Below the pieces are notes generated by a model. That model did not search any database. It saw nothing but the letters and a program-made list of their open reading frames with translations, and had not been told where the DNA came from. This document shows positions 1 through 64,000 of a stretch of DNA of 64,000 nt, piece after piece. The DNA is from Maridesulfovibrio sp. (GTDB taxonomy: Bacteria > Desulfobacterota > Desulfovibrionia > Desulfovibrionales > Desulfovibrionaceae), in contig NZ_OY763931.1 of assembly GCF_963667685.1 (NCBI RefSeq), positions 930,001 to 994,000 of the forward strand, given 5' to 3'. A program made the position numbers and the translations under genes. The stretch's first letter is position 1, and each line of letters begins with the position of its first letter.

Positions 1-1383
1 GGATTACCATGCTATCAACTTATTGAACATAGTAATTCTTCTGTGGCTGAACTTGACTATATCTTAAAAAAAACAAATAAACAAATACTTATCATTGAAG
101 ACTACAATAGATATACCCACCTACTTAAACAAATTTCAATATCACGGCCGGACAATTTAATTTTAATACTTTCAGAGAGGACAGCCATTAATGATATTTT
201 TATTGATAGGCTATCAAAAAATCTTTCTATCACTGAACAACAAGAAGACCTACGTATTTTTAATATTAACATCCTAGATGATGAATCAATTACAGAACTA
301 GTTGAAACTTTTAATGACTACGGTCTTTGGCAAGACTTTTCCAATGAAAATTTTTACACAAAAATTAAAACGATCTCTATAAACTGCAAAGGTGCATTTG
401 CACACACCCTTTTAAAAGCGATTAAATCTAGCGACATAGAAAAAAGACTCCGTAATATTTATGATGAATTAAAAGACAATTCAGCATATAGAGATATAGT
501 AACCACAATTTGTATTTTTTCTTCAATCAGCTACAATATTGATGTTCAAACTGTTTTAAACATTCTAGACAATCCAATAAGAAACTCTGTTACTTTTGAG
601 ACAAATCCAGCGGTAAGAGAGATATTTAATACTAATACATATCAAATATCATTAAAATCTTCAATTCTAGCAAAACATATAATTTCAACATTCTTAAACG
701 CTAACCATGTTGTTTCTATACTCATAAAAACATATGAATACTGCAACAAAAGAAATCAGGGCCATAATAACAAATATTTTTTAGTAATGAGGGAGTTGGA
801 TAAGTTTTCAAATATTCAAGATTTATTGCCCAGAGAACAACGCCTTCAATCTTCAGCGGATTACTTTGACGGCATAGGAGCACTCAACAACAACAGTTCA
901 AATTACCATTACTGGTTACAGTATGCTATTTCAAAAACTGTTTATGAGGATTTTCCACAAGCAAAAACTATGTTTAACTCAGCATATTCTCTATATAGGA
1001 AGAAAAACACTAAAACAAGAAACAATATGCTGGACAACCATTACGCTCGTTTTTTATTACTTCGTGCAATAAAAACTGATAACCACTCTAGTTATACAAT
1101 ATTTAAAAAAGCCAACACAATTGTGCAAAGACAAATACATTTAGTTAAAGAGACAGAACACTTCCCTTATAGGTGTACAATTTTATATCCTGATTATTTT
1201 CGCAAAGAGATTTCAAACCTTACTGAAGACAACATCCTTCATTTCATGGTCCAACTCAGACAAATATTAAAACAAATAAAAAAAATACCATCACCTCTTC
1301 AATACAATCGCAATGTCTCTATTTCCAGAACCAATCTTACCAAACTATTACATACAATTGAATCATCCCTAGAACAAATTTAA
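1..1383 (+). CDS. C-terminal part of a large protein, possibly STAND-type NTPase (partial)
   Basis: The reading frame is open to the left edge, so this is the 3' part of a longer gene; an internal GTG at 43 is not a convincing start. The first part (ILIIEDY, then a stretch ending LILILSERT) resembles the Walker B strand and the sensor-like strand of a STAND or AAA-type NTPase, as seen in antiphage defence proteins. The rest is helical and rich in Asn, Lys and Ile, compatible with a sensor or repeat region (for example YWLQYAISKTVYEDFPQAKTMF cut short here is TPR-like). The DNA is far more AT-rich than the phage core, as in the other accessory islands. A terminator follows directly. The NTPase assignment rests on weak motif resemblance because the Walker A part is outside the window. 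A defence role is inference from context only. Confidence 0.5.
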   Translation, partial: GLPCYQLIEHSNSSVAELDYILKKTNKQILIIEDYNRYTHLLKQISISRPDNLILILSERTAINDIFIDRLSKNLSITEQQEDLRIFNINILDDESITELVETFNDYGLWQDFSNENFYTKIKTISINCKGAFAHTLLKAIKSSDIEKRLRNIYDELKDNSAYRDIVTTICIFSSISYNIDVQTVLNILDNPIRNSVTFETNPAVREIFNTNTYQISLKSSILAKHIISTFLNANHVVSILIKTYEYCNKRNQGHNNKYFLVMRELDKFSNIQDLLPREQRLQSSADYFDGIGALNNNSSNYHYWLQYAISKTVYEDFPQAKTMFNSAYSLYRKKNTKTRNNMLDNHYARFLLLRAIKTDNHSSYTIFKKANTIVQRQIHLVKETEHFPYRCTILYPDYFRKEISNLTEDNILHFMVQLRQILKQIKKIPSPLQYNRNVSISRTNLTKLLHTIESSLEQI

Positions 1384-1398
1384 CCAAAGCTAGAAAAC

Positions 1399-1433
1399 AA
1401 AAGCCGGAACCGCCCCAAGCAGTTCCGGCTTTT
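1399..1433 (+). terminator. Intrinsic terminator, left copy of a 34-bp repeat
   Basis: AAAAGCCGGAAC pairs with GTTCCGGCTTTT around an 11-nt loop, a 12-bp stem that works in both directions. The same 34 bases recur without change at 3008-3041, so cassette A and the coiled-coil gene sit between two identical terminators. Confidence 0.85.
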
Positions 1434-1444
1434 AAATTACTCCC

Positions 1445-1473
1445 TTGACAAACCCCAAACTTTCAGGCTCAAT
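1445..1473 (+). promoter_or_regulatory. Promoter of cassette A
   Basis: A perfect -35 box TTGACA at 1445-1450 is followed after 17 bases by the weak -10 candidate CTCAAT (1468-1473). The predicted start, about 1480, coincides with the first base of the first leader hairpin. The same relation holds in the other two copies, which is the main support. Confidence 0.65.
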
Positions 1474-1479
1474 TCATTC

Positions 1480-1735
1480 AGGTGCTTCATCACACCTTTA
1501 TTCACTAGCGGTTTCCGCTCCCGATAGTTGGCGGCTTTTTTGTGTCCTTTGTACAGATATTTTCTGCACTTGTAGGCACTGCTTTATTCCTTTCCAATTT
1601 CGCCAAGATATTTGCCGGGAGTGCGGAGGCTATACAATACCCTTACGGGGAAATCCTCCCGCCGTTCTAGTGACGGTGATGAAGCTCCCGGCTTTTTTAT
1701 TCAAAAAAGCCAATCATCATCAAATCACTAGGAGG
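1480..1735 (+). ncRNA. Structured leader RNA, cassette A
   Basis: Predicted elements in order: P1 (AGGTG 1480-1484 with CACCT 1493-1497); box 1 CACTAG (1503-1508); P2 (AGCGG 1507-1511 with CCGCT 1515-1519); a competing terminator-like hairpin (CCGC 1515-1518 with GCGG 1531-1534, then T6); an imperfect hairpin near 1551-1570; P3 closing stem (GCCGGGAG 1614-1621 with CTCCCGGC 1685-1692); inside it P4 (GGAGG 1625-1629 with CCTCC 1655-1659, enclosing CCC-TTAC-GGG) and P5 (CCGT 1662-1665 with ACGG 1673-1676), whose loop shows CTAGTG (1667-1672); P6 (1690-1698 with 1703-1711); box 2 CACTAG (1726-1731) fused to the GGAGG ribosome-binding site (1731-1735). The stems are kept by compensating changes in copies B and C. 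CTAGTG can pair with either box. I know no named RNA family that matches; regulatory or self-processing function is inference. Confidence 0.75.
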
Positions 1736-1739
1736 CATC

Positions 1740-1955
1740 ATGCCGAACACAATCACCCTTCCCAAAGCTGTCATTACTGACGCTTACGATCTCACGATCG
1801 AGATCCAAGAACTGGCGAAATCCCTTAAGCACCACACTTTCCTTGAAACTCATCAAGGCGAAGGTAAAGTCCTACCCGGACAGCTCACCCAAATGGAAAT
1901 CATGCTTCACCTGATTGATGACCTGCTGGAAGGACTCGACCGCAAGGTGGTGTGA
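1740..1955 (+). CDS. Small cassette protein A (71 aa, MPNTIT type)
   Basis: The gene starts at ATG 1740, four bases after the GGAGG that belongs to leader box 2. Related proteins follow the leaders at 12552 and 32946 (minus strand). All three share the start MP(N/K)T(I/L)T(L/I)P, a central block IQEL-K-L-HHTFLE-HQG-G, and LPGQL. The protein is predicted helical, has no signal peptide or membrane segment, and is acidic toward the end. Its stop overlaps or abuts the start of the Rha-type gene, so translation is probably coupled. I do not recognise the family. A partner or inhibitor role for the following regulator is inferred from strict co-occurrence in three copies. Confidence 0.8.
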   Translation: MPNTITLPKAVITDAYDLTIEIQELAKSLKHHTFLETHQGEGKVLPGQLTQMEIMLHLIDDLLEGLDRKVV

Positions 1956-1957
1956 AT

Positions 1958-2629
1958 ATGGCTGATATAACACCAATCCTATCCATCGAAAAGGGCCGTC
2001 CCATAGTCTCATCATTGAGCATTGCCGAGCACTTCGGCAAGCGACATGACAACATAATTCGCGACATAGCCAAACTTGAAATTCCAGATAATTTTAGGCT
2101 CCTCAATTTTGAGGAGTCCTCTTACATCAACGGACAGAACAAACACCAACCCGCCTACAACCTAACCCGTGACGGCTTCACGATCCTAGTCATGGGCTTC
2201 ACTGGCAAGGCAGCCATGAAGTGGAAAATCCGCTACATAGAAGCTTTCAACGCCATGGAAAAGCAACTGCTGGAACCACAGCAGCTCTCCCCAACCACCC
2301 CGGCCAGCTTCGAGCAGCATAAAGAGCTATTCCCGCTCATCACAGAATGGTGCATCCTGCTCAAGGATAAAGACATCTGGCAACCGCAGGAAGTATTCCA
2401 TCAGGCAGTAGCAGCCATGCAGGTTGCTATAGGAAAACCTAAAGCCACTCCGATAAATACCCTGACTGCCATTGAAATAGAATACGCACGGGAATACCTG
2501 AACGCCCAGATCGCCATCCTAAAAGATACCACCCCGGTTCTTTCACTGGAAGATCAAGAAGCAGCGCGATTACGCTCTGAACGAGCGCGGAAGGCTGCGC
2601 GGGCTCGGTGGGATAGGAGCAAAAGATAA
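1958..2629 (+). CDS. Rha-family phage regulatory protein, cassette A
   Basis: Residues 1-105 match the phage Rha regulator family: PIVSSLSIAEHFGKRHDNIIR, then YNLTRDGFTILVMGFTGKAA and KWKIRYIEAFNAME (longer stretches split here). Rha proteins are DNA-binding regulators of lambdoid and other phages. The second half, about 110 residues, is shared with the other two cassette regulators and ends in a basic tail, RSERARKAARARWD. I chose ATG 1958 because an AAGGTGGTG precedes it; GTG 1952 is the alternative and overlaps the upstream stop. The protein is probably translated together with the small protein before it and controlled by the leader RNA. Confidence 0.85.
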   Translation: MADITPILSIEKGRPIVSSLSIAEHFGKRHDNIIRDIAKLEIPDNFRLLNFEESSYINGQNKHQPAYNLTRDGFTILVMGFTGKAAMKWKIRYIEAFNAMEKQLLEPQQLSPTTPASFEQHKELFPLITEWCILLKDKDIWQPQEVFHQAVAAMQVAIGKPKATPINTLTAIEIEYAREYLNAQIAILKDTTPVLSLEDQEAARLRSERARKAARARWDRSKR

Positions 2630-2690
2630 CAAACTCCACTTGTAGACATAATGGACAACAAGATATATCCTACATTTGAGGAGATAAAAA

Positions 2691-2987
2691 ATGGTTCTAC
2701 TTTTTGATGACGCAAAAAAACTGGAAAAAGCCGTTGGCGAAGAAGCAGCAGAAGTAATAGTCCACATTCTTGAAAAACAAGATGAAAAATATAAACAAGA
2801 ACTTTCAACTAAATACGATATATATATTATTCGAAAAGACATTGCCGAAAGCGAAGCAAAAATTAAAGCAAAAATAAATGATGTGAAAGCTGAAATAAAC
2901 GCAGGTAAGGCAGAAACCATCAAATGGGTAGCCGGACTGCTAGTTGTTCAGGCCGCTTCCATTGCCGCCCTAGTAAAACTCCTCTAA
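2691..2987 (+). CDS. Coiled-coil protein with C-terminal membrane helix (98 aa)
   Basis: A good ribosome-binding site (GAGGAG) precedes the ATG. The middle of the protein (about residues 20-75) is a charged coiled coil rich in Lys, Glu and Ala, and the C-terminus is a single hydrophobic helix (roughly WVAGLLVVQAASIAALVKLL). This layout resembles DUF1640/CCDC90-like tail-anchored proteins that are frequent in prophages. It lies between cassette A and the second copy of the 34-bp terminator, so it may have arrived with the cassette. No function is known to me. Confidence 0.75.
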   Translation: MVLLFDDAKKLEKAVGEEAAEVIVHILEKQDEKYKQELSTKYDIYIIRKDIAESEAKIKAKINDVKAEINAGKAETIKWVAGLLVVQAASIAALVKLL

Positions 2988-3007
2988 TCTATCTTACAGA
3001 AAAAGTT

Positions 3008-3041
3008 AAAAGCCGGAACCGCCCCAAGCAGTTCCGGCTTT
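3008..3041 (+). terminator. Intrinsic terminator, right copy of the 34-bp repeat
   Basis: Identical to 1399-1432 (stem AAAAGCCGGAAC with GTTCCGGCTTT). It ends the cassette A transcript. Confidence 0.85.
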
Positions 3042-3050
3042 CTCATTTCA

Positions 3051-3141
3051 TTAATCCCCCATCACCTTCCGCACAACCCCATTCCGCTGCTCCAGCAACC
3101 CATCAATCCGCTCCCGCTTCTGATCCGGGGTAAGGGTCCTG
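3051..3141 (-). pseudogene. Orphan 3' end of the giant ejection-protein gene
   Basis: On the minus strand this stretch encodes 29 codons and a stop that match the last residues of the giant protein ending at 3790 (RTLTPDQKRERID, then GVVR-VMGD). The DNA copies, 3052-3141 and 3791-3880, are 90 bases each with about 8 differences. No coding frame continues upstream, because the frame is replaced by the zinc-ribbon genes on the other strand. It is best read as the displaced end of a related allele left behind by recombination. Confidence 0.8.
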
Positions 3142-3144
3142 TAA

Positions 3145-3495
3145 ATGAGCTTTAAATTTGACAACGCCTTAGAAATATATAAAAGCCATTTTTTTATAAC
3201 AACATCAACCGCAGACCAACACATGATTCAAAACGCAATACAAATATATAATGAGCATTCATTATTTATGCTAATTGGAGCCATGGCTTTAGTTATAGCC
3301 TATAGCCTTATAAGAATCATTTTAGCACACAAACCAATTCCAACAATTAATGAACTAAAGAGCAATCCAGACAACCTTGACCCAGAAGGATTTTTACTTT
3401 GCCCACACTGTAAGCACAAAGTAACTTTCAATGCTTCGGGACATCATATTGTTGTTTGCCGCAAATGTGGTGAAACAATAGCCAAACGACATTAA
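3145..3495 (+). CDS. Membrane-anchored zinc-ribbon protein 1 (116 aa)
   Basis: One transmembrane helix lies at about residues 37-60, followed by a C-terminal zinc ribbon with two CxxC knuckles (CPHCKH and CRKCGE). The next gene is a shorter paralogue sharing the block LDPEGFLLCP and VTFNA-GGH. The likely ribosome-binding site (AAGGG, 3131-3135) lies inside the orphan fragment of the ejection gene, so that remnant now supplies translation signals. Codon use is AT-rich. The function is unknown; a membrane-tethered nucleic-acid or protein binder is a guess from the fold. Confidence 0.75.
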   Translation: MSFKFDNALEIYKSHFFITTSTADQHMIQNAIQIYNEHSLFMLIGAMALVIAYSLIRIILAHKPIPTINELKSNPDNLDPEGFLLCPHCKHKVTFNASGHHIVVCRKCGETIAKRH

Positions 3496-3528
3496 TACTT
3501 ATCAAAATTAAAACATAAAAGGTTTCCC

Positions 3529-3789
3529 GTGTTTGAAGACATTATACACTTTTTTTCATCTGATTTTAGCCGCATAGCACTAATAGCAGTACTCATAGGA
3601 ATCCTATCTTGGCTAAAAGAAGCTAGAATACCCACTGTCACAAAACTTAGAAAAAACCCAGCAAACTTAGATTCAGAGGGCTTTTTACTCTGTCCCGAAT
3701 GTAAATTTAAAGTAACCTTCAATGCTGGTGGACATAAATATGTCGTTTGTCGGAAATGTGGAAAAACCATTGCGAGACGCGAAGGTTAA
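3529..3789 (+). CDS. Membrane-anchored zinc-ribbon protein 2 (86 aa)
   Basis: A paralogue of the preceding gene with one transmembrane helix near residues 13-30 and a zinc ribbon (CPECKF and CRKCGK). It starts with GTG at 3529, preceded by AAAGG at good spacing. The gene ends one base before the stop of the giant minus-strand gene, so the two are convergent with no room for a terminator. The tandem pair probably arose by duplication and was inserted as a unit, see the flanking 90-bp repeats. Confidence 0.75.
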   Translation: MFEDIIHFFSSDFSRIALIAVLIGILSWLKEARIPTVTKLRKNPANLDSEGFLLCPECKFKVTFNAGGHKYVVCRKCGKTIARREG

Positions 3790-6700
3790 CTAATCCCCCA
3801 TCACCCGCCGCACAACCCCATTCCGTTTCTCCAACAACCTATCAATCCGCTCCCGCTTCTGATCCGGGGTAAGAGTTCTGGACAAATGGACCTGCCGTAT
3901 GCCCTTTTCAAATTCCCCGATCGCTCTGCGCAGCTGGTTGAGGGCTGGACGCTTGGCAAGCAGCTTGCGATTATCCTTATCCTGTAGGAGCTGCTTGGCC
4001 TTCTCCGGGCTTCCGGACTTGGAGTAGGCCATCACCGTCAGGTAGAGCTCATCCGCTTCATGAACCATATCATATAGCTCAGTGAGGTAGCGGCTATGCC
4101 GTGCCGGCTTATCGCGATAGAAACTTTTGATTAGCGGCATGTCGTCAAGACGTCTTGACGGCATTTCAGGTGCATCCACCATTCTACGGGTAATGACGTC
4201 AGACATGGAAAGCACATAAACGCCCAGTGTACCAAAATAGCCGTTCACCAAATGCTCGATGCGCTTGGGGCTGGTCCCTGTCTTCTCGCCCAGTAGCGCG
4301 GCAGTTTCACTGGTGCGGTGGTCGCGCTGTGCCTCCGGCCGGAGCCTCTGGAGTCTCATGGGTACGATGGAGCGACCTGTAAAAAAGGACTTGTCCGCCC
4401 ACTGTTCGATCACCGGGGTTATAATCTGCGGAGTGCCTACATTAAAGGTCTGAGTCAGCATGAACTGCAAACGGTCGGCAAGCAGATCCCCGTCCTGGCC
4501 ATCCACTGCGAACTCGGTCAGACGTTCCGGCAGAGTCCCGAATATTGCCCCGATTTCAAAGGGCTTGGGCATACGGAAATGCTTATCACTAATAAAAAAA
4601 TGGTAATAGTTATCCCGGTCCCAGTGTTCGAGCTCCTTGAACTCATCCCGATCCCGGTTATTCAGGTAGAGCAACACTGAAGCCAGCGCGACCATGGCCC
4701 CTTTAGTAAGGAAAGCTTGCGGATTCTCATATGCTCCCCGGCCAAGACGATGCAGCCCAACCATACGCGCACCGAAGAACGGCACAGTCTCGCACAGAAA
4801 ACGAATTGCCGGCCAATCACCGCCCATGGAATAATCCATGATATCCTTGGCTTCGTATGCAGCCTCAAGATGAGTACCGCCTTTCTCTTTTACTCCCTCA
4901 TATAGCCGCGCACGGGTAGCGTTCTCAAACGCGCTTCCAAATTCCTGCCAGCGGTCCCAACCATACTTCATAAACTTGCCCAGTTTCTCGGGAGTATCGA
5001 GGATTGTGCTCTCATCGATGTCGTGCTTCTTAACCAGCTTCTCCACCACCAGCTTACCAGCTCCCGGATCATGGCCATAAGAATAACCACCATGAAAAGC
5101 AGCTCCTGCTGCCATCATTTTAACGGTATCCTCATCCTTACGCATGGTCTTGATTGTGCCCTTGAAAGAGCCTACCAGCGGCTTGAATGTCCCGGTCCGG
5201 TCCACACCCCATGCATGCACGGTATCGCGCACGATATTCCGGAGCATGAAATCAGGGGTAGAAGTGACGCCTGTGGTCAGCAACCTCTTGAAGAACCGCG
5301 CCGCTTTCATGCCCATGTTGTTCCAGCTCTGCGCATTCACCGCGGTCAGCGATCGCAGAAGTAACGGATCACCCACATGGTAATAAACGGGCTTGCCGTC
5401 CCGCAGAACATGAACAACGTCCTTGGCGTCCGGAGCAACCATCCTGAAGACAGTTTGCAGGGAATCACGCTGCGCTGCCGTGAGCTGCCCAACGGCCTTG
5501 TCATCACCAAGAGTTTTGACCAACGCGCTGCGCAGGGCCCCGCCCTTCAACTTCAATGCCTGCCATTTGAAATCCGCCGGAACAGCCTCACCGATCTTCT
5601 CGGCATTGGTCATGGCCTGTTCCATGGCATTGTTCTTTACGCTGGCATCGATGAGGTGCGAGAAGTTGCGAATGATGTTTTCGAAAGGATCTCCAAGGTT
5701 GGCAGTACCGCCCTGCAAGCGGCGAATCCCAGAATACTGGCTGGCGATACCCTTCTTGCCCTTGGGTGCTTTCACATCCGCAGTTTCATCATTGATACGG
5801 TAGAAAGGAATATATTCATCATGCTCCCAGACCAGCCGACCGGAACCGGACACAATTCCGGCAGCTTCGGCAAAGTCGAGCACCTTTGTCTTGAACTGGA
5901 TGTAATTCTGGCGCACGTCCTCATATTTGGTTGCGCGTCCCTCATTCAGCTTGCAAAGTTCGTCAATCTCATCTTTGCTGAAAAGATTCTCGCGCCCTTC
6001 GTCCATGAGCTTTCGCGCACGCAAACCGACCATCCATGAAGTAAACCTGTCCAGCTCGGCAGCGACCGGCTCAAAGATCCTGGCAAGGCCTTCACCTTCC
6101 ACATCCATAGCCCCCTCGCGCCAAATGGGATGGCCATGCTCGATGACCGCCGCAATCTGATCCGCATGAGAGGTGGACATTCTGGCGGCCACGTAAGCTG
6201 ATTCCTGAACTCCCTCGATGCCGGCAGCCTGATCCAGATCCTTCAGCGAAGCAAAGCGGTCGAACATACCCTGATTTAATTCAGTACGCATGAACTCCCG
6301 TATCCTGCTGATCCGTTCAGCTATCGGACTCTTGCTTTCACCCTTGGGACCGATCTTGGATTTAGCGGACTTAAGCACCGGATTGGATCTGGAATAGGAA
6401 GGGGCTGCTTCGCCGGATTTGATATCCGCTACGCTCTCGCCCTGCACAGTCCAGAACACAGCATCGGCAACAAGCCGGTTAATTTCCGGACGGGTCAGTG
6501 AGCCGGGCAGCTTCACGCGGATCCGTGTCAGCCAATTCAGCACAGCATCAACAACCTTACGCCAGATTGATTTTTCCCTCGAATTCAAAACCTCATCAAG
6601 CCGCACCTTCTCGGCAAGCTTGGCAAGATATTCGTGGGCAGCAACATCCCGGTCGGCCTGAACAGAAATATCCAGCCCGTAATCCTCTACTACTTCATTG

Positions 6701-9700
6701 TAGGCGGCTTCGCGTTTAGCAGCACGATGAACCTTACCCAGCAGGGACAGATAATCTTTGTCTCCCATCAAACCGCGTAAGCCGTGGTGCGCTCCCTGTT
6801 CATGCAACCAGAGCTCGACTGCCCGCTTACGGGAGGCAATATTCTCGGCAACCATCCAAACCTTCCCGGTCTTAGGATCGTTACAGGCTTCGCAATAGCC
6901 ACCGCCCTGCGCCTTGAAGGCCTTGCGGATATGTTCCGGAAGATCTTCGAACACGGAAACCACTTCCAGCGGCAGCGCGTTCTCCGCACGGGCTTGCAAG
7001 CCCTGCACAGCTCCACGCACGTTCCGTGTTGATGTATGGTTACGAGGATTGGATGTTTTGGAAAAATGAATACCGTCATTACGCTTTGACGCTTTGACGT
7101 CATGACGGCTTGACGGTTTAGCGTCTTGCTGTCTGGAATATTCAGCGAGAACGGAAACAAGTCCTTTGCGGACCAGTTCAATGTCGTGGAAGTAACGGGT
7201 ATCCCTAGTGCTTCTGGTGAATACAGAAAGAATCCGGTCAATAAGCTTCTTAATCTTTTTCGCCACCTGACGAAATTGATTTGGTTCTTCAGCTGCAAGC
7301 TCTTCCCAGAAATCGGGATCCATGAACTGCTCACCTGAAAAATCGGCTATCAGTTCTTCATCAGCTTGAGCGCGAGTAAGCCCAGCTTCTCTGCCTGCCA
7401 TGCGCTCTAATCGATCTCTGCGCCTATAATGATCGTCCCAACGCTCCTCCACACTTTGAATCTGAACCAGATCGTACAGCTTGTCATAAAGCGCAGGAGA
7501 TTCTTTTTTCATCAAATGGATTACTTCATGCCCAAGCAAAAACAGATGCGGAGCATTCGCATCAGGACGCATGAAAATAATTTTCTGATTTAAATCAGCA
7601 TGAGCTTCAGCTGGAAGAATAGGTAGGTCGGAGGCAACATAAACAATCTTTTTACCGAACAGACCTGCAATGCTGTCCAGCATATGACTCTCATTCAGCT
7701 CTTGTTTTTTTGAGCCTCTTCCATTGCGAGCTGTTTTTTGAACTCTTCGATCTCCGACTTCCGAATGAATGGGGGACAGCTCAGAAATATTTCCCACTCC
7801 TCGTCTGTCGCGTCCGGTCCCGGATATACCATCGGTTCCAGCCACTCCTTCCTCAACGGCCCTGTCCTTCGAGGATAACTGTGCAGAAACCCTTCTGACT
7901 GCGAAGACTGATCCGTCCGGGAAGTCGAGTCCATACTCTTTTCTGAGTTGCTCTTCGTAGAGCCGGGTTTCTTTTGTTGTTCGCTTTGAATTTTCGTCAT
8001 AAGTGCTCCTGTCAACTGGTTCGATATTTGTACCACCGAGTGAAGCCGGAAGTCTATCCAGTTGTTCGGCAATCTCCTGCAACGGACTTTCTTCCTGATA
8101 GAAAGCCCAGCCCTTCTCCGCGCGGTTCCATTTCGCCCCGGCTTCCTTCAGGGCCTGCTTGTTGTTGTAAGTTTCCCCTGTGACGACCCAGAAGTCGCCC
8201 TTGGAATTGGAGGCTTGTTTGAGTTCAAGGCCGGATTTTTTAAAAACATTCTCATGATTGATTGGCTTCTCTGGATCAGGCACGCCAGCAGCTTCAGTTT
8301 TCTGCTCAGGTAGCACCTGTTGTTGCGGTATCTGAAGAGCAATTTCAGCACCGCTATGTTCCGGCACATTCTGAATATTTGACGGCATAGCGTCTTGACG
8401 TTCTAACGCTTGGACGCCAGCAGGGGCAGGCAATGATTCAGGGACATTAATCTCTGAACCTCCCGGGTTCTCGGGAGGAATGACTATTTCAGCTTGAGGG
8501 TTTACAGCTTGAACAGGCTGCACCGATTCTCGGGGATAAGTTTCAACTACATCATTTGGTAATTGAACAGGACTCTGTTCTGTTGACTGTTGCCGAACCA
8601 CTCCAAAAGTCGAATCAACTTCCCTTTGCTGAGGAAGGGTCTGTTCTATGTTTAAAAGCTCACTTCCCGCAAAAGGAACTTGATTAGTTCCTAGCTGTTG
8701 CGGGGTATCCAGCTTCACATCAGGGACAGCCTCAGAAGCTGCAAGACTTTTACTTTCCGGTTCATCCTGTCGCTTTGACGTCATGACGCCTTGACGCTTT
8801 TCTGAATCAAGTTCACCTTCATTGTCTTCCAGCAAATCAACAGGAACACCGGATTTCATCTTTTCTGAAGGAGAGCCAGCATCAGAAATTATATTTTCCG
8901 GTTCTTCTTCCAGAACCTCGTCAGCTGTGTCACCGACAGCACTCTCGGCTTTCGCCTTCGGCTTCAATGCATCCACTGCCATCTGCCCGACCTTTACGCC
9001 ACCACCCATGATGTTGGTCAGCAGAAAAGTAGACGGAGCCTGTTCCTTGAAGGCCTCTGTCACGGTTGGGGCTTTATCCCGCAATCCGACTTCAGCTTCA
9101 ACACCGCCCTGACCATACCCGGTCATTGTCTCGGTAAGCTGCTCTTCAGCCTGTGTTATGCCCCACTGAGACCCCAGTCTTGCAACAACATTTTTAGGAA
9201 GAAATTTGTTCAACTTGCCGAGGATAGTTCCTAGTCCGACAGCACTACCCACAGCTTCTGGAAGAGCTTCCCAGAGACCATATTCAGTCGCATTCTCTTC
9301 AATAAGCTTACGTGCGTTTGCCCATTCCTGCTCACTTACGGGCCTTCCGTAAGCTGTTTTGTATTCTTCGTTTACAGCATCAAAATAATCCTGAACAAAC
9401 TGCTCTTTGGTTGCCCGGTATGCAGTCCCGCCAGTTACCCCGGTACCAACAGCCCAGCCAGCAGCCGGACCAGCAACAGCGGTTGTTGTTGCCCCGGCCC
9501 CGATCCCGGCAACCATATTGGTCAATGAGTTGGGTACGCTGTCCATTGCTCCGGCAAAATCACGAACCTTAAAACCAAGCCCTACCTCACGGTCATCATT
9601 TCCATACTTTTGTAAATACGCATCCGGTTCTTCACGGCTTCTGGCAAGACGATCCCCGTATTCATCTTCACCGCCGCGCCACATTTCACCGACAGTTTCA

Positions 9701-9870
9701 ACCATGCGCTCCGGCAGACGCGTGATCCCTTCACCGATTACAGACAAAACACTGGGCGAATCCCCTTCATCAGTCCCAGCCATCCCAAAACCGGACTCTG
9801 GTTCAGCAGCAAAAAATTCATTATAAAGAAAGTCAGCCTCTTCCGCTGTAAACAATTCATGTGAACTCAT
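3790..9870 (-). CDS. Giant internal virion/ejection protein with zincin motifs and LPD38-like C-terminus (2026 aa)
   Basis: I chose ATG 9870 (MSSHELFT) because GGGGGT precedes it at good spacing. The size, the position after the tail genes and the Gly/Ala-rich N-terminal segment (about residues 100-170) fit internal proteins that podoviruses eject with their DNA. Near residue 585 a segment (EAGAKWN-AEKGWAF) matches small domains common in large polyvalent phage proteins. Near residue 780 is a zinc-protease motif HEVIH, and near 1022 HEQGAHHG, a second metal-site-like motif. From about residue 1400 to the end the sequence resembles large polyvalent protein-associated domain LPD38, including a motif like PDFMLRNIVRD. 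A roughly 250-residue Gln/Pro/Glu-rich linker (about 320-580) looks disordered. Its 3' end is duplicated at 3051-3141. Exact enzymatic activity is unproven. Confidence 0.8.
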   Translation of the reverse strand: MSSHELFTAEEADFLYNEFFAAEPESGFGMAGTDEGDSPSVLSVIGEGITRLPERMVETVGEMWRGGEDEYGDRLARSREEPDAYLQKYGNDDREVGLGFKVRDFAGAMDSVPNSLTNMVAGIGAGATTTAVAGPAAGWAVGTGVTGGTAYRATKEQFVQDYFDAVNEEYKTAYGRPVSEQEWANARKLIEENATEYGLWEALPEAVGSAVGLGTILGKLNKFLPKNVVARLGSQWGITQAEEQLTETMTGYGQGGVEAEVGLRDKAPTVTEAFKEQAPSTFLLTNIMGGGVKVGQMAVDALKPKAKAESAVGDTADEVLEEEPENIISDAGSPSEKMKSGVPVDLLEDNEGELDSEKRQGVMTSKRQDEPESKSLAASEAVPDVKLDTPQQLGTNQVPFAGSELLNIEQTLPQQREVDSTFGVVRQQSTEQSPVQLPNDVVETYPRESVQPVQAVNPQAEIVIPPENPGGSEINVPESLPAPAGVQALERQDAMPSNIQNVPEHSGAEIALQIPQQQVLPEQKTEAAGVPDPEKPINHENVFKKSGLELKQASNSKGDFWVVTGETYNNKQALKEAGAKWNRAEKGWAFYQEESPLQEIAEQLDRLPASLGGTNIEPVDRSTYDENSKRTTKETRLYEEQLRKEYGLDFPDGSVFAVRRVSAQLSSKDRAVEEGVAGTDGISGTGRDRRGVGNISELSPIHSEVGDRRVQKTARNGRGSKKQELNESHMLDSIAGLFGKKIVYVASDLPILPAEAHADLNQKIIFMRPDANAPHLFLLGHEVIHLMKKESPALYDKLYDLVQIQSVEERWDDHYRRRDRLERMAGREAGLTRAQADEELIADFSGEQFMDPDFWEELAAEEPNQFRQVAKKIKKLIDRILSVFTRSTRDTRYFHDIELVRKGLVSVLAEYSRQQDAKPSSRHDVKASKRNDGIHFSKTSNPRNHTSTRNVRGAVQGLQARAENALPLEVVSVFEDLPEHIRKAFKAQGGGYCEACNDPKTGKVWMVAENIASRKRAVELWLHEQGAHHGLRGLMGDKDYLSLLGKVHRAAKREAAYNEVVEDYGLDISVQADRDVAAHEYLAKLAEKVRLDEVLNSREKSIWRKVVDAVLNWLTRIRVKLPGSLTRPEINRLVADAVFWTVQGESVADIKSGEAAPSYSRSNPVLKSAKSKIGPKGESKSPIAERISRIREFMRTELNQGMFDRFASLKDLDQAAGIEGVQESAYVAARMSTSHADQIAAVIEHGHPIWREGAMDVEGEGLARIFEPVAAELDRFTSWMVGLRARKLMDEGRENLFSKDEIDELCKLNEGRATKYEDVRQNYIQFKTKVLDFAEAAGIVSGSGRLVWEHDEYIPFYRINDETADVKAPKGKKGIASQYSGIRRLQGGTANLGDPFENIIRNFSHLIDASVKNNAMEQAMTNAEKIGEAVPADFKWQALKLKGGALRSALVKTLGDDKAVGQLTAAQRDSLQTVFRMVAPDAKDVVHVLRDGKPVYYHVGDPLLLRSLTAVNAQSWNNMGMKAARFFKRLLTTGVTSTPDFMLRNIVRDTVHAWGVDRTGTFKPLVGSFKGTIKTMRKDEDTVKMMAAGAAFHGGYSYGHDPGAGKLVVEKLVKKHDIDESTILDTPEKLGKFMKYGWDRWQEFGSAFENATRARLYEGVKEKGGTHLEAAYEAKDIMDYSMGGDWPAIRFLCETVPFFGARMVGLHRLGRGAYENPQAFLTKGAMVALASVLLYLNNRDRDEFKELEHWDRDNYYHFFISDKHFRMPKPFEIGAIFGTLPERLTEFAVDGQDGDLLADRLQFMLTQTFNVGTPQIITPVIEQWADKSFFTGRSIVPMRLQRLRPEAQRDHRTSETAALLGEKTGTSPKRIEHLVNGYFGTLGVYVLSMSDVITRRMVDAPEMPSRRLDDMPLIKSFYRDKPARHSRYLTELYDMVHEADELYLTVMAYSKSGSPEKAKQLLQDKDNRKLLAKRPALNQLRRAIGEFEKGIRQVHLSRTLTPDQKRERIDRLLEKRNGVVRRVMGD

Positions 9871-9895
9871 CAGTACCCCCTGCATATAAAACAAA

Positions 9896-9927
9896 AAACC
9901 GGATTCCCCTATTCAGGAGAATCCGGT
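9896..9927 (-). terminator. Terminator downstream of the YhaV-type toxin gene
   Basis: ACCGGATTC pairs with GAATCCGGT (9 bp). On the minus strand the stem is followed by a run of T, so it ends the toxin operon just before the giant gene. The 10032-9928 spacer also holds a GCATGCAAGGAGATTGCATG palindrome-like stretch of unknown role. Confidence 0.75.
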
Positions 9928-10031
9928 GCATTCTGCAAATATTTTATTTCCAACTATCTAAAAAACAGCTTTAAACTATTTTTATATCCATCATGCAATC
10001 TCCTTGCATGCGGGTTGGGGTACGTGAAAAG

Positions 10032-10511
10032 TTAATTCTCTTTAACAGCTACATTTTTAGGTTTAGCTGATTTATATTCGTTTGATTTACTCATAAGTTC
10101 GTCATAACTATTTGGTACTGTTCCATTCTCAAGCATTTTAAAAAAACATCGATAAACATCTGTCTTAGCACCGTCTTTACGTAAATTCTTTTCGTCATTT
10201 AACCAAGCTAAAATGACTTTTTGCTTACTAGACCAAAACCGAAAAAACAAACGATGCCTTTGAGGAAGATCTTTTTTCACTCTACGCCAATAGCGGTATC
10301 CACTTAAGACATTTTTTCCCATTTGATAATCATCGCCTGTTGGGTCTCCCCTTAGCCGTTTAATACTGCGAACAACAGCATTAAGCATTTTTGACTTAGG
10401 GTGTCCTTGATAGCCATCAGGATCGTCTTTTTTTAACGCCCTAACGTCCTCCACAAGCTTCTTAAATCTAATCTGAAATAAATGAAAAAAATAAATCTTC
10501 CATGAACTCAT
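10032..10511 (-). CDS. yhaV: YhaV-family toxin (RelE-like ribonuclease)
   Basis: The C-terminal two thirds match the YhaV toxin family: a block KMLNAVVRSI, then GDDYQMGKNV-GYRYWRR, then RHRLFFRF-KVILAWLNDE, DVYRCFFKML and a final PNSYDELM. YhaV is the mRNA-cleaving toxin of the PrlF-YhaV type II system. The start ATG overlaps the stop of the upstream TPR gene by one base (TAATG), so the two are co-translated. The usual partner, PrlF with an AbrB fold, is absent. The DNA is AT-rich. The family call is strong; whether it is active, and that the TPR protein is its antitoxin, are inference. Confidence 0.85.
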   Translation of the reverse strand: MSSWKIYFFHLFQIRFKKLVEDVRALKKDDPDGYQGHPKSKMLNAVVRSIKRLRGDPTGDDYQMGKNVLSGYRYWRRVKKDLPQRHRLFFRFWSSKQKVILAWLNDEKNLRKDGAKTDVYRCFFKMLENGTVPNSYDELMSKSNEYKSAKPKNVAVKEN

Positions 10512-11083
10512 TATTCTGACTCCATGCCTTCTACAAGTGCAAGAGCCTCCTCAAAAAGATCTTCATCCATAGGAGTAACTAGGTCTGGTCGCTTATCAAT
10601 AAAATCTTCTAATCTGTCTAAAACAAAACAAACTCCCAAATCAGGCTCTTCTTCACAAAGACTAGCGCGTTTTGAAATAAAAAATTCTAAACTTTCGTCG
10701 TCATTAAGTTCATCTGAAATTTTTATACCCAAATCAACACTATTAAGATCGCAATTCAGACTCATTGCTGTATGCAATATACTTAAAGCCTTCTCTCTTT
10801 CATTACAAAAATCTAATGCTTGAGCATAATTAGTAAGGTGTGAATAAGTTTCACCATCCAACTTTAAAGCATTCTCAAAATATTTAATAACACCCGCCTT
10901 ATCCCGCTTAATTGCAGCCAAATAGCCTAAATAGACATGTGCAACCCCAGGATCAGCGTTCATTAATTTATCAATTTCATGTTTAATTCGCTGCAGATCT
11001 AATGGATTAGTTTTTTTACCATCAAGAAAAGGCTGCAACATTTCACCAATCATCTGTGCTGCAGTCTCAGGAGCTGGAATCAT
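10511..11083 (-). CDS. TPR-repeat protein coupled to the YhaV-type toxin (190 aa)
   Basis: Residues 50-120 contain two or three tetratricopeptide-like repeats (VYLGYLAAIKRDKAGVIKYF, then YSHLTNYAQALDF and EKALSILHTAM). The protein is acidic, lacks a signal peptide and lacks any AbrB, HTH or ribbon-helix-helix motif. Its stop overlaps the toxin start. Antitoxins usually precede and are coupled to their toxin, so the layout suggests a neutralising or chaperone role, but this would be unusual for YhaV. A minus-strand promoter is likely in 11084-11180, where TATATT stands about 35 bases upstream of the ATG. Confidence 0.7.
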   Translation of the reverse strand: MIPAPETAAQMIGEMLQPFLDGKKTNPLDLQRIKHEIDKLMNADPGVAHVYLGYLAAIKRDKAGVIKYFENALKLDGETYSHLTNYAQALDFCNEREKALSILHTAMSLNCDLNSVDLGIKISDELNDDESLEFFISKRASLCEEEPDLGVCFVLDRLEDFIDKRPDLVTPMDEDLFEEALALVEGMESE

Positions 11084-11285
11084 TATATTTTCCTCAAAAT
11101 TTAATATATAAGTTACCAGTTAACTAACTCTTGTAACTAAACCTTTCAAGCTATTTCTTATGACATTTGACATAGGATAACATAGATTGACGTTAAGCTG
11201 CCAACTCTTTTCTTGCCCGGCCAGTTCGGATATTATCCGTCATACCAATCAATTTTTTCAAAAAATGAAAATATTTTTTTGATAA

Positions 11286-12182
11286 CTATTCATGGTCAGC
11301 TAAAAAAGCATCTATTTCTTCCTGAGTAACTTCGACGTCGTCGATGAATAGTAATCCAGATGCTATTGATGGCGTAAAGTCATTTACATATCTTGAAACC
11401 AATTTTGGACTTATACTTTCTATATCAGGAGTTTCAATCAATATAAAATCAAATCTAACATCAACTTTTTTTAATTTTTTATAATGATATAGTTTTGACA
11501 GAAAAATATAAACTCTATCTCTAGTTGTGATCCCAATTGAACTAGCACGTCTACAATGACAAAACACCTCTGTTTTATCTTCCTTATAATAAGCATCAAA
11601 AATTAAATTTAAATTACCTATTTGGTCAGTCCCATGAAATTCCTTCACAAGTTTTGCATCAAAAATCACATTTGCTGTATTTAGGTTCTGTTTCTTAATA
11701 TATTTTGCAAGTGCAATATGCTTTAAATGTTTTAAACTGATATCTTTTTTTCCAGAAAAGCAATCATCCTGTGTGTCTTTAATTTCTGCAATTTCTTCCT
11801 GACTTGCCTTTTCTACGGCTGGCACTCCAGCATAATAATCACCAGTAATAGTTGTATGCTGTTGTGTTTGATTCTGTGTATTAGCTATCGTCATAAGCTG
11901 ATTAAAAAGATCAGATTTTTCCTTTTCAAGCTTCTGAACCTTCTGCTCTTTCTTCTTTACTTCCCGACTGATCGAAAATAGTTTCCCAACAGAAAAATTA
12001 TCAAAGCTCTCAGAGAGAACCAGCACGAGCATAATTACCAGCAAAGTGATTGCGCTTGAATTGATCTCACCTACAGGTTCTACAAACAAAAAATTGTAGC
12101 CGACCATAAAGGCCAGTCCACAACAGAACATTATAATCAATGCTCGCACAAATTCATTCGGCTTATTTTCAAACTCACTCAT
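11286..12182 (-). CDS. Membrane protein with two TM helices, coiled coil and unknown cytoplasmic domain (298 aa)
   Basis: Two transmembrane helices occupy about residues 11-30 and 40-57. A coiled coil follows at about 70-105 (REVKKKEQKVQKLEKEKSDL). After a short TITGDYYAGVP segment comes a soluble domain of about 150 residues with alternating strands (NVIFDAKLVKEF, NLIFDAYY, TEVFCHCRR, FDFILIETP), reminiscent of a nuclease-like alpha/beta fold but without a clear catalytic signature. AT-rich accessory gene, flanked by the YhaV operon and cassette B. I do not recognise the family. The architecture resembles membrane-tethered effectors, which is only suggestive. Confidence 0.7.
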   Translation of the reverse strand: MSEFENKPNEFVRALIIMFCCGLAFMVGYNFLFVEPVGEINSSAITLLVIMLVLVLSESFDNFSVGKLFSISREVKKKEQKVQKLEKEKSDLFNQLMTIANTQNQTQQHTTITGDYYAGVPAVEKASQEEIAEIKDTQDDCFSGKKDISLKHLKHIALAKYIKKQNLNTANVIFDAKLVKEFHGTDQIGNLNLIFDAYYKEDKTEVFCHCRRASSIGITTRDRVYIFLSKLYHYKKLKKVDVRFDFILIETPDIESISPKLVSRYVNDFTPSIASGLLFIDDVEVTQEEIDAFLADHE

Positions 12183-12269
12183 AGCAAAGATACCTTGTTT
12201 GAAATTTAGATTTAAGAATTCAATATTTCAGCTAGATACACAATTAGAAATAAAACAACAATCGCATTC

Positions 12270-12299
12270 TTGACAAAACAAGAAATCTTAGACCATAAA
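12270..12299 (+). promoter_or_regulatory. Promoter of cassette B
   Basis: Perfect -35 TTGACA (12270-12275), 18-base spacer, then CATAAA (12294-12299) as -10. The predicted start, about 12306, lies just before leader hairpin P1. Confidence 0.65.
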
Positions 12300-12305
12300 G
12301 TCTTT

Positions 12306-12547
12306 ACGGAGCGTCGAAACTCCATCACTAGGCGGTCACCGCCCCCGACATAGCGGATTTTTTGCGTCCAATGAATGACCTTAATTCATTGGCTATTGCT
12401 TTATTCCATCCAATTCTTGTCCGTATTTTGCCGGGAGTGGGGAAATGTCCAAGGCTTTGCCCAAAATACCCAGCCTCGCCTAGTGGAGGTTCGAACTCCC
12501 GGCATTTTCATATTCGTGAAGATGCCAATTCGAAAAGCACTAGGAGG
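12306..12547 (+). ncRNA. Structured leader RNA, cassette B
   Basis: The same plan as copy A in clearly diverged sequence: P1 GGAG (12308-12311) with CTCC (12320-12323); box 1 CACTAG (12326-12331); P2 GGCGG (12331-12335) with CCGCC (12339-12343); terminator-like alternative CCGC with GCGG (12353-12356) and T6 (12358-12363); a perfect 9-bp hairpin (12368-12376 with 12384-12392); P3 GCCGGGAG (12430-12437) with CTCCCGGC (12496-12503); P4 TGGG (12438-12441) with CCCA (12469-12472); P5 CCTC (12474-12477) with GAGG (12486-12489), whose loop carries CTAGTG (12480-12485); P6 (12501-12510 with 12517-12526); box 2 CACTAG (12538-12543) plus GGAGG (12543-12547). P1, P2, P4, P5 and P6 all differ from copy A yet still pair, which is strong evidence for the fold. 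The unpaired core TTGCTTTATTCC is nearly the same in all copies. Confidence 0.75.
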
Positions 12548-12551
12548 CATC

Positions 12552-12791
12552 ATGCCAAAAACCATCACCCTTCCCGAGAGCTACTTTGTAGATACCTACA
12601 CGCAGGCTCAGGACATTCAGGAACTGGTCAAGCTTCTCCAACACCACACTTTCCTTGAAATGCATCAGGGCGACGGGCAGATCCTGCCCGGCCAGCTCAC
12701 CTTACTTGAAAACATTAATGTCCAGCTTGAAATGCTGACCAATGATCTGGACCATAATGCATTCCCAAAAGAAGGTGGTGGTAATGCCTGA
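12552..12791 (+). CDS. Small cassette protein B (79 aa, MPKTIT type)
   Basis: Homologue of the 71-residue protein of cassette A and of the 79-residue protein of cassette C. The shared core reads DIQEL then HHTFLE-HQGDG-LPGQL. The start ATG follows GGAGG of leader box 2 by four bases. An upstream in-frame extension into the leader exists but is rejected, because it would run through the RNA structure. The gene overlaps the Rha-type gene by 8 bases, with AAGGTGGTGGT inside its 3' end acting as the ribosome-binding site of the next gene. Predicted all-helical and cytoplasmic; function unknown. Confidence 0.8.
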   Translation: MPKTITLPESYFVDTYTQAQDIQELVKLLQHHTFLEMHQGDGQILPGQLTLLENINVQLEMLTNDLDHNAFPKEGGGNA

Positions 12792-13467
12792 TATCATCCC
12801 CAAAGTATCCATCGAAAAAGGCCGTCCCATTGTCTCATCATTAAGCATTGCCGAGCACTTCGGCAAACAACACAAGGACGTTCTTCGTAAAATTGAACAC
12901 CTTGAAATTCCAGAAGAATTTAACGAGCGCAATTTTGCGCCCGTTGATTATAAAGACGCAAAAGGGGAATCCCGCCCCGCCTACAACCTCACCCGTGACG
13001 GCTTCCACATCCTCGTCATGGGCTTCACAGGCAAGGCGGCCATGCAATGGAAGATTCGTTACATTGAAGCTTTCAATGCCATGGAGAATATGCTCTCAGA
13101 ACCGCAGCAGCTTCCAGCTACAACACCCAGCAGGGACAAATTCAAGGAACTCTACCAGCTCCTGACCGAATGGAGCACCCAGCTCCGGGATAAAGAAGTC
13201 TGGGACCCGCATAACAGTCTGCAAAATGCCATTGCCTGCATGATGATCTCCATCGGCAAGGATGAACGGCACCCAGTTCTGGAACTAACAACAGATGAAA
13301 TATTCCACGGCTGCGAATACCTGCGCATGCAGATCACTACCATCAGCGGCGCACCAGCCCAGCCTGTTCAATCTGCGGTAGAACTTGAAAAAGCCCGTAT
13401 CCGCTCTGAAAAGGCCCGGAAATCAGCCCGGGCCAGATGGGATAAACAGAAGGCTCTCAAAAAATAA
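12784..13467 (+). CDS. Rha-family phage regulatory protein, cassette B
   Basis: Residues 1-105 are the Rha domain (RPIVSSLSIAEHFGK, YNLTRDGFHILVMGFTGKA, KIRYIEAFNAME), close to cassette A. The second half shares the cassette-specific C-terminal domain and ends RSEKARKSARARWDK plus a Lys-rich tail. ATG 12784 is chosen over upstream codons because it follows AAGGTGGTGGTA and matches the family N-terminus. It lies on the plus strand, against the surrounding late genes, and is followed by a hairpin that terminates minus-strand transcription. Confidence 0.85.
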   Translation: MPDIIPKVSIEKGRPIVSSLSIAEHFGKQHKDVLRKIEHLEIPEEFNERNFAPVDYKDAKGESRPAYNLTRDGFHILVMGFTGKAAMQWKIRYIEAFNAMENMLSEPQQLPATTPSRDKFKELYQLLTEWSTQLRDKEVWDPHNSLQNAIACMMISIGKDERHPVLELTTDEIFHGCEYLRMQITTISGAPAQPVQSAVELEKARIRSEKARKSARARWDKQKALKK

Positions 13468-13472
13468 AAACC

Positions 13473-13500
13473 CGCCGGGAACCATTTCCGGTTCCCGGCG
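13473..13500 (-). terminator. Terminator at the end of the main late operon
   Basis: CGCCGGGAACC pairs with GGTTCCCGGCG (11 bp, 6-nt loop). On the minus strand it is followed by a run of T, so it terminates leftward late transcription before the accessory island. On the plus strand no T-run follows, so it would only weakly end cassette B. It implies that genes further left need their own promoters. Confidence 0.8.
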
Positions 13501-13566
13501 ATCACGTACCCAACTCGCTATTTAATTTTCAAAGATCAGATCACAACCGGAAGTAATCCCGGCTGA

Positions 13567-15276
13567 TTAACGGCCCCCGTATTCAGTGGGTGCCAATCCA
13601 AAAAATTGGAGAACATCCTGATATTTTTGATACTCAGCAGTTCCTACGACCTGCTGCCCCTTTACCCTTCGCGCCTGACCTTCTGCATTTTTCACCCATC
13701 CATATTCGGGATAAACCGCAATCCTGCGAAGCTGGCCACTTTCATCCTTGGCCCAGACAGAACCGTTATTATCAAGCTTCGGTTCAGAATATCCGGAAAG
13801 CGGGTGTGACTTGATATCGTTGCCCTTGGCAAACCCAAGACCGTCATTTGAGTTGAACTGAACAGGACTGTCTGCCATGCCTCCAACTGCGTGTTCCTGC
13901 TTCTCAGGCGCAGGACCTGCCTGCGGCGAAGGAATGTCTTTTCCTCTTTCAGAATCACCGGGTGCAGGAATGGGCTGCCTCTTTCGAGATCTCTGTATTT
14001 CTTCCAGCACCCTTTGCCGGGCCTCCAAGTATGACGCCCCGTTACCCATCTCTTGTAGAGCAGCCACTGTTGCCATCTCTACTGCTTTATCACTGGGAGC
14101 TTTACCAGTGAGGGGATCAATCAAATTTTGCGATTTTTCGTCCGTCCGCAGAGATGAAAACATCTCATTATAAATAGTCTGCTGGTCCTTTAGTGTAATT
14201 TTGCTTTGCTTCGCGTCTTTTCCGTTCCTTATTCTGTCCGTTTCAGCATATGTCTTTCCGGTCTGCGCTTTGGTATGGGCTATATCTGCCTGACCTTTAA
14301 TAAGCCCCTGCTTTCTCTCGCGCAGATCCATAGTTGTGCGCACATAGCCGGGTAACCGATCCAAAGAATCAACCATCATTGTCTGACCGTTATCTTCATC
14401 CAGCACCATGAAATGCGTACCTTGGGAATAATCAAGACTGTTCTGAGGGACGGCCTGAATCATATGCCCGTCTTTATTCACCAGCGAGATCCACTTGGAA
14501 GGATCTTTTAGATTTTGAGCATTACCTAATCTGGTAGCCTCCATATACCGGTCAGCAGCTCCAGCAAAAACAGGATTATACGTCCTGCCGCCCTGCATGG
14601 TCTTTTCCCCGGCTAGAAACTGTTGAATGACATTTCCGGTCTGCTCAATAGTCAGCCTGCGTCCTGTAGGAGCCCAGCCACCTTCTTTGTCGGATCGAAA
14701 TTCTATGCCGTAAGTTTTGGAGCGCGGATCAAAGTCTGTGAGTCTATAAGGCATGGGAGCAAGTTCAGAAGCTCTTTTCATGTCAATAACAGCCGCATCA
14801 AAATTGCCTTGGGAAATCTCATTTAACGCGCTACCACCTACCTTTCTGAATTCCTTATAGGTCTGATCAATCTTATGCATTCTGCGTTGCTTAAGGGCTT
14901 CTTTCCCGGCTTCAAACTTTGTAGCCAAGTCAGCAGCATGACCAAATGCAGAAATACCTACCAATGTCTTAGGAGGCTCTATGGCATCAAAGTCCCAATC
15001 GTTCTGTCTAAGTTTGCCCAGCAATCTTTCTGTTTCTTTTTGGACAGCACTATTGAAACGTAACTGTTCTGCCTGCTGGAATTGACCGTATCGAGTGTAT
15101 GCTTTCTGCTGGTTGCGCGAGCTAATTCCACCGGGCATTCCCTGACCAGAAGCCAGATTATTATATGCGCGATCCACCTGCTGACCATCAGAATAGGCAT
15201 TCATAGCATCAGTCAAACCGCCCATAGCACCCACAATCTGACCAGCTGTCTCATCTCCTAAAAAACCGAATCCCAT
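13567..15276 (-). CDS. Phage internal virion/tail-associated protein (569 aa)
   Basis: A soluble, Gln-, Lys- and Asp-rich protein with an N-terminal Gly-rich segment (MGFGFLGDETAGQIVGAMGG) and long predicted helices. It is the last gene of the main late block, after the repeat-rich proteins and before the terminator. Position and composition match structural or ejection proteins of podovirus-type phages with N4-gp56 capsids. I recognise no catalytic motif. It may function together with the giant 2026-residue protein, which probably followed it directly before the accessory island was inserted between them. Confidence 0.65.
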   Translation of the reverse strand: MGFGFLGDETAGQIVGAMGGLTDAMNAYSDGQQVDRAYNNLASGQGMPGGISSRNQQKAYTRYGQFQQAEQLRFNSAVQKETERLLGKLRQNDWDFDAIEPPKTLVGISAFGHAADLATKFEAGKEALKQRRMHKIDQTYKEFRKVGGSALNEISQGNFDAAVIDMKRASELAPMPYRLTDFDPRSKTYGIEFRSDKEGGWAPTGRRLTIEQTGNVIQQFLAGEKTMQGGRTYNPVFAGAADRYMEATRLGNAQNLKDPSKWISLVNKDGHMIQAVPQNSLDYSQGTHFMVLDEDNGQTMMVDSLDRLPGYVRTTMDLRERKQGLIKGQADIAHTKAQTGKTYAETDRIRNGKDAKQSKITLKDQQTIYNEMFSSLRTDEKSQNLIDPLTGKAPSDKAVEMATVAALQEMGNGASYLEARQRVLEEIQRSRKRQPIPAPGDSERGKDIPSPQAGPAPEKQEHAVGGMADSPVQFNSNDGLGFAKGNDIKSHPLSGYSEPKLDNNGSVWAKDESGQLRRIAVYPEYGWVKNAEGQARRVKGQQVVGTAEYQKYQDVLQFFGLAPTEYGGR

Positions 15277-15285
15277 ACAGCCCTC

Positions 15286-15837
15286 CTACGACATTAAATA
15301 TATTCCAAGACCAATGGCAGCACCCACAGCTGCACCGATAGGTCCAGCAGAAGAACCTGCGGCGGCTCCACCTGCGACAGTTCCACCGGCAGCCGCTCCT
15401 CCGGCGGCAGCTCCACCAGCAGCAGCTCCACCAGCAGCAGCTCCTCCGGCGGCAACTCCACCTGCAGCGGCTCCACCAGCAGCAGCTCCACCGGCAGCAA
15501 CTCCACCTGCGGCAGCTCCACCGGCAGCAGCTCCACCGGCAGCAACTCCACCAGCAGCAGCTCCACCGGCAACAGCTCCACCGGCGGCAACTCCAGCAGT
15601 GGTTCCAGTTGTCAGTGCAGTGCCACCGATTATGCCTGCCTCAGTCATAGCTGTTGATGCAGACATCCCCATCATACCGCCCTGAAACCCTGAAACAGCA
15701 GCTCCTGTAGCAGACTTCCCCGGCTTCTTTTGAGTTGGGGTTTTCCGGCTCATCATTGAAGCAGTATTGGAAGCAGCCGCCATACCGGACAGGGCTTTAT
15801 CGCCGGGGTTCTCAACTTCAAACATTCCTAAAGGCAT
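15286..15837 (-). CDS. Gly/Ala-repeat phage protein (183 aa)
   Basis: From about residue 80 to 165 the protein is an almost perfect run of five-residue units AAGG(A/V) encoded by 15-bp DNA repeats; the ends are Ala/Gly-rich hydrophobic segments. The C-terminus (GAAVGAAIGLGIYL) resembles a membrane-inserting glycine-zipper helix. It sits among virion proteins, ten bases from its neighbours, so it is expressed with them. Glycine-zipper-like internal proteins can form a trans-envelope channel during DNA ejection in short-tailed phages; that role is inference here. Confidence 0.65.
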   Translation of the reverse strand: MPLGMFEVENPGDKALSGMAAASNTASMMSRKTPTQKKPGKSATGAAVSGFQGGMMGMSASTAMTEAGIIGGTALTTGTTAGVAAGGAVAGGAAAGGVAAGGAAAGGAAAGGVAAGGAAAGGAAAGGVAAGGAAAGGAAAGGAAAGGAAAGGTVAGGAAAGSSAGPIGAAVGAAIGLGIYLMS

Positions 15838-15846
15838 AAATCCCTC

Positions 15847-16590
15847 CTATGCCATCCCGATGGATGATGCCGCGCCAAGACGTCTGAAATTTTCTTCCTC
15901 GGCATTCCTTCGCGCCTTTGTCCTTGCACCCGCAGCACTCTGCGCCTGGGAAAGAGTTAAATCCTTCTGCATGGCCGCAAACCTTCCGGAATTTGTATTA
16001 AGACCGGCACGAGAAAAATTACGCTGCGCCTTTGCTCCGGCCATTCCGTATCCATGGCTTACATCCGCCTCGGCCTGAGAGACACGGCTATCAACATCAA
16101 CTCCCTTGAGGGCCTGATCCATAAGCTCCTGCCTGACTCCATACTGCTTCTTCTTTGCTTCGGTCTGGAGAGGCAACAACTCGCGCTTTGATGCAATTTG
16201 CTCTTTGGATAGTCCAGTTTCTAGGGGTATCAGTTCGCGCCTGGCTCCAATCTGTTCTTTGGATAAATCAGTCTGAAGAGGAAGAAGTTCACTCTGTGCG
16301 GCTATCTGCTGTTTCATCAAATCGGCCTGATAAGGAATGAGCTCACTGTTTGCGGCAATCTGTTTCCGCTCCATGGGCTGATAGTCTGATTTCCAGAAAT
16401 CAAAATACTCTTCAGCCATTCCCTGCTGGGATTCGTAAATTGTAGCCATACGAGCGTTGTATTCTTCATCAACCGCATCACCGCCTCCGCCCCCTTTACA
16501 AAGAGCTACAGGGCCATCATATTCATAAGATTCTTCATGCTCGATCTCGCCGGAAGCGATATCGATAACGAGCTTAGTGTAAACTTTCAT
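15847..16590 (-). CDS. Phage virion protein with four 18-residue repeats (247 aa)
   Basis: Residues 75-150 hold four consecutive 18-residue repeats of the form (K/E)QI-A--EL(I/L)P-(Q/E)T-L-K, predicted helical, so the protein is probably a fibrous helical rod. A Cys- and Gly-rich patch (CKGGGGGD) precedes them and an Ala/Arg-rich tail follows. It overlaps the acetyltransferase-like gene upstream by 17 bases, typical of a tight late operon. Likely an internal core or needle-type component; no family name is known to me. Confidence 0.65.
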   Translation of the reverse strand: MKVYTKLVIDIASGEIEHEESYEYDGPVALCKGGGGGDAVDEEYNARMATIYESQQGMAEEYFDFWKSDYQPMERKQIAANSELIPYQADLMKQQIAAQSELLPLQTDLSKEQIGARRELIPLETGLSKEQIASKRELLPLQTEAKKKQYGVRQELMDQALKGVDVDSRVSQAEADVSHGYGMAGAKAQRNFSRAGLNTNSGRFAAMQKDLTLSQAQSAAGARTKARRNAEEENFRRLGAASSIGMA

Positions 16591-17113
16591 ACAATAACTC
16601 CCTCGTAAGGCTGATCAGAGCTACGTTTTCGCTTTTCCCTTCACGGGCAATCCATGCACCGTTGGGGACTTCACCACAGATTTTACCACCGCATTTTTCT
16701 ACGAACTTGATCGCAACTTTATTCCGGACAGGAATTAAACCAAGCAGCATGTCATAGACATAGTTCCCGTCCTTATCCTTCATGTGCAGGATGCAGTTGT
16801 TAACGAAAAGGCCCATTTCAAAAATATGTTTGCGTGGGCAGGTATTGAAAACAACCCAGTGCATTCGGGCAAAACGACCTTCCTGCCTGTTCAACCAGAC
16901 AAGAGCAACGGCCACATCATCCTTTAAAACAACCCAGCAGACAGACTTCTTAAGCGCGGCTACAAACTCAGCGGCATTACGCACCGTCCCTTCATAAAAA
17001 ACGATCTCGGCATGGCCTTCGTCAACGCACTGCTGATAAAGACCTGCCATGTACCGATCTGGATATGTCCGAACCCCATCCCATTCCATGTAAGGAAACA
17101 TTTCAAAACTCAT
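16574..17113 (-). CDS. GNAT-like acetyltransferase-fold phage protein (179 aa)
   Basis: The pattern of strands and helices and the C-terminal motif VRNKVAIKFVEKCGGKICGE resemble the GNAT fold, where a residue close to VAIKFVEKCG marks the acceptor-side helix. Such proteins are common within podovirus structural operons, though their substrate is unknown. The start ATG overlaps the stop of the preceding small gene (ATGA). No clear acetyl-CoA loop (Q/R-x-x-G-x-G/A) is visible, so it may be inactive or divergent. Confidence 0.55.
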   Translation of the reverse strand: MSFEMFPYMEWDGVRTYPDRYMAGLYQQCVDEGHAEIVFYEGTVRNAAEFVAALKKSVCWVVLKDDVAVALVWLNRQEGRFARMHWVVFNTCPRKHIFEMGLFVNNCILHMKDKDGNYVYDMLLGLIPVRNKVAIKFVEKCGGKICGEVPNGAWIAREGKSENVALISLTRELLYESLH

Positions 17114-17298
17114 CGTTTCACCGCCTGCTTTCGGGCCTTGTCGTTGCTAACGAGCCCCAGTTCAACAAGATCATTAAAGGTCACACCACGGTTCATGGGA
17201 TTTGGTATGCCGTAAACAAAACTCCGTATAATCGTGCTCAGCTGACGCAAAAAGTGCAGCACATTACCTTCGCGTACTTCAGGAAGCATCGGTTTCAT
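17110..17298 (-). CDS. Small late-operon protein (62 aa)
   Basis: It overlaps both neighbours by ATGA junctions, at its start with the tail-hub gene and at its stop with the GNAT-like gene, which is strong evidence that it is translated. The protein is basic and helical, with a C-terminal segment (NDLVELGLVSNDKARKQAVKR) that could bind a larger partner. No family is recognised. Confidence 0.65.
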   Translation of the reverse strand: MKPMLPEVREGNVLHFLRQLSTIIRSFVYGIPNPMNRGVTFNDLVELGLVSNDKARKQAVKR

Positions 17299-19001
17299 AA
17301 AAGATCCCCCAGACCGGTAGCCATTGCCATGCGCGAAACAGGAATATCGGTTGTGATTTCCATCTGGAAACGGGTAGCCAGATACCCGGCAGGCAGAATA
17401 AACGGCTCAGAACTTTTGACCTTCTTGAAATAGACCTCTCGCCCATCAGCCTTGAGAACGAAATGAACCTCGCCCTTAGGCAGGTTCCGGTAGATGCTTT
17501 GAGAATCACCGCCAAGGCAGACAGAGCCAGCCCCCTCAGAGCCCAAACAAGAATATTGAAGTTCTTCTTTAAGAAATGGATATTCAGGCGCGGAATCATA
17601 ATCAGCAACCAGCACGGCGGCTTCCATGTTTATCGGCTCACGTACACGCATTTCACCGGACACCCACTGACTACGCAGTGTGAATTCCGATCCGTCCCAC
17701 AAACAAATCGCGGTCCTGTTCACAACAGGATAAGCCACGTGCAGCAGACGCCCTTCCGGCTCAACAGCCAGAGCTTTGCAATGAAAACCAAGGTTCGACA
17801 GCAACAAGGTGGAAGGATTGAAAACAAATCCATTTGAGGGAGCATGAAAACAAATGTACTGCCCGGCATACCAGACAGCATTAAAAGTCTCCGGCTGAAG
17901 CTTGCGCCAATCTTTTTCCGTAAATACACCGGAGGTCAGTCTGCGCGGAGCAGCACCCGGTTCAACAAGATAAAGACCGTCCAGACTCGGAAAGATTACT
18001 CCCAAAGGAGAAGCGGCAACGCCGGCAGCGGACGTACAGGGCAGATACCCATCAAGCTTGGAAGGAACCGCAAGAGCGGGATCATCGACTGTAATTGTAT
18101 GGACGTTGGCTTCTGTAAGGACCACCAAGGTATTCCCGGCGGCTTCCATAGCAATGATCCTGTGCGGAACTGACATGGAATATCCATCCGGCCATGCATG
18201 AGGGTAACCCGGCTCTGAAAGGAATATTTCGTTGCCCTTGAATCCGGCAAACATGTTTCCGGGCAAGGCGGTCAGACCACTCAGACATTCAGGAGCTGGA
18301 ATCCAGTAGCGGGACGGCAGCACCTCAGCCAGATCAGAATCAACCTTAGTATCGGCGTAGGAAGCCTCTCCTGCCTGCACTTCAGACACAAACTGGAACT
18401 CGGTCGTTTCCGTGCCGGTGACAGTGCGGTAGATACGGATCAAGCTCACGGGCCTGTAACCTGCTGCGGATGAATTCATACCTGAGATAGTGACTGTCTG
18501 CCCTTTCTGCACCTCCACATTTTGTGATGGAGCTGATGGCGGTCCCTCTTCGCCCAGATCGGAAACAAGAGTGTAAACATAAACACGGGAAACAACTTCT
18601 GCGCCGTCTTCAGGAGTCCCACTAACTGCAACAGCAGGAGCTGCAATAGGAGCTGGTACGCCAAGAGCATAACGATTCACCAAAGAGTTCGCGTCTGTTT
18701 CATCTGCTGAACAGAAAATAAACGCTCCCTGTGCGTCAGTTCCGTACGTACGCTCCTTTGAATCACCGGCTATCGGGCCTTCACGCAGGGTCACTCGCTC
18801 CGGCCAGGTCAACCATTCATCACGATAACGAAAAATAGTGGTAGCCTTCCCCGGAACATAGCCAACCAATCCCGGCCCCCCAAGAGGACGGATCTCGCCG
18901 GACTCCAGCAAACAATTTACAGCTCTCTCAGCCTGCCCCTGCTCCAGCAAATGAAGAGCAAGGGCGGGTTTCATGCCGGAAAAGACATTAAGCTCGAACA
19001 T
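17295..19001 (-). CDS. Podovirus tail hub/nozzle-like beta-rich protein (568 aa)
   Basis: I chose ATG 19001 (MFELNVFSGMKP), whose first residues match the usual start of this phage family; an upstream ATG at 19046 would overlap the previous gene by 35 bases. The pattern (repeated YVYTLVSDLGEEGPPS, IRIYRTVTG, and SLDGLYLV-like strands) suggests a beta-propeller with Ig-like insertions, as in tail nozzle proteins that close the short tail. It lies between the tail fibre genes and internal virion genes. Homology to nozzle proteins is judged by eye. Confidence 0.6.
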   Translation of the reverse strand: MFELNVFSGMKPALALHLLEQGQAERAVNCLLESGEIRPLGGPGLVGYVPGKATTIFRYRDEWLTWPERVTLREGPIAGDSKERTYGTDAQGAFIFCSADETDANSLVNRYALGVPAPIAAPAVAVSGTPEDGAEVVSRVYVYTLVSDLGEEGPPSAPSQNVEVQKGQTVTISGMNSSAAGYRPVSLIRIYRTVTGTETTEFQFVSEVQAGEASYADTKVDSDLAEVLPSRYWIPAPECLSGLTALPGNMFAGFKGNEIFLSEPGYPHAWPDGYSMSVPHRIIAMEAAGNTLVVLTEANVHTITVDDPALAVPSKLDGYLPCTSAAGVAASPLGVIFPSLDGLYLVEPGAAPRRLTSGVFTEKDWRKLQPETFNAVWYAGQYICFHAPSNGFVFNPSTLLLSNLGFHCKALAVEPEGRLLHVAYPVVNRTAICLWDGSEFTLRSQWVSGEMRVREPINMEAAVLVADYDSAPEYPFLKEELQYSCLGSEGAGSVCLGGDSQSIYRNLPKGEVHFVLKADGREVYFKKVKSSEPFILPAGYLATRFQMEITTDIPVSRMAMATGLGDLL

Positions 19002-19011
19002 GATAACGCCA

Positions 19012-19482
19012 TCAGGATGATACAGGCCAGCCGTCCCAGCCTTCAATATTCAGTATGGAAAGACTATCCCGGTCCATGGCCTTGATCTCAGTTTCCAGAA
19101 CGTTGCTTGCATCACGAACCGCCTTGATTCTTGCGGTCAAATCCGGGTCAGGATCGGTAATGGCATTGATTTGTTTCCAGTACGGTGCAAATTCAAGAAT
19201 TCTTTGCTCTGCATGTTTACCGACAAAATCAATAAGATTTTGCCGCACGGTTTCCGTGGAAATCTCAACCACCGAATAATTATAATCCACCCGGTCAGTT
19301 CTGACTATGGTTGAATACTGCCCGTGCATCTGCATCCGGGGATTGATGGACGGCTTGTTTATTTTTACCGCTACAATCTTTCCACCTGTTGCAGCGGACA
19401 TGTTTTTCATTTCTTCAGAGGGATTGCCGTTAACCTCGGATGCACCACAAACCGCTACGCCGTCTTTAACAATTGTATACAT
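19012..19482 (-). CDS. Tail-associated phage protein (156 aa)
   Basis: An alpha/beta N-terminus (MYTIVKDGVAVCGASEVNG) is followed by a helical C-terminus (about residues 85-145). It lies directly after the tail fibre gene, four bases apart, and before the hub gene, the usual place for a fibre chaperone or attachment protein. No signature motif is recognised. Confidence 0.6.
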   Translation of the reverse strand: MYTIVKDGVAVCGASEVNGNPSEEMKNMSAATGGKIVAVKINKPSINPRMQMHGQYSTIVRTDRVDYNYSVVEISTETVRQNLIDFVGKHAEQRILEFAPYWKQINAITDPDPDLTARIKAVRDASNVLETEIKAMDRDSLSILNIEGWDGWPVSS

Positions 19483-19485
19483 GGT

Positions 19486-21834
19486 CTACCCCGCTATCAT
19501 CTCTTTAAAGTTACCCGCTGCCGGGGATAGGTTCTTTGTAAAAAAGATTGCTAACCTATTCTGATTATCTACCCGCATAGCCTTCTGCCCGGTATTGGAA
19601 TCAAAAACTGTCACCGGATCGCCGGTCCACCAATCTGTGCCGTCATAAACCATGACCTCTGCCTGAGCATTATCAATTCCGTAAACGACAACAACGGTTT
19701 CCTCATTGGGCGAAGCCAGAACAGGACGCACGGCCCAATTACCTTCTTTAGTCAGGAACTCATTCCCCGCTGTCCACACCCCAGCTACGCGGTTAAAAAC
19801 CTTTCCCCGGACACGATCATCAGCCAAGTCACCTTCATAGTAGGAAAGAACAAAACGGTCAGCGGACATTCTGATCAGCTCCAGATACTGTGCCGACTGA
19901 GCAAGGGATTCATAGGTGGTGATCAACTGCGCAGCGCCCCATGGGGAAGAACTGTCCGCCCTTGAAAGGCAGTAGAGCTTCACGTTGTACGAGGAATTAA
20001 CGTAGTAGGAGTAGGCGAAAATGATTTCATTCTCAGACATATCTACGATTGCTGTCTGAGAGGGGCTGCTCAATATATCAACAAATAGTTCATTCTTGGT
20101 CAGCACATTAGAGGTATTAGTAGGTCTAGTAATACTAGACACAACGATAGCGTAAGTGTTCACGGCGCGCTCTTCATGATAAATACAAGGCACCCCCAGT
20201 TCGTTACCTTCAGCGGCTTTAATACTTCCAACATAACCATAACTGGAAAGCGGAATCCCTGAACCGGACACAGCCCAGTCGGCCTCAGTTGCACCCTTGG
20301 CAAGGAGCCTACACGCTACCGCTGCATCAAGGTTCCCCCCAGGATCAAAAAAGGACAGCACGTGATTACTGCCCATCGGAACAAGAGCAGAAAGACCGTT
20401 GTTATTCACATCAACCGGGCTGACGTCAAAAGGAGCTGCGGCGGTGAAATCAACAGCTTCGGCACTGCCACGGGTGAGAGCCGCACACTTAAGGGTAAGC
20501 CCTGAACCCAGTCGAAAAGCGGTCAAAAAACAGGTATCCGAAACCTTGCACATGGACAGGTTGTAAGGAAGATCCGCAAGGAAGGAATTTATCTGACTGT
20601 CCAATGTCGCGGTGTAATCTCTCCAGACGTTGAAGGCTTCAGCAGTAGTAAAAGAAATCATGGAACTGGCAATGTCGTAGACCAACGCACCATTACTCAT
20701 CCTGACTTCTCGCCAGAGTTTGTAAACGGTATTTACGGCCATACCCTTGGGAATTTTCCAACTATTCTTATTCACTGTGTCATCGATGCTGGAGACAACA
20801 GCGTTGGCTTTGGTTCCGTCTGGAGAAACAAACCAACTGGTGCTGATATGACTGAATGCCGGATCGCTGGCAGTTGCAGTACCGGCCGTAACCGTAGGAG
20901 TCTCTTTTACCCCCACCGCTCCATCAGCAAGACTGGTTATCTCAAGACCGTCAATGGTGAACGGACAATCTGTGACCAGCACCGAATGAATTGCCGGCTC
21001 AGATACGAACTCACCAAGTCTGCGTCTTGAAATCCGTATTTCATGATTTTCATCAGCTTCAACTGTTCCCATAGTCCAAACAACAGTACTGCCGGTGACT
21101 TCAGCGGAACCAAACCCACGCACATCCAATTCGTATTCATTAAGAAGTTCTTCAGAATGATCATCAATAGTCAGGGTGATAACTGACCTTTCAACAGCGG
21201 AATCCGGTCCGCTAAGCAGTGGGGACGGAGTTTTATATCCCTGCAACTCTGAATTGGTCAGCGACCGTTTAGCAAGAGCATTCGGATCAAGGCCGGCTTC
21301 CACCAGCTTGAGAGCTTCAGGAACAACAGCTTCTTTCACATGGACGGTTGTAACTCCATCATCAACGGAAACGTAATCAACAAAACCGATATCAGTACCG
21401 GAATCAAACCTGAGAGCCCTGTTTTCCGTAAAGAAGCCTGTAAAATCCCCGGTAAGGGTGAAGCTTGTTGCTGTTGCATACGTGGAAAGAACCAGCTCAC
21501 CAGCGGCATCTTTTGGACGCATCCAGCATTCCCCGGCCATCTCTTCCCACGTTCCGGCGGTCATACGCAGATCTATGCTGGCTCCGACAGGGAAAGCCAG
21601 AGCGGTAAATCCTTCCACACCCCGGACGACAGTAAGCTTGTTACCGTTAACAGCTGTCACCCTGACCAACTCTGTAGCTCTGGTAGCCCGGTTGACCACG
21701 GCACAAACGAAACCATCCCCTTCCAGCAGATTCGGAAACACTCCGGCATGCTCAGCAGGAATAGTCAGCTCAGTGGCCACATTATCAATTTCAGCTGTCA
21801 GATAACTTTCAGCTAAACTCTTCAATGTTATCAT
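19486..21834 (-). CDS. Tail fibre/tail protein, beta-rich (782 aa)
   Basis: The N-terminus (LTIPAEHAGVFPNLLEGDGF, then TRATELVRVTAVNGNKLTVV) resembles the adaptor domain of many phage tail fibres, which binds the tail. The middle has Ig-like or Fn3-like repeats (residues 190-380), and the rest is a long series of strands with propeller-like repeats. It is the largest protein of the tail block, so it is probably the receptor-binding or side fibre. Six bases separate it from the preceding small gene. Confidence 0.65.
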   Translation of the reverse strand: MITLKSLAESYLTAEIDNVATELTIPAEHAGVFPNLLEGDGFVCAVVNRATRATELVRVTAVNGNKLTVVRGVEGFTALAFPVGASIDLRMTAGTWEEMAGECWMRPKDAAGELVLSTYATATSFTLTGDFTGFFTENRALRFDSGTDIGFVDYVSVDDGVTTVHVKEAVVPEALKLVEAGLDPNALAKRSLTNSELQGYKTPSPLLSGPDSAVERSVITLTIDDHSEELLNEYELDVRGFGSAEVTGSTVVWTMGTVEADENHEIRISRRRLGEFVSEPAIHSVLVTDCPFTIDGLEITSLADGAVGVKETPTVTAGTATASDPAFSHISTSWFVSPDGTKANAVVSSIDDTVNKNSWKIPKGMAVNTVYKLWREVRMSNGALVYDIASSMISFTTAEAFNVWRDYTATLDSQINSFLADLPYNLSMCKVSDTCFLTAFRLGSGLTLKCAALTRGSAEAVDFTAAAPFDVSPVDVNNNGLSALVPMGSNHVLSFFDPGGNLDAAVACRLLAKGATEADWAVSGSGIPLSSYGYVGSIKAAEGNELGVPCIYHEERAVNTYAIVVSSITRPTNTSNVLTKNELFVDILSSPSQTAIVDMSENEIIFAYSYYVNSSYNVKLYCLSRADSSSPWGAAQLITTYESLAQSAQYLELIRMSADRFVLSYYEGDLADDRVRGKVFNRVAGVWTAGNEFLTKEGNWAVRPVLASPNEETVVVVYGIDNAQAEVMVYDGTDWWTGDPVTVFDSNTGQKAMRVDNQNRLAIFFTKNLSPAAGNFKEMIAG

Positions 21835-21836
21835 CG

Positions 21837-22130
21837 TTACCCCTTAAATGTGATCGTCGGGCCTATGCCCTGACGCTTGACCAGTGAATCCGCTGTGACA
21901 GAACTGGTAGATACTACCGTGGCAAGGATGTGCATCATGTGAAACGGTTCCGCGAAGATGTCAGACCGACTCACGCAATCGCCAAGATCATACGAAGCAA
22001 GATTTCCCATCGCAGACACGGCGGACCCACTTTGCAGCAACGCAGCTCCTTCGACCTCTGAGTGACAAAAACCTCCCCCAAGAGAGAACTTTGAAACTCC
22101 GCACCCGCCAACGCAGCCTGAAACAACCAC
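21837..22130 (-). CDS. Small tail-region protein (97 aa)
   Basis: The frame fits exactly between the stop of the upstream gene (22133) and the start of the fibre gene (21834). It begins at GTG 22130 with GAGGACGG upstream. The protein is rich in Gly, Ser and Val with several Cys near the start (SGCVGGCGVSKF), which is unusual. No family is recognised; expression is supported only by operon packing. Confidence 0.5.
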   Translation of the reverse strand: MVVSGCVGGCGVSKFSLGGGFCHSEVEGAALLQSGSAVSAMGNLASYDLGDCVSRSDIFAEPFHMMHILATVVSTSSVTADSLVKRQGIGPTITFKG

Positions 22131-22132
22131 AA

Positions 22133-22594
22133 CTAACCGTCCTCAACGCCCAGAGTTTCCAGCCGGATATGAAAAGTATCGCCCATGTAAACCATGCGCC
22201 CCAGATTGAATGCACCGAAGTAGAGAACATTTCCGTTTGTCTGGGCATCAAACAGGGCAAAATGAGTGACCAGCCCAACATCGGCAGTGAATTGCGGGAA
22301 GTTGATTTCGCTGGTGTTTTTGACGAGCCCATTCACCGGAGCTGTTCCGAATGTCGCTCTTTGACGGACGTAGTTGGAAGACTCCGGGAGCTCTTTCGCA
22401 GCGGGAAGATCCCCGGTTCTGAGAGCAGTCATCACCGCTGCGTTCTTTTGCTCTTTAACTTCAGCAAAATCAGTTTCAATTATTCCGGAGCAACACAGCC
22501 CCAGCCAGATGGTAGCCGGAGAAACAAAAGGGATATTGCGCAGGACATGGTCTGCCAGCTTGTTTTTAAGATATTCAGATTTGCAGGTATTCAT
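22133..22594 (-). CDS. Phage tail fibre-like/minor structural protein (153 aa)
   Basis: The layout (helix at the start, then VSPATIWLGLCCS, NYVRQRATFGTAPV and THFALFDAQTNGNVLYFGAF) matches a widespread family of about 140-residue phage tail fibre or minor structural proteins. It lies between a head-tail connector-type gene and the fibre gene. A good ribosome-binding site (AAGGAG) precedes the ATG. Confidence 0.65.
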   Translation of the reverse strand: MNTCKSEYLKNKLADHVLRNIPFVSPATIWLGLCCSGIIETDFAEVKEQKNAAVMTALRTGDLPAAKELPESSNYVRQRATFGTAPVNGLVKNTSEINFPQFTADVGLVTHFALFDAQTNGNVLYFGAFNLGRMVYMGDTFHIRLETLGVEDG

Positions 22595-22603
22595 AAAAAC
22601 TCC

Positions 22604-23233
22604 TTAAAAGAATGAAGGGCTGTTGATTTCCTGTTTACATTCAGTCCCGCCACGCATCTCCCTGATCCGGATCTCAGCCTTGCCGGCATTGAATTCAGCC
22701 TGTTCAAGACGGGCTCTTGCCGGATCGGACCACGGCTTGTCCGGGACCATCATGAGCTTGGCCTTGGCTCCTGAAGCGATTGTCTCACCGTGAAAGTCCA
22801 ACAGAAATTTCGGGCAGACATCGGCGGTCACGTAAGGCGCGAGAATATTCACGGTCTGGAGCACCGCTTCTTCATCCTCGCGAGGACAGGGGACAAGCCG
22901 CACAACACCGGGTTCTTCAACCTTGAAACTATCGGGAACTCCCGGTTCGTCGCGCACAACCCGGTCATCAAGAGGAATCAGAATTTCCCCCCGGAAGTAA
23001 ACTTCAAGAGTGCTGACTACGGTAGTTTTAGTAGGGGGTTCGAACACGTAACGGCATTCACCCTTATAGACGTCCATTAGATCGGAAGAGTGTCGCCAGA
23101 CACGGGAATCCTTGCAGAACCGTATGGCTGCACTGCGCAGTTCCGTAATAATCTGCGGAACCGGGCAGCGCGGCAGGGAGTTCCCCACCAAAGGAATAAA
23201 CGCACGCCAGCCGACAGTAAGTTGATTAACCAT
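22604..23233 (-). CDS. Tail tubular/adaptor-like protein (209 aa)
   Basis: I chose ATG 23233 (MVNQLT) because GAGG stands at good spacing and the overlap with the previous stop is 8 bases. The protein has an N-terminal helical part (ITELRSAAIRFCKDSRVW), then beta strands and a C-terminal helix pair (ARARLEQAEFNAGKAEIRIRE). This is the pattern of tail tubular A-type adaptors beneath the portal in short-tailed phages. Confidence 0.55.
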   Translation of the reverse strand: MVNQLTVGWRAFIPLVGNSLPRCPVPQIITELRSAAIRFCKDSRVWRHSSDLMDVYKGECRYVFEPPTKTTVVSTLEVYFRGEILIPLDDRVVRDEPGVPDSFKVEEPGVVRLVPCPREDEEAVLQTVNILAPYVTADVCPKFLLDFHGETIASGAKAKLMMVPDKPWSDPARARLEQAEFNAGKAEIRIREMRGGTECKQEINSPSFF

Positions 23234-23873
23234 TCTTCGCCTCACTGTTAGGACTGATCAACAGACGGGCTTTAGCTTCTTCCCCGATAGCGACATACAT
23301 CTGACGCAGGCATTCCATACCCTTCTGCCAGCTGCTTGGAGAGGAATTGCTACGGGCCCAGCAACGATAAAGCACGTAATCTTCCAGCGGATCAGCAAAG
23401 ATATCCGGCACAATCAGTTTCTGCTCCAAAGATTCTAACTTCGGAGGCCTGCGCGAGAACTCCAGTTCCACTCGCACCCCGGCTGCCGGAGCAGGAGAAA
23501 CCCAAAATACGGTAGGAACCTTTTCCTCAAATGCGTAGTTATCAATGACTTCGGAGGGAGGCTCCCCGTGCCAGGCCAGATTGATTTCATCGAGGGAAAC
23601 ACGATCCACAGGGGTAATGGCCATTCCCGGAGAACCATCGGCATTGATGTTCCTGACCAGACCGATAAAACGGCCCTGATCAGGAACATCCTGCCGAGTA
23701 GAACCGGAGGTAAGTTCAACCCGCTCCACCACGGAACTTGCGTCCGGCCGGAGCATGACCAGATGACGCTGCGCCTTGGTGATAAGCCCAAGCAAAGTCT
23801 TATCATCCCAGCGCACACCATCAGGGTCATGCAGGGCCTTACGCAGATCGGTGATGATTTCCGAAGCGATCAT
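23226..23873 (-). CDS. Head-tail connector protein, DUF6682-like (215 aa)
   Basis: Features such as the start (ITDLRKALHDPDGVRWDDKT), the central VPDQGRFIGLVRNI and the end of the domain (DPLEDYVLYRCWARS) fit a family of phage connector proteins named DUF6682 in databases. The start overlaps the upstream stop by one base (TGATG), and its stop overlaps the next gene. It probably sits at the portal-tail interface. Confidence 0.6.
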   Translation of the reverse strand: MIASEIITDLRKALHDPDGVRWDDKTLLGLITKAQRHLVMLRPDASSVVERVELTSGSTRQDVPDQGRFIGLVRNINADGSPGMAITPVDRVSLDEINLAWHGEPPSEVIDNYAFEEKVPTVFWVSPAPAAGVRVELEFSRRPPKLESLEQKLIVPDIFADPLEDYVLYRCWARSNSSPSSWQKGMECLRQMYVAIGEEAKARLLISPNSEAKNG

Positions 23874-24370
23874 CAGTCGACTACCCGGATGTTGTATCTG
23901 GGAACCTGACGCTCCCGGTAGTTAACGCCGTTGCCATCACCACCATCAGCGATTTCAAGTGCAGTGTATGACGCATCCCTGAGGACCTTGTAGATCGACA
24001 TGGGAACGGATACATCAACACCGCGCTTAATCTGGAAGGGGACAGCATTTACGGATGCAAAAACATCATCCTTATCGTCATCACCTTCGCCCTCGGCAAT
24101 GTTAATGGTGACTTTCTCTTCATTCTGGAGCCGCTTGAGCTCGGACTTTTCAACCTGTGCCGCATGCTTATCAAGCTTACGGTTTTCGGCCTCAAGTTTT
24201 TCACGGGCAGACTTTTCAAGGCTCAACTCACTTGAGAGCAGGACATTTTCACCTTTAGCCTGCTGGAGAGCTTCATCCTTTTCTGCAAGCTGCTTGCGAA
24301 GATCTGCGACTTCTTCAGGACTCAAGGTTTCAATATTGCCCTGATCTTTGGATTCATCCTTTTTACTCAT
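23873..24370 (-). CDS. Coiled-coil late protein next to the capsid gene (165 aa)
   Basis: Residues 20-85 form a charged coiled coil (LRKQLAEKDEALQQAKGENV). The second half is a small soluble domain (DVSVPMSIYKVLRDASYTALEI). It follows the capsid gene by 13 bases. It could be a head-completion protein; the family is not recognised. Confidence 0.6.
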   Translation of the reverse strand: MSKKDESKDQGNIETLSPEEVADLRKQLAEKDEALQQAKGENVLLSSELSLEKSAREKLEAENRKLDKHAAQVEKSELKRLQNEEKVTINIAEGEGDDDKDDVFASVNAVPFQIKRGVDVSVPMSIYKVLRDASYTALEIADGGDGNGVNYRERQVPRYNIRVVD

Positions 24371-24383
24371 TTCAAATCACCCC

Positions 24384-25397
24384 TTATGCTTCCGGAGGAA
24401 TTTCAGTAACCGCAACTTCAAGGCGGACAAGCCATGCGTCATTAAGAATGGCACTGGCATAGTAAGTGATCCAACCGACACTGCCCCGCTGACCGAGCTT
24501 GTCGCTTTTACTGGGGGTCTCGGGATTCACAACCTTGGGAACAACGGATTCCTTACCCTTGAGAGCCACATCACCGTAAGCATCGGCTCCGAAAATGTAG
24601 ATGGGGTAAACATCAGCGTTGGTTCCGGACTCGGAAAGCATCTCAGTTCCGGAAGCAGCTTTTGCACCACCGGCATCGACAAGAGGCTCAATGGAAGTTG
24701 AAACCACGTAACGGACGTCTTCAACCTTACCGATCTCATTCTCATAAGGAGTAAGCTGTCCGTATTCTTCCACCGGAACAAAACCGGGCATTTCACGAAT
24801 ATCAGATTCACAATCGGAATGAGTGATGCCTATGAATGAAGCGGCAACAGCTTTTGTGCCGTACCTGACACTGGAAGACATGACCTTGGTAACTTTGCGG
24901 GCCTTCTGCCGCTTAAGAGCACGGGTAGCCAGTCTCTGCACACTTTTGGTGATGGGCTTAACAACCGTTCCACGGGATGTACCACCGGAATAAATGACGT
25001 TAGTCCCGGCACCGACAGTGCCTCCCAGAACCATATCGAGAGTCTGCCCGGCCTGTTCACCCAGAATACTCATGGACTCCTGAAGAACGGGATCTTCGTG
25101 AGTATCCTGAATCACATCAGTCAATTCGATGTAATCACCATACTGCTTCAGGGTAGCGGTGACGTCAGTCTTGGTAAGCTTCTTACCGGCAGGTGTTACA
25201 CCTTCAACCAACGGAACAGTTGCCGGCGGAAGAGCGTTGTACCTGCGCCACTTAACAATCTGCCCTTTGTTCTTGGGCATCTTGAGAGACTGGGCAAATC
25301 TCCCGAAAATATTATAATTGTCTGCCCTTTTGAGAAAACCGGGAACTGAGTAACCGGCTGTTCTGGGGCTGATATCGCCATATATGGTAGTTGCCAT
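24384..25397 (-). CDS. Major capsid protein, N4-gp56 family (337 aa)
   Basis: Hallmarks of the N4-gp56 family are visible: the N-terminal arm, the block VKWRRYNALPPATVPLVEGV, then YGDYIELTDVIQDTHEDPVL, and the C-terminal strand WITYYASAILNDAWLVRLEV. These proteins have the HK97 fold and build the icosahedral head. The scaffold gene lies just upstream and the connector genes downstream, the usual order. The ribosome-binding site is GGAG before the ATG. Confidence 0.9.
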   Translation of the reverse strand: MATTIYGDISPRTAGYSVPGFLKRADNYNIFGRFAQSLKMPKNKGQIVKWRRYNALPPATVPLVEGVTPAGKKLTKTDVTATLKQYGDYIELTDVIQDTHEDPVLQESMSILGEQAGQTLDMVLGGTVGAGTNVIYSGGTSRGTVVKPITKSVQRLATRALKRQKARKVTKVMSSSVRYGTKAVAASFIGITHSDCESDIREMPGFVPVEEYGQLTPYENEIGKVEDVRYVVSTSIEPLVDAGGAKAASGTEMLSESGTNADVYPIYIFGADAYGDVALKGKESVVPKVVNPETPSKSDKLGQRGSVGWITYYASAILNDAWLVRLEVAVTEIPPEA

Positions 25398-25405
25398 TTC
25401 AACTC

Positions 25406-26374
25406 CTATTCTTCAGCCGCTGCGGCATCGAACGCACCTTCAAAATCATCCTGATCAGGTCCGCGATTACCGCTCACAGCCTTACGTTTTCCGGGAGGCG
25501 CAATAAGATTCTTGGCCGCTTCTTTAGCGACCTTATCTTCTCTAGTCCCGGACGTTGCTTCTTTGTATCTGGTCAACAATTCGGACACCTGCGCAGCATT
25601 GCCGGAAGCCTGTACCTGCTTGGCCTTGAGAGCTTCATTGTAAGGAAGTGTTTCGACCCAGTTGTTAAACCCGGCATTAAATTCTCCGAGCTTTTCAGGA
25701 TTACCGACCAGCTGCACGTAATCGGGATGAGCCTTGCCGATCTCAGCATAATGAGCTCTACGCTGATCCTGCTCATGTTGACTGATCACAGCATCCACAC
25801 GGGGATTCACCTGCCGAAGCAAATGCGCTGATTCCAGCAGTCCCACCACGGCCTCAGGACCGAATTCAGTCAAGTTAGCCCGGTAACGCCGGCCCTGCTC
25901 AGAATCCTCCAGAAGAATATCCTCGTACTGCGGATTAAGCCTGAGAATGGCGTCAGTTTCGGCCTTGATGTCTTCAGGGATTTCCACCAACGCAGGGGAA
26001 TCATCTTCAGAATGCTCCTGTTTGCCGAAGTACTGATCCAGAATATCCCGGCCTTCTGCCAGCGGGTCCACGTCTTCGCTTCCGCGCAGTTCTGCATCAT
26101 CAGTGTCCGACGAATCCGGATCTTCCCCGGACTCTTCCTCTTCAGGTAAAATCTGGTCTGAAGCGGACCCGGCATCAGCCTCAAGGTCCTCATCTTCGGA
26201 CAGGGGGTCACCCTCACCCCCGTCTTCGGCTGCGAGATCCGAATCATCAGAGACTTCCAGTTCATCCTCATTCAAGGAATCATCGGTAAGCTCGTCACCT
26301 GACTCAGCTGCTTCAAAGCCGCGTTCAAAATCAGTCATTTCCTGTTCTTCAGTATGGAGATTGTCTTCAGCCAT
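25406..26374 (-). CDS. Scaffolding protein (322 aa)
   Basis: The first 130 residues are extremely acidic (Glu, Asp and Ser clusters), followed by helical segments and a short Lys/Arg-rich C-terminal part (APPGKRKAVSGNRG) that could contact the capsid. This composition and the place between portal and capsid genes are typical of phage scaffolds, which leave the head at maturation. ATG 26374 is chosen because AGGAGG is five bases upstream; ATG 26377 is too close. Confidence 0.8.
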   Translation of the reverse strand: MAEDNLHTEEQEMTDFERGFEAAESGDELTDDSLNEDELEVSDDSDLAAEDGGEGDPLSEDEDLEADAGSASDQILPEEEESGEDPDSSDTDDAELRGSEDVDPLAEGRDILDQYFGKQEHSEDDSPALVEIPEDIKAETDAILRLNPQYEDILLEDSEQGRRYRANLTEFGPEAVVGLLESAHLLRQVNPRVDAVISQHEQDQRRAHYAEIGKAHPDYVQLVGNPEKLGEFNAGFNNWVETLPYNEALKAKQVQASGNAAQVSELLTRYKEATSGTREDKVAKEAAKNLIAPPGKRKAVSGNRGPDQDDFEGAFDAAAAEE

Positions 26375-26383
26375 CATTTCCTC

Positions 26384-26614
26384 CTATGAATACGGATCCT
26401 GACTTTCCTGCTTTTTAGGAGCAGCGGTCAGATCCATTAAAATATCCTGATAAGCCTTGATTCTGCCCTGCAATTGCGGAACAGCATCCACATGGGCATT
26501 GACCAGATTTTCCGTCTCTTCCCGCATGCGCAGTTGAAGATATTCGCGGAACAGACTTACGGCAGCCCCACCACCTTCAAGAATTGCTTTTGCTTTCATC
26601 TGGCTAGTCATCAT
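26384..26614 (-). CDS. Small helical protein between scaffold and staple genes (76 aa)
   Basis: I chose ATG 26614 because AAGGAG precedes it and the overlap with the upstream gene is small; longer versions run antifunctionally through that gene. The protein is helical (VSLFREYLQLRMREETENLV) with no motifs. It may assist portal or scaffold assembly. Confidence 0.6.
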   Translation of the reverse strand: MMTSQMKAKAILEGGGAAVSLFREYLQLRMREETENLVNAHVDAVPQLQGRIKAYQDILMDLTAAPKKQESQDPYS

Positions 26615-26927
26615 CTTCAGCTCCTTCATTAAATCCGTCCTCAAAGCTTCCGGCGGTATCGATACCCAGCTTGACCAGTTGCAACTCAATGTGCTTGTCC
26701 TTGCCGTCCGGTTGCGCTCTGGCTCCACAAACAAAAGCCTTGGCTTCAAGCTTCACTGTAGAACCGACCTTCAGCTCGCTGGGCTTCAGGCCCAGCTTGG
26801 AAACCACCTCGTCATCAAGACTGAGCCGCAAGCCCCACGGAAAGTCTTCATGTTCCGGCTCAACGACAGCTGGCGAATCCTTGCCCTTCTTCTTTTCCGG
26901 CTTACGCCGCATGTCCACGAGCTTCAT
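26604..26927 (-). CDS. Capsid staple/decoration-like beta protein (107 aa)
   Basis: After a basic start (RRKPEKKKGKD) there is a beta-barrel-like segment (LRLSLDDEVVSKLGLKPSEL, then VGSTVKLEAKAFV, HIELQLVKLGI) and an acidic tail. Similar small proteins follow the portal gene in phages with N4-gp56 capsids and are annotated as capsid staples or decoration proteins; I recall this family only by pattern. It overlaps the portal gene by 26 bases. Confidence 0.55.
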   Translation of the reverse strand: MKLVDMRRKPEKKKGKDSPAVVEPEHEDFPWGLRLSLDDEVVSKLGLKPSELKVGSTVKLEAKAFVCGARAQPDGKDKHIELQLVKLGIDTAGSFEDGFNEGAEDDD

Positions 26928-28818
26928 GCGGACCTCCTTCCGGCATCAAAGCACCGGACTGTTGCTGAAGCATGGACAACAACTGTTGCTGAACATCCAC
27001 ACCCTTATTTTCTAATTCTTCAACCAATGCTTGAACATTTGCCCGTGCTGTTTCGGCCAGACGTTCACGTTCCCAGCTTTGCTTTTCACGTGCTGAACGC
27101 AACACACCGTCAGGCAAATCAAGGTTTTTACAGATTTCCTTGATCAACTTTTCGTCATCGATCCAGCCTTCAAAACGGGGATTGTCGGTGATGGCCGCAA
27201 TAGTCTGCATGCGTTCAAGCTGCACTTCCTTGGCCATGAGCACGGAGGTTCCGGTTGCAATGACTTCAAAGTCACCCTTGATGTCCTGCCGGGGATTGAA
27301 CTGCATGTTCCAGAAATACATTTTCTTGAAGAACGGACGGGTAATGTTCTCATCATGAGATTTGACCAGATCCTTGAGAATCTGGTGCGCTGCCCCGATG
27401 AGCATGGAAAGCCCACGGGCAGTCTTGCCGGCTCCGCGCATCTGGGAACCGTCACCGCCCATGAAGCGCGGCACGGACATATCGTCCACCATGTCGTTAA
27501 AGACACGGACCAAAGCCATGAGCTCGTTGGTATAGGAAGGGACAGAGAAAAATTTGAGAGCTTTGTTCATGTCTTCCACAGAACGGAAAGGCCAGAACTT
27601 AAAAGCATAGATGTCGCGCGGATCTTCGTCCTGAGTAAACGCGCTCATGTTAGCCGCAACCTGCGGTCCGCATGAAACAGAGGCATTATCCAGCAGCATG
27701 CGCATAGCCGAGTTCAAAGCCTTCTGAGGATGACGCAGCAGCTTGGGCAGGCCGTCCCCCCAGATTGAGTCTTCATCTTCCACGAAGTAATCAAACTGAT
27801 AAGGAATGGTCGCGCCCTCAAGGGGATTGATAACCGCCTTGATAACCTTATCGCCCAGCATCCAGACATTAGCCGGGAAGATCTCGGAAAGATCTTCGTC
27901 TGGAATCTGGATACCCACGGATGCAAGCTGATCTCCAGTCAAAGTTCCCCAGAACTCATAAACCCGGTAACGCTTATCCATCTTGCGGGTTTCCCCGCTA
28001 CCGATTTTCTGTTGCAGCTTCAGAGCCTTGTATGAGTCCAGATCGCCATCCTTATTATCCAGCAGGTAGGCGCGGATGACGTTTTCCTTAAAACCGGGGA
28101 ACTCCTTCAAATCCAAGACTTGCTGGCGGTTGTAGATATGGTCCTGAAAAATATATTCGCAATCCCCAAGGCGGGTCGCGTTGGCATCTGGGTAAGCATT
28201 CCAAACCGAGACATCTTCATAAAATGGACGCAGCTCTGTGGATTCAGTTTTCTGCAACTTCCAGCTACCGTCTTCGGTAACGGCGTATGCTTCACGAAAT
28301 TCTTCACGAACCAACGGCCCCTTCAAAATTCCTGTACCGTACTTAAGCTTCTGCTCCGCCACGGACTTACACACCGAGCGGTATGATTTACGACCGGAAC
28401 CACCCACCAGCTGGTCGGAGATCTCTTCGCACATGGCGGAACAAGAATCCTTAGCATTCTTATCCAGCAGCTTTTCAAGTTCTTCCGGTGTAAGCTCCGC
28501 GCCCTGCATGGCGGCCTGCTGCTGGTAGTGAGCGACAACCGAGGGATGAAGCTCCGGTCTGGGCGAAGGCTTGAGATCCCAATTGCGTTCATCGGAAGCA
28601 GGAAAAAGAAAATCCATAACCTGAGTAAGCACAGTATTCAGCTTAACCCGCGTAGCCGGCACGTACATCTTGGAACGCTTGATCTTCTTGAGCTCGTCCT
28701 GCTCATATTCGCTTTTGGTCTGCAAATAGTCCTTCATCCATGTTTTTTCCTTGGAAGAACGGGCAGACTCCGCTTCACCGAAAAGCGTCTTTATGAAAAC
28801 ACCGAGGTCCTGACTCAT
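26902..28818 (-). CDS. Portal protein (638 aa)
   Basis: The length, the helical N-terminus (MSQDLGVFIKTLFGEAESAR), the conserved-looking core (WNAYPDA, DYFVEDEDSIWGDGLPKLL, MLLDNASVSCGP) and the C-terminal helix are those of podovirus-type head-tail connectors (portals). The start was set at ATG 28818 since it overlaps the previous stop (ATGA); the longer reading adds 14 unlikely residues. The portal forms the dodecamer through which DNA is packaged. Confidence 0.85.
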   Translation of the reverse strand: MSQDLGVFIKTLFGEAESARSSKEKTWMKDYLQTKSEYEQDELKKIKRSKMYVPATRVKLNTVLTQVMDFLFPASDERNWDLKPSPRPELHPSVVAHYQQQAAMQGAELTPEELEKLLDKNAKDSCSAMCEEISDQLVGGSGRKSYRSVCKSVAEQKLKYGTGILKGPLVREEFREAYAVTEDGSWKLQKTESTELRPFYEDVSVWNAYPDANATRLGDCEYIFQDHIYNRQQVLDLKEFPGFKENVIRAYLLDNKDGDLDSYKALKLQQKIGSGETRKMDKRYRVYEFWGTLTGDQLASVGIQIPDEDLSEIFPANVWMLGDKVIKAVINPLEGATIPYQFDYFVEDEDSIWGDGLPKLLRHPQKALNSAMRMLLDNASVSCGPQVAANMSAFTQDEDPRDIYAFKFWPFRSVEDMNKALKFFSVPSYTNELMALVRVFNDMVDDMSVPRFMGGDGSQMRGAGKTARGLSMLIGAAHQILKDLVKSHDENITRPFFKKMYFWNMQFNPRQDIKGDFEVIATGTSVLMAKEVQLERMQTIAAITDNPRFEGWIDDEKLIKEICKNLDLPDGVLRSAREKQSWERERLAETARANVQALVEELENKGVDVQQQLLSMLQQQSGALMPEGGPHEARGHAA

Positions 28819-29402
28819 GCTGCCGCCTTCGCAGCATTGCGCGGTCTGGAGGAGAACCACCAGCCAACAGCTGCGCTGGACATGAAAACGGTATTGGTCA
28901 CGATATAGCGGACCATTTCATTGGCTGTGTTCGGATCAACCAGCACATTGTTATCGGAAAGATAGCCGGTGAAATGCTGATAGGTGGACCATGTGATCCA
29001 GCACAGAAACACGGTCATGACAGGCCGGGTAATGCCGCGCACAAAGTCGGCAACCACCAGCAGGAAATCAGCCCAGCTCTTATCCCTGCCACGTGAATAA
29101 GTGGCAGCGTCATGCGCCAGCGAGGCCTGATAATTCTGGCCGTCAATGATCGTTTCAGTCATGGCCCGGTCTTCGCGGGCCTGCTGGACCTTTACATCAC
29201 CTTCAGCGCGCAGCCGTTCAATTTCCTTGTCGGCCATGACCATCTCCTGCTCATGCATCAGGGCCAAAGTCTTGCGCTTCTGCCATTCACTGATCCAGCT
29301 GGAGATTCCACCAAAGATATTCTGAAAAATAGTAGCCACGCCCCCGGTCCCGATACCGAGCAATGAGGAACCGATAATATCAAACATCGAAGCATCAGCC
29401 AT
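28815..29402 (-). CDS. Phage membrane protein, holin-like 3TM (195 aa)
   Basis: An amphipathic Gly-rich N-terminus is followed by a charged coiled coil (about residues 38-75) and then two or three transmembrane segments (FLLVVADFVRGITRPVMTVF; VRYIVTNTVFMSSAAVGWWF). This resembles GTA_holin_3TM-type phage holins. It lies with the endolysin-like gene and a second membrane protein, a lysis module placed between packaging and portal genes. Confidence 0.6.
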   Translation of the reverse strand: MADASMFDIIGSSLLGIGTGGVATIFQNIFGGISSWISEWQKRKTLALMHEQEMVMADKEIERLRAEGDVKVQQAREDRAMTETIIDGQNYQASLAHDAATYSRGRDKSWADFLLVVADFVRGITRPVMTVFLCWITWSTYQHFTGYLSDNNVLVDPNTANEMVRYIVTNTVFMSSAAVGWWFSSRPRNAAKAAA

Positions 29403-29844
29403 GATGCGCCTCCCTGATGTCGAGCAAAAGATTGCGGCCCAGTGTGGCCTTTAGAAATTTGCGGAAAGTTCGTTTTGAATTGCCCACGGCCAGCTGGCCC
29501 CAGATCTCGCAAACAGAAGAACCGAGCAGTACACAACCGAGGGAATGGGATTTGAAACCAAGGGATTTATCGCCGGCCACGTTGCCCCAGTGAATCTGAA
29601 CGGCTGAACGGTCCGGCACATCTTTGAATTGATAAACAAAGCTGTTCCAGTGATTGGACCAGCGGGGAAAGAGAAGATAGGTGTCCACCGGAACGCAGGA
29701 AATATCAGTCTGGTTCTCGCGCCACGGGAGTTCTATGGAATAGCTCTGGTACTGGACTTCTGGAATGGTCAGCACACCGATTGTTCCCTGATCGGTGTAA
29801 GGACGGCGCAGAAGTGTGGCTTCAAGCGGTGGAAGTTTGCGCAT
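29395..29844 (-). CDS. DUF5675 endolysin-like protein (149 aa)
   Basis: The motifs LTIPEVQYQSYSIELPWREN, VPVDTYLLFPRW, VPDRSAVQIHWGN and SLGCVLLGSSV match the DUF5675 family, which is found in phage lysis positions and carries conserved His and Cys residues like a transpeptidase-type fold. ATG 29844 overlaps the previous stop by one base. No signal peptide is present, so export would depend on the holin-like neighbour. Peptidoglycan cleavage is inferred. Confidence 0.65.
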   Translation of the reverse strand: MRKLPPLEATLLRRPYTDQGTIGVLTIPEVQYQSYSIELPWRENQTDISCVPVDTYLLFPRWSNHWNSFVYQFKDVPDRSAVQIHWGNVAGDKSLGFKSHSLGCVLLGSSVCEIWGQLAVGNSKRTFRKFLKATLGRNLLLDIREAHHG

Positions 29845-30182
29845 CACTTAACCACCTTGTTGAAATGTTCCCAGATAGCGATTCCGATAAAACCGATCCC
29901 GCCAGTGGCCAACATTTTGAAAACCAGACACCAGAAAGCTCTGCGGCCTTCGAGCATCACACCCACAGCCTTGTGGTGATCCCGCATTTTCTCGATGCCT
30001 TTAGCGTGCTCACCATCACCGAGGTCACGGACCATGCCCATAAAATGGCCAACGGCTTTAGCCGCTTCCGGCTCCAGCTTGCAAACACCGTTACCGGTAT
30101 TCTGCAAACCGATAGCTATGCCTTCAGCAACAGCAGCAGTAATTTCTTTCCGAAGTTCCGGATCAAGAACAGATTCACCCAC
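29844..30182 (-). CDS. Small membrane protein of the lysis module (112 aa)
   Basis: Most of the protein is soluble and helical; one transmembrane helix lies near the C-terminus (FKMLATGGIGFIGIAIWEHF). It starts at GTG 30182 with AGGGAG upstream and is coupled to the endolysin-like gene. Possibly a holin-like or spanin-type accessory protein. It is the first gene of the visible leftward late block. Confidence 0.55.
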   Translation of the reverse strand: MGESVLDPELRKEITAAVAEGIAIGLQNTGNGVCKLEPEAAKAVGHFMGMVRDLGDGEHAKGIEKMRDHHKAVGVMLEGRRAFWCLVFKMLATGGIGFIGIAIWEHFNKVVK

Positions 30183-30198
30183 AACAGACTCCCTAAGG

Positions 30199-30345
30199 GG
30201 GTGTCCATGCCTAGCCGACAGATACGGACACCCAGCGAGGTTATAAAGGCAAAAACAAAGCCTCCATACTTACGGGATTCTGTAACACGGGGTTTTGGGG
30301 TGAGGACGTGAGAGATCGCCACAGATCAGCAGAGATCAGTGGGGA
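30199..30345 (-). promoter_or_regulatory. Regulatory stretch at the head of the lysis/structural block
   Basis: An 8-bp hairpin (GGGTGTCC 30199-30206 with GGACACCC 30226-30233) lies in the 5' leader of the leftward operon, 17 bases from the first gene. Further out a minus-strand TATAAC (30240-30245) could be a -10 without a good -35. Three AGATC motifs at 30313, 30323 and 30333 recur every 10 bases. The late promoter itself is not certain. Confidence 0.45.
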
Positions 30346-30350
30346 GGGGG

Positions 30351-30380
30351 TTGACAGGGGTGTGGGAGTAATGGTGAATA
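30351..30380 (+). promoter_or_regulatory. Possible rightward promoter before the 284-aa membrane gene
   Basis: A consensus TTGACA at 30351-30356 is followed after 18 bases by TGAATA (30375-30380). It stands just downstream of the phased AGATC repeats. Confidence 0.45.
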
Positions 30381-30414
30381 ATCTTTATTATTTTTAAATC
30401 AATAGGATCGCAAT

Positions 30415-31269
30415 ATGATATCAGAAAAAGATTTTAAAGAGATAAGAAAGGTACGCAATAAAGAACATATACTTAACAGCACTTTTCTTGACACTAACTA
30501 TTTTCAAATTAAATCCAATGACTTGATTGCTTGCGTTACATTTTTAAGTTTCACATTTATAGCAAACTATGTACTTTTAGACGCAACTATTGCAACAACA
30601 TATTTAGACTATTTTAAATCTACAGACCTTCTCGTACAAGCAATACTTTCATTAGAAAAAATAGAAACTACAGCCTACACAAAATGCACTTTAAATACTT
30701 TTTATGCACTCATACTATCTGGAACAACCACAATTTTATTTAGATATATTTACTATATTAAAAACGAACTATTCAACAAGATTGAAAATAAAATAAAAAA
30801 CATACTAATAACAAAAGAAAATGCAATTAAAATCACACTAACATTAGCAATATTCACAATAATCATTCATTGCTCACTACTATTATCAATGTCAATTGAT
30901 ACATACATAAACACAAAATATTACTATATAGAATACACATTAATAACCATAAACACTACACTAATCCTAATTTTGATAGAAGTAACATCCAAACGTTTCT
31001 TATTAACTTTTTCTTTGACAATGGCACTATTTATAACCACAGGAACGTCAATACACTTAATCGGATGTTCTTCTGAAAAGACACAACTACTTGAGAATAC
31101 TTCTTTCTCAAATTTTTCCAATGAATGTAAATCTCACTTTGTAATAAACGGCAAGAGCGAACAACTTTTGATACTTTGTAAGCTCAAAAACGGATACCTA
31201 ACAATGGACAAAAACAACTCATACAGACTAATTTACAATAAGTGTATTGATGAAATTAAATTAAAATAA
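30415..31269 (+). CDS. Polytopic membrane protein (284 aa), accessory
   Basis: Five hydrophobic segments are visible (about residues 38-60, 95-118, 140-165, 172-192, 198-220), then a small extracytoplasmic domain with two to three Cys that might form disulfides. Base composition is very AT-rich compared with the phage core. No homologue is recognised. A terminator (31271-31295) follows. As a lone accessory membrane gene it could be a superinfection-exclusion or defence protein, but nothing in the sequence proves that. Confidence 0.65.
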   Translation: MISEKDFKEIRKVRNKEHILNSTFLDTNYFQIKSNDLIACVTFLSFTFIANYVLLDATIATTYLDYFKSTDLLVQAILSLEKIETTAYTKCTLNTFYALILSGTTTILFRYIYYIKNELFNKIENKIKNILITKENAIKITLTLAIFTIIIHCSLLLSMSIDTYINTKYYYIEYTLITINTTLILILIEVTSKRFLLTFSLTMALFITTGTSIHLIGCSSEKTQLLENTSFSNFSNECKSHFVINGKSEQLLILCKLKNGYLTMDKNNSYRLIYNKCIDEIKLK

Positions 31270-31270
31270 A

Positions 31271-31295
31271 AACACCCCGCCTACCAAGCGGGGTG
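31271..31295 (+). terminator. Hairpin, left copy of a 25-bp repeat
   Basis: CACCCCGC pairs with GCGGGGTG around CTACCAA. The same 25 bases recur at 31983-32007, so the toxin-antitoxin pair lies between two copies. The plus-strand T-run is poor here, so it may act mainly on the minus strand. Confidence 0.7.
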
Positions 31296-31351
31296 CTTCA
31301 TCTCAACCAAAACCCATTGACCAATAACCAAAATATGGTTACAAATAAACC

Positions 31352-31648
31352 ATGAGCTGGACAGTTAAACTTTCTACCAAGCTTCAGAAGAAAGCCCTGA
31401 AACTTCCCAAGGCGATACAGGAATCATTTTTCCTGCTGGGTAAGGATTTACAGACTGACGGGCCGGAGCAGTTAAGCTGGCCTAATTATGGAAAGCTGAA
31501 AGGGGCGAAGGACGTTTATCACTGTCATCTGAACAAGGGTAAACCCAGATATGTTGTTGTCTGGAAAATTACAGATGACGATATTCAAATCATGGAGATT
31601 AAATATGTTGGAACTCACGAGAAGGTCAATTACCGAAAATTCTGCTGA
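31352..31648 (+). CDS. RelE/HigB-type toxin (98 aa)
   Basis: The fold pattern of RelE/ParE toxins is visible: a helix pair with LQKKALKLPKAIQESFFLLG, then strands YHCHLNKGKPRYVVVWKI and IQIMEIKYVGTHEKV, the last with a His near the C-terminus as in HigB/RelE enzymes. The next gene overlaps it by 44 bases and encodes an HTH antitoxin, giving the toxin-first order of HigBA systems. Such toxins cleave mRNA on the ribosome. No ribosome-binding site is obvious upstream of the ATG. Confidence 0.8.
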   Translation: MSWTVKLSTKLQKKALKLPKAIQESFFLLGKDLQTDGPEQLSWPNYGKLKGAKDVYHCHLNKGKPRYVVVWKITDDDIQIMEIKYVGTHEKVNYRKFC

Positions 31649-31979
31649 GTTGTGCCTGAAGGTTCCGGCAAAGGATGCCAACGCGATCGCTGAAGCATTC
31701 ATGCAGTTCCTAAAGCTGGCAAAGTATGACGTGCGCGAGATCAATGATGAAGGCGAAGAGCTTATTGATTTCAACGACGCTTTTCCCGAACCAACTCCCG
31801 CCCAACTGCTGCGCGGAGCCAGAACACGCGAAGGACTGACTCAGGCAGAACTTGCAGACGCACTCGGCATTCACAAGAACAATGTTTCTGAAATGGAACG
31901 AGGCGTACGTAACATCAGCGTGGATATGGCCAAACGGCTGGCTGACGTTTTAAATACTTCCTACAAGCACTTCTTATAA
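31605..31979 (+). CDS. XRE-family antitoxin, HigA-like (124 aa)
   Basis: ATG 31605 is chosen because GGAGATTAAAT precedes it. Residues 68-118 are a Cro/C1-type helix-turn-helix (LRGARTREGLTQAELADALG, then NNVSEMERG). The N-terminal half has a short beta-rich segment that probably wraps the toxin. It likely neutralises the RelE-type toxin and represses the pair. The terminator at 31982-32010 follows directly. Confidence 0.85.
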   Translation: MLELTRRSITENSAELCLKVPAKDANAIAEAFMQFLKLAKYDVREINDEGEELIDFNDAFPEPTPAQLLRGARTREGLTQAELADALGIHKNNVSEMERGVRNISVDMAKRLADVLNTSYKHFL

Positions 31980-31981
31980 AA

Positions 31982-32010
31982 AAACACCCCGCCTACCAAG
32001 CGGGGTGTTT
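31982..32010 (+). terminator. Bidirectional terminator, right copy of the 25-bp repeat
   Basis: AAACACCCCGC pairs with GCGGGGTGTTT (11 bp, 7-nt loop). It lies between the antitoxin gene (plus strand) and the BRO gene (minus strand), which converge here. Confidence 0.85.
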
Positions 32011-32021
32011 CATTTCAAATC

Positions 32022-32714
32022 CTATTTCTCAATCGCCTTCGCTTTATCCCAGCGTGCCCGGGCAGCTTTCTTAGCCTTCTCTGACCGGAGCCGTGCGGCT
32101 TCCTGTTCTTCCGGTGATATTATCTTGCCAGAGTCGCCCTGCATTATTGTTAGCTGGGTAGTCAGATAGCGTTGCACGTGATCGGCTTCGGCCTTGGATA
32201 AATCCTTGAGCGCGGAGTTCGGATCTTTTCCTAGAAAGACCATAATCTTGCAGATGCTTTTATCCAACACCTCATGCTCTTTCCAATCTTCCTTTTCCTT
32301 GAGCAACACTCCCCACTTTGAAAGCAGGTCGTAGAGTGAATCATATTCGTCCAAGCTCGGCAGCGCGGATTGATCTGCACCCTGCCCCATTGCATAGCAC
32401 CCAGTCTTCCTCAAGCTGGGTATCACTTCCGAGGTAATCCACTTGCGGAACTTCTTTGCTTCCGGCTTGCGGCTTTTGAAGATTAATGCATACAGGCCAG
32501 ACTCGGAAATAGCTGACACTTCCTGATTACCGCCGGGGGTGTATATATTACATACACCCTTTTCATCATCTTCTAATGATTCAAGATTTTGTCTAATGTT
32601 CTGAATTTCGAGAACATTACCAACGTCCTTTGCAACGAACCACGGGTTGCCGTCACCGCCCTGATGGACTCTGACAACTGATTCGCCGAAATCGAAAGGA
32701 ATAACTTCAGACAT
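32022..32714 (-). CDS. BRO-N-domain regulator, cassette C (230 aa)
   Basis: Residues 1-100 are a BRO-N domain (VRVHQGGDGNPWFVAKDVG, ISESGLYALIFKSRKPEAKK, FRKWITSEVIPSLRKTG), a DNA-binding antirepressor-type domain of phages and viruses. The C-terminal 110 residues match the C-terminal domain of the Rha proteins in cassettes A and B and end RSEKAKKAARARWDK. So the DNA-binding half has been exchanged while the rest of the cassette was kept. ATG 32714 follows AAGGAGGTAAGTG and overlaps the 3' end of the small gene. Confidence 0.85.
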   Translation of the reverse strand: MSEVIPFDFGESVVRVHQGGDGNPWFVAKDVGNVLEIQNIRQNLESLEDDEKGVCNIYTPGGNQEVSAISESGLYALIFKSRKPEAKKFRKWITSEVIPSLRKTGCYAMGQGADQSALPSLDEYDSLYDLLSKWGVLLKEKEDWKEHEVLDKSICKIMVFLGKDPNSALKDLSKAEADHVQRYLTTQLTIMQGDSGKIISPEEQEAARLRSEKAKKAARARWDKAKAIEK

Positions 32715-32946
32715 CACTTACCTCCTTACTACGAAAGGTAGAATGATCCAGATTGTTAACCAACCCATCTAAACGATCCGTCAGTACTTCCAGCAACGAC
32801 AGCTGGCCCGGTAGAACGTGACCATCTCCCTGATGGGTTTCGAGAAAAGTGTGGTGCAATAGCAGTTTGGTGAGTTCCTGAATGTCCAGAGCCTTGTTAT
32901 AAGTCTCCACAAAATGCCTTTCAGGAATGGTAAGAGTTTTCGGCAT
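32707..32946 (-). CDS. Small cassette protein C (79 aa, MPKTLT type)
   Basis: Homologue of the small proteins in cassettes A and B (DIQEL-KLLLHHTFLETHQGDG and LPGQLSLLE). The start ATG (32946) lies four bases after GGAGG of leader box 2. It keeps its sequence although its downstream partner has a BRO-N rather than a Rha head, which suggests it interacts with the shared C-terminal domain. Function unknown. Confidence 0.8.
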   Translation of the reverse strand: MPKTLTIPERHFVETYNKALDIQELTKLLLHHTFLETHQGDGHVLPGQLSLLEVLTDRLDGLVNNLDHSTFRSKEVSDV

Positions 32947-32950
32947 GATG

Positions 32951-33212
32951 CCTCCTAGGGATTTTTTCGGGTGGCATCTTCCAACATGAAAGATACCGGG
33001 AGCTCGAAACCGTCCCTAGAACGGCGAGAGGATTTCCCCCGAAGGGTATTGTATGGCCTCTGCACTCCCGGCAAATATCTTGGCGAAATTGAATGGAATA
33101 AAACAGTACCTGCAAGTGCAGAAAATCTCTAATCTTCTGATCACAGGACACAAAAAAGCCGCCAACTATCGGGAGCGGAAACCGCTAGGGAACAAAGGTG
33201 TTTCGAGCACCT
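32951..33212 (-). ncRNA. Structured leader RNA, cassette C
   Basis: On the minus strand: P1 AGGTG (33212-33208) with CACCT (33200-33196); box 1 CCCTAG (33190-33185); P2 AGCGG (33186-33182) with CCGCT (33178-33174); terminator-like alternative ending in T6 (33157-33152); P3 GCCGGGAG (33072-33065) with CTCCCGGT (33002-32995); P4 AGAGG with CCTCT (33061-33057 and 33031-33027), enclosing CCC-TTCG-GGG; P5 CCGT with ACGG (33024-33021 and 33013-33010), loop with CTAGGG (33019-33014); P6 (32997-32988 with 32982-32973); box 2 CCCTAG (32960-32955) fused to GGAGG (32955-32951). Here both boxes and the loop differ from copies A and B at the same pair, so pairing is kept. Confidence 0.75.
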
Positions 33213-33218
33213 GCTGTG

Positions 33219-33248
33219 ATAAAGCCAGAAAATGTGGGTTGTTGTCAA
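33219..33248 (-). promoter_or_regulatory. Promoter of cassette C
   Basis: A consensus -35 TTGACA (33248-33243) is followed after 18 bases by CTTTAT (33224-33219). The predicted start, about 33212, is the first base of hairpin P1, as in the other copies. Confidence 0.65.
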
Positions 33249-33296
33249 GGGAGGGGTTGTTGTTTTTGGTATAATTAAGTAAAGAATTCGAGTTTA

Positions 33297-34724
33297 ATGA
33301 AATTATTTCGGGGAGTAGGAATTTGTATGCTAGCCATTTTGTGGGTTCAATGTTTCTTAATATTTCTAATTCTTTGCGTATATTCTCCAAAACTTTATGA
33401 CTACTCCGGTGTACGGGCTATTTATGAGAAAATGTTTCCCCCTTCCCCCGAAGATGCCGAGAAAAGTCCCAAACCAAGCTCTTTTGTGTTATGGGCTATC
33501 GGTATTTATGTTGCTTTATTTAGCATAGCTTCTGCCCGATATGACCGGGCTGTAAATTCTTATGAAATGCAGATTTCAGCGTGGCAGACGCAGATGGCGA
33601 CTGAATTTAGACCTGAAGTTTGTGCCAATCTCACAATTCTCCAACAAATCAGAGTCCCTAAAAAGCCGGAAGTTTTTAATCCTTCCAGTACGATTAAATC
33701 CTTTTACACAGAGGAGAAGTATGAGGATGGGCAAGCAACTCTTTTACATACAATTGAGGCGTATAAAAAGAATTTATGTAACTCAACTTTAACCAAAGCA
33801 GACCTCAGAGATGCAGACCTCAGAGAAGCAATACTCACGGAGGCAGACCTCACGGAAGCAATACTCACGGAGGCATACCTCACGAGGGCAGACCTCAAGG
33901 GGGCAAAACTCTGGAGAACAGACCTCACGGGGGCAGACCTCAGGGGGGTAGGTCTCAGAAAAGCGATACTCATGGTGGCAAAACTCACGGGGGCAAAGCT
34001 CAAGGGGGCAGACCTCAAGGGGGCAAACATCTGGGGGACAGACCTCACGGAGGCAGACCTCACGGGGGCAAAACTCTGGAGAACAGACCTCAAGGGGGCA
34101 AAACTCTGGGGAACAGACCTCACGGGGGCAGACCTCAGGGGGGTAGGTCTCAGAGAAGCGAAACTCATGGTGGCAAAACTCACGGGGGCACACCTCACGG
34201 GGGCAGACCTCAAGGGGGCAAACATCTGGGGGACAGACCTCACGGGGGCAGACCTCACGGAGGCAGACCTCACGGGGGCACACCTCACGGGGGCAGACCT
34301 CACGGGGGCAAAACTCACGGGGGCAGACCTCAAGGGGGCAAAACTCACGGGGGCACACCTCACGGGGGCAGACCTCACGGAGGCAGACCTCACGGGGGCA
34401 CACCTCACGGGGGCATACCTCAAGGGGGCAAAACTCACGGGGGCAGACCTCACGGGGGCACACCTCACGGGGGCATACCTCACGGGGGCATACCTCACGG
34501 GGGCAAAACTCACGGGGGCAGACCTCAAGGGGGCAAACATCTGGGGAACAGACCTCACGGGGGCACACCTCACGGAGGCAGACCTCACGGGGGCAAATCT
34601 CATAAAAGTTGATTTGACAAAAGTAAAATCGCTATACAAAACAAAACTCCCCTCCGAAATAGAAAAAGAACTCAGAAATACCCACCCACACTTATTCGAA
34701 AAACCACGCTGGTATAAAGACTAA
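33297..34724 (+). CDS. Membrane-anchored pentapeptide-repeat protein (475 aa)
   Basis: Two transmembrane helices (about residues 8-30 and 62-80) precede a short linker and then about 290 residues of pentapeptide repeats of the A(D/K/H/Y)L(T/K)G type, which fold into a right-handed four-sided helix. The C-terminal 25 residues are charged. The starts of the repeats are unusually uniform at DNA level. Proteins of this class can mimic DNA or act as scaffolds; a membrane-anchored version next to cassette C may be an exclusion or defence factor. The function cannot be named. Confidence 0.75.
   Translation: MKLFRGVGICMLAILWVQCFLIFLILCVYSPKLYDYSGVRAIYEKMFPPSPEDAEKSPKPSSFVLWAIGIYVALFSIASARYDRAVNSYEMQISAWQTQMATEFRPEVCANLTILQQIRVPKKPEVFNPSSTIKSFYTEEKYEDGQATLLHTIEAYKKNLCNSTLTKADLRDADLREAILTEADLTEAILTEAYLTRADLKGAKLWRTDLTGADLRGVGLRKAILMVAKLTGAKLKGADLKGANIWGTDLTEADLTGAKLWRTDLKGAKLWGTDLTGADLRGVGLREAKLMVAKLTGAHLTGADLKGANIWGTDLTGADLTEADLTGAHLTGADLTGAKLTGADLKGAKLTGAHLTGADLTEADLTGAHLTGAYLKGAKLTGADLTGAHLTGAYLTGAYLTGAKLTGADLKGANIWGTDLTGAHLTEADLTGANLIKVDLTKVKSLYKTKLPSEIEKELRNTHPHLFEKPRWYKD
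33800..34610. repeat. Array of 15-bp tandem repeats within the pentapeptide gene
   Basis: About fifty consecutive 15-bp units close to CTCACGGGGGCAGAC run through the coding region; many are identical. Unit length keeps the frame, so unequal crossing over would change the number of pentapeptide coils without frameshift. On the other strand the same array creates long open frames that are artefacts. Confidence 0.9.
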
Positions 34725-34918
34725 CACCCAACCTCCCCACCAGCATACTCCTTAACCCACTCCCAAAGTTCAGCCTTCTCCGCCGTGTACTTCCCCTCAA
34801 CACGGCGGATAGGGCAACCTTCCTTCTGCGCCCAGGCGCGGACGGTGTTGCGCCCTACTCCGAAAATCCTACCGATATTCTCCAAACCCGTAACAATCTC
34901 AACAGGCCGCACCACCAT
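34721..34918 (-). CDS. Small HTH protein, MerR/Nu1-like (65 aa)
   Basis: The sequence NIGRIFGVGRNTVRAWAQKE is a winged-helix DNA-binding motif of the MerR/Nu1 type, followed by the wing (CPIRRVEGKYTAEKAELWEW). ATG 34918 lies one base after the upstream stop. It lies two genes from the large terminase, so a small-terminase role (recognition of the packaging site) is possible. It overlaps the end of the plus-strand pentapeptide gene by four bases. Confidence 0.65.
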   Translation of the reverse strand: MVVRPVEIVTGLENIGRIFGVGRNTVRAWAQKEGCPIRRVEGKYTAEKAELWEWVKEYAGGEVGC

Positions 34919-34919
34919 A

Positions 34920-35573
34920 TCAATACCCCCCTGCTGAATTGGTAAGCCCGGATGGACGCACAGAATCCACAAATCCCGCCCCGGCACTTTCCAGATCCAG
35001 CCCGGCCAGCGCGTAAAGCATGGAAGCCACCACCGGATATTCCTCCAGCTTGCGGCCCAGATCATCACGCCCAAGGGTGTTGTATTCCAGCACGGCCTGC
35101 GATTCCCCGAAATAGAGCGTCTTGATATTCCGGGTCCGCCGATCGACCAGCCGATCATAATCGCGGAAAGTGCGACTTCCATTCATAGCCGGAGGCGAAG
35201 CCAGATCCAAGGTAGGTACGCGCAGCCTGTGCCGCCGATCGTTATACATATGCACCAGCCGTGTAGACGCATGGGTCAGCGGAGTACGCCAGATATCCAC
35301 CTTCAGCGCATCCTGCAAAGCCGCCATTTCGCGGCAGAGAGTTTCGGTATCTTCATCCATGAATTCCACCACTACATCCACACGGTGCTGGTCAGTCCCA
35401 TGAACGGGATCCTTGTGTTCGGCCAGCACGGTGATCGCTCCCGGCCTGACGTCATACGTCCATGCCACGCCACCTGACACCCTACGGTACACAATGCCGG
35501 TCACCGGGTCTTTCAGGCTGCGCTGCCCGGTCATGGGCGAAGTCACTACCTTCAATCTTTCAATAAGTCTCAT
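34920..35573 (-). CDS. Phage protein downstream of the large terminase (217 aa)
   Basis: ATG 35573 is chosen because AGAGGA precedes it at good spacing. The protein is mixed alpha/beta, with an Arg-rich middle (MYNDRRHRLRVPTLDLASPP) and a beta start that resembles a DNA- or virion-binding domain. It follows TerL in the operon by 47 bases. No family is recognised. Confidence 0.55.
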   Translation of the reverse strand: MRLIERLKVVTSPMTGQRSLKDPVTGIVYRRVSGGVAWTYDVRPGAITVLAEHKDPVHGTDQHRVDVVVEFMDEDTETLCREMAALQDALKVDIWRTPLTHASTRLVHMYNDRRHRLRVPTLDLASPPAMNGSRTFRDYDRLVDRRTRNIKTLYFGESQAVLEYNTLGRDDLGRKLEEYPVVASMLYALAGLDLESAGAGFVDSVRPSGLTNSAGGY

Positions 35574-35620
35574 ACTCAATCCTCTTCTAGTCCGTTCAGA
35601 AATGTGCGTTTCTGGGCGGA

Positions 35621-37093
35621 CTAGGACATGTCGCGGCCTTCGGTTAGGCCTCCCCTTCTAAGAAAATACTCCAAGGCCTGCGTCATTACATCCACCTGAT
35701 CCTTGTATTTGGAGCCGGGAAAATGCTCCACCTCATCCAGAAAAACATCCAGCCACTCAGCAGACTCCGGCAACCAGACATTGCCGCCCTCGATCGTATC
35801 GGCTACCGCATTGGCCCTGTTTTCCTTATCGCCCCCGGTCACTGCCCACGGCACGACCGGAAGCTTTGTTTCATCCTGCAAATCCTGAATAACGCTGATC
35901 CCACTGGACTTGTCCTCAATTACGATCGCGGAGGCCTTGTGGATCGCGTACCGTCTCTTGATTGTGCGCTTCAGCTCCGGGTATTCCATTTTCTTGCGGA
36001 TCAGATCCAGCAGGTAATAGCCGTTGTAGGCCTCGCCCCAGAGCTGCCCTACCGAATAAGCGGCATTGGCATTCTTCTTCTGGGCCGTGTCCCAGTGCTC
36101 AACAATGCGATTGAATTTGGGAAGCTTGGTATACCGCTTGAACCAATCCACCTGAAAAGTTGCCCCGCCTTTCGGAACCGGACGCTGCTGGAGCTGCCCT
36201 GCGGCCTCAGTAGGTGATGAGAAAGAATTTTCAATATGGGTCAGGGTTTCCTCGTCAAAACGTTCCGGCCAGAGCAGCTGCCCTTCCTTTTCGCGGGGAT
36301 CTTCGAACCCAAGCACCGTATGGAACTTATTCCCCTCGTACCGTGCAGGCAAACAGAGATGGGTGTACCCGCCCTTCTCCAGAATATGACCGCTCAGATC
36401 CTGCTGGTGGCCGCGCTGCATGACGACTACGAATGCCCCGGTCTTGGGATCATTGAGACGGGTCTGCATGGTGTTGTCCCACCAATCCAGCACTTCCTTA
36501 CGCTTGGCATCAGAATTGACCTCGGACATGTTGTGGGGGTCATCAGCTACTATGCGGTCCCCGCCTTCACCTGTAGCCCTACCGCCGACAGATGAGGAGA
36601 ACCGGAAGCCCCCGGCCTTGTTTTCAAACTTATCCTTGGCGTTCTGGTCCCGCTTGAGCTGCACATGAGGCCATGCTTCCTGATACCAGGGCGAAGTCAC
36701 GATCTCACGGGTCTTCATATTGTCTCGCGTTGAAAGCATGGCCGAATAGGAGCTGAAGAAAAATTGAATCCACGGATTGAAGGTCCATTCCCATGCCGGC
36801 CAGCAGACTGACACGGACAGCGACTTCATGTGGCGAGGCGGCATATTGATCAGCAGCCTTGAAATCTCCCCGGTACTGACCGCCTCCAGATGCTCCACAA
36901 TGGCCCCGATATGCCAGCCGTCAACAAAGGTCCGCCCCGGCTCGATAACGTGCCATGCATTGCGGATGAACTCTTTCAGCGGCATATCAGGCTTCCCAGT
37001 GCCTATGTACTGAGATTCAGCCTGTGGAACCTGCTCCTTCAAATTCATGAGCAGATTCCCCATCAGGCCGTTTGCTTTCACCGTTTTACTCAT
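35621..37093 (-). CDS. terL: Terminase large subunit (490 aa)
   Basis: The ATPase motor has the terminase version of Walker A (LINMPPRHMKS, residues 81-91), Walker B (DRIVADDP, about 185) and the nuclease half with conserved acids (VIEDKSSG, about 390; DVMTQALEYFL, about 475). These drive DNA translocation into the head and cut the concatemer. Its ATG overlaps the stop of the recombinase gene (ATGA). Confidence 0.9.
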   Translation of the reverse strand: MSKTVKANGLMGNLLMNLKEQVPQAESQYIGTGKPDMPLKEFIRNAWHVIEPGRTFVDGWHIGAIVEHLEAVSTGEISRLLINMPPRHMKSLSVSVCWPAWEWTFNPWIQFFFSSYSAMLSTRDNMKTREIVTSPWYQEAWPHVQLKRDQNAKDKFENKAGGFRFSSSVGGRATGEGGDRIVADDPHNMSEVNSDAKRKEVLDWWDNTMQTRLNDPKTGAFVVVMQRGHQQDLSGHILEKGGYTHLCLPARYEGNKFHTVLGFEDPREKEGQLLWPERFDEETLTHIENSFSSPTEAAGQLQQRPVPKGGATFQVDWFKRYTKLPKFNRIVEHWDTAQKKNANAAYSVGQLWGEAYNGYYLLDLIRKKMEYPELKRTIKRRYAIHKASAIVIEDKSSGISVIQDLQDETKLPVVPWAVTGGDKENRANAVADTIEGGNVWLPESAEWLDVFLDEVEHFPGSKYKDQVDVMTQALEYFLRRGGLTEGRDMS

Positions 37094-37683
37094 AGCTCGT
37101 TCATGTACACATCCTTGATTTCCTCAGGCTGGACGCACAGGTAATCAAGGGTCTGCTTCTGGCTGGAGTGATTAAAAATTTCCATCAAGGTCGGGATATC
37201 CACACCGAATGTCACCCTCTGGTGATAGCCGAATGTTTTCCGCAACGTATGAGATCCGTATTGCCCCTTCAGATTGATTTTCTCGCACCACTTCTTGACC
37301 AGCTTGTTCACGTAATTCGGAGCCATAGACTTGCCGTTTCTGCCCGTAAAAAGAAAAATCCGTTCCTCATCCCGGCACTGCATCGCCCAGGGACGCACAG
37401 CCTTGATGACGGTTTCGTTCAAGGTGATCCTGCGACCCTTAGCTGTCTTCTGCTCTTCAAGCACCAGCTCATCACCGGCTTTGGCATAAATAAACTGTTC
37501 GGCCTCAATCTGGACCAGATCAATGGCGCGGAGATTGGTGTTGATCCCCAGAACGAACAAAGCCAAATCGCGCGGATTGTCCGCAAGCAGCTTTTTCAGA
37601 TTCGCAATGTCCTTCAGCGAAGTGATCGGATCAACCTTGAGCTTGCTTCCTTTTTCGGGATGATTCGGATTCTTTTTTTTCAT
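37090..37683 (-). CDS. Short tyrosine recombinase coupled to terminase (197 aa)
   Basis: The catalytic set of tyrosine recombinases is visible: Arg52 (NLRAID), a Lys near 79-82, His145 and Arg148 (SHTLRKTF), His172 (NHSSQKQTL) and Tyr181 (LDYLCVQ). The usual N-terminal core-binding domain is missing; only about 20 residues precede the catalytic domain. The gene overlaps terL and lies upstream of it, an unusual place for an integrase. It could resolve phage genomes during replication or packaging, or be the integrase. Inference only. Confidence 0.8.
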   Translation of the reverse strand: MKKKNPNHPEKGSKLKVDPITSLKDIANLKKLLADNPRDLALFVLGINTNLRAIDLVQIEAEQFIYAKAGDELVLEEQKTAKGRRITLNETVIKAVRPWAMQCRDEERIFLFTGRNGKSMAPNYVNKLVKKWCEKINLKGQYGSHTLRKTFGYHQRVTFGVDIPTLMEIFNHSSQKQTLDYLCVQPEEIKDVYMNEL

Positions 37684-37700
37684 TTCGAGCTCCTTTTATT

Positions 37701-37885
37701 AAAGTCTAAGTTTTAATCATATTTTCATAAAACTAACACTTGAACAAGAGTCTTTTCTAACTAATTTTCAGCAAAATTCGAATAAGCGACTGAAATTTAA
37801 AATATAAACACCATTTTCAGCACTCTAACTTTATTATAAAAGTTAGACTTTTCGAGTTTGCAAAAAATTAAAAGTTAGACTTTTC
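37701..37885. promoter_or_regulatory. Repeat-rich intergenic region beside the recombinase gene
   Basis: A perfect 9-bp inverted repeat TCTAACTTT (37824-37832) with AAAGTTAGA (37839-37847) stands next to direct repeats AAAAGTTAGACTTTTC (37838-37853 and 37870-37885, 32 bases apart). AAAGTCTAAGTTTT lies at 37701-37714, and ATTTTCAGCA occurs twice (37764-37773, 37813-37822). The region is very AT-rich. It looks like operators for the neighbouring HTH protein or arm and core sites for the recombinase. Confidence 0.6.
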
Positions 37886-38479
37886 CGAACCGCCGATTCC
37901 GAAATCCAAAGCCGACCGAGCCGCATTAATTTCAGTCAGCCGGCTGACAATTCGCTGCTGAACTTCCGGAGCTGCGTTTTGAATTTCCTCCAAAACGATG
38001 GATTGAAATTCCTCGACCTTCTTCAGCGAGTAAATTTCGCTTTGCATCTTGAAGACGAATTCGAGCTGCTTACGAAGTTCAGCCTGCAACTGGATCAGAA
38101 AGCCACCTAGATCGCGTTTCTGGCCCGCCAGCCGCCGCAATTTTGATTGACTGTCCCGGTACTCCTGCGAAGCCGGATCACCATGAAGGACAACGTGAAC
38201 CATCTCCAGCAACTCGCGGCATTGCTTTCCCAGAGCTTCGAGCTGATCAGCCAGTGAAAGCTTGGCATCGATCATCTTCGGAGCCGAGAACAATGCAACA
38301 TCTTTGGAAACAGCAAAATCAATACGCTTTTTAGCCCTTGAAACAGCCGCTTGAGACACAGCAAAAAAATCAGCAGATGCACTTTGTTTCCATCCAAGCT
38401 CAACTAACTGCTTAATTAACATCTCTTGGTCAATCTTTCCACTTTTATACGAAGGATGTTTCTGCAACTCTTCATGCAT
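37868..38479 (-). CDS. HTH phage regulator or small-terminase-like protein (203 aa)
   Basis: Residues 15-60 form a helix-turn-helix (LIKQLVELGWKQSASADFFA, then VSQAAVSRAKKRIDF). The rest is long helices with a Gln/Glu-rich coiled coil. This shape occurs both in small terminase subunits and in phage transcription regulators. The gene's 3' end carries one of the direct repeats of the adjacent intergenic region. The start codon is uncertain: ATG 38479 has GTGAG upstream. Confidence 0.65.
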   Translation of the reverse strand: MHEELQKHPSYKSGKIDQEMLIKQLVELGWKQSASADFFAVSQAAVSRAKKRIDFAVSKDVALFSAPKMIDAKLSLADQLEALGKQCRELLEMVHVVLHGDPASQEYRDSQSKLRRLAGQKRDLGGFLIQLQAELRKQLEFVFKMQSEIYSLKKVEEFQSIVLEEIQNAAPEVQQRIVSRLTEINAARSALDFGIGGSEKSNF

Positions 38480-38568
38480 AACAATCAACTCACACTGTTA
38501 TATTTTCGCACTGCATTAACTTTATAACTTCAAAACTTAATTTCAACGTGGTTAATATTAACCTCCGC

Positions 38569-39498
38569 TTAACCTGCTCCAGCAGCAATACGTTCTGCAT
38601 ATTCAGCTTCACTCATTCCCTGCCCGGAATTGGAAGTTAACTCGTTCACTTCCATCTCTTCCCGACTCTGAAACCCACTGCCCAAAACTTTGGAGATGTT
38701 ATCCGGCTTCACCAGCCATGGAAGACTTGCTTTCCATTCCGGATTCACTTCTCCCATCAAGTAGGGGTAGTCCTTCACCAGCTCAAAATACCAACGCCAC
38801 CACAAGATCCCTTTCTCCGGTGGTCCACCCTCGCACCTGCATTTCCTGACTTTCCTCATCAGGGAATCAGTAACAGCTTCCGGCTTAGGCAAGTCGGGCA
38901 GAATTTCGCAAAAGGCCTCCACCAACTCTTCCCCCTCCGGGGGACTACAGGGGGTATTTACGTAGTGAGTAGGAGAAGGAGAAGGGGCATTGCCAAAATC
39001 GGCGTCGGGCATATTTTTAGGATTGCCATTTTCATGCTCATGCATTGCTTGAGCATCAGGCTTACCTTCAGGCTGATCCGAGCTTTTCTTTTTATTCTTA
39101 TCATCCTGTTTTTTATCCTTTTTCCAACGCGCAGCGGCGGCTTTCTTGGCCTTCTCCGACCGCGCCCTGGCTTCAGCGGCCCAAGGCTGCATGTCGTCCC
39201 ACTCACAAATAAAGAACCGATCCTTATCTTTACCTATTATTTCAAGATCTAACAGCATCTGAACATAGTCAGTGCGGTCCAGCTGAACTTTGCAGGCGAA
39301 CAACAGGTCCTCCTCGTCAAAGTTCTTAGGAAAGTAACCGGAATCACTGGGGTAATGCTTTGCGCAGTAGCACATAAGAAAGATCAACCCCAACGCTCCC
39401 TCGGCCCCGAACTTTCTCATTATCTTCTGGGTCCGAAAGTCCTCGGCAAACTCAACATCAAGCCGGATGTCAGATACATTTTTAACTCGACCAGCCAC
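38569..39498 (-). CDS. Phage replication protein, DUF4373/Lin1244-like (309 aa)
   Basis: Residues 10-110 (FRTQKIMRKFGAEGALGLIF, DEEDLLFACKVQLDRTDYVQ, FFICEWDDMQPW) resemble the winged-helix N-terminal domain of DUF4373/Lin1244-type replication proteins. It is followed by the basic segment ARARSEKAKKAAAARW, a Lys/Asp-rich linker (about 125-180) and a C-terminal helical domain. It is likely the initiator or loader for the DnaB-type helicase encoded upstream. The same basic segment closes the three cassette regulators. Confidence 0.7.
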   Translation of the reverse strand: MAGRVKNVSDIRLDVEFAEDFRTQKIMRKFGAEGALGLIFLMCYCAKHYPSDSGYFPKNFDEEDLLFACKVQLDRTDYVQMLLDLEIIGKDKDRFFICEWDDMQPWAAEARARSEKAKKAAAARWKKDKKQDDKNKKKSSDQPEGKPDAQAMHEHENGNPKNMPDADFGNAPSPSPTHYVNTPCSPPEGEELVEAFCEILPDLPKPEAVTDSLMRKVRKCRCEGGPPEKGILWWRWYFELVKDYPYLMGEVNPEWKASLPWLVKPDNISKVLGSGFQSREEMEVNELTSNSGQGMSEAEYAERIAAGAG

Positions 39499-39529
39499 AC
39501 CGCACTCCTTAAAAATTTTTCAGCTTTGC

Positions 39530-39710
39530 GGATTTATTGCATTGGCAATGCTCAAGCATTACTCAAGCAAATTTTCATTCATAACATGTTTAAAAGGTTC
39601 AAAAAAAACAGGGCATGCCCTGAAAAATTTTCGGCGCCCCCCCGGAATTCACAAAATTCCGGCCCTGCCCGATTTATGCACTAGCTATGCGTGAGCAATG
39701 CTAGTGCGTT
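39530..39710. promoter_or_regulatory. Palindrome-rich control or origin region
   Basis: Overlapping palindromes GCATT-GGC-AATGC (39539-39551) and AATGCT-CA-AGCATT (39547-39560), then CAGGGCATGCCCTG (39609-39622), CCGGAATT with AATTCCGG (39642-39662), and GCACTAGC (39678-39685) with GCTAGTGC (39700-39707). It lies between the divergent replication gene and the pentapeptide gene. TTGACA occurs at 39724. Candidate operators or replication origin; the last inverted repeat contains the same CACTAG/CTAGTG hexamers as the cassette leaders. Confidence 0.55.
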
Positions 39711-39788
39711 ACGTGGTTAATTCTTGACAATTTGCTTCATCCTATAGAACAACCTCATAATTATTATTTTTCAAATTTGAGGTTGGCT

Positions 39789-41060
39789 ATGAATAAAGAT
39801 GAGATGATTGAGCTCCTTAAGACTGATGTTGAGGGTTGGAATAAATATGTAAGAGAGCGCAAAGGTCGTAATCCCCTTGAGAGAACAAATATGCCTATGA
39901 TTGACTTACAAGGCGCTGACTTACAAAATGCCAATCTACGAAATGCCAATCTAGAAAAAACAGACCTTAACAGGGCCAACTTATTCAATTCTAACCTTTC
40001 TCAGACAAACTTCGTAGATACAATTCTTACCAATACAATTCTTGATGGCGCGACTCTCCAAGGAACAAATTTCTTTGGAGCCCTTTTAAAAGATACCTCT
40101 TTTATTAAATCAGAACTTCGTGGAACGTACTTGCACAAAGCCAAGCTCTTTAATACAAATTTTAGAGATTCTATTTTTATCTCAGTATTGTTTTCATCAA
40201 AAGATCAATTAAACGAAATTAGACATCCTCTTTCCGAAGAGCAACTTGCTAACTGCATCTTTGAAGACGAAAAGAATTTTTACAAAAGGCAAGCATCAGG
40301 TACAAAACTTTCGGAAGATCTTTTTTTATCTACCCCACTTAAGGAAGAAAACAATTCGTTAAAAATACATTTCAAAGATCACACCTCATGGACCCCACGA
40401 GATCTTTCTATTTTCCTTATGGGAATTCAGTCTGCATATTCCAATCTTCTATACTTACACACTACAGATAACGATGTACTAGAGCATATCGAAAACAACC
40501 TTGAACACAGCTCCATTTACCCTCCCTTAGATCAAGAAATTTGCATTCAATCTATTCAGAATGGGTCAATGCTTATTGAAATTGGAAAATTAATCCAAGA
40601 AGCCTCTCCTTTATCTGACTTGCAAATGGTAATGATAACACTCAGCTCTCTTGCAACTATTTCATTACCCCTGGCCAAATCTGCAAAAATCGTTTCTGAA
40701 ATATTCAAAACGAATTCTGAAACACGAAAAAACAATGCTGAAACACGAAAAAACAATGCTGAAACAGAAAAGATCAAAGCCGAAACAGAAAAACTCAAAA
40801 CCGAAACAACACTTATGACCTGCCAATCAGCTCCAGCAACAAATCAAGAAAAAAGAGAACTTCTTTCTATTAACGCAAAAGATAAAGAAATTAGCCAAGC
40901 TATTAGTAATATCCTTTTTGCCAACATAACTGTCGCAAATAATCCAGACCTAGTAATTAAAGCTACAAAACACCTCCAAATTGCCCTCCTGGAATTAGCG
41001 AAAGCATACAAAGTAGACCCAGAAATTATTCCTCCAAAAATAGATCAGGAAGAACAATAG
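39789..41060 (+). CDS. Pentapeptide-repeat protein with coiled-coil C-terminal half (423 aa)
   Basis: ATG 39789 follows GAGGTT. Residues 35-130 are pentapeptide repeats (LQGADLQNANLRNANLEKTD, cut here). The middle (residues 190-290) is an alpha/beta domain with no name known to me, then one hydrophobic segment (MITLSSLATISLPLA), then an unusual coiled coil of TRKNNAE and TEKIKAE repeats. AT-rich accessory gene on the plus strand, against the replication operon. It resembles neither quinolone-resistance proteins nor the 475-residue one in detail. Confidence 0.7.
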   Translation: MNKDEMIELLKTDVEGWNKYVRERKGRNPLERTNMPMIDLQGADLQNANLRNANLEKTDLNRANLFNSNLSQTNFVDTILTNTILDGATLQGTNFFGALLKDTSFIKSELRGTYLHKAKLFNTNFRDSIFISVLFSSKDQLNEIRHPLSEEQLANCIFEDEKNFYKRQASGTKLSEDLFLSTPLKEENNSLKIHFKDHTSWTPRDLSIFLMGIQSAYSNLLYLHTTDNDVLEHIENNLEHSSIYPPLDQEICIQSIQNGSMLIEIGKLIQEASPLSDLQMVMITLSSLATISLPLAKSAKIVSEIFKTNSETRKNNAETRKNNAETEKIKAETEKLKTETTLMTCQSAPATNQEKRELLSINAKDKEISQAISNILFANITVANNPDLVIKATKHLQIALLELAKAYKVDPEIIPPKIDQEEQ

Positions 41061-41063
41061 CCC

Positions 41064-41291
41064 TCACACCCGATCAATCCGAATCTCCTGATCATGCTCA
41101 ACGTCCTTAGGACAAACACAGAGATGATCACACATAGGACAACGCACCCTGTCCCCGATCTGGCGCAATCTTACACACTTGCCTGACCGGGGACATTTTT
41201 CCACGCCTTCAACTTTGAACCGCCAGGGCGATAGATTGGACTGCTCATTGGTCGAATGCCGCAGGAACGGTTGCTTCACTTCCATATTCAT
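41064..41291 (-). CDS. Small zinc-binding protein of the replication operon (75 aa)
   Basis: Cys pairs suit one or two zinc sites: CPRSGKCVRLRQIGDRVRC and CPMCDHLCVCP. The start overlaps the upstream stop by ATGA. It could bind DNA or another replication protein. No family is recognised. Confidence 0.65.
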   Translation of the reverse strand: MNMEVKQPFLRHSTNEQSNLSPWRFKVEGVEKCPRSGKCVRLRQIGDRVRCPMCDHLCVCPKDVEHDQEIRIDRV

Positions 41292-41518
41292 GACTGCACC
41301 TCCCCCCGGCTCGACCAGACAACATCCGTATCCAACACAACCACCAGCTCTCCATCTGATATCTGGTCGCAGTGAAGCTTCGAAGCCCGTTCAATGGCCC
41401 GGATCAATGCATCTTCCCGGCAGACCTCAAGGCAAGGATCATCCACAAGATCAATGTCCGCGACAAACTCTCCTTTATGGCGGAACCTCAGTACTGCGAC
41501 ATGCTTCCTTATAGTCAT
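41288..41518 (-). CDS. Small replication-operon protein (76 aa)
   Basis: Linked by ATGA overlaps to both neighbouring small genes. The protein has beta strands and an acidic helix (LEVCREDALIRAIERASKLH), but no known motif. Confidence 0.6.
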   Translation of the reverse strand: MTIRKHVAVLRFRHKGEFVADIDLVDDPCLEVCREDALIRAIERASKLHCDQISDGELVVVLDTDVVWSSRGEVQS

Positions 41519-41697
41519 TTCCTTTCCTCCTTCCCTGCTTTCAGATCTCCTTCCGCAATCCGCTTCACAGATTCAACCCCGGCATCGATGCCGGCCAGAC
41601 ACTCATCAACCGTGCATGAAGCACTGCTAATCAGGGCCAACAGAAAATTTCTGGTAACGGATTCCACTTTAACCGTTGCTTCCACAGACTTAGGCAC
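41515..41697 (-). CDS. Small replication-operon protein (60 aa)
   Basis: GTG 41697 is chosen because AAGGAGGATTGTT directly precedes it and follows the helicase stop; the longer frame from 41739 overlaps the helicase gene. Helical, with a C-terminal Lys-rich tail (KAGKEERK). Function unknown. Confidence 0.6.
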   Translation of the reverse strand: MPKSVEATVKVESVTRNFLLALISSASCTVDECLAGIDAGVESVKRIAEGDLKAGKEERK

Positions 41698-41708
41698 AAC
41701 AATCCTCC

Positions 41709-43055
41709 TTAAGCCGGCATAAAATCCAGCCAGCTCCAATCCTTTTCATTGTCATTGAGGAACTGCAACCGCCTGCGCCGATACATTGTTTCGAGGCTAC
41801 CAGTATTTGAGTTCCTGCTTTTGGCCACATCCAAAGTCACTTCCACCAGATCATCCGTTGTCTTGGGATTCCATGGCCGGATAAAAACGACCTGATCAGC
41901 ATCCTGCTCAATGGCTCCGGACTCACGCAGATCCGAAAGAAGCGGAATCTTGCTTTTACGGTTCTCGACTTCGCGGTTGAGCTGGGCCAGCACAAGAAGA
42001 GTGATGCCGCACTCGGTAGCGGTTTCTTTCATGAGCCTTGAAATTTCGGCCACTTCCCTTTCGCGGGACCCACCACGGGAATCAGGACGCACGAGCTGAA
42101 TGTAGTCCACCACCGCAAAACGCAAACCGAACTCCCGCTTCCAACGCCGGCACTGCGCGCGCAGCTCTGAAGCGGAAAGTGAAGGCCTGTCCCAGATCCG
42201 CAACCACGGGTCTGTACCTTCAAAATATTGGGCAAAGTCATAGATATTCTGCCAGTCTCCCTCGGAAAACTTCCCGTCACGGAAACGCATGGAGTTAATC
42301 CCATGAGTAGACGCAAGAAAACGGTTCACCAGCAGATAGCGCATCATTTCCAGGGAAAATATCCCCACTGGAACCTGACGAACTATGGAATGAAGGGCAA
42401 AATTGAGTGCAAGAGCGGTCTTACCGTTGGAAGGACGCCCGGCAAGAATAACAATCTCTCCGGGGAGAAAACCGCCGGTAATACTGTTGAGCTTGTAAAG
42501 GTGGGTTTTAATGCCGTCTCCGCCGCGCTTTTCAAGACCCTCAAGATACTTCACGTATTCCTTGATGATCTCGGACGGCTTCTGTGAGCCGACATCGACC
42601 CGGTCCTCGAGGACAGAATCAACAACCTCCTGCGCAGTTGCGGCAAATTCGGAAGGGTCCGCATCGGCAGTATAGGCGTGCTCGATGAGCTGCTGCCCTA
42701 GATTGGCCATAGCCCTGCGCCGGGCATAGCCCTGTAAATCCATAGCCCAGCTCTTTGCATGACGGACCGGCTGAATATCATTGGCCAGCTCAGCGAGGAA
42801 CACAGCACCGCCACACGCTTCAGAACGACCGTTCTTCATAAGCCGGTCATTGAGCGAAACGATATCGATAGGAACCTGCTCACGATGCAGGGCAAGAACT
42901 GTCTGCCAGATATTCTGGTGAACTGGAGAATAAAAATGATCAGGAGTCTTGAGAATGGGAAGCAAATCATCAACGTTGCGACCGTTATCCCGGATCACAG
43001 CACTGAGAACAGCCCTTTCAAGCTCCATATTATTGGGAGGTGCGGACATATTCAT
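41709..43055 (-). CDS. dnaB: Replicative DNA helicase, DnaB family (448 aa)
   Basis: The N-terminal domain (PPNNMELERAVLSAVIRDNG, DDLLPILKTPDHFY) and the RecA-like domain are clear: Walker A LAGRPSNGKTALALN near residue 205, the arginine-rich segment and the DnaB signature (LAQLNREVENR, SDLRESGAIEQDADQVVFI). The enzyme unwinds phage DNA at the fork. ATG 43055 follows GGGAGGTGGTC. It is the first phage gene next to the host tRNA. Confidence 0.9.
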   Translation of the reverse strand: MNMSAPPNNMELERAVLSAVIRDNGRNVDDLLPILKTPDHFYSPVHQNIWQTVLALHREQVPIDIVSLNDRLMKNGRSEACGGAVFLAELANDIQPVRHAKSWAMDLQGYARRRAMANLGQQLIEHAYTADADPSEFAATAQEVVDSVLEDRVDVGSQKPSEIIKEYVKYLEGLEKRGGDGIKTHLYKLNSITGGFLPGEIVILAGRPSNGKTALALNFALHSIVRQVPVGIFSLEMMRYLLVNRFLASTHGINSMRFRDGKFSEGDWQNIYDFAQYFEGTDPWLRIWDRPSLSASELRAQCRRWKREFGLRFAVVDYIQLVRPDSRGGSREREVAEISRLMKETATECGITLLVLAQLNREVENRKSKIPLLSDLRESGAIEQDADQVVFIRPWNPKTTDDLVEVTLDVAKSRNSNTGSLETMYRRRRLQFLNDNEKDWSWLDFMPA

Positions 43056-43100
43056 GACCACCTCCCACGACTTGCGGGGGCAAATAGGGGGCAAAACCAA

Positions 43101-43152
43101 AAAAACACCCCCTTAGAACAGCTATGCGGATGCTGTTGTAAGGGGGTGTTTA
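43101..43152 (-). terminator. Terminator between tRNA-Leu and prophage
   Basis: AAACACCCCCTTA pairs with TAAGGGGGTGTTT. On the minus strand a run of T follows, so it ends the tRNA transcript before the helicase gene. It suggests either that the prophage border lies between 43056 and 43100 or that the phage brought its own terminator. Confidence 0.8.
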
Positions 43153-43161
43153 TATTACGGT

Positions 43162-43245
43162 TGGTGCGAAAGGAGAGACTCGAACTCTCACGGATTAACC
43201 GCTGGATCCTAAATCCAGTGCGTCTACCAATTCCGCCACTCTCGC
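43162..43245 (-). tRNA. tRNA-Leu (anticodon TAG)
   Basis: On the minus strand the acceptor stem GCGAGAG pairs with CTTTCGC, followed by A and an encoded CCA. The D-arm (TGGCGGAATTGGTAGACGCA), the anticodon arm (CTGGA TT TAG GA TCCAG), a long variable arm typical of class II tRNAs, and the T-arm (GAGAGTTCGAGTCTCTC) are all present. The 3' end faces the prophage, as expected for a tRNA used as an attachment site. Confidence 0.95.
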
Positions 43246-43377
43246 AACCAAATTTTATGGGGGCTAACTACTGGATAGCATCCTTTTGAAAAGTCTACTA
43301 TCCCGTGCAGCCGTTGCGTTAATATAAGCAGTGTTACAGCTTGTCAACAAAAATCATTTAAAAATCCATAAAAACGG

Positions 43378-44748
43378 TCAGTTCAACTCGTCAGCCATAG
43401 CCGCCAGAAGCTTTGTTAGCTTTGCTTCAAGGCCTCCAAAATCTTTTGCCAAAAAGAATAAACACGGTTCTATTCCTTTTGCACCGGACTCACATATAAC
43501 ATCCACGTTTTGAGGTTCAGTATGCTCGGCCATGGCTTTGCAGGTTCCCCACTCAAGGAAATACTCTTCAGTTCCCTGAACTTCATCCGGTTCATCAGCG
43601 CGGTCAAACCAAGCTTCGACAAATCCGCATTCAGCTGCTGCATCTAAAATCTGATTGTTAAGACGCAATCTGGCAGCACAGCCTATTTCCGGATTAGCCT
43701 TTCTGGCACAGAGTAAAATTTTAGCAACATTGAAAGAAGCACCGAACTCTGGATGACCGCATACCATAACCTGACCTTTGCGGGTACACGAGATCCTTCC
43801 GCTAAAAGCAGCAACATCTTTTATCTCGGTGGCATGCGGTAAAGCCACTGCAACATTCATCCGGACTTCGGGAATCAGCTGACTCAGGCCATGCATGCAC
43901 TCCAACCGTAAACCAAACTCATGGAGCTCCGAAAGGGTGCCCTGCTTCATGCCTTCGATCAGCATGGGAGCCAGATGGTTCGGCGGCCCACTTCCTTCAC
44001 CTAGGTCAAACCCGGACCTCAGCGCAAGGTTAAGATATTCCTGGGCCTTCCGCACAGCAGTAACCATATCATATCCTTTAGCCAGCCCGGAAGCAATGGC
44101 CGCAGAAAGAGTGCAGCCTGTACCGTGGCTGTTCTTTGTCTTTACTCGCTGCTGCATAAGCGGAATCGGCTGCCGCCCCTTAATTCCAAGCCAATCAGTT
44201 GCAGCTACGGAATCAAAATGCCCGCCCTTGACCAGAACGGCCTTCGGTCCCATCTCAAGGAGAATTTCAATAGCTTCAAAAATGTCTTCCCGACTCTTGA
44301 TTTCCAGACCTGTGAAGAGTTCCGCCTCAGGCACATTGGGAGTCAGCAGATCAGCCAGGTGGAAAATTTCCTTCATGGCTTCAACTGCGTCATCTTTAAG
44401 AAGCTTCGCACCACTTGTGGCCACGCATACCGGATCAATCACCAACGGGATATCTCTACCATTTAAAGCCTCACCAACTGCGCGTATAATGGGTGCAGAA
44501 AAAAGCATACCGGTCTTTGCTGCACGGACTTTAATATCATCACAGACCGTTTCAATCTGAAGAGCTACGAACTCTGGTGATACAGCCTCAATCCCGGCAA
44601 CTCCAGTAGTATTCTGGGCTGTGAGAGCGGTGATTGCGCTGGCTCCATAACAGCCGGCCATGGAAATGGCTTTAAGATCAGCCTGAATCCCGGCTCCACC
44701 ACCAGAATCAGACCCTGCTATTGTCAAAACGCATGGAAGCGGTTCCAT
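43378..44748 (-). CDS. thiD: Bifunctional ThiD-ThiN thiamine biosynthesis protein (456 aa)
   Basis: Residues 1-265 are hydroxymethylpyrimidine/phosphomethylpyrimidine kinase ThiD (TIAGSDSGGGAGIQADLKA, LLTPNVPEAELFTG, KNSHGTGCTLSAAIASGLAK). Residues 275-456 match ThiN, the alternative thiamine-phosphate synthase domain (GLSQLIPEVRMNVAVALPHA, FGASFNVAKILLCARKANP). The fusion phosphorylates HMP twice and joins it to the thiazole phosphate, so no ThiE is needed. AAGGAGGCAGA precedes the ATG. No TPP riboswitch is recognisable in the 187-base upstream gap. Confidence 0.9.
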   Translation of the reverse strand: MEPLPCVLTIAGSDSGGGAGIQADLKAISMAGCYGASAITALTAQNTTGVAGIEAVSPEFVALQIETVCDDIKVRAAKTGMLFSAPIIRAVGEALNGRDIPLVIDPVCVATSGAKLLKDDAVEAMKEIFHLADLLTPNVPEAELFTGLEIKSREDIFEAIEILLEMGPKAVLVKGGHFDSVAATDWLGIKGRQPIPLMQQRVKTKNSHGTGCTLSAAIASGLAKGYDMVTAVRKAQEYLNLALRSGFDLGEGSGPPNHLAPMLIEGMKQGTLSELHEFGLRLECMHGLSQLIPEVRMNVAVALPHATEIKDVAAFSGRISCTRKGQVMVCGHPEFGASFNVAKILLCARKANPEIGCAARLRLNNQILDAAAECGFVEAWFDRADEPDEVQGTEEYFLEWGTCKAMAEHTEPQNVDVICESGAKGIEPCLFFLAKDFGGLEAKLTKLLAAMADELN

Positions 44749-44935
44749 TCTGCCTCCTTAGGCAATTGTTTTAAAAATTATGTAAAGCTAACTATACCTA
44801 TGTTCCGGGTCAACAATCGATTTTAATGAAAAAGACACTGATATTATAGACAGCAAGTCGTTCTTATGCTTTATTATCTTTAGAATATGTTATAACATTC
44901 GACTAAAACTATTAACACAATGACGCAAGACACTA

Positions 44936-46696
44936 ATGGAAATATCATTAATACAAAACTGTCCTTCCAAAAGCATAAGAGAGAAGCTCTCCAGTCTTTT
45001 ATTCAAGGACTTGATTGAACTAGATGAACTCCAGAATATGTTGGAAGTCAGCTATAATGCAACCGGAATACCCTCTGGTATTATAGATGCTTTTACAGGA
45101 GAAGTTTACGCCGGGGCAGGTTGGCAAAAAATATGTGTTAATTTCCATAGAGCCCACCCTGAGACTTGCGCCAAGTGTATAGAAAACGACACTATCATTA
45201 CAAATAAAATTCAAAAAGGTACATATCACGGATATAAGTGTTCTAACGGTATGTGGGATATCGGCGTTCCCATTATGTGTCTGGAACAGCACATTGCAAC
45301 TTTTTTTCTCGGACAATTCTTTTACGACGACGAAGAACCGGACCGTGATTTTTTCATCAAACAGGCTGAGAAATATAAATTTGACCGGGAAAAGTATCTT
45401 GAAGCGCTTGATGAAGTACCCAGATTCAAGCGGGAACGCGTTGAAGAAATCTTGAAACGAAATATCGCACTGGCCGCATTCCTTTCAGATTCAGCTTCCA
45501 AAAGCATGCGCAACTTTTATGAAATAGAACAACGTAAGGAAGCTGAAAAAGAAGTCAAGAGACTACGCAACTATCTTGCAAACATCATCGATTCCATGCC
45601 GTCAATTCTAATTGGAGTTGATCCGGAGGGGAAAATAACCCAATGGAACAAAGAGGCTGAATCTGTTTACGGCATAGGACAGGCAGACGCCATCGGCAAA
45701 GATATCAGAAACGCGATGCCACCCCTGTCATCCCAGATGGAACGCATTCACACCGCTATCCGCACCTGTCGCAAGCAGGAATACATAAAAAGACCGGCCC
45801 CGGACGAGAAAGATAATACCTGCGAAGATGTAACCATTTATCCTCTGATCTCCAACGGAGCCCGTGGAGCGGTTATACGCATAGATAACGTAACAGACCG
45901 GGTCAACCTCGAACGAAGGATGCTCCAATCGGAAAAAATGATGTCCATCGGCGGCCTTGCCGCTGGCATGGCTCATGAAATAAACAACCCGCTCTCAGGA
46001 ATTATGGGCCACGCTACAAATATAAAAAAACGAATATACTCAGACCTGGTAAACAATATCTCAACAGCCGAAAAATGCAATATTTCCCTTGAAAACATGC
46101 GCTGCTATGTTGATGAAAGAGGTATCACCCGTATGCTGAACGGCATTTCAGAAGCAGGAGAAAGAGCGGCAACAATAGTACGCAATATGCTGGCATTCAG
46201 CCGCAAAAGCGAGAGCAGTTATGAACCACACAATCTGACTGAGCTTCTGGATAAAACAATAGAGCTTGCCTCCAGCGACTATGACTTGCGTCGGGAGTTC
46301 GATTTCCGGCAGATTGAAATAATACGGGAATATTCCGAAGACGTTCCCCTTGTCGTCTGCGAAAGCAACGAGATTCAACAGGTTTTCCTTAACATTCTGA
46401 AAAATGGCGCCGAAGCCATGTCGGGATCACAAAGAAAATCAAGTTTCTTATGTAAAATTTACGCAAAAGAAGGCAATGCAGTTGTAGAAATCATAGATAA
46501 CGGTCCCGGAATTCCCAACGAAGTACGTGAGCATATTTTCGAGCCTTTTTTTACAACAAAAGGAATCGGCAAAGGGACAGGACTCGGTCTTTCAGTTTCA
46601 TACTTTATTATCAATGACCAACATAGCGGTTCTATGGATGTGCAATCCGTTCCTGGGGAATGGACAAAATTCACTATCAAGCTACCTCTGAAATAA
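44936..46696 (+). CDS. PocR-PAS sensor histidine kinase (586 aa)
   Basis: Residues 25-190 are a PocR sensory domain (ATGIPSGIIDAFTGEVYAGA, HRAHPETCAKCIENDT, YKCSNGMWDIGVPIM). A PAS domain follows (about 215-325), then the phosphoacceptor region with His near residue 346 (AAGMAHEINNPLSGIMGH) and the HATPase domain (NAAIRKN-like NGAEAMSG, DNGPGIP, GKGTGLGLSVSYFII). No transmembrane helix is present, so it senses a cytoplasmic ligand; PocR domains often bind small hydrocarbon-type metabolites. No response regulator lies beside it. Confidence 0.9.
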   Translation: MEISLIQNCPSKSIREKLSSLLFKDLIELDELQNMLEVSYNATGIPSGIIDAFTGEVYAGAGWQKICVNFHRAHPETCAKCIENDTIITNKIQKGTYHGYKCSNGMWDIGVPIMCLEQHIATFFLGQFFYDDEEPDRDFFIKQAEKYKFDREKYLEALDEVPRFKRERVEEILKRNIALAAFLSDSASKSMRNFYEIEQRKEAEKEVKRLRNYLANIIDSMPSILIGVDPEGKITQWNKEAESVYGIGQADAIGKDIRNAMPPLSSQMERIHTAIRTCRKQEYIKRPAPDEKDNTCEDVTIYPLISNGARGAVIRIDNVTDRVNLERRMLQSEKMMSIGGLAAGMAHEINNPLSGIMGHATNIKKRIYSDLVNNISTAEKCNISLENMRCYVDERGITRMLNGISEAGERAATIVRNMLAFSRKSESSYEPHNLTELLDKTIELASSDYDLRREFDFRQIEIIREYSEDVPLVVCESNEIQQVFLNILKNGAEAMSGSQRKSSFLCKIYAKEGNAVVEIIDNGPGIPNEVREHIFEPFFTTKGIGKGTGLGLSVSYFIINDQHSGSMDVQSVPGEWTKFTIKLPLK

Positions 46697-46744
46697 CGCA
46701 TTTACCTCCTTGCCAGTCACGGGGTTCAGCTATATGTATGCCCC

Positions 46745-48676
46745 ATGACATTCAGCATCATCGCAAAAAAAATGCCCCAACCAAAGTTTCTACCCATGAC
46801 CAGAACGGAAATGAACAAACTTGGCTGGGACAGACCTGACATCATTCTTGTTTCCGGAGACAGTTACATCGACCACCCCAGCTTCGGCATGCCGCTGCTG
46901 GGCCGGGTTCTTTCTGCACATGGATTCAAAGTGGCCCTTATCTGCCAGCCGGACTGGAATAATCCCAAAGCCATCGAGGAGCTGGGACGCCCGCGTCTTT
47001 ACGCCGGAGTGTCAGCCGGGGCTCTTGATTCCATGGTTGCCCACTATACCTCATTTCGCAAAAAAAGAAGCGATGACGCATATACTCCCGGTGGCCGGGC
47101 AGGTTCACGTCCAAACCGGGCCTGCATCATTTATACAAACCTGATCAAAAAAGCTTTCAAGGGACTCCCGGTAATCATAGGAGGCATTGAAGCCTCACTA
47201 CGCCGGACTTCCCACTATGATTTCTGGACCGATAAAGTCCGTAAAACCATTCTCATGGACAGTAAAGCCGATCTGCTGATCTACGGAATGGGCGAAAGAG
47301 CGATGCTTGAAGCAGCTATCCGCCTTTCCGAAAGAGAAGAGCCGTCCGCATCTTACTTGAAAGGTATTGCCGGAACGGCATTCATGGGGAATCCTGAGGA
47401 CATTGAGGACGGAGCGAAGTTAATCGAACTCCCCTCCCATCAAGATATAATGGATGACCCTCAGCAATTAATGAAAGCAACATTGGCTCTTGAAGAACAG
47501 GTTCATTTCGGCGACACATGGGCGATACAGCCGGTGGATAAGCGGCATGTAGTGATTACCCCGCCTTCTAAATATCTTTCCACCGAAGAACTGGACTGGC
47601 TGTACAGCCTGCCCTTTGCACGGCTGCCCCACCCTATCTACAAGGACAAAGGAAAAATTCCCGCAGCTGCAATGATCGAATTCAGCATCACATCCCACCG
47701 TGGATGCGGTGGCGGTTGCTCTTTCTGCTCAATTGCCATGCATCAGGGACGGCATATCCGCTCACGCAGCAGAAAGTCTATCCTTGAAGAACTGAAAAGG
47801 ATGCAGGAGCACCCTGATTTCAGGGGGTCCGTTTCTGACATAGGCGGTCCCAGCGCGAATATGTGGAATGCCCGATGTACTCTTGAACGCGGTAAGTGCA
47901 AGCGTAAAAGCTGCCTTGTGCCCAAAGTCTGCCCTAATTTCAAATACGACCAGCAGGCTAACCTGAAACTTTACCGCGATGCCCAAAAAATGGACGGCAT
48001 AAAACATGTACGCGTTGCCAGTGGTGTTCGCTACGACCTTGGGCAGCAAAACAAACACAGTCTTAAAGAAATTTTCAAAGAATTCGTCGGCGGCCAGTTG
48101 AAAGTTGCACCGGAACATATTGTTCCATCAGTACTTAAGCATATGCGCAAGCCGGACCTGCCGATATTCGAGAGTTTTCTTGAAATGTTTTCCGCAGAAT
48201 CCCAAAAAGCAGGCAAAGAACAATACGTAATCCCTTATTTGATGAGTGCATTTCCGGGCTGCACAGATAATGATATGCGCCAGCTCGGTTCATGGTTGGC
48301 AGCAAGAGGCTGGAAGCCACGTCAGGTGCAATGTTTCATTCCTACTCCGGGGACAATTGCCACCGCAATGTTTTATTGCGAAACCGATCCGGCAGGTAAT
48401 AAAATCTATGTTGCCAAAACAGATGCCCAACGTTTGAAACAGCACCGCATCCTGATACCGGACCCTGGCCGCGACCCAAGGTCGATGAAGCAGGGAAAAA
48501 ACAAGCAGGACAATGGAAGACGCAACAAATCAGAACCAAAAGATAAGACAGAGCTAAAAACGAAAAAGGGTAAAAACAACGATCACGACAACAGTGGTAC
48601 GAATGGCGCCGCTAAAAGCAAAAATTTTAACCGTAAAAATAAGGGAAAAAGCTTCGCAAAGAGGAAAAAAATATAG
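46745..48676 (+). CDS. ygiQ: YgiQ-family radical SAM protein (643 aa)
   Basis: The order of segments fits YgiQ: an N-terminal B12-like domain (SGDSYIDHPSFGMPLLGRVL), then the iron-sulfur cluster motif CGGGCSFCSIA near residue 320 and the downstream blocks PNFKYDQQANLKLYRDAQ and SGVRYDLG. The C-terminal 90 residues are a Lys/Asn-rich, probably disordered tail. The enzyme's substrate is unknown in general. It starts 48 bases after the kinase gene, so both may share a transcript. Confidence 0.85.
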   Translation: MTFSIIAKKMPQPKFLPMTRTEMNKLGWDRPDIILVSGDSYIDHPSFGMPLLGRVLSAHGFKVALICQPDWNNPKAIEELGRPRLYAGVSAGALDSMVAHYTSFRKKRSDDAYTPGGRAGSRPNRACIIYTNLIKKAFKGLPVIIGGIEASLRRTSHYDFWTDKVRKTILMDSKADLLIYGMGERAMLEAAIRLSEREEPSASYLKGIAGTAFMGNPEDIEDGAKLIELPSHQDIMDDPQQLMKATLALEEQVHFGDTWAIQPVDKRHVVITPPSKYLSTEELDWLYSLPFARLPHPIYKDKGKIPAAAMIEFSITSHRGCGGGCSFCSIAMHQGRHIRSRSRKSILEELKRMQEHPDFRGSVSDIGGPSANMWNARCTLERGKCKRKSCLVPKVCPNFKYDQQANLKLYRDAQKMDGIKHVRVASGVRYDLGQQNKHSLKEIFKEFVGGQLKVAPEHIVPSVLKHMRKPDLPIFESFLEMFSAESQKAGKEQYVIPYLMSAFPGCTDNDMRQLGSWLAARGWKPRQVQCFIPTPGTIATAMFYCETDPAGNKIYVAKTDAQRLKQHRILIPDPGRDPRSMKQGKNKQDNGRRNKSEPKDKTELKTKKGKNNDHDNSGTNGAAKSKNFNRKNKGKSFAKRKKI

Positions 48677-48749
48677 TAATTACTGTTGGAAACAGAGGAC
48701 AATTTAGATAAAATATATCTTCCCCTGAACTTCAACAGCGGATTACCTA

Positions 48750-50186
48750 ATGAGCTCAGAATCATTTGCCAACCTGTGCATCTTTCATATTATGGATGGA
48801 TTGCGTGACGGGCTATCGCACTTTTCCTCCAACAGCAGAACAGCCCTCATATATGCTGTAACTCCTGATGATCCATTGCGCATTTACGATCCACAGGATT
48901 TATTACGCGAACATCAACCTAAGTTGCAGGAATATTTTATTGATTCGCAGGAATGGCGCAAAGGGGGCAATCATGACGACAACACCCGGCTTATAGAGGT
49001 AATCCGCACAAAAGATCTGGCTCTTGCCGGGCTGATAAGCTGTAGTGCGCGCTCCAGCAGTATCTTTTATCAATGCTGGTTTACCGAACAGCACCCGGAC
49101 ATGTGTTCCATCGGCCCCACCGAAAGCTGGATGGAATATGCGGCCCTGCTTCTTTCTCAAGACTTTGCGACCCAGAACATTCTGCGCATTGACAGTTCCG
49201 GTCATTTACTACGAGAGTACTCCACCCATGCCGTTCGCGACTACGTTGTAGACCAGCGCAACCGCATAATGGGCTGGGATACGCAGCTACGGGTCTACCC
49301 TATTCTCGACGCTGTGCTCGGCATATCTAAAACGCGGGAAGAAGGAGCGTGGGCACGCGGAGAGCTCATCTTCATAGAACCTTCAGAACTTGATTCAATC
49401 AAGTACATGGCAAAATTCCCTGAAACGGAACGCCCGTCCCTCAAAAACCATAAACATGTCAGAAAGTTGCTCCAATCGGTTGAAAGCTCAAGCCGCAAAC
49501 TTGTTTCCGATGGTAAGTGTGTAGTCGGAATCGCAGCAGTGCCTCCTACCAACAACTCTATTACCGCCGCATTCAAAGGCGATTGGGGCTTAATGTATCT
49601 GGGCAGTGACCCCATATGCAGTTTTGCGGACGCTAAGTTTTCTTCCACAAACTACAAACCGAACCTCGTACACCTTGAGGAATACCTCCTTGAGCGGGAC
49701 TTGAGCGCCGACACCAGACACAGTCTTTTTCAGCTGGTTATGCAAATGATTTCCACCGCCAACCACCGCAGTCACGGTTGTACATTAGTACTTGATTTCA
49801 ATGATGAACCTGTGGAAATTGCCGGACAACCCCTAGAGGAGCCACTGGATCTCAGGCAACCGGAAATTCGTGGTCTGGCCCGATCGCTGACCAAGCTTGA
49901 TGGAGCAGTTCACATGTGCAAAGATTTAAAACTTCATGGTTTTGCCTGCTTACTGGATGGGCAGTCCGTGTCCGGAGAGAACCGGGCAAGAGGTGCGCGT
50001 TTTAACTCAGCCCTGCGCTTTACCGCCAAACACGATAACCTGATCGTGATAGTAGTATCAGCTGATAAACCCGTTTCAATTATCCAGCGCGGTGTGGAAC
50101 TGACCGCCAATTGTGAATGGAAACAGCTTTTTGCCTGCGTCAGCACCCCGCCATCATTAAATGACTGGGTTAAAGAAATATCATGA
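48750..50186 (+). CDS. Diadenylate-cyclase (DisA_N/DAC) domain protein with altered motif (478 aa)
   Basis: The first 330 residues form a large unnamed N-terminal domain, repeated in parts (SWMEYAALLLSQDFATQNIL, then NHKHVRKLLQSVESSSRKLV). Residues 350-460 look like a DAC domain: the DGA motif (LTKLDGAVHMCKDL, residue 384), the LLDG loop and strands IVIVVSADKPVSIIQRG. In place of the RHR motif of active cyclases stands GARFNSALRF (about 415). So it could make c-di-AMP, be inactive, or bind it. The gene starts 73 bases after ygiQ. Confidence 0.75.
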   Translation: MSSESFANLCIFHIMDGLRDGLSHFSSNSRTALIYAVTPDDPLRIYDPQDLLREHQPKLQEYFIDSQEWRKGGNHDDNTRLIEVIRTKDLALAGLISCSARSSSIFYQCWFTEQHPDMCSIGPTESWMEYAALLLSQDFATQNILRIDSSGHLLREYSTHAVRDYVVDQRNRIMGWDTQLRVYPILDAVLGISKTREEGAWARGELIFIEPSELDSIKYMAKFPETERPSLKNHKHVRKLLQSVESSSRKLVSDGKCVVGIAAVPPTNNSITAAFKGDWGLMYLGSDPICSFADAKFSSTNYKPNLVHLEEYLLERDLSADTRHSLFQLVMQMISTANHRSHGCTLVLDFNDEPVEIAGQPLEEPLDLRQPEIRGLARSLTKLDGAVHMCKDLKLHGFACLLDGQSVSGENRARGARFNSALRFTAKHDNLIVIVVSADKPVSIIQRGVELTANCEWKQLFACVSTPPSLNDWVKEIS

Positions 50187-50511
50187 CTACAGCATAAGCA
50201 TTCTTCTCAATCAGCATTTACGGTTCTGTTCTTTCGCATGGACCTACATATGTGCCTCGTCATTAAGTACTATTCCCTTAAATTGCTGGCGGTCACGTCT
50301 GCGTAGTTTTCTATTGGTAAAAATTATATTATGTCAGGATAGACATATCAAAAAAGACAACTCAAGTAGCTAATGGCGGTGGTTTAATATGTCATTATTT
50401 AATTATTAGCTTGATAATTCTTTAATTCTGGTGCAAAAATACAACTAATTGAACAATCCTTAAAGCAGCTTTACATTCAAACATATAATTTTAAAAAACT
50501 GCAACTTACAA
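50187..50511. other. 325-base intergenic region, little visible
   Basis: AT-rich spacer. TATAAT at 50484-50489, 22 bases upstream of the next start codon, is the only promoter-like signal and has no matching -35. No ORF with a ribosome-binding site, hairpin terminator or repeat is evident. Confidence 0.6.
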
Positions 50512-51432
50512 ATGAAAACGCGCTATCTTATTTTTTTAATTTTAGCATTTTTGGGGCTTACAATCCTGGGAATTCATCCTGCCAAAGCGGAAGAGAGTCT
50601 TATCATCTCTGTCGCTGCCACTAAAAATGCCATTAAAAAATACGTTAGCCTCCCTGATTCTGCTAAAAAAGTTCCTATCAAAACCAAACAAATTCCCGCT
50701 GAAATAGAGACTCGTTGTCAGGCAAGCATAATGCTGATGAAGAATGCGCTGATGCTGGGCGGAATTAACCCTCAGATAACTTTCCTTGCCACCCCGAATA
50801 GCAGACGCGAAAGAGAGGAGGTCATAAAAAGTTATGCTGTAATCAGCGCTCACCTGTTCAATGAAAGTGCTATTATGCGGCCTGAGTTCAGTGACAAGAT
50901 ATATATTAGTGACCCTGTCGTTGAAGACGGTTACTATGAAAAAGGAATTTTCTGTCTGCCGTGCAACCATAGAGTTTTAAATGCACGCAATCTCAATGAA
51001 TTGAAAAGTGCAGGGCTACCTTTAATCGGCATTCATTGGCACAATGACGATACTACCCTGACTGAGATGGGAATAGAACAAATAGCAAAGGGCCCGACGA
51101 CAGACTCTTTGTTCAGAATGATTAAAGCAGGGCGAGCAGACTGGATTCCATTAGGATTTCATAACTCCAAAGACTTAAGCGTAAGTCAGGCAGGCATAAC
51201 CCTTGTCCCGGTCAAAGGAATAAAAATCAGCTTAAAGGAAAGCAGGCACTACATTGTCTCAAAAAATCATCCTGCCGGGGCAAAAGTTTTCCAAGCCTTA
51301 CAAAAAGGAATAAAAATCATGCGGAAACAAGGCATGATAAAAAAACTGCTTGCAAATGGCGGCTTTCATTGCCCCGTCACCAAGAAGTGGAAAGTGCTGA
51401 ACAGCAAAAAATACATAGCTACCAAAGAATAA
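50512..51432 (+). CDS. Periplasmic solute-binding-like protein (306 aa)
   Basis: A signal peptide (KTRYLIFLILAFLGLTILGI, then AKAEES cleavage site) precedes an extracellular solute-binding-type domain with two lobes, similar to family 3 amino-acid-binding proteins (KAGRADWIPLGF, VPVKGIKISLKESRHYIVSK). The family usually feeds an ABC transporter or signals to a kinase. No permease gene lies nearby, so the transport role is uncertain; the protein may act as a sensor. Confidence 0.7.
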   Translation: MKTRYLIFLILAFLGLTILGIHPAKAEESLIISVAATKNAIKKYVSLPDSAKKVPIKTKQIPAEIETRCQASIMLMKNALMLGGINPQITFLATPNSRREREEVIKSYAVISAHLFNESAIMRPEFSDKIYISDPVVEDGYYEKGIFCLPCNHRVLNARNLNELKSAGLPLIGIHWHNDDTTLTEMGIEQIAKGPTTDSLFRMIKAGRADWIPLGFHNSKDLSVSQAGITLVPVKGIKISLKESRHYIVSKNHPAGAKVFQALQKGIKIMRKQGMIKKLLANGGFHCPVTKKWKVLNSKKYIATKE

Positions 51433-51433
51433 A

Positions 51434-51467
51434 TGGACCGGATCACATGAACCGGCCCATTTTTTTA
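51434..51467 (+). terminator. Convergent terminator between solute-binding gene and ilvN
   Basis: TGG-A-CCGG with CCGG-C-CCA (one mismatch) is followed by seven T on the plus strand. On the minus strand the T-run is shorter (TTTATTC). Confidence 0.7.
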
Positions 51468-51740
51468 TTAAAGCTGCCCAAAAACTTCAGTAAGAGGGCT
51501 ATTACCAACCTGCTTGACACTCAGTACATCATACAACTTTTCAAGCTGCAGAACTATCTGCTCAAGTTTACTGTCATCAGCTACAGTGAGGATCATACGG
51601 CTTTCACTTCCATCACCAACCGGGCCACATACGATACCTTCAAGGTTAAAGTTACGACGGGAGAAAAGTCCGGTAATCTGGCTCATTACTCCGGCATGGT
51701 TGCGTACCAGTAAATCAATAACAAAATTATGCTTACACAT
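51468..51740 (-). CDS. ilvN: Acetolactate synthase small regulatory subunit (90 aa)
   Basis: An ACT domain (DLLVRNHAGVMSQITGLFSR, NLEGIVCGPV) that binds valine for feedback inhibition of the large subunit. ATG 51740 follows AGGAGATTAGCC and lies three bases after the ilvB stop. It is short, like the IlvN/IlvM form, lacking the C-terminal domain of longer IlvH. Confidence 0.9.
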   Translation of the reverse strand: MCKHNFVIDLLVRNHAGVMSQITGLFSRRNFNLEGIVCGPVGDGSESRMILTVADDSKLEQIVLQLEKLYDVLSVKQVGNSPLTEVFGQL

Positions 51741-51742
51741 GG

Positions 51743-53404
51743 CTAATCTCCTATCATTTCCCGGTTGGCACACTCCGGCGGAACCATGGGAAAAACCTTG
51801 TTTTCGAAATTAATGGGAATATTAATTACACACGGGCCATCCTGACCCAGAACTTTACGCAGGAATAATTCAGGATTTTCCTGCTCACTGAGATCAAAAG
51901 CCTGAATACCGAATCCCCGGGCTATTGATGCAAAGTCAGGATTGCTCTCAAAACTTGAAGCAAAATACCTCTCCTCGAAAAACAGCTCCTGCTGCTGTCG
52001 TACAAGACCTAAGCGATTGTTATTCATAATAAGAACCTTAACATTCAGACGCTGCTCAGCCAGAGTTGCCAGCTCTTGAATATTCATCAGAAAAGACCCG
52101 TCTCCACTTACACAAACAACCTTTTTATCCGGTTTTGCCAAAGCCGCTCCAATAGCATTAGGCAACCCGAAGCCCATTGTTCCCAACCCCCCGGAAGTGA
52201 GCAGAGTTCTCGGTTTACGAAATGGGTAGCCTTGCGCCACCCACATCTGATGCTGACCAACATCGGTAGTGATGATGGCATCATCCGGAAGAGTTTCACC
52301 CATGACTCGTATCAGGTTCAGGGGATGGAAAGTGTCCTGTGCATCAGGCCGCTGGTCAGGATACATCATACGAATGGAAGCAAGGCGCGCACTCCAGCTG
52401 ATACGGATGGATGTTTCAACTTTCTCAACCAGTTTGCCAAGAACATGACCAACGTCACCGACAATGGAGAGGTTTGAAGATTTAATTTTGCCGATTTCTG
52501 AACGGTCGATGTCGATATGAAGAATGTCGGCATGTTTACAGAATTCACATGCTTTACCTACTGCCCGATCATCAAAACGAACCCCCAGCGCTATGATCAG
52601 GTCAGCTTCTTCCATAATCATATTCGTGGAACGTGAGCCATGCATTCCAAGCATACCGAGATAGTTGGAATCCCCATGGGGAAAGGCCCCAAGACCCATG
52701 AGAGTGGTTACAACCGGAATAGAATTCCTGCGTGCAAACTTAATCAAAGAATCAGATGCATTAGCTGCAACAACACCGCCGCCGGCATAAATTATAGGTC
52801 TGCGCGCTTTGTTGATCATAGACACTGCCTGTTCAATCTGTGCGGCATCACATTCAAAAGAAGCTTTATCTATTTCCCGAGCCTTGATTTCGGAAATCTC
52901 GATGATTTCCTTCTGAACATCCTTGGGGATATCAACTACAACCGGGCCGGGTCTGCCGGATTCTGCCAATCTGAAAGCTTCGGGAATAACCTCCAGCAGA
53001 TCTGCTGCGCACTGAACCAGAAAATTGTGCTTGGTAATTGGAATAGTCAATCCGTAAGTGTCTACTTCCTGAAAAGCATCAGTACCGATGAGAGTGCTGG
53101 TAACCTGTCCGGTAATGGCAACAACGGGGATGGAATCAAGCCTTGCATCAGCTATTGCAGTCAAAAGGTTTGTTACGCCGGGACCGGAAGTTCCCATGCA
53201 CACGGCAGCCTTGCCCGTTGTCCGGGCCATCCCCTGCGCCATGAATCCCGCCCCCTGTTCATGACGGGCAAGGATATGCCTGATGGAACTGTCACGTAAG
53301 GCATCATAGATGGGCAGATTAGAACCGCCGGGAATACCGCATATTATTTCAATTCCCTGTTGTTCCAAGAGCTTAATTACCAACTTAGCACCACTGATCT
53401 TCAT
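51743..53404 (-). CDS. ilvB: Acetolactate synthase large subunit (553 aa)
   Basis: Thiamine-diphosphate enzyme features are clear: the catalytic Glu region (RHEQGAGFMAQGMARTTG), the FAD-type middle domain (HGSRSTNMIMEEADLIIALG) and the ThDP motif GDGSFLMNIQELATLAEQ. It makes acetolactate or acetohydroxybutyrate for valine, leucine and isoleucine. The upstream leader peptide and terminator show attenuation by valine supply. Confidence 0.95.
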   Translation of the reverse strand: MKISGAKLVIKLLEQQGIEIICGIPGGSNLPIYDALRDSSIRHILARHEQGAGFMAQGMARTTGKAAVCMGTSGPGVTNLLTAIADARLDSIPVVAITGQVTSTLIGTDAFQEVDTYGLTIPITKHNFLVQCAADLLEVIPEAFRLAESGRPGPVVVDIPKDVQKEIIEISEIKAREIDKASFECDAAQIEQAVSMINKARRPIIYAGGGVVAANASDSLIKFARRNSIPVVTTLMGLGAFPHGDSNYLGMLGMHGSRSTNMIMEEADLIIALGVRFDDRAVGKACEFCKHADILHIDIDRSEIGKIKSSNLSIVGDVGHVLGKLVEKVETSIRISWSARLASIRMMYPDQRPDAQDTFHPLNLIRVMGETLPDDAIITTDVGQHQMWVAQGYPFRKPRTLLTSGGLGTMGFGLPNAIGAALAKPDKKVVCVSGDGSFLMNIQELATLAEQRLNVKVLIMNNNRLGLVRQQQELFFEERYFASSFESNPDFASIARGFGIQAFDLSEQENPELFLRKVLGQDGPCVINIPINFENKVFPMVPPECANREMIGD

Positions 53405-53439
53405 TTTCGCACCCTCGTAATTTCCTGATGAAAATAAAA

Positions 53440-53468
53440 AACCCCCGCCGGCTGAGCCGGCGGGGGTT
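53440..53468 (-). terminator. ilvB attenuator terminator
   Basis: AACCCCCGCCGGC pairs with GCCGGCGGGGGTT, then T6 on the minus strand. CCGGCTC in its 5' part (53460-53454) can pair instead with GAGCCGG (53520-53514) inside the leader peptide gene, forming an antiterminator. Confidence 0.9.
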
Positions 53469-53499
53469 ACAACTACACGTTATAAATGTAAACTGCTGC

Positions 53500-53619
53500 T
53501 TACAACCTTCCCTCCGGCTCACTTAAGCCTCGCACGACCACGACAGAAACCACGACCATCACCACGTTAGTGACGGTTGCGACGACTGCATTCATATGGT
53601 CGAGGGTAGATAGTAGCAT
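53500..53619 (-). CDS. ilv leader peptide (39 aa)
   Basis: A 39-residue reading frame (start ATG 53619, stop TAA 53502-53500) contains 12 valines, nine of them in a cluster (VVMVVVSVVVV), and 5 leucines. It ends with GAGCCGG codons that can pair with the terminator. When charged Val-tRNA is scarce the ribosome stalls on the Val codons, freeing the antiterminator and allowing ilvB transcription. This matches ilvBN-type leader peptides of other bacteria. It is too short to be found by usual gene callers. Confidence 0.9.
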   Translation of the reverse strand: MLLSTLDHMNAVVATVTNVVMVVVSVVVVRGLSEPEGRL

Positions 53620-53818
53620 TTCAGTTCTTCTTTAAAATTCCGTATAAAATTTAAGATGTTTAAAACTCTCTAATACAACATTTTTTTGAAAGCAAGAGTT
53701 TTATTAATTTTTATCTTCCAAAATCACCCCACAATGTTACTTGCAGTCCCATATGCTATGCCTTAAGTAACTTACTTGTTCCTACTTACTATGACCACCC
53801 ACAACAAATACTAAAGAA

Positions 53819-55555
53819 ATGAACCCGGAAACATTAATCATCACACTTGCCGAACGTTTCGGCCTTATTGTGGCAGGTGCTTTTCTGCTTCTGACCATTA
53901 CCCCTATTCACAAAATCGGCTTCCGGCAGAGCTCTCCCAAAGCAGATACCGCCCTGCAAATTCTCATTTTCGGGATTTGCGGTATTCTAGGTACTTACGG
54001 TGGGAACTTTGTATTTCAATCCGTTGCCAACCTTCGCGCCATGGCAGTAATTACAGGCGGACTATTCGGCGGACCTCTGGTAGGACTCGGTGCGGGACTT
54101 ATTGCCGGAGGGCACCGTATCCTGATCGATTTAGGTGGATTCAGTGCTGTTCCATGCGGACTTGCCACCATGCTGGAGGGACTTGCCGCAGGGATTGTCT
54201 CACTGCATCTGACTAACCGTATGGACTGGCGGGCAGCAGCCGGACTGGCCTTCATAGGCGAGATAGTCCACATGATCATGGTCCTCTTCCTTTCCCACCC
54301 CTACGATCAGGCCATGCAGCTGGTAAAGCTTATCGGCATGCCAATGATAATACTAAACACCTTCGGCGCGGCACTCTTTGCACAGGTTATCAATATCGTT
54401 TTTCGCTACGGAACCAAGCAGGATTCAGTTAAGGCGCAGCATATCCTGGATATTGCAAACCTTACTGTAAGCCATCTGCGATCAGGTCTGACCCTTGAAT
54501 CCGCTCAGGAAACAGCTAAAATCATACATGCCCACCTAACCGCAGCAGCTGTTGCCATAACCGACAACGTCAATGTGCTGGCGCATGCAGGAGACGGAGC
54601 AGACCATCATCTACCGGGCAAAGAAATCCGTACAGAATCCACGCTCAAGGTTCTGAAAGAAGGTGAACCTCTATTTATTGAATCCGGGAAAGGAATCGGT
54701 TGTATCCACAAAGGATGCCCGTTCACTTCAGCAGCCGTTGTCCCGCTGCATAAAAACGGACAGGTTGTCGGCACCCTTAAACTTTACGGAACCAGGAAAA
54801 ACCAGCTGGACCAACTTTCCTTTGAGATGGCCAAAGGCCTTGCCAATCTCTGCTCTACCCAGTTGGAACTGGAAGAGATCCAGATTAAGGAACAGATGCT
54901 GAGCCATGCGGAAATCCGCCGCCTGCAAGCCCAGATCAACCCGCATTTCCTGTTCAACTCATTAAATACTGTAACATCATTCTGCCGCACTAACCCGGAC
55001 CGCGCACGCGAACTTTTACTCGAGCTTTCCAAATATATGCGTAAAAACCTCGACAGCAGCCGTGGCTATGTCCCTCTGCATGAAGAGCTTGCTCAGCTTA
55101 ATAGCTACCTTGCGATAGAACAGGCTCGCTTCGGTGATCGCATCAAAGTAGATATGAGTGTTGAAGATTCCTGTCTTGCATGGCCCATCCCGCCGCTGAT
55201 TATCCAGCCGCTGGTGGAAAACAGTGTAAAGCACGGTCTCATGGGACGAGAAGAAGGCGGAACCATAACTATCGACATTCATTGCGCCAATGAAGAAATG
55301 ACTGTTTCCATAAAAGACGATGGCATCGGCATGACCAAAGAACAGATAGAAGCAATCTACGCCAAAAAAAAGATAGACTCCCGAGAAGAAGGAATCGGGG
55401 TCCGCAACTGTATCCAGAGACTGGAGCAAATATACGGGCCGCAATACCAGATGGAAATTACGTCAATAGAAGGAAAAGGAACTGTAGTCTGTTTCCATGT
55501 ACCCAAACTTCGCACCGCCATACAGATGCGTGAATTTGCGGGAAGCACAGCATAG
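53819..55555 (+). CDS. lytS: LytS-type sensor histidine kinase (578 aa)
   Basis: A 5TM-LYT membrane sensor domain (residues 15-195, with GGLFGGPLVGLGAGLIAGGH and ILIDLGGFSAVPCGLAT), then a GAF-like domain (about 210-345), the His_kinase region (LQAQINPHFLFNSLNTVTSF) and HATPase (LVENSVKHGLMG, DDGIGM, GIGVRNCIQRLEQIYG). Normally such kinases pair with a LytTR response regulator; none is adjacent. Divergent from ilvBN. Confidence 0.9.
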   Translation: MNPETLIITLAERFGLIVAGAFLLLTITPIHKIGFRQSSPKADTALQILIFGICGILGTYGGNFVFQSVANLRAMAVITGGLFGGPLVGLGAGLIAGGHRILIDLGGFSAVPCGLATMLEGLAAGIVSLHLTNRMDWRAAAGLAFIGEIVHMIMVLFLSHPYDQAMQLVKLIGMPMIILNTFGAALFAQVINIVFRYGTKQDSVKAQHILDIANLTVSHLRSGLTLESAQETAKIIHAHLTAAAVAITDNVNVLAHAGDGADHHLPGKEIRTESTLKVLKEGEPLFIESGKGIGCIHKGCPFTSAAVVPLHKNGQVVGTLKLYGTRKNQLDQLSFEMAKGLANLCSTQLELEEIQIKEQMLSHAEIRRLQAQINPHFLFNSLNTVTSFCRTNPDRARELLLELSKYMRKNLDSSRGYVPLHEELAQLNSYLAIEQARFGDRIKVDMSVEDSCLAWPIPPLIIQPLVENSVKHGLMGREEGGTITIDIHCANEEMTVSIKDDGIGMTKEQIEAIYAKKKIDSREEGIGVRNCIQRLEQIYGPQYQMEITSIEGKGTVVCFHVPKLRTAIQMREFAGSTA

Positions 55556-55645
55556 AATGCGAGACAAAATATAAGATTATCTTGAAATAATAAATCTCCT
55601 GCTCTAAATTATTACCTATAAATCCATAATTTAAAGGCCGTAATT

Positions 55646-56074
55646 ATGAGCAATTGTTCCTGCAATACCCGCGTATTCAACTCCTTTGCTGCACGGATTC
55701 AAATACTTCATGAAACCGTGCACGCAAAGTCCACCAAAGGAATCAAGCTGGCCAGCGCCCTAAAAACTCTTTTCGTAATCAAAAGCCTGAGCCCGATAGT
55801 AATACGCACCTTTTCCAATGAATGGCATGAAGCCTCATGCCATATCAACGCTGATAATGATTGCGCACAGGTCCTTCAAAAAGCTGTAAAGATTAAAGAC
55901 CATCTCGCTGAATCACACCTAATACTCAGCACCCTGCCTTCACCGTTCGCTCGGTGGGCAGGACGCAGAATAGCTGGTCCCTTAATGGACTGGAACGACC
56001 TTGTTCTTGACCTCGCCATAGCCTCGGATCAGGAAATTCAAGATTCGCTTTCAGAACTTGAGGAGGTCTTATAA
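55646..56074 (+). CDS. Unknown helical protein (142 aa), first of a two-gene pair
   Basis: The gene ends with TAA exactly at the base before the ATG of the next gene, so the two are coupled. The protein has Cys and His residues (NCSCNT, HEASCHINADND) and a central hydrophobic segment that is not clearly transmembrane. No family is recognised. A role as partner of the following basic protein is inferred from coupling. Confidence 0.55.
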   Translation: MSNCSCNTRVFNSFAARIQILHETVHAKSTKGIKLASALKTLFVIKSLSPIVIRTFSNEWHEASCHINADNDCAQVLQKAVKIKDHLAESHLILSTLPSPFARWAGRRIAGPLMDWNDLVLDLAIASDQEIQDSLSELEEVL

Positions 56075-56431
56075 ATGGTTATCCTTGAGGAAACAGAGGC
56101 CTATCTGCGCTACGAAAGAAGTCTGCTCAAAAAATATCCACAGGCAGAATATGACATCAAACGCGCAAAGAAAAAGATAATCCGCAGTCCGTGTCGGGGT
56201 GTAGTCTATCGGGGCCGCAACAAGATAGCACTGCGAAAGATCAGGATTTCAATTAGAATCCTGCGGATTTCGTCACGCAAGGGGTTACGTCTTTTCTACT
56301 TTTTTTCCGAAAAGAAAAATAAAGCTGTACCTATCTTCATCTTCAAAAAAGGCCGTCCCCAAACCGAAGGGCAAGTCATGAAACTATTCAACCGCGCAGT
56401 AAAAGAAGTCGTGGCCGAGTTGAAGCATTAA
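56075..56431 (+). CDS. Small basic protein, possibly RelE-like (118 aa)
   Basis: It is strongly basic, and the segment KGLRLFYFFSEKKNKAVPIF followed by IFKKGR resembles the strand pair of RelE/ParE toxins. The N-terminus is helical. The coupled upstream gene does not look like a normal antitoxin, so the pair may be a divergent toxin-antitoxin or an unrelated operon. Low confidence. Confidence 0.45.
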   Translation: MVILEETEAYLRYERSLLKKYPQAEYDIKRAKKKIIRSPCRGVVYRGRNKIALRKIRISIRILRISSRKGLRLFYFFSEKKNKAVPIFIFKKGRPQTEGQVMKLFNRAVKEVVAELKH

Positions 56432-56618
56432 ACCATCTCAAAACGACTTTATACTTTTGACCGTTGCACTTCTGAGCAATCTTTCTTAACTTGTGCCTCA
56501 CAAATTTTCTACCGGTAATTCATACCGGCATCAGATTATCCCAAAGAATCAAGCCTGTGTCGCGCCTTGATATCATTCTATACTACCGCCGCACGGGCTA
56601 ACAAATCAGGAGCTGAAA

Positions 56619-57185
56619 ATGAAAGTTCTTTGCCTTCAGGGCAGTGCCAGAAAAAATGGCCATACCGCTAAAATGATCGAATGGGTCGAAGCAGAACTCA
56701 AGGAAATGGGCCACGAAATTGAAACCGTCTATCTTAATGAAAAGGAGCTCAAAGGCTGTATCGCCTGCTCCAAGTGTAAGGAAAAGCCTGAAGAAATCGG
56801 CTGTGTAATCAAAGACGACATCCCGGAAATTCTGGAAAAAATGGTAGCTTCCGACGCGGTTGTTTTTGCCTCCCCGCTCTATTTCTGGGGGCCGTCCGCA
56901 CAGCTCAAGACTTTTATCGACAGAACCTACAGCCTCTACGTCGACTATCACATGCCCAGCCACTCTTCCCTGATCAAAGACCAGCGTCACGGTTTCCTGA
57001 TGACTGGCGGCGGTCCTTACGAAAACAACGCCGCGGAAGCTTTCACCGCGTTCTCAAGAATGAAAAAACCGCACCTGACCAACCACACAGCAACACTGTT
57101 CCTGGGTGGCTGTAAGGACCCCGAGAACCTCGGTGATGAAGCAAAACAGAAAGCAGTCGAATTTGCCCGCGAACTGGTCAGATAA
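56619..57185 (+). CDS. NAD(P)H-dependent flavodoxin-fold reductase/iron-sulfur flavoprotein (188 aa)
   Basis: The start (KVLCLQGSARKNGHTAKMIE) is the FMN-binding phosphate loop of the NADPH-dependent FMN reductase family, and SPLYFWGPSAQLKTFIDR is the dimer-flavin region. The Cys cluster CIACSKCKEKPEEIGC fits the iron-sulfur flavoprotein subgroup common in anaerobes, which carries a 4Fe-4S cluster. Substrate unknown. Confidence 0.85.
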   Translation: MKVLCLQGSARKNGHTAKMIEWVEAELKEMGHEIETVYLNEKELKGCIACSKCKEKPEEIGCVIKDDIPEILEKMVASDAVVFASPLYFWGPSAQLKTFIDRTYSLYVDYHMPSHSSLIKDQRHGFLMTGGGPYENNAAEAFTAFSRMKKPHLTNHTATLFLGGCKDPENLGDEAKQKAVEFARELVR

Positions 57186-57210
57186 GATTACTGTACTCTC
57201 TTCCTGTTAA

Positions 57211-57250
57211 AAGCAGCCTGGCGTGATTTAATGTTACGTCAGGCTTTTTT
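57211..57250 (+). terminator. Terminator after the flavoprotein gene
   Basis: AGCCTGGCG with CGTCAGGCT (one mismatch), followed by seven T. Confidence 0.85.
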
Positions 57251-57392
57251 TCTGATCCCGATACCGACCCGCACTTCAAAAGTCATTTCAAACACCGAAA
57301 ACGACATTTCAGACATAAAGCATAGAATTACCCCTCGCTATTATGCAAGAAAAAGCGCATCAAATTTTCAGCAATACGACGGAGGAACTTTT

Positions 57393-58811
57393 ATGCTATT
57401 TTTCTTTGCCTGCGTGGCAGCCCTTATAGTCGGCTATATTATTTACGGTAAATTTGTGGACAATGTATTCGCACCCGAAGCAAACCGCACCACTCCCGCA
57501 TATGCCATGCGCGACGATGTGGATTACATGCCCATGCCCATGTGGAAACTCATGTTCATTCAGGTTCTGGATATCGCCGGTATCGGCCCAATTTTCGGCC
57601 CTATTCTCGGCGCACTTTACGGTCCTGTAGCACTTCTCTGGATTGTTATCGGCTGTATCTTCGCCGGAGGCGTACATGACTACTTCAGCGGCATGCTTTC
57701 CATCCGCAACAAAGGGGCTTCCGTCCCAGAACTGGTCGGTGAATACCTTGGCATGACCGCGCGTCAGGTAATGCGTGTGTTCGCATTTGTCCTGCTCATG
57801 CTGGTCGGGGTTGTATTCGTACTCGCTCCCGCAAAGCTGCTTACAGGACTGACCGGAATTGAAACAGGAATTCTCGTAGCTTGTATCTTCGGTTACTACT
57901 TCCTCGCAACTATCCTGCCCATTGATAAACTGATCGGTAAACTCTACCCTCTTTTCGGCGCATTACTGCTGGTAATGACCATTTCTCTCGCTGTGGCTCT
58001 CATGTTCAGCGGTCATGCAATACTGCCCAACCTTGACTTCGCTGTGAACTTCCACCCCGGTGACAAGCCAATTTGGCCCCTGCTCTTTATCACCCTGTCC
58101 TGCGGTGCGATAAGCGGTTTCCACGCTACCCAGTCTCCGCTCATGGCACGCTGTGTTAAGAATGAAAGAGAAGGCCGCCCCGTATTCTATGGCGCAATGA
58201 TCATTGAAGGTATCATCGGCCTGATCTGGTGTACTCTCGGTCTTTCCTTCTACGATTCCCCCGAAGCACTCAACGCGGTTATCGCTGCAGGTTCCCCTTC
58301 CGCAGTTGTATCTGAAGTTGCCAACTCTCTGCTCGGTCCCATCGGCGGAATCTTTGCTATCGTCGCGGTAGTAATCCTGCCCATCACCAGTGGTGACACC
58401 GCTTTCCGCTCCACCCGTCTGATCGTTGCGGAAACCTTCAAAATGGATCAGGGCCCCGCTATCAAGCGTCTCATAATCGCAATTCCCCTGTTCGTATTGG
58501 GCTACATCATCTCCACCCAGAACTTCTCCGCCATCTGGAGATACTTCGGATTCTCCAACCAGTGCCTGTCTATGCTGGTTCTCTGGACTTCCGCAGTATA
58601 TCTCGCCCAGCGCGCAAAACTGCACTGGATCGCTTCAATTCCCGCAACCTTCATGACCGCAGTTGTTGCCACATTCATCTGTCAGGCCAAAATCGGTTTC
58701 GGATTGGACATGAACATCTCCATCATGATCGGCATCGCAGCCGCAGCCGCAGCATTCGGAGCATTCATGATAAAATACGCCAAGCCCAAAGCTGTAGTTG
58801 AAAGCAACTAA
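57393..58811 (+). CDS. cstA: Carbon starvation protein CstA family transporter (472 aa)
   Basis: ATG 57393 follows GGAGGAACTT. About fourteen hydrophobic helices and CstA family blocks are visible (QVLDIAGIGPIFGPILGALY, PLFITLSCGAISGFHATQSP, TSGDTAFRSTRLIVAETF). The family transports pyruvate and peptides under starvation. This short version of about 470 residues is common in anaerobes. A shared terminator with the ATPase operon follows. Confidence 0.9.
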   Translation: MLFFFACVAALIVGYIIYGKFVDNVFAPEANRTTPAYAMRDDVDYMPMPMWKLMFIQVLDIAGIGPIFGPILGALYGPVALLWIVIGCIFAGGVHDYFSGMLSIRNKGASVPELVGEYLGMTARQVMRVFAFVLLMLVGVVFVLAPAKLLTGLTGIETGILVACIFGYYFLATILPIDKLIGKLYPLFGALLLVMTISLAVALMFSGHAILPNLDFAVNFHPGDKPIWPLLFITLSCGAISGFHATQSPLMARCVKNEREGRPVFYGAMIIEGIIGLIWCTLGLSFYDSPEALNAVIAAGSPSAVVSEVANSLLGPIGGIFAIVAVVILPITSGDTAFRSTRLIVAETFKMDQGPAIKRLIIAIPLFVLGYIISTQNFSAIWRYFGFSNQCLSMLVLWTSAVYLAQRAKLHWIASIPATFMTAVVATFICQAKIGFGLDMNISIMIGIAAAAAAFGAFMIKYAKPKAVVESN

Positions 58812-58847
58812 GACCACCTTCCTATAGACGGATCACATACCACACTT

Positions 58848-58881
58848 AAACACCCCCGCTTGCTTATGCAGGCGGGGGTGT
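58848..58881 (+). terminator. Terminator between cstA and the ATPase operon
   Basis: CACCCCCGC pairs with GCGGGGGTG, followed by five T on the plus strand. Confidence 0.85.
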
Positions 58882-58931
58882 TTTTGGTGGCAATCAAAAT
58901 GCTTCTTAATACTCAAATCAATAAAAGTCCT

Positions 58932-59792
58932 CTATCCCCCGACAACAGCCTCCACCCCCGCAACAATATCAAGCAGCTCACCGGTAATGGCACCTTGCCG
59001 GGTAGTGCGGTATTGGGATTCGAGGACCTCGACATGTTCGATGATGTTTTTCTCAGCCACCTGCATGGCGGCGAGGCGGGAACTGTTCTCAGCAGCTAAA
59101 GATTGAACAATTCCGCCGTATACGGAGATATATAAATATTCTCTGAATAAAGTTGAGAATAATTCTTGGTGCGGAACATTAATCATTGGCAGGGATCTTC
59201 CCTCCCAATTCATGGAACCGCTACGCTTGTGGAGCGGCAGAATATGATGGGCCGCGACTCTGTCTCCGTCACTTATGTGCAGGTTATTCACGATGGTGAA
59301 ATGATTCATTCCGCGCTTATCACGCCACTCTTCAAGATTCTGTTCAATATCTTCAACAACGCTGTCCACACCTCGCAGACTGCCTGGCACACGAAAATTC
59401 AGACCGACATTAACCCCGGAATCTTCCAACGCTCCCCGCACCCGTTCCCCACAGGTCCAGCAGACCACCTCCTGCCCCTTGTCAGTCAGTTTTTCTAAAG
59501 CCTGAACAGCTTCAGCCCGAACCACTTCATTAAACTGCCCGCACATACCCTGATCAGAACCGATCACCAGCATAACGGCCACTCCCTGCCTCGGTCCATT
59601 CGGCAGAATACCGGCATTACGGAAAAACACAGTCCAGCCCTGCTCAATTACCTCGGCATACTCGCCGACCCCTTTTGCCGCATCCTCAAAATGGCGAATA
59701 TTAACCGCAGCAAGGGCCTTCATGGTCTTGACCACGGAAAGCAGATCTCCCGTGGTGGCAATCTTTTTGCGTACAGCCTCAAGCTGCTGCAT
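58932..59792 (-). CDS. atpG: N-ATPase gamma subunit (286 aa)
   Basis: The central rotor stalk: long N- and C-terminal helices ([40 protein letters not shown]) around a short alpha/beta domain ([13 protein letters not shown]). It is the last gene of the operon, overlapping atpA by 14 bases, an order typical of N-type ATPases (atpDCQRBEFAG). Confidence 0.9.
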
Positions 59793-61305
59793 TAGCCGAC
59801 CTCCACATCTTCACATGATGGCTTACAGCCTTTTCAAGTTCATCCCATATGCTATCCTTCGGTTCAGCCTGTATCAGCCTGTCCATCGACTCAAAACTTT
59901 CTTCAATGCGGGCAAGCAGATATTCCTGCACATCACCAATCTTATCCAGTGGAATTTCATCAAGAAGGCCGAGGGAAGCAGTCCATAAAATAATAACCTG
60001 CTGCGCTGCCGCAAGTGGAGAAAAACGATTCTGCTTGAGCAGTTCACGAACCCGCAAACCATGCTCGATACGCTTCCGCGTCGCTTTGTCCAGTCTTGTC
60101 CCGAACCGCGCGAATGCTTCAAGTTCCTGAAATTGAGAATAAGTCAAACGCAGATCACCGGAGACCTTGCGATAAGCCTTGGGCTGCGCACGCCCTCCCA
60201 CACGGGAAACAGACTTACCAACGTCAATAGCCGGAAGCATTCCCTTCTGAAACAGAACCGGCGAAAGATAAATCTGGCCATCGGTGATGGAAATAAGATT
60301 AGTAGGGATATAGGCGGAAATATTTTGAGCCTCGGTTTCAACAATAGGAAGCGCGGTCAGCGTACCACCGCCATGTTCAGACTTAAGACGTGTAGAACGT
60401 TCCAGCAGTCTTGAATGAATATAAAAAATATCTCCGGGAAAGGCCTCGCGGCCAGGAGGTCTGCGCATAAGCAGACTAAGTTGGCGATATGCTTGAGCGT
60501 GACGGGTCAGATCATCATAAACAATAAGCACATCCTTTCCCTGATCCATGAAATACTCAGCCATGCTTGTGGCTGCATAGGGTGCGATATATTGCAGACC
60601 TGAAGGCGCGTTACCCTCAACAACAACCACGAAGCTGTAATCCATGGCTCCGTGACTGCGCAAAGTATCAATAACCCGTGCTACTGAAGTACTGCGCTGA
60701 CCAATGGCGCAATAAACACAAACAACATCCCCTTTCTTCTGGTTAAGGATGATGTCCAGCGCAATAGCGGTTTTCCCGGTCTGACGGTCGCCAAGTATCA
60801 ACTCACGCTGTCCGCGCCCAATAGGAATAAGAGTATCAATAACCTTAATGCCGCTGGACATGGGAGTATCCACAGGAGAACGCATCAATATGGGTGGAGC
60901 TTCCGATTCCACCACGCGAGTCTCAAAAGTTTCCGGTTCAGGCCCACCGTCAAGAGGATTCCCCAGCGGATCAACAATACGCCCGATCAATGATTCACCT
61001 ACGGGGACACTAAGTACTGTTCCGGACGGAACGACTTCATCCCCGGCATTCAGTCCAATGTTCGCGCCCAACAAAGCCACGCCGATGGAATCCGGCAAAA
61101 GGTCAAGAACCACGCCCGGAACACCGTTACCCAAAGTGATCAGCTCTTCCGAGCGCACGGAAGTCAGCCCTTCAGCATGCGCCACGCCTCGAGCTACGGA
61201 AGTAACCCGCCCCACCTCACGAGACTGCGAAGAGTATTCCATATTTTCCCGACCCTTTTCATGAGCAATCAGGGCCTGCTCTATATTGTTTTCAAGAAAA
61301 GACAT
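59779..61305 (-). CDS. atpA: N-ATPase alpha subunit (508 aa)
   Basis: Walker A ([14 protein letters not shown], about residue 172) and the alpha-family blocks ([41 protein letters not shown]) are present. The N-terminus is shorter than in standard F1 alpha, as usual in N-ATPases. It forms the catalytic hexamer with beta. GGAGGCACAT precedes the ATG. Confidence 0.95.
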
Positions 61306-61419
61306 ATGTGCCTCCGGCAGCCGTTCGGGAACCCTTCCCCGGACCTCTCCGAGAGTTTAAACCGTTTAAAAAGAGTTTAAAAATCCCAAAACTTATATTG
61401 GAATTAGCAACTTCTCTAT

Positions 61420-62172
61420 TTACGATTCTGCGCGAGAATTCTGGCCATTGATTTCTGATAAAATTCTACTCTCAAGTTCAGATATATATGAATTCAGGTT
61501 CCATTCCCATTTACGGTCTCCGGCAATAAGTTCGATACCGACTCCGAGTGTAGAGTCGGTCGAAAATATCAACTCGTTCTGCTCCGGGAATAATTCGTCG
61601 AGCAGCTGTTTAAAATTTTGTTTCTCTAAATCAGCATGCTCAAAACCAGTGCGAACTACAATATCCGAACCACCGCAATCAACGTCCCGCGCTTCTGCTT
61701 CAATCCTTCGCATAAATCCATTCAGAATCAGCTGCTCAAGATTGCTGCCGGACAAGTCATGCACTATGCGTGCGGCGGTAGCGGAGACTTCATGGATCAG
61801 CTTTTTACGTAAATTGAGCGCGACAGCTTCCTTTTCCCGCTCCAGAGCAGCCAGCCACTCCCTCCGCATAGCTTCAATATCTCCACGCGCCAATTCCATG
61901 TACTGTTGCCGCCACTTATCTGCCTCAGCACGAACTTCAGCCATAAGTTCTACCTCACGATTAGCCAGTTCTTCACGTTTAGTTCGTAATTCGGCATTTA
62001 ACCTGTCCGCTTCTTCACGAACCTGTCGGAGTTCACGCGTTTCGCGCGCAATCCGTTCTTTACGTTCCTGCATCGCCTTAGTGATAGGCTTATATAAAAA
62101 AAGCCTGAGCAGAATGAGGAGCACAAAAAAATTCAGAATCTGAGCAAGGACCGTAAACCAATCCAGCAGCAT
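61420..62172 (-). CDS. atpF: N-ATPase b subunit with delta-like C-terminus (250 aa)
   Basis: One N-terminal transmembrane helix (VLAQILNFFVLLILLRLFLY) and a long coiled-coil stalk (residues 30-130). The C-terminal 110 residues (RIVHDLSGSNLEQLILNGFM, then VVRTGFEHADLEKQNF) resemble delta-type extensions, which fits N-ATPases, as they have no separate delta subunit. The 114-base gap to atpA holds no ORF; only a short direct GAGTTTAAA repeat is visible. Confidence 0.9.
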   Translation of the reverse strand: MLLDWFTVLAQILNFFVLLILLRLFLYKPITKAMQERKERIARETRELRQVREEADRLNAELRTKREELANREVELMAEVRAEADKWRQQYMELARGDIEAMRREWLAALEREKEAVALNLRKKLIHEVSATAARIVHDLSGSNLEQLILNGFMRRIEAEARDVDCGGSDIVVRTGFEHADLEKQNFKQLLDELFPEQNELIFSTDSTLGVGIELIAGDRKWEWNLNSYISELESRILSEINGQNSRAES

Positions 62173-62174
62173 TA

Positions 62175-62453
62175 TCAGCCTCCGGCCTTTTCAATAAAGT
62201 AGGACCAGAACGGGTTGGCAAAGAGCAGAATCATTGCCAGCACAAAACAATAAATAGCAGTAGATTCAACCATCGCCATACCAACGAAAAGGAACTTTAC
62301 GATTGTATTGGTCTCGTCCGGCTGCTGGGCAATGGAACTGAGCGCTCTTGACAGCGCCATTCCTTCACCAATCGCAGGACCGATCGCTCCGATCCCCATA
62401 CAAAGTCCCGCCGCAATTATCGATGCAAACGCAATCCAACCAAGAGTTTCCAT
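62175..62453 (-). CDS. atpE: N-ATPase c subunit (92 aa)
   Basis: Two membrane helices. Helix 1 has IGPAIGEGMALSRA with Glu30 where sodium-binding F-ATPases have Gln; helix 2 has MVESTAIY with Glu63, Ser64 and Tyr68. This two-carboxylate arrangement is typical of N-type c rings. ATG 62453 follows GGAGGTTAT and replaces a longer upstream reading. Confidence 0.9.
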   Translation of the reverse strand: METLGWIAFASIIAAGLCMGIGAIGPAIGEGMALSRALSSIAQQPDETNTIVKFLFVGMAMVESTAIYCFVLAMILLFANPFWSYFIEKAGG

Positions 62454-62478
62454 ATAACCTCCTAAGGTTTGCCTAAAT

Positions 62479-63147
62479 TTAACCATGCACTTCAAGACCT
62501 GCCGCAATAAACACCGCAGCAAGCACCGTAAAAATATAAGCCTGCACGACTCCAATAAGCAGACCAAGCATCTGCATAATTACTGGTACGAATATCGGCA
62601 TGATGACAAGCAGAATAGCACCCATCATGGTTCCGCTGAGAATATTACCAAACAAACGGACGGCAAGCGCAAAAGTCCTGCTTATCTCGCTGATTATATT
62701 GAATGGCAGCATAAACGGAGAAGGCTGCACGTAGCTTTTGAGATAATTGGAAAGTCCATTTTCCGTGATTCCATAATATGGAACAGCGAAGAATACGATC
62801 AAACTGAAAGCCGTGGTCGTGGAGAGCGATCCTGTGGGAGGGGTGAAACCCGGTACGGCAGACAGCAGGTTCGAAACCAGTATGAAAATGAACAATGTCC
62901 CAAGCAGCGGTAAAAACTTCTCCGGTTGCTGATTGGTAGCGTCTTTGATCTGGTCAAGCAGTCCGCCGACCAACACTTCCAATAAATTCTGCTGGTTTGA
63001 TATTTGCGCTGACGCTGTAACCTTGCGGGTTACAAACCATGAAAACCACACAAGCAGAGACATAACCAGCCAAGTATAAACTATAGTAGCATTCAGCTTT
63101 ACGAACCCTGAGCTGAAATAAAGAATATGGTCCGGACTTATTTCCAT
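62479..63147 (-). CDS. atpB: N-ATPase a subunit (222 aa)
   Basis: Five to six membrane helices with the conserved Arg region of subunit a (EISRTFALAVRLFGNILSGT), which faces the c ring. GAGGTCACA precedes the ATG, and the gene overlaps atpR by 10 bases. Confidence 0.9.
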   Translation of the reverse strand: MEISPDHILYFSSGFVKLNATIVYTWLVMSLLVWFSWFVTRKVTASAQISNQQNLLEVLVGGLLDQIKDATNQQPEKFLPLLGTLFIFILVSNLLSAVPGFTPPTGSLSTTTAFSLIVFFAVPYYGITENGLSNYLKSYVQPSPFMLPFNIISEISRTFALAVRLFGNILSGTMMGAILLVIMPIFVPVIMQMLGLLIGVVQAYIFTVLAAVFIAAGLEVHG

Positions 63148-63455
63148 TGTGACCTCTTTACTCTGGCAAACTCAAGCAAGCCCATGCCGCAATGATTTGC
63201 AAGTGCAAAGGTTCGCAGCAGGTAGAACCCCAAAAATGCGGAAACAAACGGCAGCGGACCATATCCCATAACCTGCGAAAATCCCCACAAAGTGATACCG
63301 TAACGGCCAAGATAACTGGACCAGAAAAAAAGCCGAGGCCTCTTGCACCGTGGGAGCATGCGCACAGTCAGCCACAATCCACCGAAGTGTAGAGCAGATA
63401 GGAACAACCCTATTCCGAAGGCGGCAAAAATTATCATGGAACGGCTAATTATCAT
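63138..63455 (-). CDS. atpR: N-ATPase-specific membrane protein AtpR (105 aa)
   Basis: Three hydrophobic helices in the pattern of AtpR (FAAFGIGLFLSALHFGGLWL; SSYLGRYGITLWGF; FVSAFLGFYLLRTFAL), found only in N-ATPase operons, where it is thought to help assembly or the ion ring. ATG 63455 is preferred over 63464, because AAGGA stands upstream. Confidence 0.85.
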   Translation of the reverse strand: MIISRSMIIFAAFGIGLFLSALHFGGLWLTVRMLPRCKRPRLFFWSSYLGRYGITLWGFSQVMGYGPLPFVSAFLGFYLLRTFALANHCGMGLLEFARVKRSQWK

Positions 63456-63813
63456 CTTCAACATCCTTCTGCTTCAGATTCCGACTCTCCCACTCATCAC
63501 GTTCTTTTAAAATTTTATTCTTCTCGCGGTTCATCCATATTCCGGCCAAAAGACAGCCGACGGCCAAGCCGGCACCAAGCATTGCAAGAGTCCAATTAAT
63601 CATAGACGGCCAGCGGTAATCAATCCATGCTCCAAGCAGGCTGCCAAGGACCACAGGCAAGGCAACCAGCCAACCGACAGCGCCCATGGAGCCGAAAGCA
63701 GACAACGTTCCCACTGTCCCCTTTTGTACAGCACGCATTTTGCGCTGCTCTTTGGAACCGATGCATCGCCGGAATTTTTCCGTATTTTGCTCCGGTGGCT
63801 TACGCTTACTCAT
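63445..63813 (-). CDS. atpQ: N-ATPase-associated AtpQ/AtpI-like protein (122 aa)
   Basis: A basic N-terminus, two membrane helices (VGWLVALPVVLGSLLGAWID; WTLAMLGAGLAVGCLLAGIW) and a charged C-terminus. This matches AtpQ, the AtpI-like assembly factor. ATG 63813 overlaps the stop of the preceding epsilon gene (ATGA). Confidence 0.8.
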   Translation of the reverse strand: MSKRKPPEQNTEKFRRCIGSKEQRKMRAVQKGTVGTLSAFGSMGAVGWLVALPVVLGSLLGAWIDYRWPSMINWTLAMLGAGLAVGCLLAGIWMNREKNKILKERDEWESRNLKQKDVEDDN

Positions 63814-64000
63814 GTTGTCTCCACTTCAATAAGCGAGCGCACAAATCCTGCCTCCAACTTTGCGACTGCGCTACGGGCAGATTTTTCGGCTTCGGCTGCC
63901 TCATCCTGCATGCGCAGAACCTCGGCTTCCAATTCACCCAATTCCCCGGCAACGGCCGCACGCGAAGAAATACGAACTGCATCACCTTTCTTGACCAACA
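63810..64000 (-). CDS. atpC: N-ATPase epsilon subunit, C-terminal part (partial)
   Basis: The frame is open to the right edge, so only the C-terminal 62 or so residues are seen: a helical segment (ELEAEVLRMQDEAAEAEKSA, SAVAKLEAGFVRSLIEVE) like the epsilon C-terminal helices. The position fits atpC in the operon order. Confidence 0.8.
   Translation of the reverse strand, partial: LVKKGDAVRISSRAAVAGELGELEAEVLRMQDEAAEAEKSARSAVAKLEAGFVRSLIEVETT

What the first reader, a model, noticed from the sequence alone, without database searches (positions are those of the whole stretch)
1445..33248. Three copies of an RNA-leader, small protein and Rha/BRO regulator cassette in one prophage
Three loci (1445-2629 plus, 12270-13467 plus, 33248-32022 minus) share the same four-part order: consensus -35 box, structured 245-265 nt leader, MPxTxT small protein and an overlapping regulator. 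Sequences are diverged but structure and order are kept, and RNA and proteins travel together. I know of no named system with this composition. Seen directly: repeats, order, overlaps. Inferred: that it is one functional module.
Basis: partly seen in the sequence, partly recalled or inferred. Interest (0 to 1): 0.92.

Follow-up and report, generated by a model that had tools for sequence, protein, structure and literature searches.

The report
Phage antirepressor switches with antisense RNA
Three copies of a prophage genetic switch, in which a small RNA made at the start of a message is built to block the start of a downstream antirepressor gene by base pairing, as in the classic phage P1 c4 system; the RNA belongs to a family that has so far been read as a virulence-linked regulator.

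Summary
Three diverged operons (1445-2629 +, 12270-13467 +, 33248-32022 -) share a -35 box, a structured leader, an MPxTxT small ORF and a Rha or BRO-N gene that overlaps or abuts it. That no named system fits is not supported: the order is that of P1 immI (a1/b1, C4 RNA, a2/b2, icd, ant) and resembles Gifsy-1 isrK-orf45-anrP. The RNA core is Rfam RF02221 (sRNA-Xcc1): two copies above cut-off, the third at 23.7 bits, below it. Its third-stem loop (b') and following junction (a') are complementary to an upstream site (a1/b1) and to a site on the small ORF's Shine-Dalgarno (a2/b2). The pairing covaries: over 157 non-redundant elements the cognate score is 12.5 downstream and 13.8 upstream, against 9.2 and 10.3 for permuted partners (z 24 and 33). 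Of 80 downstream proteins, 43 match one anti-repressor PHROG. The MPxTxT protein was found at five loci, all beside leaders; leaders mostly lack it. Best reading: C4-type antisense control of antirepressor operons, RF02221 being an unrecognised C4-like family. Repression, RNA processing and the decoy role of a1/b1 are inferred from P1 and Gifsy-1, not shown.

The parts
1445..1450 (+). locus 1 -35 box TTGACA
   Evidence: no -10 found by scan
1484..1493 (+). locus 1 a1 site (within hairpin GGTGC..CACC), complement of a'
   Evidence: by eye; locus 1 was dropped as a near-duplicate of L014 in the counts
1502..1508 (+). locus 1 b1 site TCACTAG followed by CGG
   Evidence: by eye
1515..1541 (+). locus 1 terminator-like hairpin CCGC/GCGG plus T-run (isrK-like segment)
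   Evidence: by eye; such a hairpin is common in relatives; not called by the simple scan
1613..1701 (+). locus 1 C4-like RNA core, Rfam RF02221, 64.9 bits; b' loop 1667-1673, a' junction 1676-1685
1713..1722 (+). locus 1 a2 site (TCATCA, repeated)
1725..1731 (+). locus 1 b2 site TCACTAG, overlaps SD AGGAGG 1730-1735
1740..1955 (+). locus 1 small protein MPxTxT (71 aa)
1952..2629 (+). locus 1 Rha-domain putative antirepressor (GTG 1952, or ATG 1958)
   Evidence: PF09669 1.7e-33; PHROG 518 Rha-like
12270..12275 (+). locus 2 -35 box
   Evidence: no -10 found by scan
12313..12318 (+). locus 2 a1 site (5-nt exact match to a')
12326..12332 (+). locus 2 b1 site CACTAGG
12339..12363 (+). locus 2 terminator-like hairpin CCGC/GCGG plus T-run
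   Evidence: by eye; not called by the simple scan
12429..12512 (+). locus 2 C4-like RNA core, divergent RF02221 (23.7 bits, below cut-off 53); b' 12479-12485, a' 12490-12495
12529..12544 (+). locus 2 a2 (12529-12534) and b2 (12538-12544), overlapping SD AGGAGG 12542-12547
12552..12791 (+). locus 2 small protein MPxTxT (79 aa)
12784..13467 (+). locus 2 Rha-domain putative antirepressor
   Evidence: PF09669 3.7e-32
33243..33248 (-). locus 3 -35 box
   Evidence: no -10 found by scan
33200..33208 (-). locus 3 a1 site GCTCGAAAC
33185..33191 (-). locus 3 b1 site TCCCTAG
33152..33178 (-). locus 3 terminator-like hairpin plus T-run
   Evidence: not called by the simple scan
32986..33073 (-). locus 3 C4-like RNA core, RF02221, 61.3 bits; b' 33019-33013, a' 33010-33002
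32955..32969 (-). locus 3 a2 (32969-32965, 5 nt) and b2 TCCCTAG (32961-32955), overlapping SD AGGAGG
32707..32946 (-). locus 3 small protein MPxTxT (79 aa)
32022..32717 (-). locus 3 BRO-N putative antirepressor
   Evidence: PF02498 1.9e-23; PHROG 130 anti-repressor Ant

Best explanation
Each locus is a C4-type antirepressor operon of a prophage. The transcript runs through an isrK-like segment carrying a1/b1 and a terminator-like hairpin, a C4-like antisense RNA (RF02221 type) carrying b' (third-stem loop) and a' (junction), the a2/b2 site on the Shine-Dalgarno of a small ORF, the small ORF, and an overlapping or abutting antirepressor gene. Shown by sequence: the order, the overlaps, the two-segment complementarity of a'/b' to both a1/b1 and a2/b2, and its covariation over many specificities. 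Inferred from P1/P7 and Gifsy-1: the RNA is cut out of the transcript (in P1 by RNase P), pairs with a2/b2 in trans, blocks small-ORF translation and, by coupling, antirepressor synthesis, keeping the prophage silent and blocking superinfecting phages of the same specificity; the a1/b1 segment acts as a decoy for the antisense RNA and relieves repression. Differences in a and b between the three copies should give at least partly separate specificities.
For: Rfam RF02221 at two loci above cut-off. The layout equals P1 immI as annotated: a1, b1, C4, a2, b2, icd, ant1, and the same script finds P1's known pairs. Over 157 non-redundant elements the ordered two-segment score is 12.49 vs a permuted mean of 9.23, sd 0.136, max 9.76 of 5000 (downstream), and 13.76 vs 10.32, sd 0.104, max 10.71 (upstream); own sequence 250 nt further downstream gives 9.36 (n 151). 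Score >=12: 117/157 downstream and 127/157 upstream, against 7.3% and 16.7% of non-cognates. Natural experiment: locus 1 and L014 leaders are identical at 264 of 310 columns, and one dinucleotide is changed compensatorily at b1, b' and b2. Locus 3 differs from locus 1 by one base in b, changed at all three sites. 85 distinct b2 strings of 6 nt or more in the 132-element set. 80 downstream proteins: Bro-N 25, Rha 13, P22_AR_C 10, P22_AR_N 9, KilA-N 9, AntA 6 (a protein can count twice). A related leader lies at genes annotated antirepressor in 9 of 15 listed phage records and in the 10 E. coli rows listed of 374 records.
Against: RF01695 (C4), RF03163 (c4-a1b1) and RF01394 (isrK) do not match the window (at gathering; with E up to 1 at locus 1; with E up to 10 at locus 2; locus 3 was scanned at gathering only), and RF02221 does not match the P1 immI stretch at E up to 10, so the tie to C4 rests on layout and pairing. 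40 of 157 elements lack a downstream target at score 12, and 16 of 157 lack both. The cognate is the single best partner in only 34 (downstream) and 36 (upstream) of 157, and in the top 5% in 87 and 102; related phages share a' and b'. Specificity inside genomes is partial: in the window each core pairs best with its own target by duplex energy, but several G113 and G145 copies do not. No -10 box by scan. No expression or processing data.
Confidence: 0.9

Rival explanations
1. The leader is a cis-only attenuator: it folds around its own start site or terminates transcription, with no RNA acting in trans.
For: A hairpin plus T-run often follows b1 (T5 within 75 nt in 101 of 115; perfect stem of 4 or more in 88 of 101, mononucleotide-shuffled 24.5%). 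In the whole-leader folds the 5' half pairs with the C4-like half.
Against: The core resembles a discrete RNA: Xcc sRNA-Xcc1 is an 88-nt RNA by end mapping with a Northern band of about 100 nt (PMC2996969, passages). The mimicry of a2/b2 by a1/b1 is that of P1, where the RNA acts in trans.
Confidence: 0.15
2. RF02221 RNAs are host regulators of many trans targets (virulence or vesicle-borne), and the link to antirepressors is incidental.
For: This is the published reading for Xanthomonas, Xylella and Aeromonas (passages of PMC2996969, PMC12189769, PMC12444791, PMC8780938). Three Xanthomonas loci show no a2/b2 before the small ORF (by eye).
Against: Covariation with adjacent sites at z 24 and 33; antirepressor-type genes downstream. 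Those Xanthomonas loci keep a1/b1 matches upstream.
Confidence: 0.05
3. The MPxTxT protein is the effector (for example a division inhibitor like Icd) and the antirepressor gene is secondary.
For: It is under purifying selection (dN/dS 0.10-0.34 in the 5 of 10 pairs that can be measured), whereas Gifsy orf45 is reported to vary in amino-acid sequence.
Against: Most RF02221 leaders lack it. No alignment with P1 Icd. No Pfam family.
Confidence: 0.15

Closest known systems
P1/P7 immI operon c4-icd-ant (RF01695 C4, RF03163 c4-a1b1)
   Same: Order of promoter, a1/b1, antisense RNA with b' loop and a' junction, a2/b2 before and on the SD, small ORF, overlapping antirepressor
   Different: RNA core matches RF02221, with a conserved AAUACAAUACCC..GGGGAAU arm, and not RF01695; small protein not alignable with Icd by BLASTP; Rha or BRO-N proteins instead of P1 Ant1/2; three copies in one region
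Gifsy-1 isrK-orf45-anrP
   Same: Short RNA segment with terminator upstream, small ORF overlapping an antirepressor gene, translational coupling (PMC4825925, passages)
   Different: RF01394 does not match here; the small protein here is conserved at protein level. That paper's text has no occurrence of 'c4 RNA' or 'phage P1'
sRNA-Xcc1 (RF02221)
   Same: Covariance-model match above cut-off at loci 1 and 3
   Different: Described as a virulence-linked sRNA; no passage read here ties it to C4 control or antirepressors, although PMC12189769 (table passage) lists C4, isrK and sRNA-Xcc1 matches within 400 nt in one Xylella genome
A. baumannii C4-like sRNA group
   Same: Many C4-like RNAs in one genome with variable loops (PMC5320573, passages)
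   Different: Those match the C4 motif of P1/P7

Membership tests
C4 antisense RNA (RF01695) | Match to the family covariance model | tested here: not met
   No hit in the window at gathering, at locus 1 with E up to 1 or locus 2 with E up to 10; locus 3 at gathering only
C4 antisense RNA (RF01695) | Two antisense segments complementary to own upstream a1/b1 and to a2/b2 at the RBS, in P1 order | tested here: met
   Window loci (some a segments only 5 nt); 103 of 157 elements score 12 or more on both sides
C4 antisense RNA (RF01695) | RNase P processing from the operon transcript and repression in trans | not testable with these tools
   No RNA data
sRNA-Xcc1 (RF02221), loci 1 and 3 | Score at or above 53 bits | tested here: met
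   64.9 and 61.3 bits
sRNA-Xcc1 (RF02221), locus 2 | Score at or above 53 bits | tested here: not met
   23.7 bits, E 0.075
isrK (RF01394) and c4-a1b1 (RF03163) | Match to the covariance models | tested here: not met
   positive control P1: RF03163 51 bits, RF01394 35.1 bits, below its cut-off of 50
P1-type immI operon | Small ORF overlapping an antirepressor gene downstream of the RNA | tested here: met
   Loci 2 and 3 overlap by 8 nt; locus 1 by 4 nt if the GTG is the start
P1-type immI operon | Downstream protein antagonises the prophage repressor | not testable with these tools
   Domain assignment only
Icd small proteins | Sequence similarity to P1 Icd | tested here: not met
   No local alignment; one pairwise BLASTP only

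The most novel reading that the evidence does not exclude
RF02221 is a widespread, combinatorial immunity code: one RNA fold with two short variable segments that evolves mutually distinct antirepressor locks, so that several run in one genome. Elements that stand alone in tandem, or keep a1/b1 but have lost their own target, would be retained by hosts or prophages as immunity against the antirepressor operons of other phages.
Probability: 0.25. Interest if true: 0.8.

Novelty: new variant of a known kind. Interest (0 to 1): 0.6.

Why it matters
It gives a mechanism, testable by base swaps, to an RNA family that papers read as a virulence or vesicle-borne regulator. It extends C4-type antirepressor control from RF01695 to RF02221, which Rfam keeps outside the C4 clan (clan column empty; CL00128 for C4). 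The loci come from Desulfovibrio-type hosts and from gamma-, beta- and alpha-proteobacteria (record titles; class names recalled), and show how several such switches can sit in one prophage region.

Tried and rejected
Rejected: a new system without relatives (P1 and Gifsy layouts match); recent identical duplication (copies diverged); Icd homology of the small protein.

Weak or negative: extra complementarity between the 5' flank of the RNA core and the isrK-like hairpin, seen in the window folds, is only weakly general (29 of 157 vs 12.4% of non-cognates, z 3.4). Elements without their own target matching targets elsewhere: 33 of 68 at 13 nt or more against a shuffled mean of 16 (max 22), but at 12 nt or more 42 against 34 (max 41); shared a' segments confound this. 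No phage record matched the locus 1 leader (E up to 1) or the locus 3 small protein (E up to 0.01); the one hit has E 9 and is not informative. The small-protein scan of genome contigs found none and that of viral contigs one. No exact direct repeat of 14 nt or more of 43080-43300, around the tRNA at 43165-43245, was found elsewhere in the window, so prophage ends are unknown. L167 and L176 carry, after a small ORF, a protein that I recognise from recall as SymE-like (not scanned); b' does not match the small-ORF start there. The simple terminator scan did not call the b1-proximal hairpins.

Limits of the sample: the pattern scan of viral contigs stopped at 120 rows, and the pattern fixes the P2 arm but not a'/b'. 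Of 191 pattern matches 187 were kept; with 32 others and 45 more this makes 264 elements, 258 usable, 157 after clustering. The locus 1 element was dropped as a near-duplicate of L014 before these counts. One search scored over 40 genomes with stricter filters that lose weak matches.
Full report
Observation. The window's small proteins share MPxTxT, HHTFLE and LPGQL blocks. The regulators carry Rha (loci 1, 2) or BRO-N (locus 3) domains at Pfam E-values of 1.7e-33, 3.7e-32 and 1.9e-23, on a similar C-terminal part that includes ARARWD. Leaders fold better than shuffles. A -35 box is plain; no -10 was found by the scan.

Identity of the RNA. Rfam assigns 1613-1701(+) and 33073-32986(-) to RF02221, sRNA-Xcc1, above cut-off. 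Locus 2 gives 23.7 bits, E 0.075, a divergent member. C4, c4-a1b1 and isrK models do not match here (locus 3 at gathering only), while the P1 immI stretch is matched by C4 and c4-a1b1 and not by RF02221.

The pairing. In P1 naming, b' is the loop of the third stem and a' the junction after it. In locus 1, b' CTAGTGA is the complement of b1 and b2 (TCACTAG); in locus 3, b' CTAGGGA is the complement of TCCCTAG at both sites; in locus 2, CCTAGTG pairs with CACTAGG at both. The a segments differ more: GTGATGAAGC, TTCGAA and GTTTCGAGC; the a1 match of locus 2 and the a2 match of locus 3 are only 5 nt long. In all three loci b2 overlaps AGGAGG, which ends 4 nt before the small-ORF ATG. The closest relative, L014, has the locus 1 leader at 264 of 310 aligned columns, with one dinucleotide changed at b1, b' and b2 together.

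Test at scale. RF02221 was found in 33 of 150 genomes of the order, with up to 13 matches in one genome. Pooled: 264 elements, 258 usable, 157 non-redundant. Best ordered two-segment complementarity: downstream 12.49 against a permuted mean of 9.23 (5000 permutations, max 9.76); upstream 13.76 against 10.32 (max 10.71). Same-strand controls give 8.92 and 10.62. Score 12 or more on both sides 103, upstream only 24, downstream only 14, neither 16. In the earlier 132-element set an SD-like motif lay at the end of b2 in 98 of 132, and there were 85 distinct b2 strings. Only 34 (downstream) and 36 (upstream) of 157 cognates outrank every other partner; related phages share segments.

Neighbours. 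97 loci had b2 of 5 nt or more and a start codon in reach; 10 first ORFs ran off the contig and one was under 20 aa. Of the 86 complete ones, 60 exceed 130 aa and 26 do not; of those 26, 18 are followed by an ORF that overlaps their end. Of 80 downstream proteins scanned (60 long first ORFs and 20 second ORFs), Bro-N hits 25, Rha 13, P22_AR_C 10, P22_AR_N 9, KilA-N 9, AntA 6 (one protein can hit several), and PHROG 245, anti-repressor Ant, hits 43. A related leader has matches in 16 phage records, 9 of the 15 listed with an annotated antirepressor under the match (others unannotated, 'hypothetical' or other), and in 373 of 5426 E. coli genomes, where all 10 rows listed show an antirepressor. 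In Neisseria weixii L213, C4 (RF01695) and RF02221 matches alternate, two of each within about 1.0 kb.

Small protein. The profile finds it in 2 of 149 genomes of the family, at 5 places, all beside RF02221-type leaders; the viral hit L003 is, by eye, the same sequence as one of them. It is under purifying selection, so it is probably a working protein as well as a coupling device, but it is not needed by the RNA system in general.

Mechanism. Shown: anatomy and covarying complementarity. Inferred: processing, trans repression, coupling and decoy. The inference rests on P1/P7, where C4 is cut by RNase P and its loops occlude the RBS (as summarised in PMC5320573, passages, and PMC12197685, passages; annotation of NC_005856), and on Gifsy-1, where short IsrK in trans activates orf45 and, by coupling, anrP (PMC4825925, passages). 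In the window folds the 5' half pairs with the C4-like half, in line with a decoy.

Comparison and novelty. It works like P1 C4 and has its layout, but fails the RF01695 model test, so it is filed as a C4-like variant in RF02221. Searches: sRNA-Xcc1 alone gave 18 papers; two or more of RF02221, RF01695, sRNA-Xcc1 and C4 antisense RNA gave 4; sRNA-Xcc1 with prophage, antirepressor or antisense terms listed 10 of 890, none of which holds sRNA-Xcc1, so that search says little. Of the 18 papers I saw passages of six: PMC2996969, PMC12189769, PMC12444791, PMC8780938, PMC11932112 and PMC11701678. None of these passages ties the family to C4 control; PMC12189769 does list C4, isrK and sRNA-Xcc1 matches side by side in a Xylella genome. 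The 2011 paper on sRNA-Xcc1 was not held. The claim that the link is unpublished is limited to this.

Context. Phage late genes on the minus strand (internal virion protein, tail fibre, major head, portal/adaptor) lie between loci 2 and 3; a terminase and an integrase domain follow at 35.6-37.7 kb. A Cro/C1-type HTH gene (31551-31979 +) converges on locus 3. Its product is a candidate target of the antirepressor, by position only.

Noticed in passing
L223, L224, L225, L227 (genome G145): RF02221 cores without visible a1/b1 or a2/b2 of their own precede a complete operon in tandem (by eye); one (G145:C4:63626-63715) matches the a2/b2 of an operon in genome G129 over 7+7 nt.
   Followed up: partly
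L165, L167, L176 (Xanthomonas): RF02221 elements keep a1/b1 but show no matching a2/b2 before the small ORF; in L167 and L176 a small ORF overlaps what looks like a SymE gene (recalled, not scanned).
   Followed up: partly
L213:4610-5651 (Neisseria weixii): Alternating RF01695 (C4) and RF02221 matches, two of each, in about 1.0 kb.
   Followed up: no
window 31551-31979 (+): Cro/C1-type HTH gene convergent with locus 3; possible repressor target.
   Followed up: no
window 2691-2987 (+): 98-aa coiled-coil protein after locus 1; a similar protein start (MLLFDDGKKLEKAVGEEAAK) follows the first ORF in viral locus L040.
   Followed up: no
window 3790-9894 (-): 2034-aa phage protein of unknown function (PHROG 18222, 1.2e-127).
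   Followed up: no
window 33297-34724 and 39732-41060 (+): Two pentapeptide-repeat proteins near the prophage genes.
   Followed up: no
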